Below, one piece after another: positions 1 to 64,000 of a stretch of 64,000 bases of DNA; positions within the stretch are counted from its first letter, which is position 1; every line of letters begins with the position of its first letter. A program made the position numbers and the translations under genes. Origin of the DNA: Microvelia longipes (taxonomy: Eukaryota; Arthropoda; Insecta; Hemiptera; Veliidae); assembly GCA_018340805.1 (NCBI GenBank), contig JACMZG010001914.1, forward strand, positions 17,654,736 through 17,718,735, given 5' to 3'. The notes below the pieces were generated by a model that made no database searches, was not told the DNA's origin, and worked only from the letters and a program-made list of their open reading frames with translations.

Positions 1-304
1 TGTTTTGTCAAAATAACTTTCTATGGAGAAAGAGATATTAACGATAAATGATACTCTCGTTAATTTCCTCCTCATTTTTGTTCAAAAATCCGACTTGTTA
101 CTTTTTTAATTGTTTCAGGACATGCAGCACAACGCAAATGAATATTTATAAAAATGGACAAATTAAGAATAACACGAGAGGTAGATTACAGAATAATTTT
201 TGTATGGTAAGAAAATTTTAAAACTTATTATTTTAAGACTATAATATTGAAAGACTATAAGTTGAAGAAGCAATTGAATAATCAGCAAATATCTATACTT
301 GCGG
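1..304. other. AT-rich sequence, no gene seen
   Basis: I see no open reading frame of note, no RNA gene and no recognisable element in this stretch before the first foldback. Confidence 0.5.
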
Positions 305-478
305 TGGAATATCCCTTGACCAGTTTCGGCTTAGAGACATCATCAGGAGGCGGAGCAACACTCAACCTCTGAACTAATAAAGTCATACATATCAGTGAAT
401 AACGTTTTAGTAGAGAGCTCGAGTTTCCCCACCTGCTGATGATGACCTTAAGCCGAAACCGGTTCAGGGATATTTAAA
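305..478. repeat. Foldback element A (hammerhead-bearing)
   Basis: This is an imperfect palindrome. The left arm (about 305-350) runs from AATATCCCTTGACC through CATCATCAGG, and the right arm (about 428-475) is its inverted counterpart, CTGATGATG through GGTTCAGGGATAT. The spacer is about 75 bp and unique. Each arm, read outward, carries CUGAUGA - short stem - GAAAC, the conserved half of a hammerhead ribozyme. The left arm is more diverged: it reads GAAACUGGUC and its stem I is weak. No target-site duplication is clear. It is probably a non-autonomous mobile repeat. Confidence 0.6.
432..468 (+). ncRNA. Hammerhead-ribozyme-like motif, right arm of foldback A
   Basis: The core is present on the + strand: CUGAUGA at 436-442, a 3-bp stem II (444-446/452-454, one A-C mismatch) with loop CUUAA, GAAA at 455-458, the self-complementary CCGG at 459-462, and U-U at 463-464 as the predicted U16.1-H17 cleavage position. 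Stem I is CCUG (432-435) paired with CAGG (465-468). Stem III would be too short to close alone; ACCGGU is self-complementary, so a dimer could form it, as known for hammerheads of Penelope-like elements and newt satellite. Activity is inferred only. Confidence 0.6.
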
Positions 479-3400
479 TCCAACAGCAATATTCGACGGT
501 TGCTGATACTTAAAAATAATGAAATTCATCGTTCGTGTTTACGAACTAATTTGGTTATAAATAGGGTATGTTTATAAAGATAAATACATTGCGAATAAAT
601 AGAAGTTCATCCAGGAAGGGAGGCCACTCATGTTGTTACAAAGCTGCCAACAGTTTAAAGCTTAAAGTAAGAAAAGGTGCTGGGATTGTTTCTCACACAT
701 AAACCTCAACCACGTGCTTCCTCTCGTACTAGACTATCTAACTAGATTACAGAAAACTCGAACGTAGCTTTCCCATGCAGTTTTACCCCATTATTGTTTC
801 CTGGCTACAACCATTAGTCAATTTCACACCTCTCCGACCTAAAACTTTCAGCAATGTCTGACAAAATCACTGACAACATCTATTAGACTCTTTTCCTTGT
901 TCCCTCTTTATTTTCGTGTCACTATATAATATAACAAAACTTGCAAGGCACAAAGTACGGTTCATAAAACAACTAGAAAATAGAGAGATAAAAGTCTCAT
1001 ACGACAGTAAAGCTCTTATTAGACGAGGCAAAAACCTGATTTAGAAAATTTTCATACCTGAACTATCTCAATGTTAATTTTTCCTATAACATTCCTTTTC
1101 AGACAACTGCTTAAATGAATAAAGTTTTTAATTTAAAATTAACTTAATTTAATACATTTCATCGTCGTTCCTTTAACCTATCAAAGGTTAATCTAACTTA
1201 GATGCACCCTGAAATTAGTTGCATCTGAGTTGATAAATAGCGGAAACTCAAGTTAATAAAATGATGTTACATGAGAATGAAAATAGGGTTTGTTACTTCA
1301 TTAATAATTCAAAGTTTGTACTGCACCTAAATCCATTTCCATCCTTTATCTTTATTTATGTGAGCATTTTACATACGTGGATTTAAACTTAAAAGGTTTT
1401 TGTTCCCTGCTCTAAATGTTTTATTGCTTGTTGTAAAAAACTATCAGCAAATTTGTCAAAATTTAGTCTAACTAAAACTGCGTTTCCTCTTTTACTAGGT
1501 CAGGGATTTGTACGAATCTTTACTGTTTTGTGTGATGGAGTGAATGGAGTGAGGCATCAGACTCAATGTCTTGTGCATTACAGTATGGTGACTGGGAAAG
1601 TCTAATTTTTTTGTGCTATAGATTCTATGAAACGAGAGATCTTACACAATATCTGGTGTGATACAGCATGTGAATAGTGCGATTGACAGTATGAAATGAA
1701 AATGTTTGCATTGTCCTATACCATGGAACAGGTGGAGGAAATCAAACCTACATCAGCTGGTGCTATAATGTAGAGCTCTAAATTTTTCTATGTCTTGCAC
1801 AATGCAATTCTGGGTGTCTCATAGATGAAAGGTATGGAGCGAGCAATTCTGAAATGATTGAGGAGATAAATCATCCTGCATTATCAAGTGCATTATTAAG
1901 TGCATTATTAAGTGCAAGATTGTTTTTTCTAGTATGAGTTCAAAAAAACTTACTAGATGGCACTGGTCCAATTTATTTAGCTGCTTTTAGTTAAATGACG
2001 GAACTCATCGATAACAGCTGGTGACTTATAGCATTTTTATTTACACGAACAAGAACTATAGGAAGTGAATAAAAGAGACAGGTGGAGAGTTTAGTGTGCA
2101 CAGGAATAAGTAAAGGAGCATTGATAGGTAATAAGAGTCCAACAACATATGCTATTAACCTGGTTTTACCTTTGCAGCTCTATTACTTATACTATCTAAC
2201 CATGGACAACCTTTTTTGGGTAAAATTTATCAAATTCTATGTAGGGTAATCAGTGTTTAAAGTGTAGCGTGTGTGGTCGTTTATACCGAGTTCTAACTAC
2301 TGGCGTGTGAACCATAGAAATTCACGGCTCTTCTGTCTAGATTAGATGAAATATACCTACACTTGAAATTCAAAGGAGTAGAACACTATCTTAGGGAGTT
2401 GACAAAAAGGGCCCAACAACGTGACTTACTTGCTTGGTAGTTACTACCACTCCCCCATATTACTACTACTACTACTAACTACTGGCGTGTTAGAGTTAAA
2501 TAAGTTCCATACACTATTAAATTTGGAAAACAAATATCTAGAAACGTTGCCATCCTATTATCAATACACATACTTAGCAATGTGTATAGCAAATAAAACA
2601 ACCATCTATACAAACGGCTACATACATACAAATCAATATAAATGGCTCTGCACAAAGGCTGTGGCAATTTGTAGCTCACGCTTTAATGGTTCAAAATTGC
2701 TAATTAACAAAGAATAAAAATAGTACTCACACACAAAATTTAGATGTATTTATATGTTTGTATTTGCATGTATTTAAAATTACGAAACAGTCAGAAAGTA
2801 GCTTCCTCTGTTATTATTCGTTAAAAAATGAATAAAAACTTTGACCAAGTCACCTTTAAAATTTGATACACTATTATGTTAAACAAAAATATCTTATGTT
2901 ACACATTAATACGAATCATAATCACGAATGTAACGTCAATTATTAAATATTTAAAACATTGCTAAGCTCAGGATGGTTCATTTCATTTGACGACTTTCGT
3001 CTTTAAGATATTGTGTCAGAAAAATGTCGAAATCTTTGCCACTAGAAGTTCTAATCATTTTTTCGTCGTTTTTAGTAGATCAGTAGTTGTTTTAAGTTAA
3101 TTAAGCCAAGTCTTAGTTCCCTACTTAACAAATCTCCCACTCATCAAAACTATATTATGTAAGTGAAAGTTACAAACAAAATTCTTGGCTTTGTAAAACA
3201 ACAAGACAATCCTACAGACACACCGTTGCCTTAGTAACCGGTCAAATACCACACGAGATCCGCACTAATAGGCGACGATGAATCTTCCGCATTTTCATTA
3301 CAATTGATCTACAACGCTCGAAATTTAAATTTAATTTTTTATTGGCGTTTTATGGTGAGAACAAAAATAACTTTTCATTTTTGAAACTTTATTCATTCAT

Positions 3401-4082
3401 GTTTGCAATTAATATTTAATATGTAAACCAAAGATTCGATCTTTTGAGTGATTTATGAATTGTCTTTTAATACCGAACAAGAAGTTAAAAACATATTAGC
3501 TATTGCAGAGCTATTGTTTTAATGATTATTTTTACATTATAGAAATCAGTCTAAAACTTTGTTTAAATATTTAATTTTTATTGTAATCAAAACTTCTGTA
3601 GAAATTTTATTAAATAGATTATAACAGTGGGCTATGCTGATATTGAGCACTTTTTATGTATTTTCTATAGATTTTTTTATTTGTAGCTAGGCTCAAATTG
3701 TGAATTTATTTTGAAGCTAATTTTTGAGTCAGTATTATTTTAATTAAGATTTTGACGCTTCAACAATTGTAAACTAATTTGCAGGTTAAAGTTAGTCCCT
3801 ACCTTGATCAGGTAGCGCAATGTATGAAAGGTAGGAAAGAATTGTAGCTGGATTAAGCTTGCAACCGCTTTTATTTGCTTATTTCAAAGAAAGTCACGGT
3901 AATGAGGTCTTCAGCAAGTCCCAAGTCAAATGTTTCGAAAGATCCCTTTCGCTCAGCCTCCCGATTTTAAATATATATTTATATGTTATGTGTTCGGCGT
4001 AAGCAACTAACATCTAGTAGCTAGCAAGTCGCTTATTTCGAACATAATGGTCATTCTAACCACACTTTGCAATACAAAAATT
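479..4082. other. AT-rich intergenic sequence, no gene supported
   Basis: No coding region with recognisable domains is present. A 98-codon open frame at 2421-2717 has a hydrophobic start but no family resemblance and I do not call it. The phrase CTAACTACTGGCGTGT occurs twice in direct orientation (near 2293 and 2475), suggesting a duplicated fragment. Nothing else stands out. Confidence 0.5.
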
Positions 4083-4134
4083 GCTGAGTTAATATATAAT
4101 ATGCTGAGTTAATATATAATATGCTGAGTTAATG
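4083..4134 (+). repeat. 20-bp tandem repeat, about 2.5 copies
   Basis: The unit GCTGAGTTAATATATAATAT is repeated exactly twice, followed by a third partial copy that diverges after GCTGAGTTAAT. Confidence 0.8.
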
Positions 4135-5562
4135 TGTCTATTATTTGACGGTAAAATACTCAAGTTTATATAGCAATATAAAAGCAACGTTAAACTAGTT
4201 ATAATTATAGATTAAAAATACATGCATATTTAAACACTTTAATGTTTAGAAAATCAGTGTTACCATAATATAGATTTTGTGACTAAATACACTAAATCCC
4301 CGGTGTTAACTACACTGTATATTATCGCTAAAAGCTATAACCATTATGATAATATGATTATATTTCAAATAGTTTTGTGATGCTCTTGCTTAAGAGATTT
4401 TACCTTTGAAATTTCTATTTACCAGATCACAGTAATGAACCACGTGCAATGTGAATTAGTTCATATATAAACTAAGACTGAGTGGAAGGGGTAAAGGTTT
4501 CCAATATAAACTCAATTGAAGTATGAATAGGTGAAATTTCACCTATAAAGGGTTCGGAAAAATATCTATACTTTCCAACATTGCGGCAGACTTTTATTTT
4601 TTCAGTGACAAAATTAGTTTTTTGGTAAACTTTTTTCTAAATATTTTTACCCATGCTATGGTTAATTTTTTATTTATATTTATAAGTATAAATGTCTTCA
4701 AATATATAAAAAACTCGAAAATAGTACAAAAATAATAAAAACATTCATATTCAAATAACACATACTGCGGACAGTTTTAACAACGTAGTTGCCACTATTC
4801 AGAAAGTCAACGCTCCACGTGCAAAAGCATACATACTAAAATAAAAAGTAATTAAATTTGACCATTTATGTTGGTTATATATCAATTCAGATTGAAATTG
4901 ATTTTTCTTATTTTTCGAATAGTAAAATTAACTATTTTTATAAAGTTTATTTTGTTTAGTCATGAAGGAAATTAATAGTTGCTTATTTAATGTTTAATTA
5001 AAAATAGAATATTTTGTTCGTGGCTGGGAAATCGATCTTGTATTTATCGCGACGACTACACTTGATCCGGACCAAAATAAAATACATTTGTTTCTCTCGC
5101 ACAATTATATCGTGTCAACTTTTTTTGCATACCTCAGTATTATCAAATTATTTAATAATTTCTGGAGTTATTTGATAATTCTATATTGATACAAAATAGA
5201 TCAAGATAATCGTTAACTTAAATTTAGTAAGTATAAAAAACTAGAGTACTTATAGATAACTGATTTCTCTACAGGAGGCTATTCGCCTTTCGGCTTTTCG
5301 CTAAAAAGGCAAATAAGAAATATAATAGTAAATCAAATAAAAAAAAAAATGTAAATCAAACAATACTATCATATTATCAGAAAAATTATTTAATAAATTA
5401 GTAAAAACTGCTTGGACTGATTTCTTTAAATCGGATAATTCAGGTGACATTCCGGTTTCGTATATTTTTGCAAACAAAATGATTTTCTTTCGGTATAAAT
5501 AAGGAAAATTTAAATACAAAGAATTTGCAAAAACCCTAAAACGATTAATTTATCGCATAATT
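4135..5562. other. AT-rich sequence, no gene seen
   Basis: This is low-complexity AT-rich DNA. Near 5275-5345 there is short similarity to dispersed repeat R1. Nothing else is supported. Confidence 0.45.
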
Positions 5563-5835
5563 TTGATAACCTTAACGTTCTCTTAACAAGGAGGTTGCAA
5601 TGAGGTAACGCAGAACTCTAAGACATACAAAAATGTATCAACCTTCTCAATGTATTGAAATAGGGTATATGTCCTCTTTAGTTATTTATCTCTATGTTAA
5701 TAGTATATTATGTTACAAGACTGTAAAGAAGGTTTTTTTACCGTGGCGACTATTTTTACTGTCAACCGAAACGAGACAGTAAAAAAACCCAAGGTAAAAA
5801 AAGCCATTCCCAGTGGTGTAGCATATGCTATTTTT
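5563..5835 (+). repeat. Dispersed repeat R2/R3, decayed copy
   Basis: The segment with AGGAGGTTGCAATGAGGTAA, then 'TGTATTGAAATAGGGTATATGTCC', is shared with copies near 8190-8310, 25950-26090 and 42790-42910. The part from 5717 on, with a tract of about TTTTTTACCGTGGCGAC and GACAGTAAAAAAACC, matches segments near 7100-7190, 42370-42500 and 58665-58740. These look like two parts of one roughly 600-bp non-coding mobile repeat. The class is unknown. Confidence 0.5.
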
Positions 5836-5862
5836 TTTGGGAGTAGCAACAGTAACAAGCTA

Positions 5863-6795
5863 AGGCCCGTCTACAATCTTAAGTTAAGTTAGAAAGAATC
5901 GAAGAAGTGAAGAATTCCTCAGGAAGAATCGAAGAAGTGAAGAATTTTTCACTTAGAACAAACTATTTTGAAATTCCCGCTCTTTAGACTTAAGAGATCC
6001 GTAAACACGTCTACAACCTCTGAGTTTTTAAGTCAAGTTTTAAAGTTACAATTACACATATAGCTGTATTTAGACTACTTTTCTTCCTAACGTCTACACA
6101 CATTTTATTTATTTACTTATTGTAACAACGAGCAGAGCTCAATAACAATTTTAATACAATTTAAATAAACATAAACTACTAATAAACTACTTTTCTTTCT
6201 ACCGTCAACACTCATTTTATTTATTTATTTATGGTAACAACGAGCAGAGCTCAATAACAATTTTAATACAATTTAAATAACCATTGCTTTTTCAATGATC
6301 TTCCTTCCATTTTTTAAAGACTTTTTGCAAATATTTTTTTTAATTTACTTCTAAAATCGACCGTGTTTTATTTATTTTAATTAATAAATAAAATCAAAAT
6401 GGATGAGGTAAATGTTGGGAGCGTTATTTTCCTTATCTCTAGTATGTCTACAGACGTAGGAACCTCATCCATTTCAAACTATATAATTCAAAATAAAATA
6501 AAAATATATATTATATAAAAAAATATTCAAACAAACAAAACAATCACATATTCAAATAATCACATATTCAAACAACAACAATCAAAACAATCACATCACA
6601 TCGTTAACAAAATATTGTAATCATTCAAAAACAGATAACGTAGTACATTCTTCTTTAAGTAACTTATAAAAAACCATTCTTATGGTTTTCTTAAGTCAAA
6701 AGAGCGGGAAAAGAATTATTTAAGAAGAAAAGAGATTTGAAAAATTCTCACTTCTTCAATTCTTCCTAACTTAACTTAAGATTGTAGACGGGCCT
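5863..6795. mobile_element. Foldback DNA transposon, PIF/Harbinger-like MITE
   Basis: The long terminal inverted repeats begin AGGCCCGTCTACAATCTTAA and extend through AAGAATCGAAGAAGTGA on both sides. A 3-bp CTA is present at both flanks (5860-5862 and 6796-6798), fitting a 3-bp target duplication as in PIF/Harbinger elements. Deeper inside, CCCGCTCTTT and AAAGAGCGGG are also inverted. No transposase is encoded. The terminus resembles that of the element at 35682-36720 (both start with GGCCCGT). Confidence 0.65.
6074..6283 (+). repeat. Internal tandem duplication within the 5863-6795 element
   Basis: A unit of about 110 bp, containing ACTACTTTTCTT, a TTTATTTATTTA run and AACAACGAGCAGAGCTCAAT, occurs twice in direct orientation. 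Confidence 0.75.
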
Positions 6796-7039
6796 CTATT
6801 CAGAAGAAAACAGTATAACGTAAAACAAATTGCTGGTACACTTCTTTTAATTGCCTTGTTGGCCAAATGGTTTAATTCTTGCGACGTAATTTCAATTATT
6901 GAAAATCCATGACTATCCATGACTATTAAAAGCTTGATAAATAAATACTTTATTACATACTTTCAGAAAATAACAAAACTTCGTTAACAAAAACGTTCTA
7001 TTGTTTATTTGGCAAACAAAAAAAAAGTAAAAAGGAAGG

Positions 7040-8310
7040 TAATGTTATAGTCTAGTAGTAAACTACTAGCGCCTGCCTAGTGGACATTTGAGGAACTTCA
7101 CTAGCGATAGATTCGCAGTTTTTTACAGTCGCTGACAGTAAAAAAACCATTTCACCTACTTTTATGAGGATGTAAAGTGCCTACTTTACAACCACCGAAA
7201 AAAATATTAATTGGACTTGCTGCACGTCTTGCAGAGTATAAAATCAATAAACTTCTCTATTGACAATGACCTACTGACAGTGCTCACAAGGTTAATTATA
7301 AATTCTTCTAATATGACACTCAGATCTGTTACTATAATTTAAACTTAACAGAAGGTTAAAATTACTTTAAATCTGTAATAGAATAGATAATTAATTAGTA
7401 ATTAAAATTTTATTTCCTGTATGTGCATTGTAGTCGGAACCCTTATGATGAAAGGACGCTTATTGTTTTATAATTTTATGTTTGTAACAATGAATTTATT
7501 CTTAATATAGTCATATTGATGACTGTTTTGCAATAGATAAGTGATACTATGGCAGGGGTATTTTATTCATAAAATATTTTACAAAGAAATGTTAATTTTA
7601 TTTAACGTTAAAAATAAGTATAAGAAGATAATTATCAGGCACAGGCAAGGAAAACTCAATAAATTATAACGAATTGAGGAAACTACTGTGATTTCTAAAG
7701 GATTTAAAAGAGAACTGGAAAACCGGATACTCAAAAATAAATGGTCGTATTTGAAGCAAGTTCTAAGGAAGATCATTAAGTTGCTGTAAGGGCGGCTTTA
7801 ATTAATAAGTACAATGAAAACCTTAAAAAGCATTATTAACTTTTTACTTGGTAATTCTTTCTACTTTGCGAGGCGAAATGGCGGACAGTTTACAAGTATT
7901 ACTGTGATAATAGCAAGAAGAGCATAAAAGCTAAATTGTGTCGCTAATGGTTTTCAGAAAAATAAAGGGTCATTGACAAATTTAAAGGTGAAGAGTATTA
8001 GAGAACTCCTGGTTTGTCTTTCTCGCTTTTAACCATAGAGATGTTATTATTAGAGCGGCCATGTTGGTTGAATTTTGAAACATCAAAAAAATAACCTGAT
8101 CACCTACGCTTATAAGTAAAATCAAAACACAAACAATGTGTGGAAAGCCAAAATCAATTGATTTATTAAAACCTTAACTCACTCTTAAAATAGGTTTCAA
8201 TGAGGTTACACAGAGCCCCTGGGAGCCCTCAAACGATATTTCAGGTCTTTTAATGTATTAAGATAGGCTAAGCCCCCTCTAGTATATATCTTAATTTGTT
8301 GCAATTTCAA
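7040..8310 (+). repeat. Dispersed repeat R2/R3 copies
   Basis: 7069-7190 (from AGCGCCTGCCTAGTGGACAT to TAAAGTGCCTACTTTACA) is the reverse complement of sequence at about 42385-42515. 8030-8310, with AGAGATGTTATTATTAGAG, TTTTGAAACATC and TTCAATGAGGTTACACAGAG, matches 42555-42910 in direct orientation. No coding sequence is visible. The relative orientation of the two halves differs between copies, so rearranged fragments are likely. Confidence 0.55.
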
Positions 8311-8802
8311 GGCCAAACATTTTAAACAAGGTAGTGAAAAATGCAACACGTATCAATTAACAACTAAACTAAAATAAGGAACGGAAATCCGACAAGATAT
8401 GTTTATGGCCTGAAGGTAAGAAGAGTTCAGAGAGGTTATGAATTTTCCAAGAGGGTTGGCGATAGTATTTCAAGAGGATATATTCAGTAATTGGTTTATC
8501 ATATTCAATGGAGGCTCTATCCGTATTATTAAAGACCTTAGGATAGGTATTTTAGGGTTACAATAATCAACCATATATATAATACAATAATTAACACATA
8601 CACTTAGTGTAGGGCACTCAACCATATCCGTATTAGCTCCCAACATCATTAGTAATATAATCTTTATTTTGCATGGGCTATCTCCAAAACTTTAATCTCA
8701 GATGAAATTCAGTTCTGCTTCAGTTACCCTGTCATATGTCAAACGAAGTTATCCTACTGGTTGCATATACCTGTATAGTACGACACACGGTTAATATCAG
8801 TC

Positions 8803-8920
8803 GACAGCGTGGAAAAATAGTGTTGAGGAACCAATGAGGTTGGACTAGTATGAAATTGTGGGCGTGGTTTAATGCAGGACTAACCTCATCGGCTCCCTCG
8901 CATGATTTCCCCACGCTGTC
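8803..8920. repeat. Short inverted-repeat element (MITE-like)
   Basis: The 10-bp perfect termini GACAGCGTGG and CCACGCTGTC flank 98 bp that itself contains the inverted phrases AATGAGGTTGGACTAG and GGACTAACCTCATCGG. No clear target-site duplication was found, and class is unknown. Confidence 0.4.
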
Positions 8921-8986
8921 AAATGATTTTAATCGTAAACAAAAAGAGGTATTAATGGACTGTAAAAAAATTAACTAGTGAAAAGG

Positions 8987-9722
8987 TTTATAAAAGAAGA
9001 CAGCAGTCCAAATATAGTTGAAAAACAACTACCGAGCTTTCAACCAGGATCCTGGTCGTCATCCCAGTCTTGTTGTTTATGTTTTAATAAATCTATTAAA
9101 ACATAAACAATTAAACAATTAACATAAACAAGATTATAAACATTAAACTAAATAAACCAACAAATATACAATATCAAATAGTGTAAGAGAAAACAACAAA
9201 AGATAAGAGTTATCAAAGATAACTCTAAAAATAAGATTGAGAAGTACAGAGTAACAACAAGTTATAACGCAACACGATGAGATTACGGAGCATAATTGAA
9301 AAACAATTGAATAATTTACAAAAGTGAATAACTAAAGACAAAAACATAATAAGTACAAAACATACAATTTTTTATGTGTTTTGTGCTTATTTTATTGTTT
9401 TTGTCTTTAGTTTTTCACGTTTATAAATTATTCAATTGTCTTTAAATTATTCTCCATGTTTGTTGTAATCTCATCGTGTTGCGGTTTATAACTTGTTGTT
9501 ACTCTGTACTCTCATCTTCTGTTAGCTTATTTGATAACTCTTATATTTTGTTGTTTTCTCTACACTATTTGATATTGTATATTTGTGGTTTATTAGTTTT
9601 GTTTATAGTCTTGTTGTTTATGTTTTTAATAAATCTATTTACCCTGATGACGACCAGGATCCCTGGTTAAAAGCTTGGTAGTTTTTTTCAACTACATTTG
9701 GACTGCGTCTTCTTTTATAAAA
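8987..9722. repeat. Large foldback element B (hammerhead-bearing)
   Basis: This is a palindrome of about 735 bp with arms of roughly 360 bp and almost no spacer (centre near 9358). The arms start at TTTATAAAAGAAGAC and match over long tracts, for example CAATATCAAATAGTG against CACTATTTGATATTG. Near the outer end of each arm is a hammerhead-like core: minus strand about 9065-9029, plus strand 9640-9680. The minus copy has GAAA but GGGAUGA instead of CUGAUGA; the plus copy has CUGAUGA but AAAA instead of GAAA. No protein is encoded; the open frames inside are by-products of the palindrome. Confidence 0.75.
9640..9680 (+). ncRNA. Hammerhead-like motif, right arm of foldback B (mutated core)
   Basis: CUGAUGA is at 9644-9650. 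Stem II is a perfect 6 bp, ACCAGG/CCUGGU at 9653-9658/9662-9667. AAAA at 9669-9672 stands where GAAA is expected; the other arm keeps GAAA. Then GC, U (9675) and U (9676), and stem I UACC (9640-9643) with GGUA (9677-9680). The G-to-A change in GAAA should abolish cleavage, so this copy is read as a relic. Confidence 0.5.
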
Positions 9723-10974
9723 TACACACAGATGCGGAAGTCAGGTATTGAGGAACTTTTCGCTAAGTTTCATCAGAAAATTACTCTTATGAGGTTGTTT
9801 GAGTGTTTATTTAAAAGTAGTAGCGTCCTCAAGGGTAGTGTATGATACTAAAGGGATAGGGAAGTCATGATATTCTGATGAAAAAGCCAGTCCGAAATTA
9901 TAACAGCTAGACGTCATGTTCTTCTTATATTTTAGAATAAAGCCAAGCGAGACTGGAGTTGAGAGGAAAAGTTCAGACGTGTACCTCATATTAGCACGAG
10001 ATTCTATTTATTTAGACTATATTGCTTCGTAACATATATATTTTTATATATTAATGTAGACTTTTAAAATATTGCAAACTCATGGTATTGCGTTTATTCT
10101 AAATTAAATTTTACAAAAGCTTTGAAGTGTCGTGATATTTATAATCCTATAATTACCTTTGAATATTTTATTTTTATTCTTGCTGAGTATTAAACATTTT
10201 TTGGTTGCTAATAAAAATAGGAAACATGGTTTAACACTACACAGAAGATAATTCTATTTCCTGTGTATGCAATATTATAATTGTCTGTTAAAAGTGTTTT
10301 AAAATATAAATGGGAAGTTTTTTCGGGATGACACAGTTTAATTAATTTGTAATAAATATTATAAATAAAAGTAGGCACGTGCAATAAAATGTGAAAATAA
10401 TAAAATACATATTTTTAACTATTTATGCAGTTTCAATAAAACAGATAATGTAAAATTTAGCGACGGACTTTTGGTAAAATATTAAGCACATTTAATGTTT
10501 TTATATACTGTGAGTTTATCCCGGTATTACTTTGAAAACCCTTAAACTATAAATATATATTATGATGGGTTAAGGAACACGTAGGACCACTCGAAAAACG
10601 CAATGATTTTGGTAAAGTTCATAGTAGTCTCCAAGAATGAACTACAGGGCCTAAGATGTGCTAAAAGCTGTACTAGGTATTATGAGATTTCGTGAATTAA
10701 ATACGAATGTTATGAATGGAAGTGCGTTAAAAGAAGGAAGACAAGTGCCAATTTTTTCCTCAAATTTTGCACTAGTAATTTGCAGTTCGACAGCAAACTC
10801 AAATTGGCACATGACACTTACCAAAGACGATTAGAATAGAATCACTGCGTTGGAATCCTCAAACGTTAAATTGATTAGAGTTAAATTAAACGTTAAATTG
10901 AAAAAAAGTAAACTGATGAATAATAGCTTTAATGTAAAAAGAAAAAAAATAGAGAATTATCTATAATATTACCA
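9723..10974. other. AT-rich sequence, no gene seen
   Basis: No coding region or recognisable element is supported between foldback B and the next repeat. Confidence 0.5.
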
Positions 10975-11389
10975 ACTAGCTGGGATACCCGTGCTTTGCA
11001 CGGCGTTAAAGTAATAATTTTTTATACAATTCTTTTATCTGAATATAGTACTACATAAAAAGTAACTCAGTCCACCCTCTAAATATACCTATAACTATCT
11101 ACAAAATCAAGTAACTAATAACTTATGCCCTTGCACAACTATTCCATTTTGTCTGCTTATAGCACTACAAGCCTGTAAATCAGTGCATCTACAAATTAGT
11201 CTTTATAACCAAGTTTTTTACCAAAATCACTGGAAATCGTGTTTTAAATTCAGTAAAATGATAAAATTTACAAAAAAATCTGAAGTCCTTTAAAGTTATT
11301 TTAACTACACCTAAAGATTTTCAGACTTGTACAATTATTTTTTCCTGTTCGTAAATTACTCTTTACTCGGATCAGAGTTTTGATTAGAT

Positions 11390-11985
11390 CTATACTAACT
11401 AATTAATCAAATCTATAAACTAATAGTTTGTGCCCCTTTGGAACAGTACTCCCTTATATTTGCATAGAACCTGCAAATTAGTTGCATAGCACTGGATAAC
11501 CTGTTAATCAGTGCACCCTCTAAATAGTCCCTATACGAAATTTAATCAAAATCAGTAAACTAATAATTTATCCCCTGTGCACCACAATTTTCTTTATCTG
11601 CATAATAGTACTACAATAGCCAGTAAATCAGTCCACCCTCTAAATATACTATACTAAATCTAATCAAAATCAAGTAAACTAATAACTATACCCTGTCCTC
11701 CACAATTTTCTTTTATCTGCTATAGTACTACATAGCCTAAATCAGTCCCCTCTAAATATACTATACTAAATCTAATCAAAATCAAGTAAACTAATAACTT
11801 ATGCCCCTGTGCAAAACAATTATTTTATCTGCTTATAGTACTACATAGCCAGTAAATCTGTCCACCCTCTAATATACTATACTAAATTAATCAAAATCAA
11901 GTAAACTAATAATTTATGCCCCTGTGCACAACTATTCCCATTTATCTGCTTATAGCACTATACATAGCCTGTAAATCAGTGCATC
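11390..11985 (+). repeat. Tandem array, unit about 120 bp
   Basis: The unit carries CTATACTAAATCTAATCAAA, AAGTAAACTAATAACTTATG, CCCCTGTGCA, ATTTTATCTGC, TATAGTACTACATAGCC and AGTAAATCAGTCCACCCTCT. About five imperfect copies follow one another, and a lone copy lies at 11037-11150. The copies differ mainly by single-base deletions. Confidence 0.75.
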
Positions 11986-12264
11986 TACAAATTAGTGTTA
12001 TACCAGTTTTAACAAAATCACTGGAAATCCGTGTTTAAAGTCAGTAAAATGATAAAATTTACAAAAAAAATCTGAAGTTTTTAAAATATTTTAAACCACC
12101 TAAAGTTTCAGAACAATTATCCTGTTCGTAAGTTACTTTTAGACATAATTTTATAGACTTATTCCTAGGCATTGTCAGTACTTCATTACTTTATTCAAAG
12201 TTATTTACTGCCCTAAAAGCTTATTATAGCTCTAAAATCAAAATATTTAGCATCAAAATTTGTA

Positions 12265-12933
12265 AATGTACTGCTCTAAAATATAGCTCTAGACTGCATG
12301 ATTTATGCTTTCCAAAAAGGGTATGATTTTTTAAATATTTCGATTCCCCTGTAGACCATTAGATGCTAATCATCTTAAGACTCGGCAAACCTTCCCATGT
12401 GGATTATTGAAAAAACTTTCGTGAAAATTCGTCCAGTCGTTCTCGAGTTTAGGGAACATCGGTAGCGACAATTTGAATTTATTTATATATGTACTGCTCT
12501 ATAGCTCTAGACATGCATGATTTTATGCTCTCCAAAAGGTATGATTTTTTTTTGATTCCCTGTAGACCACTTTAGATCCTAATATCTTAAGACTCGGCTC
12601 AACCTTCCCATCACTGTGGATTAATTTGCAAAAACTTTCGTGAAAACTCGTCCAGTCGTTCTCGAGTTTAAAGAAAATCGGTAGCGACATTTGATTTTAT
12701 TTATATAGATGTTGCTTATAATAGCTTCTATGAATCCAAAAGGGATGCTTTTTTAAATATACGGATTTCGTGCCCCTGCTAACCACTTATAGATGCCCTA
12801 ATCATCTTAAAGACTCGGCTCACACTTCCATACTGTGGGATTAATTTTGAAAAAAATTTCGGAAAATTCGTCCCGTAGTCTCTCGAGTTTAGAGGAACAT
12901 CGGTAGCGACATTTGAATTTTATTTATATAGAT
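12265..12933 (+). repeat. Tandem array, three copies of about 222 bp
   Basis: Each unit runs from a TGTACTGCTCTA- or TGCTTATAATAG-like start through ATCTTAAGACTCGGC, CTTCCCAT, TGTGGATTA, TTTCGTGAAAA and TCGTCCAGTCGTTCTCGAG to TTTATTTATAT. They end near 12485, 12708 and 12933. The unit is the 3' part of the surrounding repeat, so its tail has been tandemly amplified. Confidence 0.75.
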
Positions 12934-14037
12934 TTAAAGTAAATTGTTAAATAACAATAAAATGTTAAAAATTTACTTACGACACCAAGGAGTATCACCA
13001 CTGGGTGATTCCTCCTCTTAAGTCTGCCAAGTCACTTTAACCTGTAAAAGCATAATATCAAATAAATTCATTGTACACAAAACAAAAAAAAATTTGTCGT
13101 CAACGAAACCGTTAGCTTAGTGGTAGCTGGTTTCAAAGTCAGGTGAGGAGGACCTTATTGGAGGCTATTCCAGGTACCGTACTTCAGGAGGTATTGAATG
13201 TAATACCGACACGCAAAACCCGTTCTTGGTAATACGTGATTTTCTTTGGCTTTTAGGCAAATGCGAAGTTGGATCCAGTTTTGTCTGAGTCTGCATCTAT
13301 GTTTTCGACCGATGGAGGGTCGATAGCTACTGACGCTATGAACTGAACACTTGAATTAGTGACAGTAAAAGGGACCTTCTGTGACTGATGGAGGGTCGGA
13401 AAGACACTAAGCCTTCGGATTGAACAATAGAATTAGTAAGAGTAAAAGTTAAAACCCAGATTTTCCGGGTGGGTATTTGGTCCCGAAAATACCAAAAGTG
13501 TACGGGACTTTTGCTTCCAGGTCAGGGCGCTAGAAGGCCGATAAAGGTTATGCACACTAACTTCGTCTCTCTCTGACGGATAGAACTTAACCAGAGCAGT
13601 AACCCGGGGAATATGAGATTGGAAAATTGTAGCCGACAAGTTAAATGAGGGTATGAGATCAGAGTTAGTATTTGGACTAGAAAAAGTATATTAGGCGAAG
13701 TGTGAGCTAAACACAGTTGCAACTAAAAATAGGATAAAAGTATAAAAGCTAGGATAATAGCTATGCACAGTGGAGGATAAAAGTAGCGAGGGCTTCACTT
13801 GTAAATAAGCTCTGGAGGTGATAAAATTGGCCTTTGAAAAATAAGCAACCCTATAATTGTTGTCTTTTTCCAATAGGATATAAAAAATCTTCCTTCCTCC
13901 AAATCATTTTAGGTGTGCGAGACAGATTCAGTTTCCCTCATAGCCATGATGGCATCCTTAGAGTGTGCAGTTTTTCCATTCATAATACTTTTAATAATTT
14001 ATACAACTATTCTATGAAAAATTAGTTTTATTTTGAT
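12934..14037. other. Unclassified, moderately GC-richer sequence
   Basis: There is no gene. At about 13110 the phrase TTAGCTTAGTGGTAGCTGG looks like a tRNA A-box, but no convincing B-box follows, so it may be a SINE remnant. ATGGAGGGTCG occurs twice (about 13312 and 13388) in similar context. Open frames of 60-68 codons on the minus strand overlap one another and have no recognisable domain. Confidence 0.35.
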
Positions 14038-14047
14038 AAACATTTGT
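14038..14047 (+). repeat. Target-site duplication of the LINE, left copy
   Basis: AAACATTTGT here is repeated at 22726-22735 immediately after the LINE poly-A. The three leading A bases overlap the poly-A on the right, so seven bases (CATTTGT) are unambiguous. Confidence 0.65.
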
Positions 14048-14332
14048 GCATTATTATTATTAACTCTGGTCCCGGATAAGTAAAGGAATGGTTCCCCCAG
14101 GGTGAGGCCCTTGCATAATCTTCGGATTATTTAATTGCACCAAGTATTTATTAACTCTGGTCCCCCTTCAACATACGCTTGACAGCAGTGACAGCGTAAA
14201 AAATAAATTAAAAAAAAAAGAGAAGAAAACCGCCCTAAATCTACTAAAATAAGAAAAAAAACTATTTAAGAACTTCTAGAAGACAGCACCAAGAAAGAAG
14301 AAGTCAGAAGAACAAAAAGAAATAATAAAAAA
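14048..14332 (+). promoter_or_regulatory. LINE 5' UTR with a duplicated leader motif
   Basis: The phrase TATTAACTCTGGTCCC occurs at about 14058-14073 and again at about 14149-14164, as if a roughly 91-bp leader unit were duplicated, as in LINEs with tandem promoter monomers. Between the copies, GGTTCCCCCAGGGTGAGGC resembles stem-loop II of U1 snRNA over a short stretch, followed by ATTGCACC. Promoter function is inferred from position. Confidence 0.4.
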
Positions 14333-15340
14333 ATGCAAGAAAACAGCGGAGGACTAAACGAGGTAATGGAGACCAATCAACTTACTATGACGGACAAACC
14401 AAATACACCAGAACAATATGACACACATGACATGGGTCCATACCATGTTATAATACAACACAAAAATACCAATTCTAATAATAAAGGAATATCAAAGACT
14501 CCACCCCATGACGATAGGTAAAACTATTACATGAAACCTTAGGATTTAAAAACAACGAAATTACTCAAATAACCAGTATTTCTGTGAACAAAATAAAAAT
14601 AACACTTAATAATAGAATTAATGCAAACAAACTCATAACTTCCCAAACACTAAATGAAAATTATAACACATTCATACCAAAATCAATAATCTACAAAAAA
14701 GGGGTTGTTCGGGGAATTGAGCAATCCTTAACAGAATTAGAAATTTTACAAAATATGAATTTTCAAAATACAAACATAAAACTAATTAACGTTAAACGAA
14801 TAACAAGAAAAGTGATTGACAACAATACACCAAAATTTATCCCCACACAATCAATATTTATAACAGTTTGAGGCCAATCATTACCACCTTACGCTTATCT
14901 ACACTTTGTGAGATGCCCAATTGAACCGTACATTCCCCGAGTAATACAGTGTCAAAATTGTCTCCGATTTGGACCATAGAGAAATTGATTGCAAAGGTTC
15001 TACCCGCTGTGAAACATGCGGGTTAAACCCTTCAACTCATGGAATAAATGATAAAAACGAGATACAACAATGCCCTAAAATAACTTCCCCCATATGTATT
15101 CACTGTAAACAAGGACATAAGACAACAAACTTAAAAGACTGTCCCGAATTTAAAATTCAAAAAAGCATAAAGAAAACTATGGTACAAAATAATATATCTT
15201 TCGGCGAGGCAAAATTACAAATTAGTAACAAAACATATGCAACAGTCCTTCAATCCGAACCAACTGAAACTATTCCCAACCTAACCATAAAACTGAATCA
15301 CGCAAATATCAAATACAAACCTTACCAATCCCCAAAATAA
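14333..15340 (+). pseudogene. LINE ORF1 (gag-like nucleic-acid-binding protein), broken
   Basis: Three open pieces (14333-14521, 14584-14871, 14969-15340) form one ORF1 with a frameshift near 14515, an in-frame TGA at 14869-14871 and an extra C near 14971. The middle piece has the RNA-recognition-like region typical of I-type ORF1 (GVVRGIEQ, then a basic stretch). The last has the zinc knuckles: C-x2-C-x4-H-x4-C across CQNCLRFG and HREIDC once the extra base is ignored, a cysteine-rich middle finger (RCETCG), and CIHCKQGH...DC (C-x2-C-x3-H-x7-C). ORF1 proteins coat LINE RNA and act as chaperones. This copy cannot make an intact product. Confidence 0.8.
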
Positions 15341-15618
15341 TCCTAAGCGCCAAAAACTTCATCATATAGCCCCCGACAATAAACTATATACAAACCCCTA
15401 TAAACCCCAAACAAACACCGGGAGGACTGATACAGTCAAATCCCTATAAACCAATGACTCCTACTGAAACTATAATATTGACATTAATCACAACACATAA
15501 TAAACATTATAACTGAAGTAACAAAACAATATTTACAATTAACACAAACATTACCCAAACTCACATAGACGACAATACTATAAAAACTTAATACATTCTA
15601 AACTCAACTCGCCATAAC
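15341..15618 (+). other. LINE inter-ORF region
   Basis: This is a C/A-rich spacer with no open frame of note. It ends just before the first ATG in frame with the endonuclease (15619). Confidence 0.5.
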
Positions 15619-16500
15619 ATGTCTTGGCCTCTTAACAAGACAAACAACCACTGCAGTGTCTTGAATGCTCGCAGGTTTAACTTGCGAGCATTCAGGATAC
15701 TGCAGTGGAACATTAGGTCAGCAAATAACAAAAAACATTCTCTTGAACACCTCTTATTCACATCCAATATTGACATAGCATGTCTTTCTGAGACATGGTT
15801 TGACAAACAAACTAATATCACCTTTAAAGGATATAATTTACTATCTTTTAACAGACAAGACGACAGAAAGGGTGGTGGAGTCACAATATTAATTAAATCT
15901 AATATACAGTACAAACCACTCCATAACCTAACACACATACACACAGACATTATAGGAATAAATAACATATAAACACTCAACATTAAATATAATTTCATTA
16001 TACAACCCACCAACAAATAAAATAACGACAAACCAATGGCTTAATTTATTCAACTCTTTAACCACCCCATACCTAATATTAGGAGACTTTAACAGCCATC
16101 ACACGGCATGGGGATGTACTTATAGTGACTTAAAAGGAGACAACTTACTGACAGCAATTGAAGATACCAATACAATTGTTCTTAACAATCACAAACCAAC
16201 CCTAATACCCAAAATAAATCAAAAAACTAACTCTGTAATTGACCTTTCTCTAGCTTCTAACAATATTGCAACGGACTTTACATGGACAATTTTAGACGAC
16301 CCCCATGGTTCCAACCACCTCCCTATAATAATTGAAACAAACTCTTTTAATATACCTAAACTATACAGGTATCCAGCAAGACGCTGGAATATTGATAAAG
16401 CTAACTGGACAGAATACCATGACACTTTACTAACTTTGACACAAAAAGTATTAGATAATCACATCCAACCACTTACGATGAATTTATACAAGACATTAAC
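15619..16500 (+). pseudogene. LINE ORF2, apurinic/apyrimidinic-type endonuclease domain, broken
   Basis: The open frame 15619-15972 starts the domain: LQWNIRSANNKK near residue 30, then IDIACLSETWF with the catalytic glutamate, and GGGVTILIK. A frameshift near 15965 breaks it. The rest continues in other frames to about 16400 with YLILGDFNSHHTAWG (about 16070-16115), SVIDLSLAS and GSNHLPI, the exonuclease-endonuclease-phosphatase motifs that nick the target DNA. The final motif is SNH rather than the usual SDH, which is also seen in LINE endonucleases. The chosen start is the first ATG upstream of the conserved LQWN motif. Confidence 0.8.
15648..15708 (+). repeat. 61-nt hairpin at the start of LINE ORF2
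   Basis: Positions 15648-15677 pair with 15679-15708. All 30 pairs form in RNA: 27 Watson-Crick and three G-U wobbles (15658/15698, 15661/15695, 15674/15682). The arms begin CCACTGCAGT and contain TGAATGCTCGCA. It is coding: both strands read similar peptides across it (LNARRFNLRAF forward, LNARKLNLRAF reverse). It lies about 30 nt after the putative ORF2 start. Confidence 0.85.
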
Positions 16501-17417
16501 GACGCATGCAAAAATCTATCCCTGAAATAAAGAAACGTAAAATTACTTCAATTCCGTACCCTAATTTAATTCATTGGTGGGACTCTAGTTGTGAACAAAC
16601 TAAAAACGATCGTTATAATGCTTACCAAAATTACAATACTAACCCTAACTTACAAACTTTTATTAGTTTCAAAAAGAGCAAATGCTAATTTAGACGAACA
16701 TTAAAACGTAAACAAAAAAGTGGTTGGAAAAAATATTGTGACAGCTTAAACTTTACAAAAAATTCCCCATCTTCTGTTTGGAAATCTTTTAGAAAAATAA
16801 ACAAAACTGAAATTAATGACTCCCATACTAATACAGGACCATGGCTCGAAGACTTTATGGACAAACTTGCCCCTCCATCAGTTACCAACATAACTCTCAC
16901 CCTATATCCAACCAATAATAATCACATACTGACCGAAACTTTTACAATCAATGAATTAAATGCTGCAATAAAGCACAGTAATACTGCTCCCGGCTTTGAT
17001 AATATACTTTATGACATGATACATCACTTACCAACAATATCAAAACAAATTCTTTTAAATATATTTAATAATATTTGGACTTCTCAACAAATCCCTGACT
17101 CATGGCGCACATACATAATACTCCCAATAAAAAAACCAGGAAAAACTGTTGACATAGCTTCAAACTATAGACCAATATCTTTATCATCTTGCATGCTGAA
17201 GACATTTGAAAGATTACTAAAAAATAGATTAGAATGGTGGTTGGAATCCAATAACAAACTGCCTTTTTCACAAAAGGGCTTCAGAAGAAATAAATCAACC
17301 CTAGAAAGTCAAACACAACTAACAAATGACATACATAGTGCATTTACTCAAAAAAAATCAGTATTATCTCTCTTATTAGACATCACCGGAGCTTATGACA
17401 ACGTAGATTTAACTATA
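16501..17417 (+). pseudogene. LINE ORF2, linker and reverse transcriptase, N-terminal part
   Basis: After a broken linker (16506-16688 open, stop at 16686-16688) the frame 16857-17447 encodes the front of the reverse transcriptase: AAIKHSNTAPGFDNILYDM, SWRTYIILPIKKPGK, NYRPISLSSCMLKTFE, QKGFRRNKSTLE and LLLDITGAYDNV, which holds the first catalytic aspartate (motif A). The match ends exactly at the TA at 17416-17417, where the pogo-like element is inserted. The codons after that belong to the transposon. The domain resumes at 20236 in the compatible phase. Confidence 0.85.
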
Positions 17418-17440
17418 GGGGAGGGTGGGGCAAGATGGGG
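17418..17440 (+). repeat. Left terminal inverted repeat of the pogo-like element
   Basis: The 23-bp terminus is GGGGAGGGTGGGGCAAGA then TGGGG. It differs from the right terminus only at one position (T here, C there). Confidence 0.95.
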
Positions 17441-17624
17441 AATTTAAGGTTTCAAGGGTAATAAAATGTTAAATAATTATTAGAATTACTTGAAAAAAAT
17501 GAAAATATATTTGTCAACTATTTGTACTTAATGTAAGATGTATAATAATATGTTAAAAACTTAGTATCTGTTTAATTAAAAAAAAAAATCAAATCAAATC
17601 AAATAAACAAAAAATACAGTAAAC

Positions 17625-17674
17625 GGGGCAAGATGGGGTAGGCACTCCATCTTGCCCCTATAGATGTAAGATGG
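17625..17674. promoter_or_regulatory. Subterminal repeats, left side of pogo-like element
   Basis: GGGGCAAGATGGGGTA at about 17625-17640 is followed by the inverted CCATCTTGCCCC and by GTAAGATGG. They repeat the core of the terminal inverted repeat and are probable extra transposase-binding sites (inference). Confidence 0.6.
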
Positions 17675-17681
17675 AGTCCTA

Positions 17682-17750
17682 GGCCTGTATTCAAAGACAT
17701 TTTCCTAACATTCTCCTTAAGGAACAAGAAAATTTCTTTGAATACGGGCC
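17682..17750. mobile_element. 69-bp micro-MITE (PIF/Harbinger-like termini) inside the pogo-like element
   Basis: GGCCTGTATTCAAAGACATT on the left and CTTTGAATACGGGCC on the right are near-perfect inverted repeats with only about 30 bp between. The termini match those of the 1039-bp element at 35682-36720 (GGCCCGTATTCAAAGAC), including CCTAACATTCTCC inside. Flanks are CTA on the left and TTA on the right, so the 3-bp target duplication is imperfect. It looks like an extreme internal-deletion derivative. Confidence 0.65.
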
Positions 17751-17777
17751 TTAATCTTGGAATTTAATAATCTGAAT

Positions 17778-18026
17778 CTAATCTTTACAAAGGTCGCATA
17801 TGTGCACAGCTTCGGCATCCTCGTCTTCCTCTCCTGCACAGGAGCAATGCGCCCATCGCCTACAAAGGCTACATTGGATCCACCCTTCTGTTGACCTTGA
17901 ATACAAATCACCGCAATATAAACATTCGGTGTCAGTAGCTTCAGCTTCTGACGAAGAAATTGATTTATCACGTTTCTTTCTGTGCCTTTTATTACCACCT
18001 GTCATAGTTTGAAGTCTTTTTGTCAA
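17778..18026 (-). pseudogene. PHD-finger tail of the pogo-like transposase, out of frame
   Basis: About 82 codons encode a basic, serine-rich linker (GNKRHRKKRDK, SSSEAEATDTE) and then a PHD zinc finger with C4-H-C3 ligands: CLYC, CSLC, WAHCSC, CDLC. PHD fingers usually bind histone H3 tails. The frame starts with no ATG; it continues upstream as RAKKNLTKRLQ. It is offset by one base from the transposase that ends a few bases upstream, across a long A-tract (seen as T at 18047-18061). A one-base slip in that tract most simply explains the split, so this was probably the C-terminus of one protein of about 650 residues. Confidence 0.75.
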
Positions 18027-18033
18027 ATTTTTT

Positions 18034-19737
18034 TTAGCTCTCTTCTTTTTTTTTTTTTTTTTCTTTTCTTAAATTTATTTCTGCTTGTAGTTCGTTTTTG
18101 TACGGAGATTCCGTCAAAACAGCTGTTTTACCACGTTTTCGTCTATTCTTTTTTAAAATAAGTCCGCTGCACGAGGGAATTGGTTTAATATCTTCTGGTG
18201 TGGGAGCTTTTATAATTCTTTCTTTGGACGATAAAGCAATCTCAGGCGTGTTAGCTATTGGTTGAGACGTAGAGGCAATGGGCGATGATGCGACGTTAGA
18301 AGCAACAGTCTGAAGAATGTCAGAGGTAGAAACTTGCAACATATTGTTTGGAGAAGCAATATGAGTGATATCCGAGTGAGAATCTGGTAAAGATATGATT
18401 TCACAGGCTGGGCTAGCGGTGGTAGGTTCTAATAAAGGCCTATCAGTTGTAATTGATGGCGCATAGTCATGTTCATCAAAGACATTTTGTTTGACAGGCC
18501 AAATGCCTGTTTTCCGAAAGCCATTCATAGCTGTTGACATTGTAGCAGCTTTAATGAAAGCATTGCCATATAATTGTGATATTTGAAATAAAGTTACTAC
18601 ACGGCCAGGATTTGACCTAAGCCAGGAGGTAACCTCTTGGTCATAATAAACACTTAGTGGTTTCATTAAACTCACATCAAGTGGCTGTAGACGATGAGTG
18701 CAGTGAGGTGGGAAGCACAACAATACTACACCATTTTCCCGAGCATAGTCTATAAGGTCCATATTTTTTGTGTGGGTAAAGTGTCCATCTAGGAGCAACA
18801 GAACTGGTTTATCCTTGCTTGCTCGGCTCCATTCAACAAATTTTTTAAACCACTTAAAAAAAATATCAGACTGCATCCAACCACTAGGATGATAAGATGC
18901 CCAAGCTCCAGGAGGACAGTCATTCATAAGCTGATCATTTCCACGAACTCGGGGAAAAACAAATAAAAGGGGCATATATGACCCTGCAGCATTGTAACAC
19001 ACTTCTATGGTTACCGTGTTTCCTCTCTCAGCTGATGTCAACACTCCTACTTGTTTTCTTCCCTTAAGGGATAATATTTTCGACCGATGTTTTGGTACTA
19101 CAGTGACCCCAGTCTCGTCACAGTTGTAGATCCTATCAGGGGTAAAGTTGTATTTATCCATGAGTCCATTTAGCAAATTAAAAAAGTTTGTTACATTTGG
19201 TTTGTTAAATGCAGTTGCTCTAGCAGCACTTGTGGCTTCAGGTTTCCTAAGAGCAATTTGAGGATGTCTAGCTTTAAACCCACTTAACCAGTCTTTACCA
19301 GCCACTTGCTTATCCTGAGAGAAAGTGTGTTTCTTGCCCAGTCTATCTGCCCATTGATAAGCTAATACTCTTAAGTCGTAAGAAGATAATCCAAATAACC
19401 TTTCTTCCATTTTTAATACATAGTCCACTAATAACTGTTCTTCTTCAGCCGAAAAAACTGTTGTAATAGGGCCAAGACTCTTCACAAGCATCGGGTTTTC
19501 CTTGTTAGGATAGATATTACCACTACTGGATGCAGTAAAAATTACAGATTCTACAGTCTTTTCACCGTTTTCTCGGGCTATTTTAACTCTCCTTTCCAAA
19601 GTGGTCTGAGGAACTAGAAAAGACTTGGCTGCTCGTTGGTATCCCATGCTGCCACTGATAACAGCTTCAATTGCATTTTTCATTGATTCAGGGTTCCATC
19701 CTCCTCGATTGGTCTTTCTTTTATAAGATCTAACCAT
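18034..19737 (-). CDS. pogo/CENP-B-type transposase (DDE_1 superfamily), 567 aa
   Basis: This enzyme cuts and reinserts its own element at TA sites in the nucleus. Residues about 12-55 form a pipsqueak-type helix-turn-helix (NAIEAVISGSMGYQRAAKSF). About 95-165 form a CENP-B-type DNA-binding helix-turn-helix (SAEEEQLLVDYV to DWLSGFKARHP). The catalytic core follows, with aspartates at about D207 (YNCDETGV), D317 (LLLLDGHFTH) and D354 (LQPLDVSLMKP). The C-terminal 130 residues are Ser/Thr/Pro-rich and end in a lysine tract encoded by an A-run. The main body is open without a stop over 567 codons, suggesting recent insertion. The ATG at 19735-19737 gives the family's usual start, a short basic segment before the first helix-turn-helix. 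Confidence 0.92.
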   Translation of the reverse strand: MVRSYKRKTNRGGWNPESMKNAIEAVISGSMGYQRAAKSFLVPQTTLERRVKIARENGEKTVESVIFTASSSGNIYPNKENPMLVKSLGPITTVFSAEEEQLLVDYVLKMEERLFGLSSYDLRVLAYQWADRLGKKHTFSQDKQVAGKDWLSGFKARHPQIALRKPEATSAARATAFNKPNVTNFFNLLNGLMDKYNFTPDRIYNCDETGVTVVPKHRSKILSLKGRKQVGVLTSAERGNTVTIEVCYNAAGSYMPLLFVFPRVRGNDQLMNDCPPGAWASYHPSGWMQSDIFFKWFKKFVEWSRASKDKPVLLLLDGHFTHTKNMDLIDYARENGVVLLCFPPHCTHRLQPLDVSLMKPLSVYYDQEVTSWLRSNPGRVVTLFQISQLYGNAFIKAATMSTAMNGFRKTGIWPVKQNVFDEHDYAPSITTDRPLLEPTTASPACEIISLPDSHSDITHIASPNNMLQVSTSDILQTVASNVASSPIASTSQPIANTPEIALSSKERIIKAPTPEDIKPIPSCSGLILKKNRRKRGKTAVLTESPYKNELQAEINLRKEKKKKKEES

Positions 19738-20233
19738 TTTGTTAAACCTGCAAAATAAATTAAAAATAAGTAAACAAAAGTGGCAACAATATTGTGGGGT
19801 AAGACGGGGTACTACCCCATCTTACCCCAGTGACAAATCCCCATCTTGCCCCACTGATGCCATGACAAACACATGTTATCATATCTAAGGTTATAGTCAC
19901 ACATTTTTAAATTATAATTATGTAAATTAATCACTATAAATTACACAATTCAAAATTGATTTGAATTATTTAAATAAATAAATGTACGTTACCTCTAATC
20001 AGCATCAAATTGTCACCATTCAAAATAACGTTTTATGAAAAATCAAGAAAAATATCAATAATTCAGCCTCTAGCCTAAACAAATTACGCAAACCTACAGG
20101 TTTCAATTTATGATACTTTCGTCTTTATCACTGATAAAAATTCACATTATCGCCACACTGTGGCAGCACTAGTAACGCAGAAATATCATGTACCCCATCT
20201 TAGCCCTATACCCCGTCTTGCCCCACCCTCCCC
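19738..20233 (-). promoter_or_regulatory. 5' end of pogo-like element with subterminal repeats
   Basis: This is the upstream region of the transposase and should hold its promoter. Four variants of the terminal core (GGGGTAAGACGGGGTA, ACCCCATCTTACCCC, CCCCATCTTGCCCC) cluster at about 19795-19858, and two more at 20191-20226. No TATA box is obvious. Confidence 0.55.
20211..20233 (-). repeat. Right terminal inverted repeat of the pogo-like element
   Basis: The reverse complement reads GGGGAGGGTGGGGCAAGA then CGGGG. The TA target duplication follows at 20234-20235. Confidence 0.95.
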
Positions 20234-20235
20234 TA

Positions 20236-20848
20236 CTTTACCACAAACTTTTACGACTAGACATACCAAAACAAACTGCAAACTTTATCATTAAATTAAT
20301 AACTGACCGAATCCTTCTTTTTCGAATTAACGGTCAAATAGTCGGACGTAGACTCACAAGACGAGGTGTCCCTCAAGGGGCCATCTTAAGCCCACTTTTA
20401 TACTTAATACATACCTTTGACTTAGAACAAATTATAACCCCTCCTGTAAAAATACTTCAATTTGCTGACGACATACTTATATATACTATAAACAGCAAAA
20501 TAAATGACATGATAACCGACCTAACTAACACCCTAAAACAAATACAAGAATGGACTAAACTTACTGGGTTAGAACTATCCCAAGACAAATCTGAATGTTG
20601 CATCTTTACAAGACGTAACAATATCCTTCTTGATGACGAGATTCTTTTTGACAACATAAGAATAAAAAGAAAAAGAACTGTTAGATTTCTAGGACTCTAC
20701 CTTGACCAAAAACTGACATGGAAAGACCATATAAATACAGTAGTCTCAAAATGTGAAAAATACCTTAACATCATGAAAATGGTCAGCAATAAAGCATGGG
20801 ATGTGACCCAAAAACTCTTATTACATTTTATAGGGCAACAATACGGGC
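20236..20848 (+). pseudogene. LINE ORF2, reverse transcriptase, C-terminal part
   Basis: Codons resume immediately after the TA with LYHKLLRLDIPK, then RRGVPQGAILSPLLY (motif B) and LQFADDILIY (motif C, catalytic DD at about 20467-20472), then FLGLYLDQKLTWKDHI of the thumb. The open frame begins earlier (20188), but codons before 20236 belong to the transposon end. Frame is lost at about 20836: the conserved continuation TIRACIDFASP reads in a second frame to about 20868 and PIYGNAK in a third. These are two indels about 30 bp apart. Confidence 0.88.
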
Positions 20849-21787
20849 ATGCATAGACTTTGCCTCCCCATTTACGGTAATGCCAAACAATACTTACTTA
20901 CAAAACTAGACCGTTTACAATACAGAGCTTTAAGATTATGTATGGGATATCTTAAATCCACACCAATAACAATAATACATACTGAATGCTCAGAACCACC
21001 ACTTAACATACGAAGACAATATCTAACTGACAAACACTTCATTAAATTATATTCTCAACAATCTCCTTTACTTACAACTATTGTCAATTTAAACAACAAA
21101 ATAAATAATAATCATCGATACTGGCGACATAAAACACCTCCATTACATATAAATAGCTACAAACTATTACAGCCTCATCTCAACCAAAGTATATACCAAC
21201 ATAAATTACTCCCAATCTATCAAATTTCTTTTGACGATATCTACCAAACAATAACAATAAACATACCAAAACTAACTTATCCGTACAACAACATAACTTT
21301 CCATGAACAACTATACAACATACATCACAACCACCTACTTAATATTTACCGACGGATCAAACAACAAGACAAAACTGGTTACTCATATTATGACTTACAA
21401 CTAAAAATTGGACAAAGTTTTTCATGCCCACAGTACACTAACATATTTACATTAGAAAGCTTAGGAATCTTACAATCTCTTACATATATAAAAACATTAC
21501 AAAATACTCAAAACAAATACACTATTGCTTGCGACAACCAAGGAATACTTACAAAACTATCCAACATTTCACTCACTTCCAAAATAGATCACATATATAT
21601 GCATATCCTACAAGAAATAAACGAACTGACCAAACAGTACAAACAAATAGACTTTATATGGGTAAAATCACACTCTGGAGTCCAGGGAAATGAACAAGCT
21701 GATCACCTTGCAAAAAATCCACAAGATCATCGAGCTATAAAATACCTGCAAGTGATCTTATATCAGTATCAAAAAAGAAAATGCTAG
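20849..21787 (+). pseudogene. LINE ORF2, thumb/connection and RNase H domain
   Basis: The frame gives PIYGNAKQYLLTKLDRLQYR, as in the thumb and connection of I-type LINEs. Later it gives the RNase H domain: ACDNQGILTKL (catalytic Asp) and IWVKSHSGVQGNEQADHLAK (His and Asp). The first RNase H motif, TDGS, is present at 21348-21359 but in a different frame, so compensating small indels surround it. RNase H removes the RNA strand after first-strand synthesis and marks this as an I-like, not a Jockey- or RTE-like, element. Confidence 0.85.
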
Positions 21788-22257
21788 AAGACTGGAACAC
21801 CAAACTCAACGAAGAACCAGAAAAGGGGAAAATTTTTAAAGAAATCATCAAGATAGTTCCCGCTAAACCTTGGTTCTGGAAATCGAGACTGTCAAGAAGA
21901 GATATTGTCTGCATAAACAGATTAAGAAGTCAACATGCCAGATGCATTCAATATCACTACAAGATTGGGTTAAGCGACTCCCCAGCATGCCACTCCTGCC
22001 CGACAATAGACGAAACAGTAGAACACATCCTCCTAGACTGCACAAAATACAAGACAGAACGGACAAAATTATATCAAGATGTCAAACTTCAAGATATCCA
22101 AGACAATACTGAAAAAATCAAGACTCTGCTCTTCTCAAAATTAAAAAATATAATAAATACACTCAAATTCGTAAATAAAATTACTATTCCCCTTAGCCTC
22201 AAAAAAAAATCTAGAGACCAAACCTTAACAGTTAAACCCCCAAACGTAAAAAAATAA
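21781..22257 (+). pseudogene. LINE ORF2, C-terminal region with CCHC motif
   Basis: The frame encodes WFWKSRLSRRDIVCINRLRS and then the C-terminal zinc motif CHSCPTIDETVEHILLDC (C-x2-C-x8-H-x4-C), as found at the end of I- and R1-type ORF2 proteins. It ends in a lysine-rich tail and a TAA at 22255-22257. It overlaps the preceding RNase H frame by 7 bases, so one more frameshift lies at the junction. Confidence 0.85.
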
Positions 22258-22728
22258 TAACATAACCTTTTATACCCAGGACCCGCGTGTCCGATCAACC
22301 TGATTGAGGTTTTTCTGTGGTTTCCCTCAATTTTACAGGCGAATGCCAGGTTGAATCATTAAAAGTCAGTCCACAGACTGCAATAGGCAACCTTTTTGAA
22401 ACTCCTGCAAACTACCTATACAATAATAATCCTATTCAAAACCCCACCAAAAATACCTTTTGACAACCCCCCCCCAAAAAAAAAATAAACAAATAAATAA
22501 AAAATAAAATACCCAAACCAAAAAAATATAAAATTATCCTTGACCCAAACAAACCCCTCACACCCCAAAAAATAATCAAAATTTATACCACAAAAATAAC
22601 AAAAAAAAAATAAAATAAAGAGGCACAAATTACCCTAATCAATAAATATAATATGGCTCCGGTATACACAAAATAAATATTGTATTACTTTTGCCAATAA
22701 AGAACTTGTTTAAAAAAAAAAAAAAAAA
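22258..22728 (+). other. LINE 3' UTR, polyadenylation signal and poly-A tail
   Basis: This is A- and C-rich sequence. AATAAA is at 22696-22701 and a run of 17 A follows at 22712-22728, then the right target-site copy. A homopolymer patch (C7 then A9) lies near 22470-22486. Confidence 0.8.
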
Positions 22729-22735
22729 CATTTGT
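22726..22735 (+). repeat. Target-site duplication of the LINE, right copy
   Basis: AAACATTTGT follows the poly-A and matches 14038-14047. Confidence 0.65.
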
Positions 22736-22739
22736 TTAA

Positions 22740-23810
22740 ACACAAATGCTATGGCTAGCAAGAAAAACTAGTTAGATAGAGTCCGTTAGTGATAAATTAG
22801 AAAAAGATTTATTTAGCTAAATAATTTTCTAAATTATAATGCTTACATCATCGTAAACACTAAATGGAAAGGAAGAGGAAAATGGAATTTTTCTTTGACT
22901 ATGTATCAAACAGTAAATAAACTGGTTATGTATGTTAGGAACGAGATCGCATTTTAACTGCTATTTTTCACTGACAAAATATAATAATCAATTGTGTCGT
23001 AATATATCATCATGTCGTGGACGTTTCTGAAAAAAATGAAACTGTTAGTTTTTTTTAGGAACTATATTCGTTCTTTTGTAGATCAGTGTCAAAATGTTGT
23101 TTATCACTATATAGCAATATTTTGTGGTATATTTCCACTCTGTGTCACTCTGATTCACTGTGAATAAAATTAAGAGAAGGGATATAATTTAGAAAATAAA
23201 ATTTCGACAATAATAAAAGCACATTTGTTTTTCATACGGTTATAAAGAAAGCAAACGCATATTACGTAAGATTAATTTAAAATACGTATTTTTGAAATCA
23301 GTACTTAATTTAATTTATTATTTAATATACTTTAATTAAAATATTATAATTTAATGTAAACTTACTAATTAACAAAATATTAACGAAACAAATAATTATT
23401 TAATTGGCGTCGTAACATAAAATGAATACTAGTAATTCATAACCTGTGACAGGTTATGAACCAGGCTCGTATGAGATAATTTTTGCTGGAAAAACATTTT
23501 GTTTTTTTTCTTTTCCTCATTTATACCGTAGGTATATAGAACAAGTATTGTTTTTCTAAAAAATACAGTCTGACACATAATTAGTGCTAAATGCCTACCA
23601 ATTTACAATGTAAAATAAAAATAGTAAGTACTTCGACATGAGTCAGGTATGTGCAACTCTTATAGATCTGGGATATAATTATTAAAATACTTGAGTGTTA
23701 TGTCCTACTAATCTAAATATCCAGAGACAATTATTCCACTTCAAAGTAAAACTCATTGAAATAAGTAAGGTTATTTTCATATTAATGTGAAATACATATT
23801 TTAAAAAAAT
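22740..23810. other. AT-rich sequence; fragment of repeat R1 near 23505
   Basis: No gene. A truncated R1 end (CTTTTCCTCATTTATACCG, then TAGGTATATAG) is at 23509-23545. GTAATTCATAACCTGTGACA lies just before an inverted AGGTTATGAA at about 23450. Nothing else. Confidence 0.5.
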
Positions 23811-23850
23811 GGGAATGAGGTACCTCAGAATGTTTCTTATCACATTGGAT

Positions 23851-24067
23851 TCGCTGCGCTTATTCTGCCTATACTTCAGAATCGCTACGCTAATTCTACC
23901 TATACTTCGGGCTCGCTAAGCTCATTCTACCTATACTTCAGACTCACTACGCTCATTCTACCTATACTTCGGACTCGCTACGCTCATTCAACCTATACTT
24001 TGAACTCGCTACGCTAATTCTACCTATACTTTGGACTTGCTTTGCAAGTCCTCAGATAGTAAATACA
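23851..24067 (+). repeat. 31-bp tandem repeat, seven copies, inside R1
   Basis: The unit TCGCTACGCTCATTCTACC + TATACTTCGGAC starts at 23851, 23882, 23913, 23944, 23975, 24006 and 24037: an exact 31-bp period with scattered substitutions. The inverse (GAGCGTAGCGA-type) ends other R1 copies in only two to four repeats. Confidence 0.9.
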
Positions 24068-24325
24068 CCCGTTTATTCCCAGTGGTCATCCATCCAGGCA
24101 CAGACCAGGCTCGATGCTGCTTAACTTTTATGATTTAAAATAAATCATGGATATACTTGTCGTATCGAAATAAAACTTAGTGTAACTATTTATTACGTAA
24201 TGGTATAAATATGTACACATCTTTCACTTGTACTAAATTTTAAACCAAATTGGATTATTTGCCGATTTAAAAAAAATACACAAGCCATTTGGTTAAAGTT
24301 GAACTAATGCATCAGCAATATCAGC

Positions 24326-24385
24326 ATGTGTGTGTATGTGGTTTCATCTGATTATCAAATCAGATGAAACCACATACACACACAT
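24326..24385. repeat. Perfect 27-bp hairpin inside R1 copy
   Basis: ATGTGTGTGTATGTGGTTTC + ATCTGAT (24326-24352) and its exact inverse (24359-24385) are separated by 6 nt. It replaces the usual R1 sequence at the TGTGTG patch, as if two inverted R1 fragments were joined there. Confidence 0.9.
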
Positions 24386-24530
24386 ATGCAGACAGAAAAC
24401 TTCGTGAAAGCCAATCAGGAGGCCATATAACACCTGAAACGGATTATTCAGATGACATCCCGGTTTCGGATTTCTTTGCAATCACAATAATTTTTCCTAT
24501 ACACCTACGGTATAAATGACGAAAATTAAA

Positions 24531-27394
24531 AAAATAATTATATGCAGCAAAATCACTTCCTAACGATTGGAAAAGGAGAATAAAAAACATAGACACAAGC
24601 AATAGACTTTAAAGATAATTTGGTCAATTTTCACCTACGGCATTAATAAGGGAAATCAAGCAAAAATCGGATTAATAAGCACGAAAGCGTGCATTTCAAA
24701 GAAAATCCACCCGTCTTGCGGACCTCTGCTCTAGAATTATTTTACTATAAATTTCAAGGATTTTCAACTTCAAACGTCGATCTAAAGATCATATTAACAA
24801 AAACCAAACGTATTGGCTAAACACGTGCTCATATCTACACACTTTTATTTCCAATTGTATTCCCATCGACTTCCTAAAATTAATCAGACAATTTTTTTAA
24901 CGTTAATTTCTTTTTGTTTCACGATCAAAAGATATTCATGATTTTATTTTTTATAGAAACGATAATGAGCTTTTTGGGAAATAGCTCTGTTGGCTCTTGA
25001 AAAGGGGGATAAGAGTTGAGAGTTCTCAACTAAATGATAATTTTCAAGTACCTTTTTAATTTTAATGCTTTTTTGAGTGGTCTTTTTATTTGACAATCTA
25101 TCTACTTTATTCGAATTATATTAACAAAAATAAACTATTATTTGCAGATTTTATAAACTATCATTCTAGGTAGACAATTAAAATGACACGACTTTCGATT
25201 CTACGTAACATTTTTAACTAAATATATTATATATGTCAAACAATATTAAGAATTATAATATAACTTAGCAGTGATATCCGAGCTTCGCAAGACAAATAGT
25301 TTATTTATTTAACAATTATTTTAATTAATCAACATTAAAATAGAGCACAACAAAAAATAGAAGTTGTAAAAGCATGGATGTTCTTTGTTAAGGTTGTTTT
25401 CGTCTATTCATATTGTTAAGCCATACTTTATAATTGTATGGGACTAAGTTCCTTGTTTTGATAAGTTGACAATCAAAAATGAAAATCTTAAAAGTTTGTT
25501 TATACAACAATTTAGCATTACTTTAGCAAATATCAACACCTTTGCGTTATTATAGTGATATTCTTTTAACAAATATTTATTAATTAATAACATGCAAACA
25601 TATTTGCTAAGCTGCTTAAAACATTTTTCAAAGATATAATTGCTGCAATAAATCAGATGTATGCCATGCAAAATACTGGCCCTCCAGTAAATCAAGCCAT
25701 TTTTAAACAAATTTACTATTTTTTTAAATTATAAAATCAATTTTAATTATTCATAAGGCTATGTAGCCTAATCATATAAACCCGCTTTATAAGACAAAGA
25801 TGGTGACTATTTTGATCAATATGTTACCCTAAACCTCTTTCATTTAAAACTGATCAAGTAAACTGTACAAAATACAGTAACTTAATAGAACGTTTAGAAT
25901 ACCAAATAAACCTAAAACCAATTGCCAACAGCCGATAACGATTGATTTATTATAACCTCAACACTCTCTTGAAGAAGGTTGCAATGAGGTAACACAGAGC
26001 CCCTCAGAGCTCTATTATATGTTTTTTGTCTCTCTATGTATTAAGATAGGGTATGTCTCCTCTATTATATGTTATGGTATTTACAATTAAAGTTTATATA
26101 TACATACATACTTTGAAACTCAATATTACAATTAACAACAAACACTTGATAAAAATGAGGCGTCACATTTTATTGCGACTACAATGCTTTACCTTCGAAT
26201 AAGGAAAGTTAAATAGTTTAAACAAAGGCATCCTTGTTTATTTTTATAATTAATATATTAAACAAATAATTAAAATCTAAAAAAATACAAATTAAAGATT
26301 AATTACTGTTAACTCTAATTAAATTATTTCCCAAACATTATTTCTAAACCTAATTACAAACACTCAGGGTAAGGTAAACAAAACAATAATTGTAATTGCA
26401 GAAATAATCAAATTGACTAATTTCTTTTTTTCAAGGAAACTTATTATTAGTTAGTGGTTTTTTTCCGAACCGAATAATGAGCTCTCTTTGAACTGTATTT
26501 ATTCAGACAAATGATTAACAAATAAGACCTTCAATTATTTTTACCGGAACTAGAGCCAGTTGTTACAGTTCTACCGAGTAATACGGACATTTGTCCGTAA
26601 TTTGTCTTGTGCATTTTTCTTAATAATTAATAATTACGTGTATAATATTTAAGTGTAATATTTCTTAATAAGTTAATTAATCTTCTAATAAAATTAGTTT
26701 AATTCTTAATAAAATTATTTTATTTTATTGTTAGAGGTTCTAAGAATTAAAGTTCAAACATTATTTCTGGTTTTATATTGATTTTAATGCGGTAGAGGTT
26801 TAAGTAAACCATTGATACAACAAGAAGAATGGATTTTTAATAAAATAATAAGTAAGTAGTAATAATAGAATTATTTTTGTTTTCCTTCAACGAATAAATT
26901 GAACTAAAAAATAATATCGGATACGAGGTACCTCAAAATTCGTCTTGGTCACTAAGCATACTTTTGATTTGTCTGTTGCAAGATGAAGGTTATTTTGCAC
27001 CATATTAGGAATAGTTTCGCTCGACTCAGGAAAAAATATTTCGTTTGTTGCATTCGAGGAAAATAAATGAAGGAAAAATAAAGAAAAAAAATCTTCTAAA
27101 ACAATATTAAGAGGATTTTTAAGGGTAATATTAAAATTAGATTTTCTCGCTTCTTTCGATCCCAGTTTGACTTTATATTTTCTTCTGCGAGGATCTTGAA
27201 AGTGGAAAATAAGAAGTAAAACGACAAGAAATATTGAACTAGATTTTTATTTTTGTTTTCTTATTTTACAAATGACTACGAAATAATACTGGGTTAAATA
27301 ATCACAAATCACTTTTTAAGTAACAAAAAAAAAAAAAAAACAGTTGCCTGGTGAGTTAACCAAAAGGGTTCTTTAGTGCCAATGAATTGTAGAG
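24531..27394. other. AT-rich intergenic sequence with an R3 repeat fragment
   Basis: An R3 copy lies at about 25950-26090 (AGGTTGCAATGAGGTAACAC, then AAGATAGGGTATGTCTCC). An R1 terminus remnant lies near 26923 (ATACGAGGTACCTCA). A minus-strand open frame at 25444-25710 has no domain and is AT-driven. No gene is supported. Confidence 0.5.
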
Positions 27395-27535
27395 GCATCT
27401 TCAGAGATTTACTCTTCAGTAAGTCAATAATACCCCCTATGACATCATACATTCCTGAATTTGCCTCACAAACTATAAACGAAACAAGGTATTCATCATC
27501 TACGTTTCGGTAACCAGACGAAGATCTAAAGATAT
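27395..27535. repeat. Decayed foldback of family C
   Basis: GAGGCATCTTCAGAG on the left and CCTGAATTTGCCTCACA with ACGAAAC on the right are the same parts, in the same inverted order, as in the foldbacks at 28943-29192 and 38843-39127. CATCATCTACGTTTCGGTAA and GACGAAGATCTAAA match their outer arm. The hammerhead core is degraded. Confidence 0.5.
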
Positions 27536-28942
27536 CTACTTAATACTTTGTCCATTAACTAGATACTTAAAACTTTTCAAGAAAAAATATGGCAAAATGA
27601 AGAAAATTATTACATATAAATATTCCATAATATTCCATTTCAAATATTGAAACATAAAAAGTAAAAAAAAAAGTTTTGTGTATCTCTGAAAAACTTAATG
27701 CAAAATTGATCATTTAAAAGTGCAGCGTGGAGGCCCTAGCCACGCTGGGTGAATTTCCTTTCGCAAACAATATATATTTTTGCGAAATATGGAATACTTC
27801 GAAAACTTGTTTTCGATTTATTTTCAGTCTTATTATCAGGATTACTACTTGTTTGCCTGGTTTTCTTAAGTTTTCAAAGAAACCGAGAATGTTTTCCCTA
27901 TATGTTCCACTAACCATGCATGTCCTTTCAAAATCAGTTCTACTCAAAATTTTGCGCTCACATTAAAAGCTCTGTCTATGCTAATCGTTGAACTGTTTCA
28001 GTGCATTTTGCTTAAGCATGAACATTGACTAAAAAGTAGTAATGCTACCGTTCAGGTTATGGTTATTCAGATTAATCATAAACCTAAAACTTATTTGGTA
28101 AGCTAGTTTCTGTTTCCCAATTAAAAAAATTAGAGTAATCAGCGAATTGGAAATACAGAATTGGATAGGCATGCCAATTGTAGTAGGTACTGAAATATTT
28201 CTCACAACCATCAGAGAGTCTTAAAATGAACTCTAATGTTTTCAAAATGTTATAATTCGATTAGTTAAAAGTAGTCTGGTAGAAGAAGTTACAGTTTTAT
28301 CAAACTTAATGTTCAAAAGAAAGCAAGAAACTTTGGCAGGAATAGCAAGTTTGTAACTGTAGTCAACCAAAAATACGAGATTAGACTTTTTACGACTCAT
28401 TTTTTCGTTTTACTGTTAGGAAAGGATTCATAGAATTTTATCTACTTCAAAGTATCTGGAAAATATGATAAAAAAGTCAAGAGAGGATAAAAATATGTTT
28501 CTGATTGGTAAGATATAGGTAAAGGATTTCCAAGTTTTTATAGGTTTTCAAACCAGTCACAGGAGAAAAAAACTTGCTCTTTCCAAAACTTAAAAAAAAA
28601 TAGATAAAGAAAAAAATTGGCAAAGAATAGTTGTTTTTAACAAATGTACTGCGTCAAAAAATGCTGACAGCATGGTGCATTGAATTGAGAGTGGTGGCAG
28701 AGTTTAATCTGGCAAGTCTCTTTTAACTTCAACCCGTGTACAAATTGATACATGTACACTCATCAACACAGTGAAGGCTGAACCGATGAAATTGATTCAA
28801 AAACCACCATTGAAAGAGCGAAGAGTTTTTTAAGAGATTTTTTGGGGAAATCCAACCGAACTTCTTGAGACGGAAGAAATTATGAATTTTTAAAATTAAA
28901 AGAAAAAAAATAAACTGCGTAGGCTTCTGCGGTTATTGTCAT
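27536..28942. other. Sequence without supported genes
   Basis: Open frames of 60-79 codons at 27714-27966 exist on both strands over the same bases and show no domain. Nothing else is recognised. Confidence 0.45.
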
Positions 28943-29192
28943 GAAGATTTAGGTCTTCAGGTGATGACCCCGCCAATATACATGATGAATCCGGCGTTTC
29001 GCTTCCACTGTGGGAGGCATCTTCAGGGGTGTATGACATCATGAATGAAAACACAAGTTCAGTTTTCTTGAGCATTATATTTTCATTTATGATGTTCTAT
29101 GTCCCTGAAGATGCCTCCCACAGTGGAAACAAAATGTCGCATTCTTCATCTGAATTGCCGCGGTCACCACCAGAAGACCTAATTTTTTAAAA
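28943..29192. repeat. Foldback element C1 (hammerhead-bearing family)
   Basis: The arms run from GAAGATTTAGGTCTTCAGGT inward through CGTTTCGCTTCCACTGTGGG and GCATCTTCAGGG, and the mirror image ends at CCACCAGAAGACCTAA. Both arms carry the hammerhead-like block read outward. In the left arm (minus strand 29026-28989) U16.1 is mutated to C (GAAACGCC). In the right arm GAAAC reads AAAATG. Both are probably inactive. The plan is identical to C2 at 38843-39127, so the palindrome itself was mobile. Confidence 0.7.
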
Positions 29193-29767
29193 ATAGTTCT
29201 TTATGCTTGTATGGAGTGCTCATCCCTATTTCACTCGGACCGCCCCCTTTTGTTACACTACTGAATTTACCTCTCATAGAGGCGTTTTAACTTCAACATG
29301 ACGTATAATAGTTAAGATATATATTTTTACTTTTCCTCATTTATACCATAGGTATATAGGAAAGTATTGTGTTGGCAAAAAAATCCGAAAGCGGGATGAA
29401 TCCGGAATTATCTTTTTCAGGCGTTTTTAAGACCTCTTGGTTGGATTTTTGCAAAGTTGTCTGTCTGTATGTGTGTGTTTGTGTATGAGTGTCTATTATC
29501 ACCGTAGCGTCCAGTGTATTTATGCTAGAGAGTTCAAATTTTGTACAAAAATCAGTCTACCGCTGTAGTTGTGCTATTCGAAAAATATTTTATGACGTCA
29601 TTAACCCGCAAAAATGACAGCAAAAATTTCGAAACATCATAAATCGCGGAAAAATGATGCGAACGGATTGAGATTTGGTACGTATGTGATTACGTATAAG
29701 ACATATGTGCTAATCAGTGGCGTAGCCAGGATTTAATTTCGGGGGGGGGGGCTGAATGTTAAAAATT

Positions 29768-29768
<1 letters not shown>

Positions 29769-29811
<43 letters not shown>

Positions 29812-29814
29812 TAA

Positions 29815-29847
<33 letters not shown>
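29769..29847. repeat. (AT)n microsatellite
   Basis: Nearly pure alternating AT with a few phase shifts, inside the CAGTGGCG element. Confidence 0.95.
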
Positions 29848-30554
29848 CCGTTAAAATATAGACAAGATTACAATGTATACATTGTTTTTTTTATTTATTA
29901 TTAAATAATAATATTATTTTATATTAAATAAATAAATAAATTGTTTCTGGTAAAGTATATAATCAATAAAATACACATAGTTATAAAACACAAACTATAT
30001 TTTGCACATAATATTTAAAATTTTTTATAACGTAAAATTAATAAAACATTTAATTTTATTATAATATTATATTAAGTAAATTTTGAAATAGTCCGCGACA
30101 TCAGGGGTACATGTCATTTACCGGATTGTACAAACCAGAGACTATATATATACTTAAACAGTAAGACTGTCGACCCAATGGTGGGAAAATTTGGATTCCG
30201 ATCGACGCTAGCGCCTCGGCAGACCTACTTTTCAACTAAAGGCGTGGTTTAATTTCTCGCTTTTTGCCTACGTTCCATTTGAAATTAACTTTTATAAGTC
30301 ATATATTATAGTCCAAGAGCCAGACGCAAAAAACGTGACCGTCAAGCCCCAAAGGTTTAACCCACTAGATCGACTTATCCTGGCTCTCTGATAATGAATC
30401 AGGTGGTCTGCCATTTCAGATAAGGGAATCTTAGCCCCGGGGCCCCTTTAAAATCCGTAAAATGAACTCAAATTCTGTTTTTGCCCAATAACGGTGTTCC
30501 TATTGATTTTATCCAAAAATTTAAAGGGTTGTTTTTTAAAGTTTATTAAATTTG

Positions 30555-31151
30555 TGATAAATCCATTTTAACCATCAAAATCGGTCCAGTAAAACCGGAG
30601 ATACAAATGTTGAAAGATTACCGAAAAAACATCTAAAAAGCATACATTTTTGTCCAAAAACGCACAAAAACCTTAAAATGTCATGTATTTCCATATGAAC
30701 ATGTTTAGGAATTAGGCAGACTTAAAAATTATGCATATTCTGTTAAGCTACAGGTAATATAAAGTTGTTCTAGATAAAGAAATCAGTACAGCTCTAATAT
30801 GTGATGACTTAATGACCGACATATAATGCTGAAAAAAAGTGTATTTTCTACAATTTAAGTGTTTACCTATCTTTCAGCATTATATGTCGGTCATTAAGTC
30901 ATCACATATTAGAGCTGTGCTGACTTCTTTCTCTAGAACAACTCCATATTACCTGCAGTTTAACAAAATATGCATGATTTTTAAGTCTGCCTAATTCTTA
31001 AACATGTTAATATGGGAAAACATGACATTTTAAGGTTTTTATGCGTTTCTGGACAAAAATGTATGCTTTTTAGATGTTTTTTCGGTAATCTTTCAACATT
31101 TTATCTCCGGTTTTACTGGACCGATTTTGATGGTTAAAAAATGGATTTATC
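30555..31151. repeat. Large palindrome within the CAGTGGCG element
   Basis: Arms of about 280 bp (30555-30835 and 30871-31151) are separated by about 35 bp. They match closely, including CATTAAGTCATCACATATTA and GACCGATTTTGATGGTTAAA in the right arm with their inverses in the left. Confidence 0.85.
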
Positions 31152-31935
31152 ATGTTAACCGGCTTTCGTGTTATCAGTGGTATTACATTGTGTTTACGGT
31201 CCTGTGCTCCTTCTATGTATAGTATTATTCTAAGCACAGGTCACACAGTTATTACTGAAAGACCTAACTGACCGTTATGTCGTAATTGGAACTTCGAGAT
31301 AATATTTCGGACAAGCCTACTTTACTTTGTATTGTTCACTGTTTTCAAATTATTTGTATATCTTTCATTTTTATATATGTATTTGATATATTATGATATT
31401 TATATTATAAGTTTATTGTTAAAAAAATATATGTTATTTAATTTATTATTTTTATATATTTTTATAGCTTTTTTTCACACATTTATTGCGGGTTTAGGTT
31501 ATGTAAAAATTTCGGGGGGGGGGGGAGCCCCCTCAGCCCCCCCTGGCTACGCCACTGTGTGCTAATTATCATCTCATTATCAGCATTAGTTCAATTTTTA
31601 TTAAATGACTTGTGTACGTTTTTTAAAAAAATTTTAAAAAATTATAAAATGGTCCAATGGAGTTGAAATTTAGTACAAGTGTATATTACTACCTAATAAA
31701 TAATTACATTAAGTTTCGTTTTAATACGACAAAATAAAGAGTATTGAGCGTGGTCAGTTCTGTATGGGTGATCGCTGAGAATGATACGGAAGCATTTTCT
31801 ATCTGAAGACGAGCGAAGCGAGTCAAAAGGCATGTTGCAGCATAATTTTGGTGAACTGTATTTTGGAGGACGTGCGAAGCGAGTCCGAAGCAGGGAGGAT
31901 GAGCGTAGCGAATACGATGTAACGGGCTAACAATA

Positions 31936-33844
31936 GTTTATTAACAGCCGATGTAACAATAAATGGGCTGTTAAAGACGGTGGCAAAGGATATTCGCCGG
32001 CATGAGGATCTGTGCTCTAAAAGTTAGTTATAGATGTATCATGATAATTAGTATAATAATACGTTATTTAGAGACACGCCTTTTATGATGCTTCTAACGT
32101 AAACCTTTTTTATAAAAATTGTCTCATTCTTAAGCAAAAATTTAACTTTACTAAAAAGTTTGAGTCACAGTTTGGAAAAATAAGTTAAATCAATACTAAG
32201 CCCATTTTTCCAGAAAGAATTACTATTTAGACTTTAGAAACTTATAATCCTATTATAAAAAATAGTTTTTACATCAAATAAATTTAAAATTATTAATTTT
32301 TTAAGCTGAATATGAAACAATGTTCTTTTTTGGGTAATTTGATTACCTTAAGACTTATTAATTAGAAAAGATTTCAAAGTTTCACGCTAGAAGAAATATT
32401 TACTAAAACATTTCCTTGGACAAAATTAAAAGTTTCGGAGGGGGCTTAATGCTGTTAAGTAAGTGCACTTGTGAAAGAGCCCCACTTCTCAAGTGAAAAC
32501 AAGTGCCACTTCAGGAACTAGGAAATGTCCCCCTTTTTTAACTCGATGATGAAAATTAACTAAGTTTACCTTCATAAAAAGAAATACTAAAGTTTTCCGT
32601 CTGTTTTTAAGTCCTCTTGTTTTATTATATTTCTCCCTAAAATTGAAGAAAAGGAGTTTAACGCAAGACTAGCGGATTTTAAATTAAAAAGATATATTTT
32701 GGTAGAAATTTTTAGGAACAAGTGTATCGTGTATAAAACTGTTAAATTTCTGAAAAAAAAATTGAATATCAGACTCTGGGATATATATGCTGGCTAAATC
32801 CACTAAATATATATTTAATGTTATTTGTTCCTGGACACATTTATTACAAAATTGTTGATAGGAGAAATGTTCCTCTGGTGAGATGAACTCCACTTTCTCC
32901 ATTAGAAGAAATCAATAAAAATCATTTTTAAATTATAAACCCAGAAACATGTATGGAACTGATTTAGAGCAAGGAAGATATTGAAAATAATAATAATGCT
33001 TTATTCACATCATAAGAAAGTGATACAAAATATTACAACATAATGTTGATAGAAAGTAGATTTTTACAACTAGGTTCATAAGTACGTAATTTGATGTGAT
33101 GAGCCCCCTTAAGTAGGGAACTACTTGAGTGAGGGCTCAGTTCTATTTGTCTCTAAATTAAAATATAAAGAAATAATTTTATAAAAAATAGTCTCACAAT
33201 TTTGTTACTAAGCCCTCACTTAAATTTATGAGATCAGGGAACAATAATAGAATCACTGCCATTATTATAGCATAAAAGCCTCCACAACTGAATACTAGTG
33301 GAGACTGTTAATTTTACTGCAGTCAGGTAACTAGACAAAGTAATAAATCACAAATTAGGAAACATAGTCTGAATGAGACTTCTAGATTTAACAACATACA
33401 CTTTGGCATTAAATAGCTTAAACAAAAATCAGTTTAATGATAAATCAAAAGAACTCTGCTAGATACCCGAAGTATATACAGTTTAAAAATGTTCACGAAT
33501 AAATTTCAAAATTTTTGAAATTGTTACAATAAAATATGAAATAACAGTTATTGTTAGTATAAATGCAACTTTCTTTTACCTTATTATTCAATATTTGCTT
33601 TATTGTACTTTATTTTAGTAATTTCTAACATGTGTATACTTGACAAAGTGCTATATTACTTTTAGAAACTATATATATTACAAAGAATATAATTGGTACA
33701 GAATGTCGGAAGGTATACGAGAGCGTCTGACAAGATGGGGGTGTACTCGATGCTGGTCTTTAACGGTAGTTCTTAAACTAACCCTCCATTCTCTGAAACT
33801 TAACATTCCTCCTACTATTATAAGTTATTATTTCAAAATCGTAT
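31936..33844. other. AT-rich sequence, no gene seen
   Basis: Near 33105-33230, AGCCCCCTTAAGTAGGGA...GTGAGGGCT and AGCCCTCACTTAAATTT are partly inverted, a possible small repeat. Short open frames (32684-32902 minus, 33640-33858 plus) show no domains. Confidence 0.45.
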
Positions 33845-33922
33845 TATATATTAAATAATAATATATTATATAATTATATATATATAAATTGGTCATAATA
33901 TATATATATATATATATATATA

Positions 33923-34007
<85 letters not shown>

Positions 34008-34026
34008 CTATATATATATATACATA
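33845..34026. repeat. (AT)n microsatellite
   Basis: Long alternating AT, about 180 bp with two brief interruptions. Confidence 0.95.
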
Positions 34027-34327
34027 TTGCTGTAATTTATATGGTATTGCTTTATTTGTACTAGCCAGCTCTAGCTAAAGGCTAATTTTGTGCACAATAG
34101 ATTCCTAAAACAAAGAACGTTGATAAAAAGCAAGTTGATATTGGAATCGGGTTAATTCGGTAAAAGTCATGATAAAGGAAGCTTGTATTTTTCATCTATC
34201 CAAATCCATTTTATTGGATTTTCGAACCACCTTTTTAATTAGCACTGTAAAACATTCAATACGCTGACTGCTTCTTTTATAGTAACTACTTTTGTGGTAC
34301 ATAATAATTCCACAACCATGCTATAAA

Positions 34328-34358
34328 TAATATATATAATATATATACATATATATAT

Positions 34359-34415
<57 letters not shown>

Positions 34416-34486
34416 AATAAATATATATATATATAATATATATATATATAATATATATATTATATATATAATATATATATATATAT
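34328..34486. repeat. (AT)n microsatellite
   Basis: Alternating AT. It produces a spurious Ile/Tyr-rich open frame on the minus strand (34239-34502). Confidence 0.95.
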
Positions 34487-35678
34487 GAACATATAGGAGC
34501 AAAGTTTTGAAAGCGACAATCTACAGCGATTTGATTGCGTTTTTAGTGAGAAAACTAAAAAGATAGATTTTACAATTTTTTAGTCTAAATTTACTTCACT
34601 TAAGGGACTGTTTTTAAATTTAAAGTAATCCCGTTAGTAGAGGTAAAGAGGTAGTGTTAACATCTAGATTAGAGTATTTTTTGAAAAAGTTGCATAGAGG
34701 AAAAAAATGTTTTTTTTTTTTTTAAATTTGATTACATTTAAACTTGTAATTAGAATGAATATTAAATTACTTCATATTTGATAGTAAACAAATAATTATT
34801 TACAAATCGAAAGTTGAAATCTCAAAAACGATTTAATAGCATAGAAATTCGTAAAACATATATTTTTTTTTTTAAAAATTTAAAAAGTAAAGAGAGTTAT
34901 AAATTGATATTTCAGAAATTAACAATAAGAAATATAAAGTTTTTTCTCATTTTTTTAAACATAAAGGACAATTAATGTTAAAGGCTCTGGTCATAATTGT
35001 CTGTTGCTAGTTTTATGACAGAGTTTCTCTTCATTTTAGGAGGGATTTTTTTACATTTTAAAATAATTATTTTATGAATAATAACTTTAATAAGTTAGTA
35101 GTTAAAAACAGAAATTAAATTAAATAAGAACGAAAAATTGTCAGTTGGATAATTTTTTTATTAATAATTAATTATCATAATAGGCACGTGGTTTATAGAA
35201 TATTTAAAGCAAAGAATAAAATAAGATAATGTTGTCGTTTGTTTTACCTTTAATAAATGAAAGTAAGACAATAGTGTCAGCTTGTTTTATTTTCAAGGAT
35301 TAAAGTAAGATAATGTTACGTGTTTTTTACCTTAACGCATCAATATAAGATAACGGCGATACCTTGTTATATTTTAAGGATTTGAAAAGGACAATGCTGT
35401 GTGTTTGTTTTACCTTCATGCATAAATATAGGACATTGGTGTTTGCTTGTTTTGCTTTTAATAATAGAATGAGATAATGGAGTGTATATATTTTACCTAA
35501 AAAGATCAGGATCAGACAAGACTGGTTCTTGGCATATTCGAGTCCGCATGTATTTATTTTAATAAGCATTTTGCTTTAGACTTTAATAATTGATGCTACA
35601 CATCAATATTTCATGTAAGTATTCGCAATGTATCCTATGCATTTATAAACGTAAAACAAGAGGCCATCGGCGGCCTAC
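34487..35678. other. AT-rich sequence with a degenerate periodic stretch
   Basis: 35215-35480 shows a loose repeat of about 60 bp built on AAGATAATG...TTTGTTTTACCTTTAAT...AATA. No gene is supported. 35655-35678 is a fragment of repeat R4 (AAAACAAGAGGCC). Confidence 0.45.
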
Positions 35679-35681
35679 TTA

Positions 35682-36720
35682 GGCCCGTATTCAAAGACTT
35701 TTTCCTAACATTTTCCCTAAACATTCTCCTACACCTAACTTTTTCCTAACATTTCCAACATTTTCCTAACACTCACCTTAGGTTTAGGTAAGGAACGTTT
35801 TTAAGCCACGAAATTTAAATGATCGTTCCCGTGTTTTAAAAGTCATTTAGAGGCTTCGCATGATTTTTATAGTAAGACCTAAGGTAGTTAAGTCAAAGTG
35901 ATACCATTGTAAATAACGTAATATTACGCAAAATACAGTGTATTAACTTATTACCTGGATTACGACACAATTGTCGTATAATAATATCTACATAAATTTA
36001 CATAATAAGTTACTGTTAATCCTTACTTTACTATTAGGGAGTTTACCCTGAAATTCTTTTAACGCAACAGATTTTTTATTTTCTATGTCGTTTTGTGGCG
36101 GGCTATCAATTCAAGAGAGGAAATTCAGTTGGTCGGTGTGATAATTCAGCCTTATTATACCAAAAACATTTTACACAAACAAATGAATTTGATGACAAAA
36201 ACGAAAAACAAATTGTGTAAATGATTTAGCAAAAGAAACAGTGTTGCACTGATTAACAGGTCTTCATTTAGACACCTTTAGATTCGTACAACCTGGTCCA
36301 CGATCAAACTTGAAACGCTTGATACTGCTTTTATTTATGAAAGCTGTGTTACAATAATTGAACTTGTATTCGTATTAACTCTACTGTTTACAGAAAACAT
36401 ATGTAAATAAAGTTTCTTATATATTTAACATTCTCCAAAGCAAGGCCGCATTGTTGTTTATGACAAAGTGTGTCGTAAATCCAGGTAATAAGTTAATAAC
36501 ATTGATATTTTGCGATATATTACGTTACTTACAATGGTATCACTTTTTGACTTAACTACCTTAGGTCCTTACTAAATAAAATCATGCGAAGCCTTTAAAA
36601 GACTTTTAAAACACGATAGAGAATGTTAGGAATGTTAGGAAAGTTAGAGAATGAGGAAAATGTAGGAAAAAGTTAGGAGAATGTTAGGAAAATGTTAGGA
36701 AACGTCTTTGAATACGGGCC
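35682..36720. mobile_element. PIF/Harbinger-like foldback MITE, 1039 bp
   Basis: The termini GGCCCGTATTCAAAGAC are inverted and flanked by TTA on both sides (35679-35681, 36721-36723), the classic PIF/Harbinger target duplication. The inverted repeats are long, roughly 290 bp each, reaching ACGACACA-type sequence at about 35965 and 36470. Subterminal parts repeat CCTAACATT several times. The middle (about 35980-36450) is unique and encodes no transposase. It is inserted in an R4 repeat. Confidence 0.85.
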
Positions 36721-36774
36721 TTAGTGAGTTCAGATCATATGCTGTAAAGAATTTTATATCAACCAATGATGTCT

Positions 36775-37490
36775 TTTCCGCATCACATAGGATTCACTGT
36801 GCTCACCATCCCGGTTTCGGATTTGCTTCGCTCGTCCTCAAGATATACAATACGCCAAATTGATATCCAACATGTCTTCGGACTCGCTTCGCTCGTACTT
36901 AGATAGTAAATAAATCCGTTTCATTCTCAGAGGTCACTCATACAGCACTGTTAACGCTCAATGCTGCTTAACTTTTATGATCCAACATAAATCTTGAATA
37001 TACTTGTCGTATTTAAATGATACTTAGTTTACTTATTTATTACGTAATGGTATTCACTTATACAAAATTTCAAGTGAATTAGACTGTTTTCCGATTTTTT
37101 ACAATTAAAAAAAACATATACAAGTAAATGAGATAAAACGTGGCATACTTGTTAGTGCTAGACATGGCTACGTGCGTAACAAATATCAAATTGATTAAAA
37201 CATTTTTCCATGTTTTTTGAAGTCATTCTGGGGTTGATAACTTCAAAAATTATTTTTCGAATAGCACAACTATACTTATAGACTGATTTTAGTACAATGT
37301 CTCTACTTTCTAGGATACATACACTAGGATATACGAAGAGAACACACTCACACATACATACAGACAACTGTGTGCAAACCACTCAGGAGATTTTAAGAAG
37401 TCCTGAAATGGATAATTCCGGTTTTATCCTGGTTAAGGATTTTTTGCAAACAATAATTTTCCTAATACCTACTGTAAAATAAGGAAAATT
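36775..37490 (-). repeat. Dispersed repeat R1, copy 3
   Basis: It starts with a CATCACATAGGATTCACTGTG terminus, has two CGCTTCGCTCGT patches, and ends with CCTAATACCTACTG...AAGGAAAATTAAAA. No gene. Confidence 0.7.
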
Positions 37491-37885
37491 AAAAAGTTTT
37501 TATTTTATAATACTAACTAAATGCATTATACAAATACTACGTTAGATGAATTTTAAATCAAATGTTAGTTTTCATTTAACTTTTTTTATTGTAAGGAGTT
37601 TTCATTTTTCTTCTTTTATTTGAGTTTTTTCTTGTCTTTATCTTTTACAGTTTATCATGTTACTTTTCTTCTTCTACTATTTTCCCAACCTAATGTATTG
37701 TATCAATGTAAGCAAACAAAGAAAACCCCTTTCAGAGTACGCTTTGTACATCAAAAACACTTTTCCTATATTTGAACAGATACATTCCCTTTATATAATT
37801 TTCATTTCTAGTTTCTTCGTAAAATGTGACTTAGGTTTTGCACTTCCTTATTTTTGATTTTTTTAACTCCAACAATTATTTGTTA
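37491..37885. other. AT-rich sequence, no gene seen
   Basis: A 66-codon open frame at 37657-37857 is phenylalanine-rich with no domain. Confidence 0.45.
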
Positions 37886-38090
37886 TAAATAATATTTTAG
37901 GAATACTTAATGCTTCAATAAATAATTCTTCAGGAATACTTAATTCTCCATTAAATAATACTTAAGTATACTTAAGTCTTTAATAAATAATTCTTCAGGA
38001 ATACTTAATGCTTCATTAAATAATACTTCAGGAATACTGCATTTTTCAATAAATAATACTCAGGAATACTTAATTATCCATCAGGATTTG
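37886..38090 (+). repeat. Degenerate tandem repeat, unit about 33-35 bp
   Basis: About six copies of AATAAATAATTCTTCAGGAA + TACTTAATGCTTC follow one another with small indels. Confidence 0.8.
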
Positions 38091-38639
38091 TATTTTGTGT
38101 AAGTCATGGACCGTTATGAACATAGAGATATACTTCTAGAGAGGGCATACCCTATCTATTTACACTGAGAGGCTTAACAATACTTAACAGCTCTCAGAGG
38201 CTGCATTTTAGACTACTCCGAGTGTGTTAAACGCTGGCGGTGTTTTGCACATTGTTTGTGCCTTATTTTGTATTATTCTTTCCATGTAATGTTTTCTTTC
38301 AACCTTTGTAAATTATTCCATTTGGCCTGTTTGTTTTCATAAAGAAATAAAGAAACAGGATCGTATATAGTACTGTTTGTATAATTATATTGGTAAACAA
38401 AGGTGGTCAGGTTATTTTATCGAAGATTAAACATTTATATGATAAAGCCTCCCTAGTACTGTTTAGTAAATAGTATTAGTAGTAACATAGGCAAATAGGC
38501 CACGTACTTAGGCCCTTTTTCAGGCCCTGATTCCTTGGCCTATACCACATCTATCAAGAGATCGTTGGAAAAGTTGGTATATACCAACTAAAAGAAGAAA
38601 AGTTTCTTTTCGAGAAGCTTTTAATATGCATATATACAT
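38091..38639. other. Intergenic sequence with reversed R3 fragment
   Basis: ATAGAGATATACTTCTAGAG and GCATACCCTATC (about 38120-38160) match R3 in reverse. No gene. Confidence 0.4.
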
Positions 38640-38835
38640 ATATATTTGCGTGTGTGAGTTAGTATATGTGTATTTCTAGACAAAGCTTGTAAACACGCTA
38701 TCTCTTGAACAGATAAATATTTTTAAATTAAACTTGGCTCAATAATCGACCTTAGGGACACGAACCTAATAAAAAACCAGGTTGTTGCGACGCATTAACC
38801 CGGTTTGCTGAGTCAGCAAAATTGAAAAAAAAAAT
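38640..38835 (-). repeat. Dispersed repeat R5, reverse copy
   Basis: GTATTTCTAGACAAAGCTTG to AACCCGGTTTGCTGAGTCAG is the reverse complement of about 46855-47000. R5 copies at 46855, 48170 and 61375 each run directly into an (AT)n tract. Confidence 0.65.
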
Positions 38836-38842
38836 CGTTCAT

Positions 38843-39127
38843 GAAGATTTAGGTCTTCCGGTGGTGACCACGTTAATGTAGATGAGGGATCCGACGTTAC
38901 GCTTCCACTGTGGGAGGCATCTTCAGGGATATAGGACATTATGGATAGAAACACAATGCTCTACAAAACTGAAACTGAACTGATGCACAACAAAATAGTT
39001 CAGTTTTGTAGAGCATTGTGTTTCTATCCATAATGTCTTATATCCCTGAAGATGCCTCCCACAGTGAGCGAAACGTCGGATTCTCCATCTACATTAACGC
39101 GGTCACCACCGGAAGACCTAAATCTTT
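38843..39127. repeat. Foldback element C2 (hammerhead-bearing family)
   Basis: A close palindrome: the arms begin GAAGATTTAGGTCTTCCGGT and pass TCCACTGTGGGAGGCATCTT to ACACAATGCTCTACAAAACT, with a centre near 38985. Same layout as C1. The left-arm core (minus strand 38926-38889) reads GTAA in place of GAAA but keeps stem I AUCC/GGAU. The right-arm core is intact and listed separately. Confidence 0.8.
39042..39081 (+). ncRNA. Hammerhead-ribozyme-like motif, right arm of foldback C2, core intact
   Basis: CUGAAGA is at 39046-39052 (fits CUGANGA). A short stem II follows (39054-39055 and 39057-39058 with 39066-39069, one bulged C). GAAA is at 39070-39073, CG at 39074-39075, then U-C at 39076-39077 as a GUC cleavage triplet. 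Stem I is AUCC (39042-39045) with GGAU (39078-39081), perfect. ACGU is self-complementary, so stem III would need a second molecule or copy. Cleavage would fall after 39077. Confidence 0.65.
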
Positions 39128-42100
39128 AAAATCAGTTGGTTTTGGAAAAAAGTAAAATATAATTATGTCAAGAGCAATACATCATGCAAAATTAAAACGT
39201 CATTTGTTTAATCGAAGTGTGCCGTTAATAATAAATCATTGTGCTTTTTAACGCACATTACAGTAAAAATAAGTAAAATCTATCTATAAAAAATAAGTAA
39301 TTATAGCTGACGATTTAAATGAACTTTTATCATAGAACTATTATGATCCGTTGCATTACGTAATTAACAACTTTAACTCCCCTTAATTCATACTTCCCAA
39401 CAAAGTTAAAGCAGCACTTAGTTGGTAAATTTAAATAATAAAACAATGTTCCTACTTAACAAATAAATCAATAATTTTTAAAAAATAAAAAAAACGATGT
39501 CAAATAAAAACAAATACTAAAATTCAAAACATAACCTGAATCACAGTGTTGTCAGAGTAGGGATTTTTTTGTTACTTAAAAGAAGGGATTTTTGTTAAAA
39601 AATGAGGGTTGAAAGCATTGAGATTTTAGCGGGCTGTCAACTAACTTTAGCCGTGTGTTACACAATAGTGTTTTTTTAACCTCATATTTTTGTAAATTAT
39701 TATTTTGACTTGTTGTCATTGTACTTTAAAACTTGCGCTTAATGCATTCACATTTATTTAATTAGTTAGCGTGAAACAAATTAGTAGGCCGGCACTTGAA
39801 TTCGAGTCTTTAAAAGTACAGTTCCGGGGAGGATAATTTCCTTAGCTTGTATTAAAGTCTTAAGCTTTAGATGTCAAAACGATATTTTTTCCAATCTCCC
39901 ATGGTACTTACTAAAAAGTTTTTCTTAAAACTTTTTTAAAAAGTTTTTCATGAAGCACCAACAAGTGTAATATTTATTTAAAACTGGACGAGAAATTCCT
40001 AGTAAACTAAATCTAAATAAGACAATTAAATTGGAAAATGGATTAGTAATTTAGTTGATGTAACAGTCTGCTCTAGAAATCTAAATTAACGTAAAATGAG
40101 CGTTTACAGTGAATTACGCAATGTCAGGTGTAGTCAACTGTCAAGTTCAGTGTCTAAGTGAATTAGTTTAACTCATCGATTCATCAAAATAAACGTTTCA
40201 TTAATTTCAGTCGGAAAGCGTAGTATGAAACCCATTAGTATCGCAACAAATAGATTTTCCTATTGGTCATACTTTTGAGTAAAGTATGACATACATTTTA
40301 TATTTATATCACGTAGTACACATTTATATCACCTGAATTAAAAATTACAACAGTTTCGCTTTTATCAGCAATTCTAGTTAAAAATATTGTAAAATGAACA
40401 GATACATATGATCTGCTCAAACTGTCAAATATCCAATAAGAAACTTATAGCATTTCAATTAGGCTTAAAACTTTATAGAATCGTTTACAAAGTCAGTGAT
40501 ACCAGCGTAAAACATTATTTACGAATTAAATAAATACAATGATATGTATTACTTATTTATATAAATAATATCACATACAATGAGTTTATAGTTTACAATG
40601 TATAAAATATAATTTTATATTCTTTAAATCAATTTCTGAATATTAATCTTTAATGTAGTTTGGTGATGAGAGCTCTACTCTCAATAGCTCTTGAACAAAG
40701 CTACAGCGAGAGCTCCGTCTTTCTCTAGTCAGATAGAATTATAAATTATTATAAATAAATAAATAATTTATTTATAATAAAATTATTACTATCAATCGAT
40801 GAGTTGATTGTCAAATACGGTTCGATCAGAGCTTCTTTCTGTAAACCTTGCAATAGAGTTTTTAGAGTGTTCAGTAAAAAGGGTTAACTGCTCGAGTATA
40901 CTCAAGGGAGATTGGAGGGTCAAACCTCTGACTATCTCTCTTTAGTTTGGTTTAATTTTTATTTTATTTTATGTTGTTTGTAAAACAAGAGGCCTTCAGA
41001 CTTTAGGCCGCTACGCGGTGTTGGCACTAAGGAGCGCTTCACGGCCACAAGGTAGTTGCACTATACATTATTAGTTTATATAAGTGGCATACTGCCACAG
41101 TATAAGCAAATATTCAAAGACATTCATCTAAAAACGTGATTTGTAAACCAGTAAGCCCCCTCCCCCCAAAAATATTTTCCATTTCCCCCTTCCACCATGA
41201 CTCAAATCTCACTAGCTTATTTTTATTTTGGAAATTTAATATCTCTAGTTCTAAATTATATACATGTCAATAACGCAAGAAGGCAATTCTCTTTTAATTC
41301 ATACTACTGCATAACTTAAGTCCAACATTAGAGTAAAGCCCAAGGTTCGAAAGAGTTGAAACATGATTCAAAGTATGCAGAGAAGAAGTAGAAGTAGAGA
41401 AGCAGACGGGTTTGCAAATTTTTGATGCTTTAATTAAAATCCGGGTAACAAGTATCTCAGCTGTAAATCGTCATCAATTTTTAGTAAAATTAGTCCAAAA
41501 AATCTTGAAGCCTAATTTTTAGTGAAACCCCTCTAATATAGGTACATCTAAATAGGTACCCATCATTAAAATAACCCAATAAATAATAAAAATACGGCAA
41601 CAATTATGAAACATGTCTTTCATGTTAGAATTTTTTTACATTCCTAATTCAACGGATGAATGCCGGTTCAAGCTAAGTCATTACAAATTAAATACATAAA
41701 TATTAGATAAATACGATTGGATAAACTTCAAGGCTAAAAGTCGTTAAAATAGATATTAACACTCTTTTAGGAACTTAGAAGAAATAATTAACAACTACTA
41801 ACTACGTTAAAACCGTTTCAACGAATTTAATGTTTCAAAATGTTAGAAAAGGGTTAATTTAAAAGATGAAGTAGAAAAAAAAGTTGGGGAGATGTACGAG
41901 GGGTCTCAAGAGAACTGACTTTAACAGTTTCTTATTAGTTTTCCATCTTAAAGTTCAGAAAACTTTGTTTTACAAACTCGTGGGAAGGCTAACTTACCTT
42001 TTCATGGTAATTAAAAATTGACTGATCACTGTTCGCTGAATGCGAGAGTTATGGATGGCAAATAATCATTTTATACTCAAGACGGCCATCGAGGTGTTTA

Positions 42101-42359
42101 AAATGGAAAGAAAATGGTGACGCTTACACCGAACGCTGCCGTTGCATAGTCTGTTGAAAATAATAGGGATTGCTTATCAGACCCTCACCAAGAAGGTGTA
42201 AAAACGTTGGAATTCGTTATTCCGAGCATTACCGAAGTTAGTCTAGCATATTATCATACTTACTTATTCGAAGTTTTAGAGTATAATTTAAAATCAAGAG
42301 AAGAGACTGGAAAACAAACTATCTATTTTGTTAGAAGCTGATTTCATAGCGATACCAGA
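39128..42359. other. Intergenic sequence with an R4 repeat
   Basis: 40982-41100 is repeat R4 (ACAAGAGGCCTTCAGAC, GGCCGCTACGCGGTGTTGGC, GGCATACTGCCAC), shared with 47815-47955. A short AT palindrome is at 40740-40790. No gene is supported. Confidence 0.5.
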
Positions 42360-42975
42360 GCATTCACATTCCTTTTTTCGGGCGGCTGTAAACTAGGCAC
42401 TTTACTTCCTCGAAAAAGTAGAGGAAATACGTGGTTTACCCTCAGCGTCTGTAAAACACTACGAAACTGTCGCTGGTGAAGTTCCTTACATGTCCACTAG
42501 GTAGGCGCTAGTAGTTTATAACAAGGTTAAGATAAACTCTTTCTGTTCTTCTCATAGAGATATTATTACTAGAGGGGCTCTATAGATTAAATTTTGAAAC
42601 ATCCAAAAGTAACCTTACAACCTTCGCTAAAAATATAATCAAATAATCAGTAAAAAATTACAATAACTTATATAGCAGAAGTTAAAAATACAATTCAAAA
42701 CACAATCAATGTGCGGGAATACGAAATAAATTGATTTATTAGCGAATTTCCTTTGGGAATAAAATAAGCTAATGGGATATTATAACCGTAACTCTATCTT
42801 AAAGGAGGTTTCAATGAAGTTACGCAGAGCCCCCGAGAGCCTCACAATGATGTGTCAGGTCTTTCAATTCATTGAGATAGTCTACGCCCCCTCTAGTATT
42901 TATCTCTATTGTTCTTCTAGTGTTTTTTCACTAATCGAAGAAAATGTTTTCACTAAAACTAAAATTAGAATTTGG
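42360..42975 (+). repeat. Dispersed repeat R2/R3, longest copy
   Basis: GGCACTTTACTTCCTCGAAA to CTAGGTAGGCGCTAGTAGTT, then ATAGAGATATTATTACTAGA and TTCAATGAAGTTACGCAGAG. Parts match 7069-7190 (reversed), 8030-8310, 5563-5835 and 58665-58740. A 71-codon open frame here (42772-42987) is by-product sequence. Confidence 0.6.
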
Positions 42976-44291
42976 GAACCGAAGTAATTAAAAGCGTTTC
43001 TTAAGGTTGTTCTGCCATAATTAAAAAAAGAAAGAAAATCGGTTACGGAGTAACTGAGAACGCATCCTTACCACATCGTATAAACTACGCTCATCATCAT
43101 TACGGCGAACATACTTCGCATGATCTATTAAACATTCGTTTTATAGAACTTTTTATCACCTTTAATAAATGTTCTCTTCAGGTTTAGTACACAACCCACA
43201 GGGAACCACTTATTTCAAGAGAACTGAAATTTGTGCGATTATATAAAACTTTAAGCATGCTCAATCATATAAAGGGCTTCACTCTGGATAGGCAGACTAT
43301 TTTTCTTCATAATTTAAGGTATATTTTCAAAATAGTTACTTAAAAGTAGTACAAAATAAGTAAATTTTTTCAAGTCCGGCTCTTGGACTATAGGTCTCTA
43401 AAAAACTATTTCTTACAACCTCTTAATGTTTAAAAAACTTAATCGATTAATATAATACTTTCAATTACCTTTTGTTTAATTATTCTTTTAATTAAAATTA
43501 TTAATGATTTCAGATATAATAATATATATATATATATAATATAATTATATATAATATATATATATATATATATATTTGCTTTGAGTTTAAATTTCTTTAG
43601 TTCCTTTTTTTTTATCCAAGGAATGTTTTTAATTTCAAATTGTTACTTAACCTAGACATAGTCTGGTAATAATCTGACTCAGTGCTCTATAAATCCACTT
43701 GAATAATTGATGTTTCAATCATTCCCACTTATTCGCATATTTCACACATAAACTAACGCACGTGCTAATTTCTGTTATCAGGTAAACAAGAGGAAGAAGA
43801 AGATATGATAACAAGAGGGGAGGCTGATCCTTGACCGTGTAACACTGACTCCCCTCCCCAGCCACTATTTAGACTTGCTGCCTCTACTTAACTTAGATCA
43901 TTTTGTTAATTAGTATTTTAGTAGTAGGTTCATAAAGGTAACTTCAATACCTCCATAAGTACTAATAGCCTTAGTATTATTCAATTTATTATAAACTCAG
44001 AATTAATTAAAAACATAATAGTCAGTATACCAACAATATTGATAGGTTTCAAATTTATTAATTTTTCACTCATTAAATTTAAATAATTTAAGTGCATTCT
44101 AAATAAATATATAAAATTAATATCACATAAATATTATTTTATTTGTTTTAAAATCGAATTAATTTTCTCATACTTTTTTCTAATAATTGTTTTGTGAATT
44201 TTTAAACGTTTACTGCTTAAAATACTAGTATTGTTATTAAATTTTATTTTACCTTTTTTTCTTGTAAGATTTTTTAAGATAAACGTTTAGA
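42976..44291. other. Sequence upstream of the protease-like gene
   Basis: An R1 fragment lies at about 43045-43135 and an (AT)n run at 43514-43576. From about 43650 on there is no recognisable repeat. The promoter of the gene starting at 44292 should lie here; no TATA/initiator pair is convincing. Confidence 0.4.
43514..43576. repeat. (AT)n microsatellite
   Basis: Imperfect alternating AT. Confidence 0.9.
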
Positions 44292-44360
44292 ATGAGATAC
44301 ACGATTTTAGCAGCATTTTTAATAGTTGCCATAGGAGTAACGATTGCAGGAAAAATACAG
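44292..44360 (+). CDS. Secreted trypsin-like protease (or homologue), exon 1: signal peptide
   Basis: The ATG at 44292 opens 23 codons reading MRYTILAAFLIVAIGVTIAG then KIQ: a basic n-region, a hydrophobic core and a small-residue cleavage region, hence a secretory signal. The exon ends at CAG|GTAAAC in phase 0. Exon 2 (47339-47387) and exon 3 (48469-48547) follow in compatible phases with consensus splice sites, introns of 2978 and 1081 bp. The joined product starts: signal peptide, basic propeptide, then C-N-C-G, as in insect trypsin-like zymogens. The catalytic domain is not seen, so the gene is incomplete here. It is too short for ordinary open-frame searches. The family assignment is inference. 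Confidence 0.55.
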
Positions 44361-45211
44361 GTAAACATTAATTTTCTTAAAGTTTCATAGAGTTTTGCAA
44401 ATTACTCTCTATTGCTCTGATTTAGCAAATGTTTACGTTAAACAATAAATGGAACTGTTTTAAGTAGTTTAAGCATTATTTGCTTGATTATATATGGTGA
44501 GAAACGATGATCATATACTCGGAATGATAAAAATAATTTATCTATGATTTAAAATGCTAAGGTGGTATTGCTACTATAAAAAATACCTTGATACAAATTG
44601 CAAAATTTTTATTTTCGAATGTATTTAGTGTTTCATTTTGAATTTAACAGTAACCTTAAAGCTCGTTGTCTAATCTTGTTTTCACTTACCTAAGTTTACC
44701 TAGTAAGTTAGTGATGTAACACCTCTAACAATATTATATTCTATTTATTTTGAGTCACAGTGGTTTATATGCAAAATAATATTGAAAATCCGCTAAAAGG
44801 GTCTAACAGAATTTTTTTAGACATAGATTAAATGTTTACGACTGTTACAAAACTGTCCAGCAACTCTTACATTAATACATCAGTATTAAGAGTCTATACA
44901 ATACTTTATCATCATATTGTAGAACTTAATATCAAATCTTTTTGCATTCTGACACTATATTAAAGTAAAATCTAGGGTTTAATTCAATTGATAAGTAGGA
45001 CAATAACATAAACAAAAAAATAAAGTTGACAAAAACAAAGATGCAAAATTATTAGAAGGGCAAAGAAGCAAAACAGGCGACAATAATATAAAATATACAT
45101 AAAATATAAAGATACGAGTATACATCTTAATATAAATATAATATCCTCAACTTAATAAACGAGAATATTAGATAGCTTATAAATAAAAAGTATATGATAT
45201 TTAGATCATAC

Positions 45212-45288
<77 letters not shown>

Positions 45289-45300
45289 ACATACATACAC
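45212..45300. repeat. (AT)n(TG)n microsatellite
   Basis: Alternating AT turning into GT repeats and ending in ACATACATAC. It lies in intron 1 of the protease-like gene. Confidence 0.95.
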
Positions 45301-45559
45301 ATAATCTTAATCTCATAAGCTTATTTTAAGAAATGAAAACCTTACAAATTAAAAACGAAGCCCTCTATCTCGTAAAATAAAGATAGTTATTTATTTGTAA
45401 TTTTGCAATGTTTATTCTTTTATTGTGTACAACTGTAGTAGTTGGACTGTCAGGAACTTACAGGAACTCTTCATTATTCTACCTTTGTGTGCGGTAATAA
45501 CTGCATGCTTAGTGAAAACAATGAAGTTCTAGTTTTTACAGTTCGACCAAGGATGTAAA

Positions 45560-46218
45560 TAATTCTGGCGGTGGTCCGCATGTCGGGCGAATTCCTTTGG
45601 ATGCGTGTTTCCGTGCCTTTTACATTCTATAAGTTTACAACTACTAAATAAATAATTCCGGCGCGGTGGTCCGCTGTCGGGCGAATTTCATTTAGAATGC
45701 GTGTTTCCGTGCTAAACAACCATATCTTGCTTATGCAAGAACCATGCCCATTGCGTGGTTCGTTCATGCTGTCAAGCACTGCTCGTAACTCATTTTGTCT
45801 GTATTTTCCAAAGGAAATGCGCATAATTATCTAGTTGGTTGTACAAAACTATGCCTCTAAAATTAAAGTACGCACTATTATTTGCACTAGTTTAAAGCTT
45901 AGTTACTTATCTTTAAGCTTAGTCAGTTATCTTTAAAGGTTTTAGCGCATTTCCTTTGGAAAATACAGACAAAATGAGTTACGAGCAGTGCTTGACAGCA
46001 TGAACCGGAACCACGCAATGGGCATGGTTCTTGCATAAGCAAGATATGGGTTGTTTAGCACGGAAACACGCATTCTAAATGAAATTCGCCCGACAGCGGA
46101 CCACCGCGCCGGAATTATTTATTTAGTAGTTGTAAACTTATAGAATGTAAAAGGCACGGAAACACGCATCCAAAGGAAATTCGCCCGACATGCGGACCAC
46201 CGCGCCAGAATTATTTTC
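45560..46218. repeat. Large foldback built from SINE-like sequence
   Basis: Arms of about 275 bp (45560-45838 and 45930-46218) are almost identical inverses; they include GCACGGAAACACGCAT, CCGCGCCGGAATTATTTA and ATGGGCATGGTTCTTGCATA. The 90-bp centre contains TTGTACAAAACTATGCCTCT. Read on the minus strand the outer part has TGGCGCGGTGGTCCGC, an A-box-like phrase. It lies in intron 1. A related single-arm copy is at 59940-60235. Confidence 0.8.
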
Positions 46219-46261
46219 TAGTTGTAAACTTATATTAGGTAAAAAAACGGTAAAAAATTAT

Positions 46262-46351
46262 TGTCCCTACTAGGATTTGAACCCAGGTACTCTGGGTTTG
46301 AGTGCTCGCATCCAAAGGAAATTCGCCCGACATGCGGATCACCGCGCCAGT
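46262..46351 (-). repeat. tRNA-derived SINE head, copy 1
   Basis: On the minus strand an A-box-like TGGCGCGGTGA (46349-46339) is followed about 65 nt later by a B-box GGTTCAAATCC (46283-46273) and CTAGTAGGGAC, resembling a tRNA 3' half. It is a polymerase III promoter relic, not a tRNA gene: no acceptor stem or anticodon arm forms. Confidence 0.6.
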
Positions 46352-46404
46352 ATTATTTCTAGTTGTAAACTTTTATTAAGTAAAAAAAAAAACGATAAAA
46401 ATTA

Positions 46405-46480
46405 TCGACCTACTAGGATTTGAACCCAGGTACTCTGGGTTTTGAGTGGTCGTATTGACTCCGCACCACTGGCATTCAAC
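46405..46480 (-). repeat. tRNA-derived SINE head, copy 2
   Basis: Minus strand: AATGCCAGTGGTGC (46476-46463, A-box-like) and GGTTCAAATCC (46426-46416, B-box), then CTAGTAGGTCGATAA. It is in tandem with copy 1, sharing CCAGAGTACCTGGGTTCAAA. Confidence 0.6.
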
Positions 46481-46497
46481 TCAGAGGCCCAAAAAAC

Positions 46498-46795
46498 ATT
46501 GAAAACGACACCCTACTCGAAATTTAATTTTCAACGACCGTAATTTTGGTTTTCTATTATTTTTGTGATTTTTTCGACTTTTTGGTCATTAGAGTGGTCG
46601 TATCGACTTCGGACCGGTTTCATTCGATTCACCGCCCAAAATTACATAGAAAACGACACCCTACTCGAAATTTATTTTTTATCGACCTAAATTTTGGTTT
46701 TTGGTAATTTACAATTTTTCGATTTTTAGGTCACTTAGAGTGGTCGTATCGACTTCGGACCGGTTTCATTTGATTAGCGTCTCAAAAAACATAAC
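46498..46795 (+). repeat. Tandem repeat, unit about 140 bp, two to three copies
   Basis: Each unit has GAAAACGACACCCTACTCGA, AAATTT, ATTTTGGTTTT, TTTTTCGA, GGTCA, AGAGTGGTCGTATCGACTTC and GGACCGGTTTCATT. It is A+T-rich with conserved GC-containing islands and non-coding. Confidence 0.8.
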
Positions 46796-46854
46796 TATTG
46801 ACCTTTTCGCGGAAAAAATATTAACCTGAATTTTGCCGATTTTTGAAAATTTTG

Positions 46855-47195
46855 CTGACTCAGCAAACCGGGTTAATGACGTCACAAAACCTGGTTTTCA
46901 ATAGGGTTCGTGTCCTCCCAAGGTTGATTTTGTACCAAGTTTGGTTAAAATATTTAATCCGTTCGAAAGATAGAGTGTTTACAAGAAAGTGTCTAGAAAT
47001 ACATATGTATATATATATATAATATATATATACATATATTATATATATATAATATATATAAAGTCTCGCGAAACTTATTTTTTGTCATTAGGGACCTCTG
47101 AAACGGATTTGTGTCGTGGTCCGAGGTTCAAATTCCGCCATGACGCCTATCCCATTAGGCGAATTTCCAAAGGAAATTCGCTAAAAGGTGAAAAC
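46855..47195 (+). repeat. Dispersed repeat R5 with internal AT microsatellite
   Basis: TGCTGACTCAGCAAACCGGG, AAAGATAGAGTGTTTACAAG and GTGTCTAGAAATACATATG lead into an (AT)n run (47003-47060). Then come AAGTCTCGCGAAACTT, GGTTCAAATTCCGCC (B-box-like) and TGACGCCTATCCCATTAG. Matching pieces flank the AT runs near 55440-55600, 48170-48412 and 61375-61526. Confidence 0.65.
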
Positions 47196-47338
47196 ATTGT
47201 CTTAAAAACACAAACAAATAAAAAATCAGCAGCTAAGCAGTGGATGCTACCCTCTCAATATTGAAACATTACATTAATTTAACAATTATTTTTTGTTGGA
47301 ATGCATTTCATAAGTTAATTTATTTTTTTGGTTAACAG

Positions 47339-47387
47339 AAACGAGCAGAAGAGTCAGATAGCGCTCAAAGAAGAAAATGTAACTGCG
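47339..47387 (+). CDS. Protease-like gene, exon 2: basic propeptide and CNC
   Basis: The acceptor is GGTTAACAG and the donor GCG|GTAAGT (phase 1). Sixteen codons read KRAEESDSAQRRKCNC, starting and ending with dibasic pairs (KR, RR) that could be processing sites. The first base of the next codon (G) closes the exon, and exon 3 supplies GA to make glycine, completing C-N-C-G. Confidence 0.55.
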
Positions 47388-48335
47388 GTAAGTAAATTTT
47401 AAATTTTACTTGAATTTATTTCTATAATTTTGCCTTTCAAAGGTAATATTACAAGAATATTTGGGATACGAGGGTTACCAAAACCGCAGCATGAAAACAA
47501 CTTGAACAAGTAGTTAAAGAAGTAGCTACCTTTCCTGCTAAAATTAAATACGTTGCTGAAATTAAGTATCAAATTTCTGTTTTGGTGCACTGCTGGGGTT
47601 TGTTTCTTTCAAAAATCCTTATATCGAAATTGTTTACGTCCAAAAAATTGTGTTTGTTTCTGGATTTTATAATTTATTTTAATGCAAAATCATATTTACG
47701 CATTTCATTTACGGTATTCAGTTCAGTATGAAATGCTGTATAATAGTTATTCATATTTGATTAAAGCAGGTACATCGTATTTTATTGATTTAATAGAGGG
47801 TAAAGCCATATCATTTTCAAAAGGACTTTGGCCTCTTAGCCACTACGCGGCGTCGGCGCTAGAGGGCTGCTTCGCACCCCTTGTTGTTTTCCTATTTCAG
47901 TTTGTCATATTATTTATGTTTATATCAGTGGCATACTGCCACAATATAAGTGAATTTCCAAATTTATAATTCAAAAAAATTTTTTTGCTAACGTTATGTA
48001 TACATGCCAATTAATAAAAGCAGAAGTAATTCTAATAATAAAATTTTGCTTTGTGTATTTTTAAACTATACATAGCAGTACATGAGTATAAACTTTCAGC
48101 CCGATATAAACAATTTTCTTAAGTTTGATATTCTTTTTTTAAATTAAGACATAATTGTGATTTAAAGACGTCACACTTTTTTTTAACGTAGGGTTCGGAG
48201 CATTCACAAAATCAATTTTTTACCAAGTTTCATTTTGATCCAGGAAAACGTTCGAAAGTTATCGTGGCCATAGAAATGTCAAGGAATAAAATCTTCTAAA
48301 TATAAACATAAAGCAAACACACACACAACATATAT

Positions 48336-48381
<46 letters not shown>

Positions 48382-48468
48382 ATATATATAATATATAATA
48401 TATATATATATTCTTGATAAGTGATTTCCTCTCTTTCAAAGTCTACCACATAAGTTCATTTTTCTTAG
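47388..48468 (+). other. Intron 2 of the protease-like gene
   Basis: It holds an R4 copy (47815-47955: GGCCTCTTAGCCACTACGCG, GTGGCATACTGCCAC), an R5 copy (about 48165-48300) and an (AT)n run (48330-48412). Open frames inside it are repeat-derived. Confidence 0.5.
48330..48412. repeat. (AT)n microsatellite
   Basis: Alternating AT next to an R5 copy, 57 bp upstream of exon 3. Confidence 0.9.
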
Positions 48469-48547
48469 GAAATTTGCTAAAAAGTAATCAGAGAAACATA
48501 AAAATGATGACAGGTAGTGAAAGAATTCCAGATAAAGAAGAGCTAAG
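48469..48547 (+). CDS. Protease-like gene, exon 3: zymogen junction region without IVGG
   Basis: The acceptor is TTTTTCTTAG and the donor CTAAG|GTGAGC (phase 2). The codons give GNLLKSNQRNIKMMTGSERI then PDKEEL. After C-x-C-G, insect trypsin-like zymogens have about ten residues and then R-IVGG; here K-MMTG stands in that place. If aligned so, the new N-terminus is non-canonical, which would suggest an inactive homologue. A weaker donor at 48514 (ACAG|GTAGTG, phase 1) would instead fit the phase of an exon starting at 58165. No exon beginning with the matching W-LA-type sequence was found in between. Confidence 0.5.
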
Positions 48548-48569
48548 GTGAGCGTTAATAGAATTCATC

Positions 48570-48820
48570 TAAATAAAAGAGGAAGAAGTCTCTCCACAAA
48601 ATATATTTCTTTATAGCAAAGCGCTTTCAACCTAACAAGAGGCCATCATCAGTGCTAGCCGTTGAATTAAGAAGAGGGTGATAGATGAGTCTTACAGATC
48701 AGATATCAAAGATAGACTATCTTGATGAATCTAGCACTGATAATAGCCTCTTGTTAGGTTGAAAGCGTTTTTGCTATAAAGAAATATATTTTTGTGGAGG
48801 GACTTCTTTCTCATTTATTA
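48570..48820. repeat. Foldback element E (hammerhead-bearing)
   Basis: Arms of about 90 bp run from GAAGTCTCTCCACAAAATAT to ATCATCAGTGCTAGC and mirror back from CTAGCACTGATAATAGC to GTGGAGGGACTTC, with about 65 bp between. The left arm, on the minus strand, has a complete hammerhead-like core. The right arm (plus) has CUGAUAA instead of CUGAUGA and so is probably dead, but keeps GAAA and the stem I pair UAGCA/UGCUA. The element begins 23 bp after the exon 3 donor. Confidence 0.8.
48614..48657 (-). ncRNA. Hammerhead-ribozyme-like motif, left arm of foldback E, complete core
   Basis: On the minus strand: stem I 5' side UAGCA (48657-48653); CUGAUGA (48652-48646); stem II of five pairs (48644-48640 with 48633-48629: two G-U, two C-G, one U-A) closing a 6-nt loop; GAAA (48628-48625); GCGC (48624-48621); U-U (48620-48619) as U16.1-H17; and stem I 3' side UGCUA (48618-48614), which pairs perfectly. 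AGCGCU is self-complementary, giving a possible dimer stem III. It is the best-preserved of the motifs in the window. Activity is untested. Confidence 0.7.
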
Positions 48821-49559
48821 TTCCAGATAACTTTACTTAAGTTAGATCGTTTAAGTATATAGCAATTGGAAGTAAACACACTTTATGAAGTACGGGTCTA
48901 ACTCAATCTTATGTTATAGAATAGTAGCTTTCAATAGGAAACAAATCGTCGACTCTAATAGGTGATATAAATAAAACATACTTTTGTCATTTTACCCAAA
49001 AGAATGCTTCAAAGTTGGGTTGGAGCAAAACACATCGTGTTAATTTCAAAAAAGAGTTCATATTTTTTTTCTTCTCAATTTACTGCTTTTAACTTCCATG
49101 ACTAGCAGAAAAAAGTATCACAGAGGGAAAAATATTTGCTCCAAAAAAGGTATCCATTTTTCGGGACGTAAAGAGAAGCATCGGCTGGCACGTGGCTAAA
49201 TCTGTCCGTCACACTTACAAAATGTTTTATTGCACTCCTCTAGAAAGGGAGGAGGGGGGAAATGAAAAAGGCTGTCTAGAAAACTCTTAGAAGTAACAGT
49301 AGGTAAAAATGTTCAGGAACAGCTTTTAACTTATTTTCTTCTTTCCCTAAATACTTCAAACGAATTTTTTCTGTTTTAAATTCGTTTTCGATGATTTTTA
49401 ATTTGTTAATATCCAATTGATAAATATGGAAACAATTCATTTGGTTTTATATGTATGTTTCCCTTGAAATAACGTATTTTTATTGATATCCACCTAAATA
49501 ACTCTCTACCCTTGAAACGCGTGATGTCTAACTAATCATCTAGTACAGAGATTCATAAC
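48821..49559. other. Putative intron 3 sequence, no exon recognised
   Basis: I searched for a TGG-starting exon in the phase required by exon 3 and for a TAAHC-like motif and found none. No repeat family is recognised here. Confidence 0.4.
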
Positions 49560-49564
49560 TGTTT

Positions 49565-50020
49565 ACTTTTCCTCATTTATACCGTAGATTTATAAGAAAA
49601 GGATTGTGTTTACCTAGGATTTTTATAATCAGTTTCAGATGTTTTAGGACTTCCTCCTAAGTAGTTTTCTCAAAGTTGTCTGTCTGTATGTGTGTTTATG
49701 TGTCTGTTTGTTATCATCTTATCTCCCCGTGCATTTAAAATCAATCTTTGGGTCTAGTTGTTCTATCCTGAAAATAATTCTTTATAACATCATTAACCTG
49801 AAACAGTTTCGGAAATACATAATTCAAGGAAAAATGATGCAACTGGTTTAAGATTTGCCACGCATTTGTCATGTCACATTTTCCAACATATATGAGCCAA
49901 TTTTCATCTAATTATTGTCAATTCAATATCTATCTAATGTCTGGTGTATATCTAAACTTTTTGTGGGATCATTAAAGTTAAGCAGCATCGACCGAGATCA
50001 GTTTGTGAAATTATACTATA
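49565..50020 (+). repeat. Dispersed repeat R1, copy 4, incomplete
   Basis: CTTTTCCTCATTTATACCGT, then TGTCTGTCTGTATGTGTG and the ATAACATCATTAACCTG region. It stops after AAGTTAAGCAGCATCGACCG. Confidence 0.65.
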
Positions 50021-50126
50021 GATGTAATTCGTGATTTTTTTATTAAAGATAGATAATCCGGTTAACTTGAAGTGCACAAGTGCAACACGAAATTCTCTGG
50101 TACCCGTGGTATACAAACACACAAAC

Positions 50127-50162
50127 TATATATATATATATAATATATATATAATATATATA

Positions 50163-50202
<40 letters not shown>

Positions 50203-50226
50203 ATATATATATATAATATATATAAT
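50127..50226. repeat. (AT)n microsatellite
   Basis: Alternating AT. It makes spurious Tyr/Ile-rich open frames on both strands. Confidence 0.95.
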
Positions 50227-51764
50227 CAGAGATGAATCCGCCAAAATAATGTCTCAATCAGCAACTTTATTTTTAGAATTTTTTTTAATCTCAGCAAAAT
50301 TTAGGTGTTGCAACCAACATAAAGATGCATACAAATATATTAAAGACTCCAAGTGAGGCTAAAATCGTGATAAAAAAAGAGTTCTTAAATCTAAGAGTAA
50401 ATATTTAGTATGTATTTGGAATATGAATATTCGATGTTATTATAACCCTTTATAATAACATGCTCTTTTCTTGCAATATCCTTAGGGTTGATTCAAATCA
50501 AAGTTTAAGCAAGTTATGATTACGTTTAGTATAATTATTAAAAAATATTTAAAAAAGAAAATTCGTTCTCTTTGAAAACAAAACACTGAAGGTTTCCTTT
50601 GTAAAAATGTTTATACCTCTGGAAAACTACTGTTTTCCCGAGGTATGTACTTTTCTTTTTTTTACTACTGTAAAAAGAAAACTACATACATATTAAATCA
50701 GACTTGGCAGCTCCAGGAGTTACAAAAAGTACGCTTTTTTCAAAACGTACCAGACTCAAGACTCACAGCAAACTCTCTAGTTATTCCGAGCAGTGTTGCC
50801 TTTAAACTGTTTCCTTTTTATTTACTGACATTTCTACATTTTTACATTAAACGTTATTCTTTTCTTTTTTTTTTAAAAAAAAGAGTAAGTTCATCTCTTT
50901 ACATTTATTTCTGTTGTACTTATTCAAGTATTTATCAATCATTTATTAGGGTTCCTTTTCTTTCATTCCTCGTGAAATATACAAATTTCTCTGTACTAAC
51001 AATAAAATTAAAAAGGTTTCGTTTTATTATTCATTTTGGTTATTTCTTTCTCTTCCTTTTACCCTGGTGATTTTAATTCGTTTTTTCGGGTTCAGTCGTA
51101 TTTTTTTCGGTAAAGTGGAAATACGAAAACCTTTTGTCATAATAAGGAAACGTATTTAGAAATTTTATTGACTTTGAGATAGTATTTTAACTAAATGCCA
51201 GTATGGTTTTACTTCGTCATGATTTGTTGAATAATTTGATTATAAGATACTTTAGAAAGCGTTTAATTCCCCGTAGGATGTTTAACTAAAAATATTGTTG
51301 TAGTAAAAAAGAAGACCTAAAGATCTCTCTATGAGTTATTTAGCCTACGTACTACGAAGCTCAACGGAAATAAGCCCTGCGTACCTCAATCTACCTCAAA
51401 CAGTTATCAGGATTTGACAAAATTTAGTTTAACAATAATCTTAATAAGTAAGAGCGTAACCTGGGACGCGAACCTTAGATCTCGAGTGAAAATGAATGAA
51501 ACCCTAAAATAGTCACATGCTGGCTAAATACAAGACCCTACTTCTTCTCTTCTACCAGACCAGACTTAAAGTTATTGTTTCCTCAAGTCAAATTATTTAA
51601 TTGTTAATAGTATTTCAAATTTTCTAATGTAAAATTGTGAGTTAGTGAAATCAAATTTGTAATTATTTTCTAAAAAAAGTTTAACAATTTTATTTTCTCA
51701 CTGGTTAGAAATATAATTGATTGACAATAAAAAGATAAATCAATCAGATTGAAAACATCGGGTA
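50227..51764. other. AT-rich sequence; longest non-repeat open frame rejected
   Basis: A 141-codon frame (50645-51070, plus) is Phe/Tyr/Leu/Lys-rich and T-driven with no family resemblance. Nothing else is seen. Confidence 0.45.
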
Positions 51765-52335
51765 TGGGATACCGCGGAACTGTTCCTCATCACATCGGAT
51801 TCGCTAAGCTCGTCCTCACTTCTTTGGACTCGCTTTACTCGTCCTCAGATGTAAATACATACGTTTTACTTTCAGCGGTCACCTATCCAGGAACTGACCT
51901 CGCTCAATGCAGGTTGATGTTTATATTCCAACAAAAATCTTGAGTATACTCAACGTATTGAAACGAAACTTACTATACTTATTTGTTACGTAAGAGTATA
52001 CGCTTGTACCAAATTGCTCAATTAAATTATTTTCAATTTTTTAAAAATGTAATAAAATATATGTCATTCAGTGAAAATAAACCAAACTTGGCACTAATTG
52101 TTGACCTTATGCCAGCCAGCATGCCAAATCTCAAATCGATCAAATAATATTTTTTACGTTTTAACAATTTCTTAAACTTTACTATGTCATTATGCCAGTT
52201 AATGACGCCATAAAAAATATATTTAAAAAAATATTTTCGGTTACCACAACTAGACCTTAAAATTGACTTTTGTACCAAGTTTCAACTTAGTAAAAACCAC
52301 TCAGGAGGTCTTAAAATACCTGAAATAAATAACTG
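51765..52335 (-). repeat. Dispersed repeat R1, copy 5
   Basis: It starts GGATACCGCGGAACTGTTCC + TCATCACATCGGATTCGC, has two GGACTCGCTT-type patches, and continues through CACTCAGGAGGTCTTAAAAT, where similarity ends. Confidence 0.65.
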
Positions 52336-53444
52336 AAGTTCTTATTGCATGTATCCTAATAGTTAAATGTGTAACATTTGGTTAATAAGGTCGTAATATT
52401 ATAAACGTGTAATAAATAAATAATATTAAATGTAATAATAAATATTATAAACAAGGAATAAATTAAAATGATAAGGTAAAAATAAGGCATACCAACCTAA
52501 AATTACCACCTCCAAGAGAGTTACCACGGCTTAGTGCTGAATTGCACATATAAGATTTTAGCAGTATAAATTTGAGGGAATACCAATTGTAAGTATGTAA
52601 AAATGTGCAAGTAAATGCTTATTTATTTATTTATTTTTAGTTAACTAAAGTTTAGGTAAAACTCAGTTTCGGATTATTAGCGCAAACACAATACTTTTCC
52701 TATATACCTTTTCCTTTTCCTACATAAGGAAAAGTAAAAAAAAAAATATAGAAAAATGAAAATAATTAAAAGTTCAGCAAATCGGTTATAAACAGTTTCT
52801 ATACTACTGCTAAGTCAACAAAACATACATTTTTAACATATATGATCAGATTATAAAAATACCATATTGGCTTTTATGAGCCAATATGAACAAACTCATT
52901 GAGAAAAGGAAAACTTAAATTCTAAGAACCAAAGGGTTTTTAGAAATAACTTCAAAAGAAACTTGGAAAACATAGATAGCTAATCTAATAATAAAGGTTA
53001 CCTAAAAGGTAACTCCTGTTTACACTGACCTGTCCACTGGAAGACCAATTAACTGTACGTTTTTCCACTAATGGCAATCTCTTATTTAACCGACTAAGTC
53101 CACTAGAAGATCAGAATTTAATATTATTTTAAATTACTATAAAATTTATCTAAAATATAATCTAATAAGGTTGATTTATCAGCATGATTTTAATAAAAAA
53201 GTTATGGCAGGAAATATAAGGATAAAAGACCTTAAAAAGTGGAGTCTAGGGTTCCTTAGAACTTACCTCATTTTTGCCATTTCTAAACTGTTTTACAGGC
53301 AAGAAAATGCAGATGTTCTAACTGACAACACAAGAAATTATTAAATTATAATTTAAATATTTATATTTTATAAATTATATTTTAAATATTATATAAACTT
53401 ATAAAACGCATAACATTGCGTTTCAGTGGAGAAAACTTTTGATT
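52336..53444. other. AT-rich sequence with R1 terminal fragment
   Basis: At about 52690-52735, ACTTTTCCTATATACC and CTACATAAGGAAAAGTAAAA are an R1 end. No gene. Confidence 0.45.
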
Positions 53445-54130
53445 ATTTCATTTCCTCATTTAAAAAAGTATTCTGTTCACAAAACAATTCGTGTTGTCAC
53501 CTGAATTATCCGTTTCAGGCGTTTTAAGACCTTCTGAGTAGTTTTCACAAAGTTTTCTGTCTTGATGTGTGTGTGTATATGTATGTGTGTGTGTGTGGTA
53601 GTTATCATCGTAGCTCAGAATGCATTTATGCCAGAGATATTGAGTTGAAACTTTGTAAAAAAAATCAGTCTATATGTGTAGTTGTGATATGCGAAAACTA
53701 TTTTTATGACGTAATTAACCCGTAATAATGACTTATTAAATATTTTCCAAAAATCATAAAACGTGGGAAAATGTGGCGATCAATTATAGATTTGGCACGC
53801 ATGTAGCCTTGTATAATACTAACATATGTGCAAGGTTTTATTTGATTATTATCATTAGTTAATTTTTTTTCGAGTGACTTGTGAACGTTTTAAAAAAAAA
53901 AATAAAAAAAATCTGAGAATAATGCAATCGAGTTGAAATTTGACATACGAGTATAATATAAGTATACTAAGTGTTGTTTGAATACGGACAAGTATAACTA
54001 TGGTTTTTGTTGGATCATAAAAGTTAAGGAGCATCAAGCGTGGTCATTGTCTAGATAGCTGACCGTTGCGAATGAAAGGAATGTATTAACTAGTTGAGAA
54101 TGAGCCAAGGAAGTCCGAAGACGTGTTGCA
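53445..54130 (+). repeat. Dispersed repeat R1, copy 6, uninterrupted
   Basis: TTTCCTCATTTAAAAAAGTA, a TGTGTGTGTATATGTATGTG patch, ATGACGTAATTAACCCGTAA, GTTAAGGAGCATCAAGCGTG, then a weak terminus. It is useful as the empty-site comparison for the hAT-like insertion at 29715. Confidence 0.7.
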
Positions 54131-55558
54131 GTATAAATTTGATAATTTTATATTCTGAGGAAATGTTACGAGATACCACGTACCCGATTTTTAAATTTAC
54201 ATTTCGATGTTATAAAAAACTGACTTTACCAAAGATATATCTTATTTTTTGTGATAGTTTTTAAAGTCAATAGGGTGCAAAGGAGTGATCAGAGTCTTTT
54301 AAAGAGAAAGACGCCACGACATACGAATGTTTCAGGTGTAAGAAAAAGTTATTTATTTTTAAAGACCTTTTTTTATTTATCATTTTTACTGCGATACATC
54401 GCATACTTTTAGTTGTAAAAGATGAAACTAGTCGGAGTAGTCAGAACAATACTTCTACCAAACTTGATACAAATTGGATAAATTATGGAGGAGTATATAA
54501 TAGGCCTCTCCTCTGGATATTAAAGTAATGTTTACTCGTAATTCTAAAGAGTTAATCCTACGTAATCCATTAGGCCGAAGTATAGAAGACAGTGCTGTCA
54601 ATAACAAGGTAGTGAAGGATATTGACCGATAGTCTTGAGACATGACAGAGGACAAGGTCGCACTGTGTAATACGACCTTCCACTTAACTTTCTCCTTGTT
54701 ATGTGATCTTCGCCTTTACACTTACTTCACGTAAACTTGACAGAATTTTGAGACGATTTAATATACTTTTATTTACTTTGCTCTTGCAAATTCCAAAGGT
54801 AAGTAAATTCTCAATGGTCTTAATTAAGACCATTAAGGTTGCTACAAGAGACTCGTACTATAAAACAGTAACATTTCATGATTGCTGAAGCTATTGAACA
54901 TTTAAAATGGATTGCGAAATGTGTTTTCAAATAACACATTTGGGGTGTGAGTTATTTAGGTGGATATCAATTAAAATACGTTATTTCAAGGGAAACGAAT
55001 CTATATTTAAGAAAGATTATACTTGATACAGAGTTTTTTTCTGAATATTTATGCAACTGAGAATGCAATAGATCTTAAGAAATTCCGTTGACCCTAAACG
55101 TCTTGCAAATGAAATAAGTCGAAAGGAAATTAATTGTAAAAGTAAATATCAGTATCAAAATGCCCTTCTTATAATTTCGTATTTATCCAAACTAAATACC
55201 ACCTTACTTCGGCCTCTACGCGCTGGCCCTCAGAATAGTGAAATAGCTCAATGTTTAAGGGTTAATTAAAGGAAAATATTACAGTAAATAGCTATTCAAT
55301 ATAGTAGTGACGGTAATACTTTTATATATTGGTATATATTGAGATACCATGTATATATATCGCGTACCAAGAATGGCCTGAGTTACATATTTAGCAGCCT
55401 AGTGTTTAGTTAACTTTCTTTAAAAAAATTGCTAATGGGATAGGCGTCAAGACCAACATCCTTTTCAAAAGCCCCTAACCACAAAAAATACGATTCTCCA
55501 AACAATATATACATACATACATACATACATATATATATATAATAATATAAATATATAT

Positions 55559-55596
<38 letters not shown>

Positions 55597-57547
55597 GATT
55601 TGTATGTATATCATACACATCATGTATACAAATCATGCAAGCAATGTATTTATGAATCTCTCAAATCGTATTCTTATATTTATAGAAAGAAAATAAAAAG
55701 AACCTTAATAGTGATTGAATCTTTTTGTCCTTGAACAATTTATATTGGTCGTTGAACCAATTTAATGATTTACCATAAAATAAAAAAAAATTACGTATTG
55801 AAAATTAAAAATTTTAAACTTACAACATTAGAGGTAAAGGTTGCCATCAAAAGTGGTTCAAGTTAGATTGATTAAAATAATAAATGTTTATAACAATGAC
55901 GACAATAGCCAGCTACAAGTGAACTTTGCATTGACGACAATAGCGACAAGGAAATTGTTTTAAAAAACAACCTTTTGTCAAAACTTTTTAAAATATAAGA
56001 TCTTTGTCAACAGCCCAGCTTCTATTGTCAATCAGAAGTTAATAAGTTATTGTCAACAGTGTATTAATTGGAATTTTAAATTATTTTCTTGGACATAGTT
56101 GTACCGTCGGAGATGCCACTAGTACCTTGCTAATGGCTCCTTTCGAGCACACGCATAACACATAAATTTATATCCTTAACCTGTCACCAAGATTGACATT
56201 TTGGCTACTAGGCGTTAAAAGAAAAAGTTCGTGTAATTGAAAAAAATATTTAATCTTATAATTTAATAATCCCAAACCGATTAAATGCGATTTATCAAGA
56301 ACTTCCTAGTCGTGCAACTAACTGATCATTAAATTATAATAATCTTTTTTTTTATTTGGAGAAAACAAGAAAATTGTGATTTAATTATGTCATGAATATT
56401 GACACTTCTTAAATGTTCCATCCGGGATTGTACACATAGGCTTGATACGAAATTGTCCACAACAGGTAGAATTAGTGTCTCCGAAATCACTGAATGAGAA
56501 AATGATTTTGCCAAATCCTTTTTTATTTTCTGTCAGTTTTTTAAGAATAACATTAATATTTTTCTTATGCCTTCTTAACCATGTTAAATTATTCTTTATT
56601 ACAACTATTTTGTATACAAAGATGTATGTAATTGTTACTTTGATCTCTTATTGTAATTTTGTATCATATTTTTAATAGTTGATTGAAAAGTTTAAAATTG
56701 AAATCAATAGGTAAATTGGAAAGCGTCGAGACAAGACCTTGCTAAAAGTCGAGCCCACCAAAACACAGACTTGAAGGTCTCGTGACCCCTATGATAGGTA
56801 ATTCAGTGTTATCATAATCATTACACTAAGTGTAAATGTAGTAATAAATCATGCCTACAAAAGTGTAAATCATGTTAATGACACACCTGTTGCCTCATTT
56901 AAACTTAATAGTCTTTAATGAAGGTTTAAAAAATTAACTTTTGAAGAGGAAGATATATTTTTCAATTAAGTTTATTTTTAAAATGTGATTCTTGCGATTT
57001 TATAAAATGTCATAAATTTGATTAATTCTCGATAAAATTTCTTCTATCCGAGTTATTTTTTTAAGTTGGACCCTTTAAAATACTTAAGATTTCCTCAGTC
57101 CTAGATATGAATTTATACAGAATTGTTGACAAAATTATATAAATTATATCAGTACGAGTTTTACTAAACTCAGTAGTATCAAAAAATGTTCTTAGAACAA
57201 TTCCACAGTCATCTAGACAAGTTACTGTCTTACATACTGACAAGTTAACCCAAATATCCTAATAACAAAAATGTTAAAAGTTTTAAATATATATCTGTCG
57301 TACAGAGGTAACCTTGACTTTTATTCCTGAGGCAAAGCTAATGCAATTAATTATTGCTTTGGGAATTATATGGTTTTACTCTTGTTGTAAGTACTCAACT
57401 TGCGACGTAAAAATAGCAATAGTCCAAGATAGACTAACATCACTAGGAAGTTTTTTTATTGAAAATCCTACTCTCAAGTTTATGATCGATCCTAAATGGG
57501 TTAAAATATTTTTTTTATTTTCTCGTAATATACGCACTTTATTTTGA
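54131..57547. other. AT-rich intergenic sequence
   Basis: An R4-like scrap at 55205-55235 (TTCGGCCTCTACGCGCTGGC) and a reversed R5 piece running into an (AT)n run (55440-55597). CTTCTACCAAACTTGATACAA near 54450 is repeat-like. Open frames of 60-77 codons have no domains. No gene is supported. Confidence 0.45.
55505..55597. repeat. (ATAC)n/(AT)n microsatellite
   Basis: ATACATACATAC then alternating AT, next to a reversed R5 fragment. Confidence 0.9.
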
Positions 57548-57783
57548 AGGCAGTAATTTTGTGACGAATTTGAGTACAAAAATATTTTTGTACCTCCAGT
57601 ACGTCAAAAGTTAAGTTTTTGTAATTATCACATTTATTGTTGGACGCCATGTTGAAAACAGCGAGATAATAATTGTGATAACTACAAAACTTTAAATAAC
57701 TATTGACACACTGAAGGTACGGACTGTACCTTGTTGTACCGAACACACTGTTTTGTACTCAAATTTATCTCAAAATTACTGCC
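57548..57783. mobile_element. Palindromic MITE, about 236 bp
   Basis: GGCAGTAATTTTGTGACGAA + TTTGAGTACAAAA on the left and TTTTGTACTCAAATTT + ATCTCAAAATTACTGCC on the right. The inner parts (GTAATTATCACA, TGTGATAACTAC) are inverted too. The target-site duplication is unclear. It lies about 300 bp upstream of the protease exon. Confidence 0.7.
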
Positions 57784-57930
57784 TTTAAAAATAAGGTGCC
57801 GGGGAATTAGCCGGGAAATAGAAAAAAAACTAATTTTAACCGTTTTGGAATCATAACTTTAAGACACAGGTTTTCCAAATAACCTCCTTTGTGACGTCAG
57901 ACCTAACCTGGTTTATAATATATTGCAGCA

Positions 57931-57966
57931 TATAAGTGATAGATCCGTTATCAAAGTCGTTTCAGC
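57931..57966 (+). promoter_or_regulatory. Possible TATA/initiator for the protease exon
   Basis: TATAAG at 57931-57936 lies 30 bp upstream of TTCAGCG (57961), close to the arthropod initiator. Transcription from here would give a leader of about 130 nt before the ATG at 58092, with three short upstream ATGs. The evidence is positional only. Confidence 0.3.
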
Positions 57967-58091
57967 GTTAGTATTTATGTACTTAACTGTTCATGCTTGG
58001 GGTATTAAGGGTACATCGTACATAGCTTACGCTTTTTTTCGTATGCATCGATTCTTGTTCAAATAAATAGTCACCTACTGTAAATAACTCA

Positions 58092-58327
58092 ATGAGCGCA
58101 AAAGCTTTAGTTCATCACTATCTCAGAACGATAAGTCTAATAATCGTGAATTTATCTGTTTTAGTTTGTGGAGAGATCGGAAGACAAGAAAGAATAGTTG
58201 GAGGAAGAAGAGCGGACCCGCACGAATTTCCTTGGTTAGCATTAATGGAAACAAATGGTACATTTTACTGCGGAGCAAGTCTTATAACTAGCAGACACCT
58301 ATTAACTGCCGCTCATTGTCTTTATGG
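58092..58327 (+). CDS. Trypsin-like serine protease, exon with signal peptide(?), RIVGG and catalytic His
   Basis: This encodes the start of a chymotrypsin-fold (S1) protease: CGEIGRQERIVGGRRADPHE (zymogen cysteine, Arg cleavage site, IVGG new N-terminus), then FPW, FYCGASLITSRHLLTAAHC with the catalytic histidine and its disulfide pair. The exon ends at G|GTAAGT (58328), phase 2, a usual intron place after TAAHC. From the ATG, MSAKALVHHYLR then a hydrophobic TISLIIVNLSVLV could be a signal peptide. Alternatively the coding exon starts at 58165, after a good acceptor (TTATCTGTTTTAG), phase 1, with upstream exons elsewhere. The Asp and Ser (GDSGG) exons are not visible downstream to the window end. 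Probably secreted: digestive, salivary or immune cascade. Confidence 0.85.
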
Positions 58328-59817
58328 GTAAGTGAACTTAAATTATATTATACATTTGACCATAATTTTAAGATGTTGACGGGCGTCAGACTCGGGCGAG
58401 TAATAACTTATTTTAAGTCTCTGGTGACCTTTACAAAAAGTTAGGATCCTGATAATGTTACTTTCTTGTTTATTCTTTAAGTCAAATAACTATAAAAATT
58501 AAACCCTTTTAAAATGCACTACATTAAAAATGTATCTGACCCTCTAAAACAAGTCGTTTGATTATTCAAAATGTCACTTTCTTAATAGAGATTAATAATA
58601 GATTTCTTAAATATCTCTTTCTTACACCCCTGTTGCATCATTTAATCATTCATCATACATTATTCTGACGGCTGAAACAAGGCACTTTACATCCTCAAAA
58701 AAGTAGGTGAATGCGTTTTTACCGTCTGAGACAGTCTCGTAACATAATTATACTATTACTTATCAGTAAAAACTATTAATTTGTAAAAACTACATGGCTA
58801 TTACCGGTTTTGGGATCTTGTTTGCTTTAGTAAGTTGGCATTTTTAAGGCTATTGTTAACATAGAATAAAGTTTAGTTTTCTAATTACATGATTGAATGA
58901 ATATCTCCTGTAACAGTTTTTGAAGGTTAAATTGATCATAAGTTAGAACAGCCTAAAAACTTTGTTACCTAATAATTTTGAAGTCGAGTAGCGAAACCGA
59001 AATGCTTCTACTACAAACTTCGGATAATCACGACATTCTGGGGGAAAAGCTAAGCGAATCCGAAGCTGCTGTTTTTTAATTAATTAATATAGAAATCACA
59101 TCTTCAACAAACTTAAACCTGTCATAGCAAAGTGGCAATCAGAAACAAATCTCTCAACGAATATTACGGTTTGGACAACAAATTTCAACAATTTAAATTA
59201 ACACTTTCCCGAGGAAAACTTGATTTCCGGTAAGACACTTGTTGAAAAGAAAACTAAGAAGGCATTTTCTCCTTTCATTCCTCTTTTCCTTTAAATCGAA
59301 AAAGAAAATCGAAAATGATAAGTTGATTTCGAGATTCATAATTGACGAATATACTTTTCTTTTGTTTTTGATAAACATTTCTCTTCCTCTTCTTTTGTTA
59401 GTAATAAAGCTGTGTTACCTGGACTCTAGGAGTTTATGACTTTTGATATCTTTACTAGACAGAAGTAGACAGGTTAATCTATTCTGAAAGCCTTCCCAAG
59501 GTTACCCTACCATAACTTTACTACTGATAAGATAAAAACCTGACCACATCTCCTTATATTAACTCTGTTTATATGTACAAAGCATAAACATAGCGTAGTC
59601 ATAGGTTATTACTAAAAAAAAATTAAATAGAGCACTTCCTTCAATGAAAAATCAGTTATTAGAAACCTTTTTCTCCAAATTGGAAATAAATTATTTTTTA
59701 AAACTTGGGTACAAGGTACCTCGGTTATTTCCACACAACTTCGGACTATCTACCGTAGTCCGAAGTAGGGTTTCAACACCCTTCAAGTTTGTTGTCGTTT
59801 TTTATATGTTTTGGGCC
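58328..59817 (+). other. Downstream intron/intergenic sequence, no further exon found
   Basis: It contains an R2 fragment (58665-58740) and an R1 terminus remnant (about 59708-59775, GGTACCTCGG and TTCGGACTATC). Lysine/phenylalanine-rich open frames near 59193-59439 are AT artefacts. No Asp- or Ser-motif exon of the protease was found. Confidence 0.4.
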
Positions 59818-60235
59818 AGTGAGTAGACTGAAAGCCGTGCGGAGTCGATGCGAACACTAAATGTCCTTAGCATGTGTTCCTGGGTTCGAATCCTGGTAAG
59901 GACGATAATTTTTTATCGTTTTTTACATTATTTTACATTCATACATTATCATTACATTCTAACCACCTCTAACCAACTACAATATAAATCTTCCAAACAT
60001 CCTTTGGAATTCGTGTTTCCGTGCTTGACAACCAATTTCTTGATTATGGTTCCTGTATATGCTTTATAACTTGAGCGGTTACTCAATTATTAAGCACATC
60101 TATAGTAACTCATTTTTTCTGTATTTTTTAAAGGAAATGCGCTAAACCTTTTAAAGATAAACACTAACAGAGCTTTAAACTAGTACAGATAATATGATAG
60201 TATAGATAATGGTGTGCACTGCCAATTTTAGAGGC
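59818..60235 (+). repeat. tRNA-derived SINE-like repeat, single-arm copy
   Basis: The B-box GGTTCGAATCC is at 59883-59893, after an A-box-weak segment (about 59830). Downstream CCTTTGGAATTCGTGTTTCC and TTTTAGAGGCATAGTTTTGT match the foldback at 45560-46218. It runs into the minisatellite. Confidence 0.6.
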
Positions 60236-60560
60236 ATAGTTTTGTACAACCGACCTTTCCAGACTGTTATAGTTTTGTATAACCAACCTTTCCATACTGT
60301 TATAGTTTTGTATAACCAACCTTTTCATACTGTTATAGTTTTGTATAACCGACCTTTCCCTACTGTTATAGTTTTGTATAACCAACCTTTCCATACTATT
60401 ATAGTTTTGTATAACCGACCTTTCTATACTGTTATAGTTTTGTATAAGCAACCTTTCCATACTGTTATAGTTTTGTATAACAAACCTTTCCATACTGTTA
60501 TAGTTTGTATAACAACCTTTCCATACTGTTATAGTTTTGTATAACATACCAATCCATTTT
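60236..60560 (+). repeat. 33-bp minisatellite, about ten copies
   Basis: The unit ATAGTTTTGTATAACCAACC + TTTCCATACTGTT starts at 60236, 60269, 60302, 60335 and so on; one later unit is shortened. Because 33 is divisible by three, long open frames appear on both strands (IVLYNQPFHTV repeats forward, MERLVIQNYNS reverse). I regard these as artefacts. Confidence 0.95.
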
Positions 60561-61435
60561 GTATAACCAGACCAGGGAGTCCGATTTTATCCATAAGTCA
60601 CAATGGACTAATGGATTCCCGATTGGAACTGGAAAATTTAAAACATGTTAAACATTGAAGCATCAATTATAACTACGTATTTACATTTTAACGTAATTCT
60701 TATATTCTTTTACTCTGGTTTAGCAGTAAAACATTTTTAACTAGAAAACAGGAATATCGTTAAGAGTTGATAATGATGATTTAGAACTTAATTTTTCAAA
60801 GTCATCTGGTAATGACTTCATAAAACAACATTTTCCAAACGATTAAACCAAAATCTAAAAAAAATGATTTAAATCAAAATTACTTTCAAAGTATGTCCAA
60901 TGCGAAGTGTGTCTATCTGAAAGCTAAAATTTTCCGATTGAGCGAAGAAGTGATTTTATTGAACCGGTTAATAAGCTTGATAGTATTTCCAATAAAGGAA
61001 ATTTGTTAACGGGTCATTGAGTAAAGGGAAACTTTATCAAGTCATTAATAAATTGATAAAGTTCTGTTGTTAATCCCAGTCATGAGGGGAAACAAATTTT
61101 ACATTACAAGGATACAGGCACTCCTATTCGTGAAAAACAGCTATATTAAGAACGCATTATAGAACAAAATTTAAAGGGGTGAAACATGATAAGACAAGGT
61201 AGACAATTTTAGATGTAAATAAAAAGTAAAACCCAATCTTTGTTATACATTTTAATGTTTTTAAAAACAAAATACATTTTTTATCACTTTATCAATTGTA
61301 CTAATTAAATTGAGTATTACAAACTATATGAGATTTGATTGACTTCATTTTAATTGTATTAAAAAACGATCAAAAGTTATCGTGTCCAATAGAAATGTCT
61401 AGAGAAAGAAAATCACATTACATGTATACATACAT

Positions 61436-61528
<93 letters not shown>

Positions 61529-61799
61529 TTAAACAATGATTACTCCTCTTTCAAAAGATTAACTTCTACTTATGAGGTAGGGTCCATGACTGTTATTTTT
61601 TACAAGCTAACATGGATTTTTTATTATTTTTTCCACCGATGATTAAACGGTTTCAATTTTATCTATCCAAGATGTATGATACTCTTAATGTATATTAAAT
61701 TTGATTAAATGCATATTATACTTTAAGGTGTATTATAAGTGTAATGGAGCAAAATTGATAGTTGCTAATTCGTGAAAATTATATTTTTAATCCAATTAT
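60561..61799. other. AT-rich sequence with R5 fragment and (AT)n run
   Basis: R5 similarity (AAAAGTTATCGTGTCC, AGAAATGTCTAGAGA) at about 61370-61410 runs into (AT)n at 61432-61526. No gene. Confidence 0.5.
61432..61526. repeat. (AT)n microsatellite
   Basis: ATACATACACACAT then alternating AT. Confidence 0.95.
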
Positions 61800-62390
61800 A
61801 AAATATATTTTATAATCCAGTGAATCTCCGGACTCATTTTGTTTGTGTTCACATAAGAAATAGAAGTTTCAATCCAAGCGATCACCCATCCAGCTATTGA
61901 CCACTTTATGCTGCTTAACAAAAGTGATCCAACAAATACCGAGGAAATATTAAACAAGTAAACATTAAACTTGGTATACAAGTTTAAATTATATAGCAAT
62001 ACACTTTCATATTGATATGATTTATATAGCTTCATATGATATGATTATATAAATACACTTTCATATTGATATGATTATATGATATTGATTTATATGCAAT
62101 ACACTTTCATATTGATATGATTATATAGCAATACACTTTCATATTGATATGATTTATATAGCAATACACTTTCATATTGATATGATTATATAGCAATATA
62201 CTTTCATATTGATATGATTTTTTTCCTTGTTTAATAAATTTAAGAATGTTTTGCTTAGTCATTATCGACGGTTAATTACCACTTAAAATGTCTTAAAACA
62301 TCTGACACGGATAATTTAGGAGAAATCTCCGTAGCAGACATACGCAATACTTTTCCTTTATAGCTACGGTATAAATAAGTAAAAGTAAAA
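61800..62390 (-). repeat. Dispersed repeat R1, copy 7, containing a tandem array
   Basis: GTGAATCTCCGGACTCATTT, CCATCCAGCTATTGACC, and the end ACTTTTCCTTTATAGCTACG + GTATAAATAAGTAAAAGT. It is split by the 32-bp array. Confidence 0.65.
61991..62220 (+). repeat. 32-bp tandem repeat, about seven copies
   Basis: The unit GCAATACACTTTCATATTGA + TATGATTATATA is repeated with small deletions. Confidence 0.9.
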
Positions 62391-63287
62391 AATAGATCTT
62401 GATAAATAGATAAAAGTTGTAGAACATTTACTTAATCATTTATATTCACTTCCTACTAATTTATATAACAAAATACTTAATAGAAAAAAATCTGTTTATA
62501 TTTAATGTTTTTATAAACTATTCAAGGGAAGAGGTCAAGTGTGTATAAACTGATTTAACTGTATCAAACTGATCAAGAGAGAAAATGGGTTTAAACTTGG
62601 AAAAGCTACAACTATTATATTAGCGACCACTTTGTAGGAGAAAATCTCGAGTTTTAAAGGGTATTTAGTTCCCCAAAAGGTTTTCCAGTTCTGTATTTAA
62701 TCGTTAATTAAACGGTAATAGATTCAACTGTCAACACTGTCTGGCCACGTGGAGTTAAAATAAAGAAGGTTTCACAAACACAGGTTTGTTTCTCTATAAA
62801 GGATTTTATAAACTAAATACATCAGTGTAGCCAACAATCAACTGACTTTGACACCTCCAACGTAAATTTTCTAAAAACTTAATTCTCTTGAATAAATTTA
62901 ATAAAGTCTTTCCTCGCTCCATCTTCCTAGATGACTAGGGATTTGGAAAATTTAATTTGAATTATCGGTTCAAATTAAATTAATAATCAATTGCTAATCT
63001 CATAAGTAAATTGAATTTATTTTGAACTTCATGGATCGGTCAGTTATAATTTAGAATGTTTAAATCAATAGAATGGTCAAAAACAAGTAACCTCTTAAAC
63101 CACATGGACAAAGAGTGGAATCAAACTAAAAATATTTAAAATCTTAAGACCATCCAACATTAAAGGCAGTTATGAATCTTTGATTTTGTATGAATTAATA
63201 TCAATTAGGACTTATAGAATTTAAATGTCTAAAAAAGTAATAAAATTATAAAAAAAATCTAAAACATAATTGTTTTTAGGATGATGA
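62391..63287. other. AT-rich sequence, no gene seen
   Basis: Nothing is recognised apart from a short inverted pair (TTTAATTTGAATTATCGG / TTCAAATTAAATTAATAA) near 62950-62985. Confidence 0.45.
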
Positions 63288-63291
63288 TTAA

Positions 63292-63899
63292 AGTGATGTA
63301 GAAATGCATACAGTAGGGGTAGGGGCACTGGGACACAGTGGTCCAACTCCCTGGATTGAGGTGGTCCTAAAAAACAGGGGCTAGTTGCATCAACTACCGC
63401 ACCGAGCGGTAGTTTTTACCTTGTACAACTGTTATCAGTTTTAAATCGAGACTTCTATAAATAGAATGTAAACATTTTTAGTTTTTTATAAGATTATTTG
63501 TTTAGGAAATAAGATAAATTTATCATTTTTTCAAATAAAAGAACAAATAAAAAAAGCAATAAACACGCAAATTAATTTCCAATTCTGCACGTCATGGTTA
63601 TCATGATATCAGGTCACGTTAAAAATAACACAGCGTTTACATCTTTATAACATTTTATGAAAATTATACATTTAAAATAATTAATAAGATTTTTAACATT
63701 TTTAAAGATCCCTTTAAATAATTTAAATCCTGAAAATGAAGAACTAATTATTTTATATATGCCATACAAGGTGAACCGACCTGCCTCTAGTGAAGAAACG
63801 GTAAACTTAAAGCAGACCCATCTAAACCAGCTTATTCCGGGGGAGTTGGACCACTGTGTCCCGCGCCCCCACCCCTACCGTATGAATTTCTACATCACT
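63292..63899. mobile_element. TTAA-flanked MITE, 608 bp, with pogo-like inner repeats
   Basis: The terminal inverted repeats of about 60 bp begin AGTGATGTAGAAAT(G/T)CATA and continue (C/G) AGTAGGGGT to GGGACACAGTGGTCCAACTC. TTAA lies on both flanks (63288-63291 and 63900-63903), as for piggyBac- or Kolobok-type insertion. Within the repeat, TA borders a CAGTAGGGGTAGGGGC-type sequence that looks like a pogo terminus. No transposase is encoded. Confidence 0.7.
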
Positions 63900-63903
63900 T
63901 TAA

Positions 63904-64000
63904 TGAAGCTCTTTTTTTGAACTAATTTAGTTTTCCTAAATAACCAAAAATAATAACGAGCAAACAAGTGAATTATAAAGGTGTCAAGAAGCTGAGAGAT
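63904..64000. other. Window end, nothing recognised
   Basis: AT-rich sequence after the TTAA element. Confidence 0.4.

Follow-up and report, generated by a model that had tools for sequence, protein, structure and literature searches.

What are the palindromic foldback elements that lie scattered over 64,000 nt of the Microvelia longipes genome (contig JACMZG010001914.1, positions 17,654,736 to 17,718,735; hereafter the window), and do the hammerhead-like cores in their arms take part in making them?

Foldbacks with outward-facing cores

A sequence-only reading had described four palindromic elements in the window with outward hammerhead cores, an observation that is partly confirmed (Table 1). 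Inverted repeats are present at all four places and the cores do face outward, that of family 2 as recognized by reading; some elements reach past the limits first assigned to them. The window copies of families 1, 3 and 4 have an intact core. That of family 2 has decayed and is intact in neither arm, the left one keeping GAAA but having GGGATGA in place of CTGATGA. Two further details did not stand: family 1 has no real stem II in the window (in most of 100 copies, among the matches listed elsewhere, this stem is GGC/GCC), and the right core of family 4 reads CTGATAA. In families 1, 3 and 4, the CUGANGA-UG of the hammerhead overlaps an ATG. The window holds at least four further foldbacks that lack a hammerhead-like core.

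Table 1. Foldbacks, cores and target-site duplications in the window
Feature	Position	Strand	Remarks
Family 1 foldback, inverted pLTR pair	259..511	.	partial tail, left only; arms ref1 20-187 and 45-169
Family 1 right hammerhead core, CCTG-CTGATGA-TGACCTTAAGCC-GAA-ACCGGT-T^CAGG	432..468	+	stem II unformed in window copy
Family 1 left core, CTGATGATGTCTCTAAGCCGAAA	324..346	-	
Family 2 foldback	8948..9721	.	left arm alone tailed; arms ref2 1-187 and 1-149
Family 2 right core, TACC-CTGATGA-stem II-AAA-AGCT-T^GGTAG	9640..9681	+	GAAA decayed to AAAA; read by eye
Family 3 foldback, copy A	28912..29182	.	left side alone tailed; arms start at ref3 96 and 77
Family 3A right core, CTGAAGATGCCTCCCACAGTGGAAA	29105..29129	+	
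Family 3A left core, CTGAAGATGCCTCCCACAGTGGAAGCGAAA	28997..29026	-	
Family 3 foldback, copy B	38839..39126	.	tail-less on both sides; arms start at ref3 74 and 77
Family 3B right hammerhead, ATCC-CTGAAGA-TGCCTCCCACAGTGAGC-GAA-ACGT-C^GGAT	39042..39081	+	
Family 4 foldback	48536..48819	.	left side alone tailed; alignment 48543-48820, ends fixed by duplication
Family 4 left hammerhead, TAGCA-CTGATGA-TGGCCTCTTGTTAGGTT-GAA-AGCGCT-T^TGCTA	48614..48657	-	
Family 4 target-site duplication, left copy, ATTCCAGATAA	48525..48535	+	
Family 4 target-site duplication, right copy, ATTCCAGATAA	48820..48830	+	

A conserved hammerhead-like fold

The core, A15.1-U16.1 and H17 rules of hammerheads in general were built into a strict descriptor (stem I of at least 4 bp, CTGANGA, 6-29 nt, GAA, an A..T palindrome and a non-G base). 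Modelled as it was on the earlier claim, this descriptor matches the window three times, at 436 (+), 39046 (+) and 48652 (-), against a mean of 0.02 in first-order Markov shuffles; none of 200 shuffles reached three, and nine scrambled cores gave no match in the window. Across the host genome the motif has 10,367 matches and reversed-pattern controls have none. The family 2 motif occurs elsewhere in the genome at 332 places with up to three mismatches, 64 of them exact. A scan of viral contigs for the family 3 core gave no match.

All of ten families, represented by one copy each, have the CUGANGA..GAA core with A15.1-U16.1 and H17. In this set, of which four of the six families added came from a scan that already demanded 3 bp of stem I, 37 of the 40 stem I positions are paired; permutation gives 17.1 ± 3.4, and none of 20,000 permutations was as high. 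Stem III is palindromic in every family (10/10), and stem II spans 2-7 contiguous bp. The proposal of a conserved hammerhead-like fold, one facing outward in each arm, holds: stem I covaries, stem III is a palindrome, and the absence of covariation that the proposal named as its refutation was not what we saw. Another of its tests, a covariance-model search, went against it: Rfam found no hammerhead in the window, at the gathering threshold or up to E=10, nor in ten loci up to E=10. Rfam hammerhead models expect a full monomer, and for this reason we do not count the non-match as defining. In these searches the top Rfam matches were to miRNA models and lay on hairpins and on AT or CA repeats. 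Judged by sequence, the foldback arms carry a minimal, dimer-type hammerhead ribozyme motif that is predicted to cleave.

Arms that resemble Penelope pLTRs

Similar motifs accompany GIY-YIG endonuclease genes. Among 30 GIY-YIG loci sampled from 63 matches, 20 have a same-strand motif 100-900 nt downstream (about 2 expected by chance from the density in the window), and 8 have an inverted motif at most 600 nt upstream (about 1.5 expected on that basis). A GIY-YIG gene stands beside the same pseudo-LTR (pLTR) in family 2, whose motif is carried by locus L044, and in six further motif families. The family 4 motif resembles that of L034 and L047. No GIY-YIG gene could be tied by sequence to families 1, 3 or 4, and the peptide of an open frame upstream of family 3 pLTRs was unmatched among the 30 loci at E up to 1.

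The foldbacks have the anatomy of Penelope-type pLTRs, with an optional tail of ~31 nt and a target duplication of variable length. We read their arms as what look like pLTRs of Penelope-like elements because GIY-YIG loci have such motifs downstream and because inverted, tailed pLTRs with target duplications are known in rotifers. The GIY-YIG link is directly observed for family 2; for families 1, 3 and 4 we infer a Penelope origin from the shared anatomy. The proposed tie to a separate, undescribed class of non-coding palindromic elements is therefore mostly wrong, and the sequence-only interpretation is, overall, partly supported.

Hammerheads in Penelope elements and inverted pLTRs are both already published. 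Cervera and De la Pena reportedly described the former in 2014, and work by Lunse from 2017 is said, by its title, to concern hammerhead variants that cleave RNA as dimers. Hammerheads are present in Penelope elements (PMC11167929; available part of PMC7229834); those of Frangieh 2024 lie where the pLTR meets the open reading frame (ORF), the start codon falling at stem II, and a tail is found between two reverse-transcription (RT) start sites (PMC11167929). The foldbacks are alike in all three features, but those mapped are mostly ORF-less inverted pairs, and some of their arms end at the predicted cleavage site. For bdelloid rotifer Penelope, the available part of Arkhipova 2013 (PMC3846280) describes inverted pLTRs with palindromic junctions, one of the two optionally bearing a 31-bp tail, together with duplications of 8-10 bp and a pLTR that includes the first codons. 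The head-to-head arrangement, one-sided 31-bp tail, duplications, palindromic junctions and first codons within the pLTR recur here; the rotifer copies in that part are few, several have an ORF, and self-priming was proposed for them, whereas one tail is the state of 74 of 83 pairs mapped in Microvelia. Animal retrozymes, as the available part of PMC7229834 presents them, are likewise non-autonomous, carry type I hammerheads and are possibly mobilised by Penelope machinery, but they are direct tandem repeats with canonical hammerheads, while the foldbacks are inverted pairs with minimal ones. We considered retrozyme identity, which calls for hammerhead-bounded direct repeats of 170-400 nt in tandem, and rejected it: direct tandems occur at L003, L010, L011, L077 and C504, and inverted pairs prevail among the mapped loci.

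At most one tail per element

The ~31-nt tail is on exactly one arm in those 74 pairs and on both arms in none (0/83). By family, one-tailed pairs number 26/27 (family 3), 10/11 (family 1), 16/21 (family 2) and 9/11 (family 4), with no two-tailed pair. Shared flank strings of at least 8 nt, as target duplications would leave, are found in 22/27, 8/11, 9/14 and 6/11 elements of families 3, 1, 2 and 4, compared with 1.3, 7.3, 3.8 and 0.9% of mismatched pairs; in the window, one of five elements has a clear duplication.

In 6 of 38 pairs the tailed arm is shorter on the inward side than its partner (by at least 15 nt in L090, L092, L097, L098, L001 and window copy A of family 3); in these, neither arm can be a copy of the other unless deletions came later, and later deletion could explain all six. 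The tailed arm is longer by at least 15 nt in L010, L012, L015, L022, L023 and the window element of family 1.

Arm starts at the predicted cleavage site

Family 3 arms start at ref3 74-80 in 30 of 54 cases, and at 74-78 in 18 of 46 in a sample selected for lacking an exact core. A second peak coincides with the predicted cleavage site: 11 of 46 short-junction arms, from 8 of 23 junctions, start exactly at G160, against 1.4 if starts were uniform. This peak rests on one family and was counted with a pattern whose anchor is distant, an earlier pattern having peaked one base from its own limit; the junction walk is gapless, and the inserted-base junction C562:5470789 was scored too far downstream. 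In the sample chosen for lacking an exact core, which favours cut arms, only 2 of 46 starts fall at 160, and one of these had been pre-chosen. Thirteen cut-site elements, chosen on the basis of an arm at 160 or close to it, all have one tail (13/13), and the tailed arm begins at 160 in 12 of them (exact reads for L156 and L158). Most of the mapped arms extend past the cut site, and most templates were therefore not cleaved. The junctions hint that cleavage of the hammerhead RNA may indeed take place in the animal.

Discussion

Could the cores and the palindromes have arisen in simpler ways? Chance resemblance to a hammerhead, in whose favour Rfam's silence speaks, is next to impossible given the three window matches, the pairing of stem I and the genome-wide excess over reversed patterns; we set it aside on finding covariation across families. 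Nor do MITE-type DNA transposons with terminal inverted repeats and passenger cores fit. The elements are short, numerous, non-coding and palindromic, as MITEs are, and one foldback centre is common to three copies with small differences; some copies may thus propagate as units or through duplication of genomic DNA. Yet symmetric termini with a duplication of fixed length were not found: the tail is one-sided, shared flank strings are of variable length, foldback centres are not the same between copies and GIY-YIG genes adjoin such motifs. We set this reading aside on those grounds and consider it very improbable. Foldback DNA transposons are not known to have a one-sided tail or a ribozyme. 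Long inverted repeats are common to them and to our elements, as the available part of a report on one example, Tetris, indicates (PMC4079207).

Two other explanations were weighed. Under self-priming, one cDNA would fold back and serve as its own template, giving a hairpin; rotifer Penelope palindromes have been proposed to arise in this way, from an antisense template in that case (available part of PMC3846280). Arms are slightly more alike within elements than random arms (divergence 0.0445 and 0.0519; a value this low came up in none of 5,000 permutations), a difference that fits a shared template equally well. At ref3 99 the minor base is in both arms of two elements (0.35 expected; discordant 1, 4.5 expected), with no such excess at the other three informative sites; arm-to-arm identity could not separate one template from two, shared variants being too few. 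The tailed arm is also the longer in 6 of 7 unequal-armed elements among the 13 cut-site elements, L112 being the exception. Against this stand the six other elements with an internally shorter tailed arm, in which each arm has sequence absent from the other, and the lack of two-tailed pairs, although a copied arm should often include the tail. We regard self-priming as unlikely. Slightly less so, if still doubtful, is that the peak at 160 marks reverse transcriptase stopping at a folded hammerhead rather than run-off from cleaved RNA. Starts at 162 (5), 163 (4) and 153-155 (8) are what structured RNA might yield; had stem I blocked the enzyme at its near edge, we reason, starts would instead lie near 164, and the tailed arm begins at 160 in nearly all of the elements chosen for an arm at 160 or close to it.

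We think it likely that the foldbacks are non-autonomous Penelope-like insertions, with two pLTRs head to head and 3' ends outward, made by two-strand reverse transcription with occasional hammerhead cutting. The pLTR would comprise a promoter-like start, the minimal hammerhead, the pLTR end and the optional tail. A staggered cut in the target would supply two 3' ends, both priming reverse transcription of element RNA: synthesis of one strand would set out from the tail site, that of the other from the pLTR end, which lies ~31 nt further in. A cDNA would either stop early or continue to the 5' end of its RNA, in most cases the start site and in some the hammerhead cut, and joining of the two cDNA ends would leave a palindrome flanked by target duplications. 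The hammerhead, whose palindromic stem III probably lets it act as a dimer, would cleave part of the RNA. Work on anole Penelope counts against this mechanism: in vitro, insertion did not need hammerhead activity and RT start did not differ between strands. In the same study, no RNA-seq reads began or ended at the anole cut site (PMC11167929).

The one-tail rule, the apparent independence of the arms and the arm starts at the cut site are possibly new; the portion of the openly accessible literature covered yielded no report of a one-tail rule or of arm ends at a Penelope hammerhead site. For Penelope-like elements generally, we give about even weight to coordinated two-strand target-primed reverse transcription, from the tail site on one strand and the pLTR end on the other, together with in vivo cutting of a fraction of the RNA before copying, the cut site being kept as a 5' boundary of insertions. 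The role of the hammerhead in these elements, dispensable for insertion in the biochemical study, and the origin of their inverted copies are open questions in the work cited here. Where short inverted insertions are as numerous as in this genome, their junctions give access to both questions. Any genome in which Penelope-like elements abound can serve to test two predictions, the one-tail rule and the cut-site peak.

Hammerhead cores and their fold

All four palindromic places singled out by the sequence-only reading are inverted repeats with outward-facing hammerhead cores (CUGANGA..GAA). A strict hammerhead descriptor matched three times in the window, against an average of 0.02 in shuffles, none of 200 of which reached three; nine scrambled cores tried with the same descriptor gave no match there. 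The finer picture of complete cores in every arm needs amending: the window copy of family 2 is decayed, its core split between its arms, the family 1 copy has no true stem II, and the right core of family 4 reads CTGATAA in place of CUGANGA. An Rfam search of the window, which that reading had proposed as a check, returned no hammerhead. In the host genome (664.6 Mb, 1,470 contigs), we found 1,991 exact matches to the family 3 core, and 2,058, 332 and 5,986 matches to the motifs of families 1 (at most 2 mismatches), 2 and 4 (at most 3 each), while reversed-pattern controls gave none for any family; the total of 10,367 is a count of motifs rather than of elements. Of the 100 family 1 matches listed, most have a GGC/GCC stem II and C at position 17, which marks the window copy as decayed.

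The proposal that stem I differs among families yet pairs was borne out. Among ten motif families, one natural copy each, the first four stem I positions are paired in 37 of 40 cases, a count to be read knowing that families 1-4 were the sequence-only reading's own choice and that a scan demanding three stem I pairs supplied four of the other six. Swapping 3' strands among families left 17.1 +- 3.4 paired and never reached 37 in 20,000 trials. Families 7 and 8, from a scan that made no stem I demand, have 5/5 pairs. Across the ten families, positions 1 and 2 show all four Watson-Crick types, and every stem III is self-complementary (G-U counted), with A15.1-U16.1 present; stem II has 2-7 contiguous pairs, two in family 3.

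The DNA of the window is animal-like, with a GC content of about 31%. It holds broken non-LTR retrotransposon frames and a transposase matching Pfam DDE_1 and HTH_psq, which we label pogo-type.

Coordinates of the window, of features within it and of genome loci mentioned in the text
Feature	Position	Description
Window	C565:17654736-17718735	contig position in host genome
Non-LTR retrotransposon	14518-22257	endonuclease, RT and RNase H frames; split by the next feature
DDE_1 transposase frame	18034-19821	antisense, 595 aa
Window copy A	28912-29182	family 3 foldback
Palindrome	30555-31152	600 nt, near-perfect (91%), without hammerhead core
Window copy B	38839-39126	family 3 foldback
Second long palindrome	45557-46216	89%; internal direct repeats of ~95 nt; without core
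Tandem repeat	60164-60586	both strands open (VIQNYNSMER repeats)
L044, GIY-YIG locus	C564:13674404	family 2 motif, 0 mismatches
Foldbacks with near-identical centre	C707:20728469, C707:20756224, C1361:23624577

Foldback anatomy and the single tail

The foldbacks appear to be inverted pairs of Penelope-like pLTRs with 3' ends outward. Single natural units served as references for mapping the arms, and pairs were picked by core positions, never by the tail, the optional extension of ~31 nt after the pLTR end. Family 3 was represented by 27 distinct elements: 6 among the first 8 listed places, 19 listed outward pairs and 2 in the window. In 26 of them, a single arm extends to the tail end (229-240) while its partner stops at 203-221; window copy B lacks a tail, and L027 has an additional piece of tail close to its centre. 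In family 1, comprising 10 listed outward pairs and the window copy, exactly one tail is present in 10 of 11, the window copy bearing a partial one; two decayed tails stop at 195, and in L096 the alignment of the tail-less arm extends to 187. The 31 distinct family 2 loci comprise 21 with an inverted partner and 10 with no usable one. Exactly one tail is present in 16 of the 21, and damage or irregularity prevented a call in the other five (L059, L064, L071, L072, L077); L063 has a partner of only 19 nt, and in L060, L062, L079 and L084 the partner lies ~0.7-1.2 kb away. For family 4, we examined three chosen pairs, the window and the first nine places in the list that had no exact partner. 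These gave 11 readable pairs, nine with exactly one tail; L099 has one tail and a truncated arm, L105 no tail, and L107 and L109 no readable pair, though L109 is palindromic nonetheless. Across all mapped pairs, including 13 cut-site elements, exactly one tail occurs in 74/83 and two tails in none.

Shared flank strings of at least 8 nt, which may contain a few element bases, occur in 22/27 elements of family 3 (1.3% of mismatched flank pairs), 8/11 of family 1 (7.3%), 9/14 of family 2, drawn from 21 pairs (3.8%), and 6/11 of family 4 (0.9%). The window family 4 element has ATTCCAGATAA on either side; the other four window elements show no clear duplication (4-7 nt).

Arm starts and the predicted cut site

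Family 3 arms start at positions 74-80 of the reference unit, ref3, in 30/54 cases, and at 74-78 in 18/46 of a second sample (40 stretches, some of which contain two arms, drawn from about 50 downstream anchors in the list that had no exact core, with L111 and L112 added). The site reads TCAGTT and is 29 nt past the start of TATAAATA, which suggests a transcription start. L010 and L023 extend farther upstream, where they enter a frame that stays open for 86 codons or more and, in L023, ends ..SHGYNLRPRRQGQRQV; this may be the end of an element ORF. The encoded peptide had no match at E up to 1 among the 30 GIY-YIG loci discussed below.

A smaller set of arms begins at the predicted cut, C159^G160. 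Our first pattern found 19 head-to-head junctions. Thirteen arm starts in them lie exactly at 160, and a CCGG join, scored 159, adds two. That pattern was itself limited to 161; repetition with the anchor at 173 gave 23 junctions and 46 starts, 11 of them at 160 (9 plus 2 of the CCGG join) in 8/23 junctions, against 1.4 per position under a simple uniform null over 142-173; the next commonest were 162 (5) and 163 (4). The two lists overlap in several junctions and are not independent samples. All 13 mapped elements in which an arm starts at the cut or close to it have exactly one tail, and 10 share a flank string of at least 8 nt (2.6% of mismatched pairs). The tail-bearing arm begins at 160 in 12 (exact reads for L156 and L158) and at 163 in L112. 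In the second sample, only 2/46 starts fall at 160, one from the earlier-chosen L111, although a sample without exact cores should favour cut arms; cut-site elements are thus a minority. Other families offer single hints: L064 (family 2) begins exactly at GGTAG after its predicted cut, and the start of L106 (family 4) is ambiguous because of a T run. Other family 2 arms start near the cut, not at it (105, 108, 111, 111, 116, 93, 71).

Internal direct tandem units of ~99 nt (ref3 76-174) occur in the family 3 foldbacks L003, L010 and L011, and end 15 nt beyond the cut site, not at it.

Discussion

A search of the genome for GIY-YIG (PF01541) gave at least 63 matches, with 150 of 843 candidates scored. 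At the best 30 of these 63 loci, a same-strand core lies downstream of the endonuclease domain, 100-900 nt away, in 20 and an inverted core within 600 nt upstream in eight, against chance expectations of ~2 and ~1.5, taken from the window's core density (11 in 128 kb, both strands, true cores included). L044 is a GIY-YIG locus with a family 2 motif. In the anole Penelope (PMC11167929), stem II is where the ORF begins, both target strands are cut and extended by the protein, and the tail corresponds to the segment that separates two RT start sites. Similarly, CTGANGATG of families 1, 3 and 4 puts ATG at the place of the anole start codon, whereas family 2 has ACG there. Work on rotifer elements describes inverted pLTRs, a 31-bp tail on one pLTR and 8-10 bp duplications (PMC3846280). 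The element class, its ribozyme and its inverted pLTRs are already known, and the tie of hammerheads to non-coding palindromes, thought possibly undescribed, does not mark a separate class. In the literature searched, we did not find such numbers of ORF-less foldbacks, the one-tail rule or cut-site junctions described.

The two arms could derive from one template or two. An arm copied from the other could hold no sequence absent there. The tail arm is internally shorter by at least 15 nt in 6/38 elements of families 1 and 3 (L090, L092, partly by eye, L097 and L098 in family 1; L001 and window copy A in family 3), which argues that each arm has sequence of its own. It is longer by at least 15 nt in six (L010, L012, L015, L022, L023 and the window family 1 copy), and later deletion could mimic either pattern. 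Arm divergence is 0.0445 within and 0.0519 between elements, a comparison with little shared variation to judge by.

Three foldbacks have nearly the same centre. Some foldbacks may thus spread as units or by genomic duplication.
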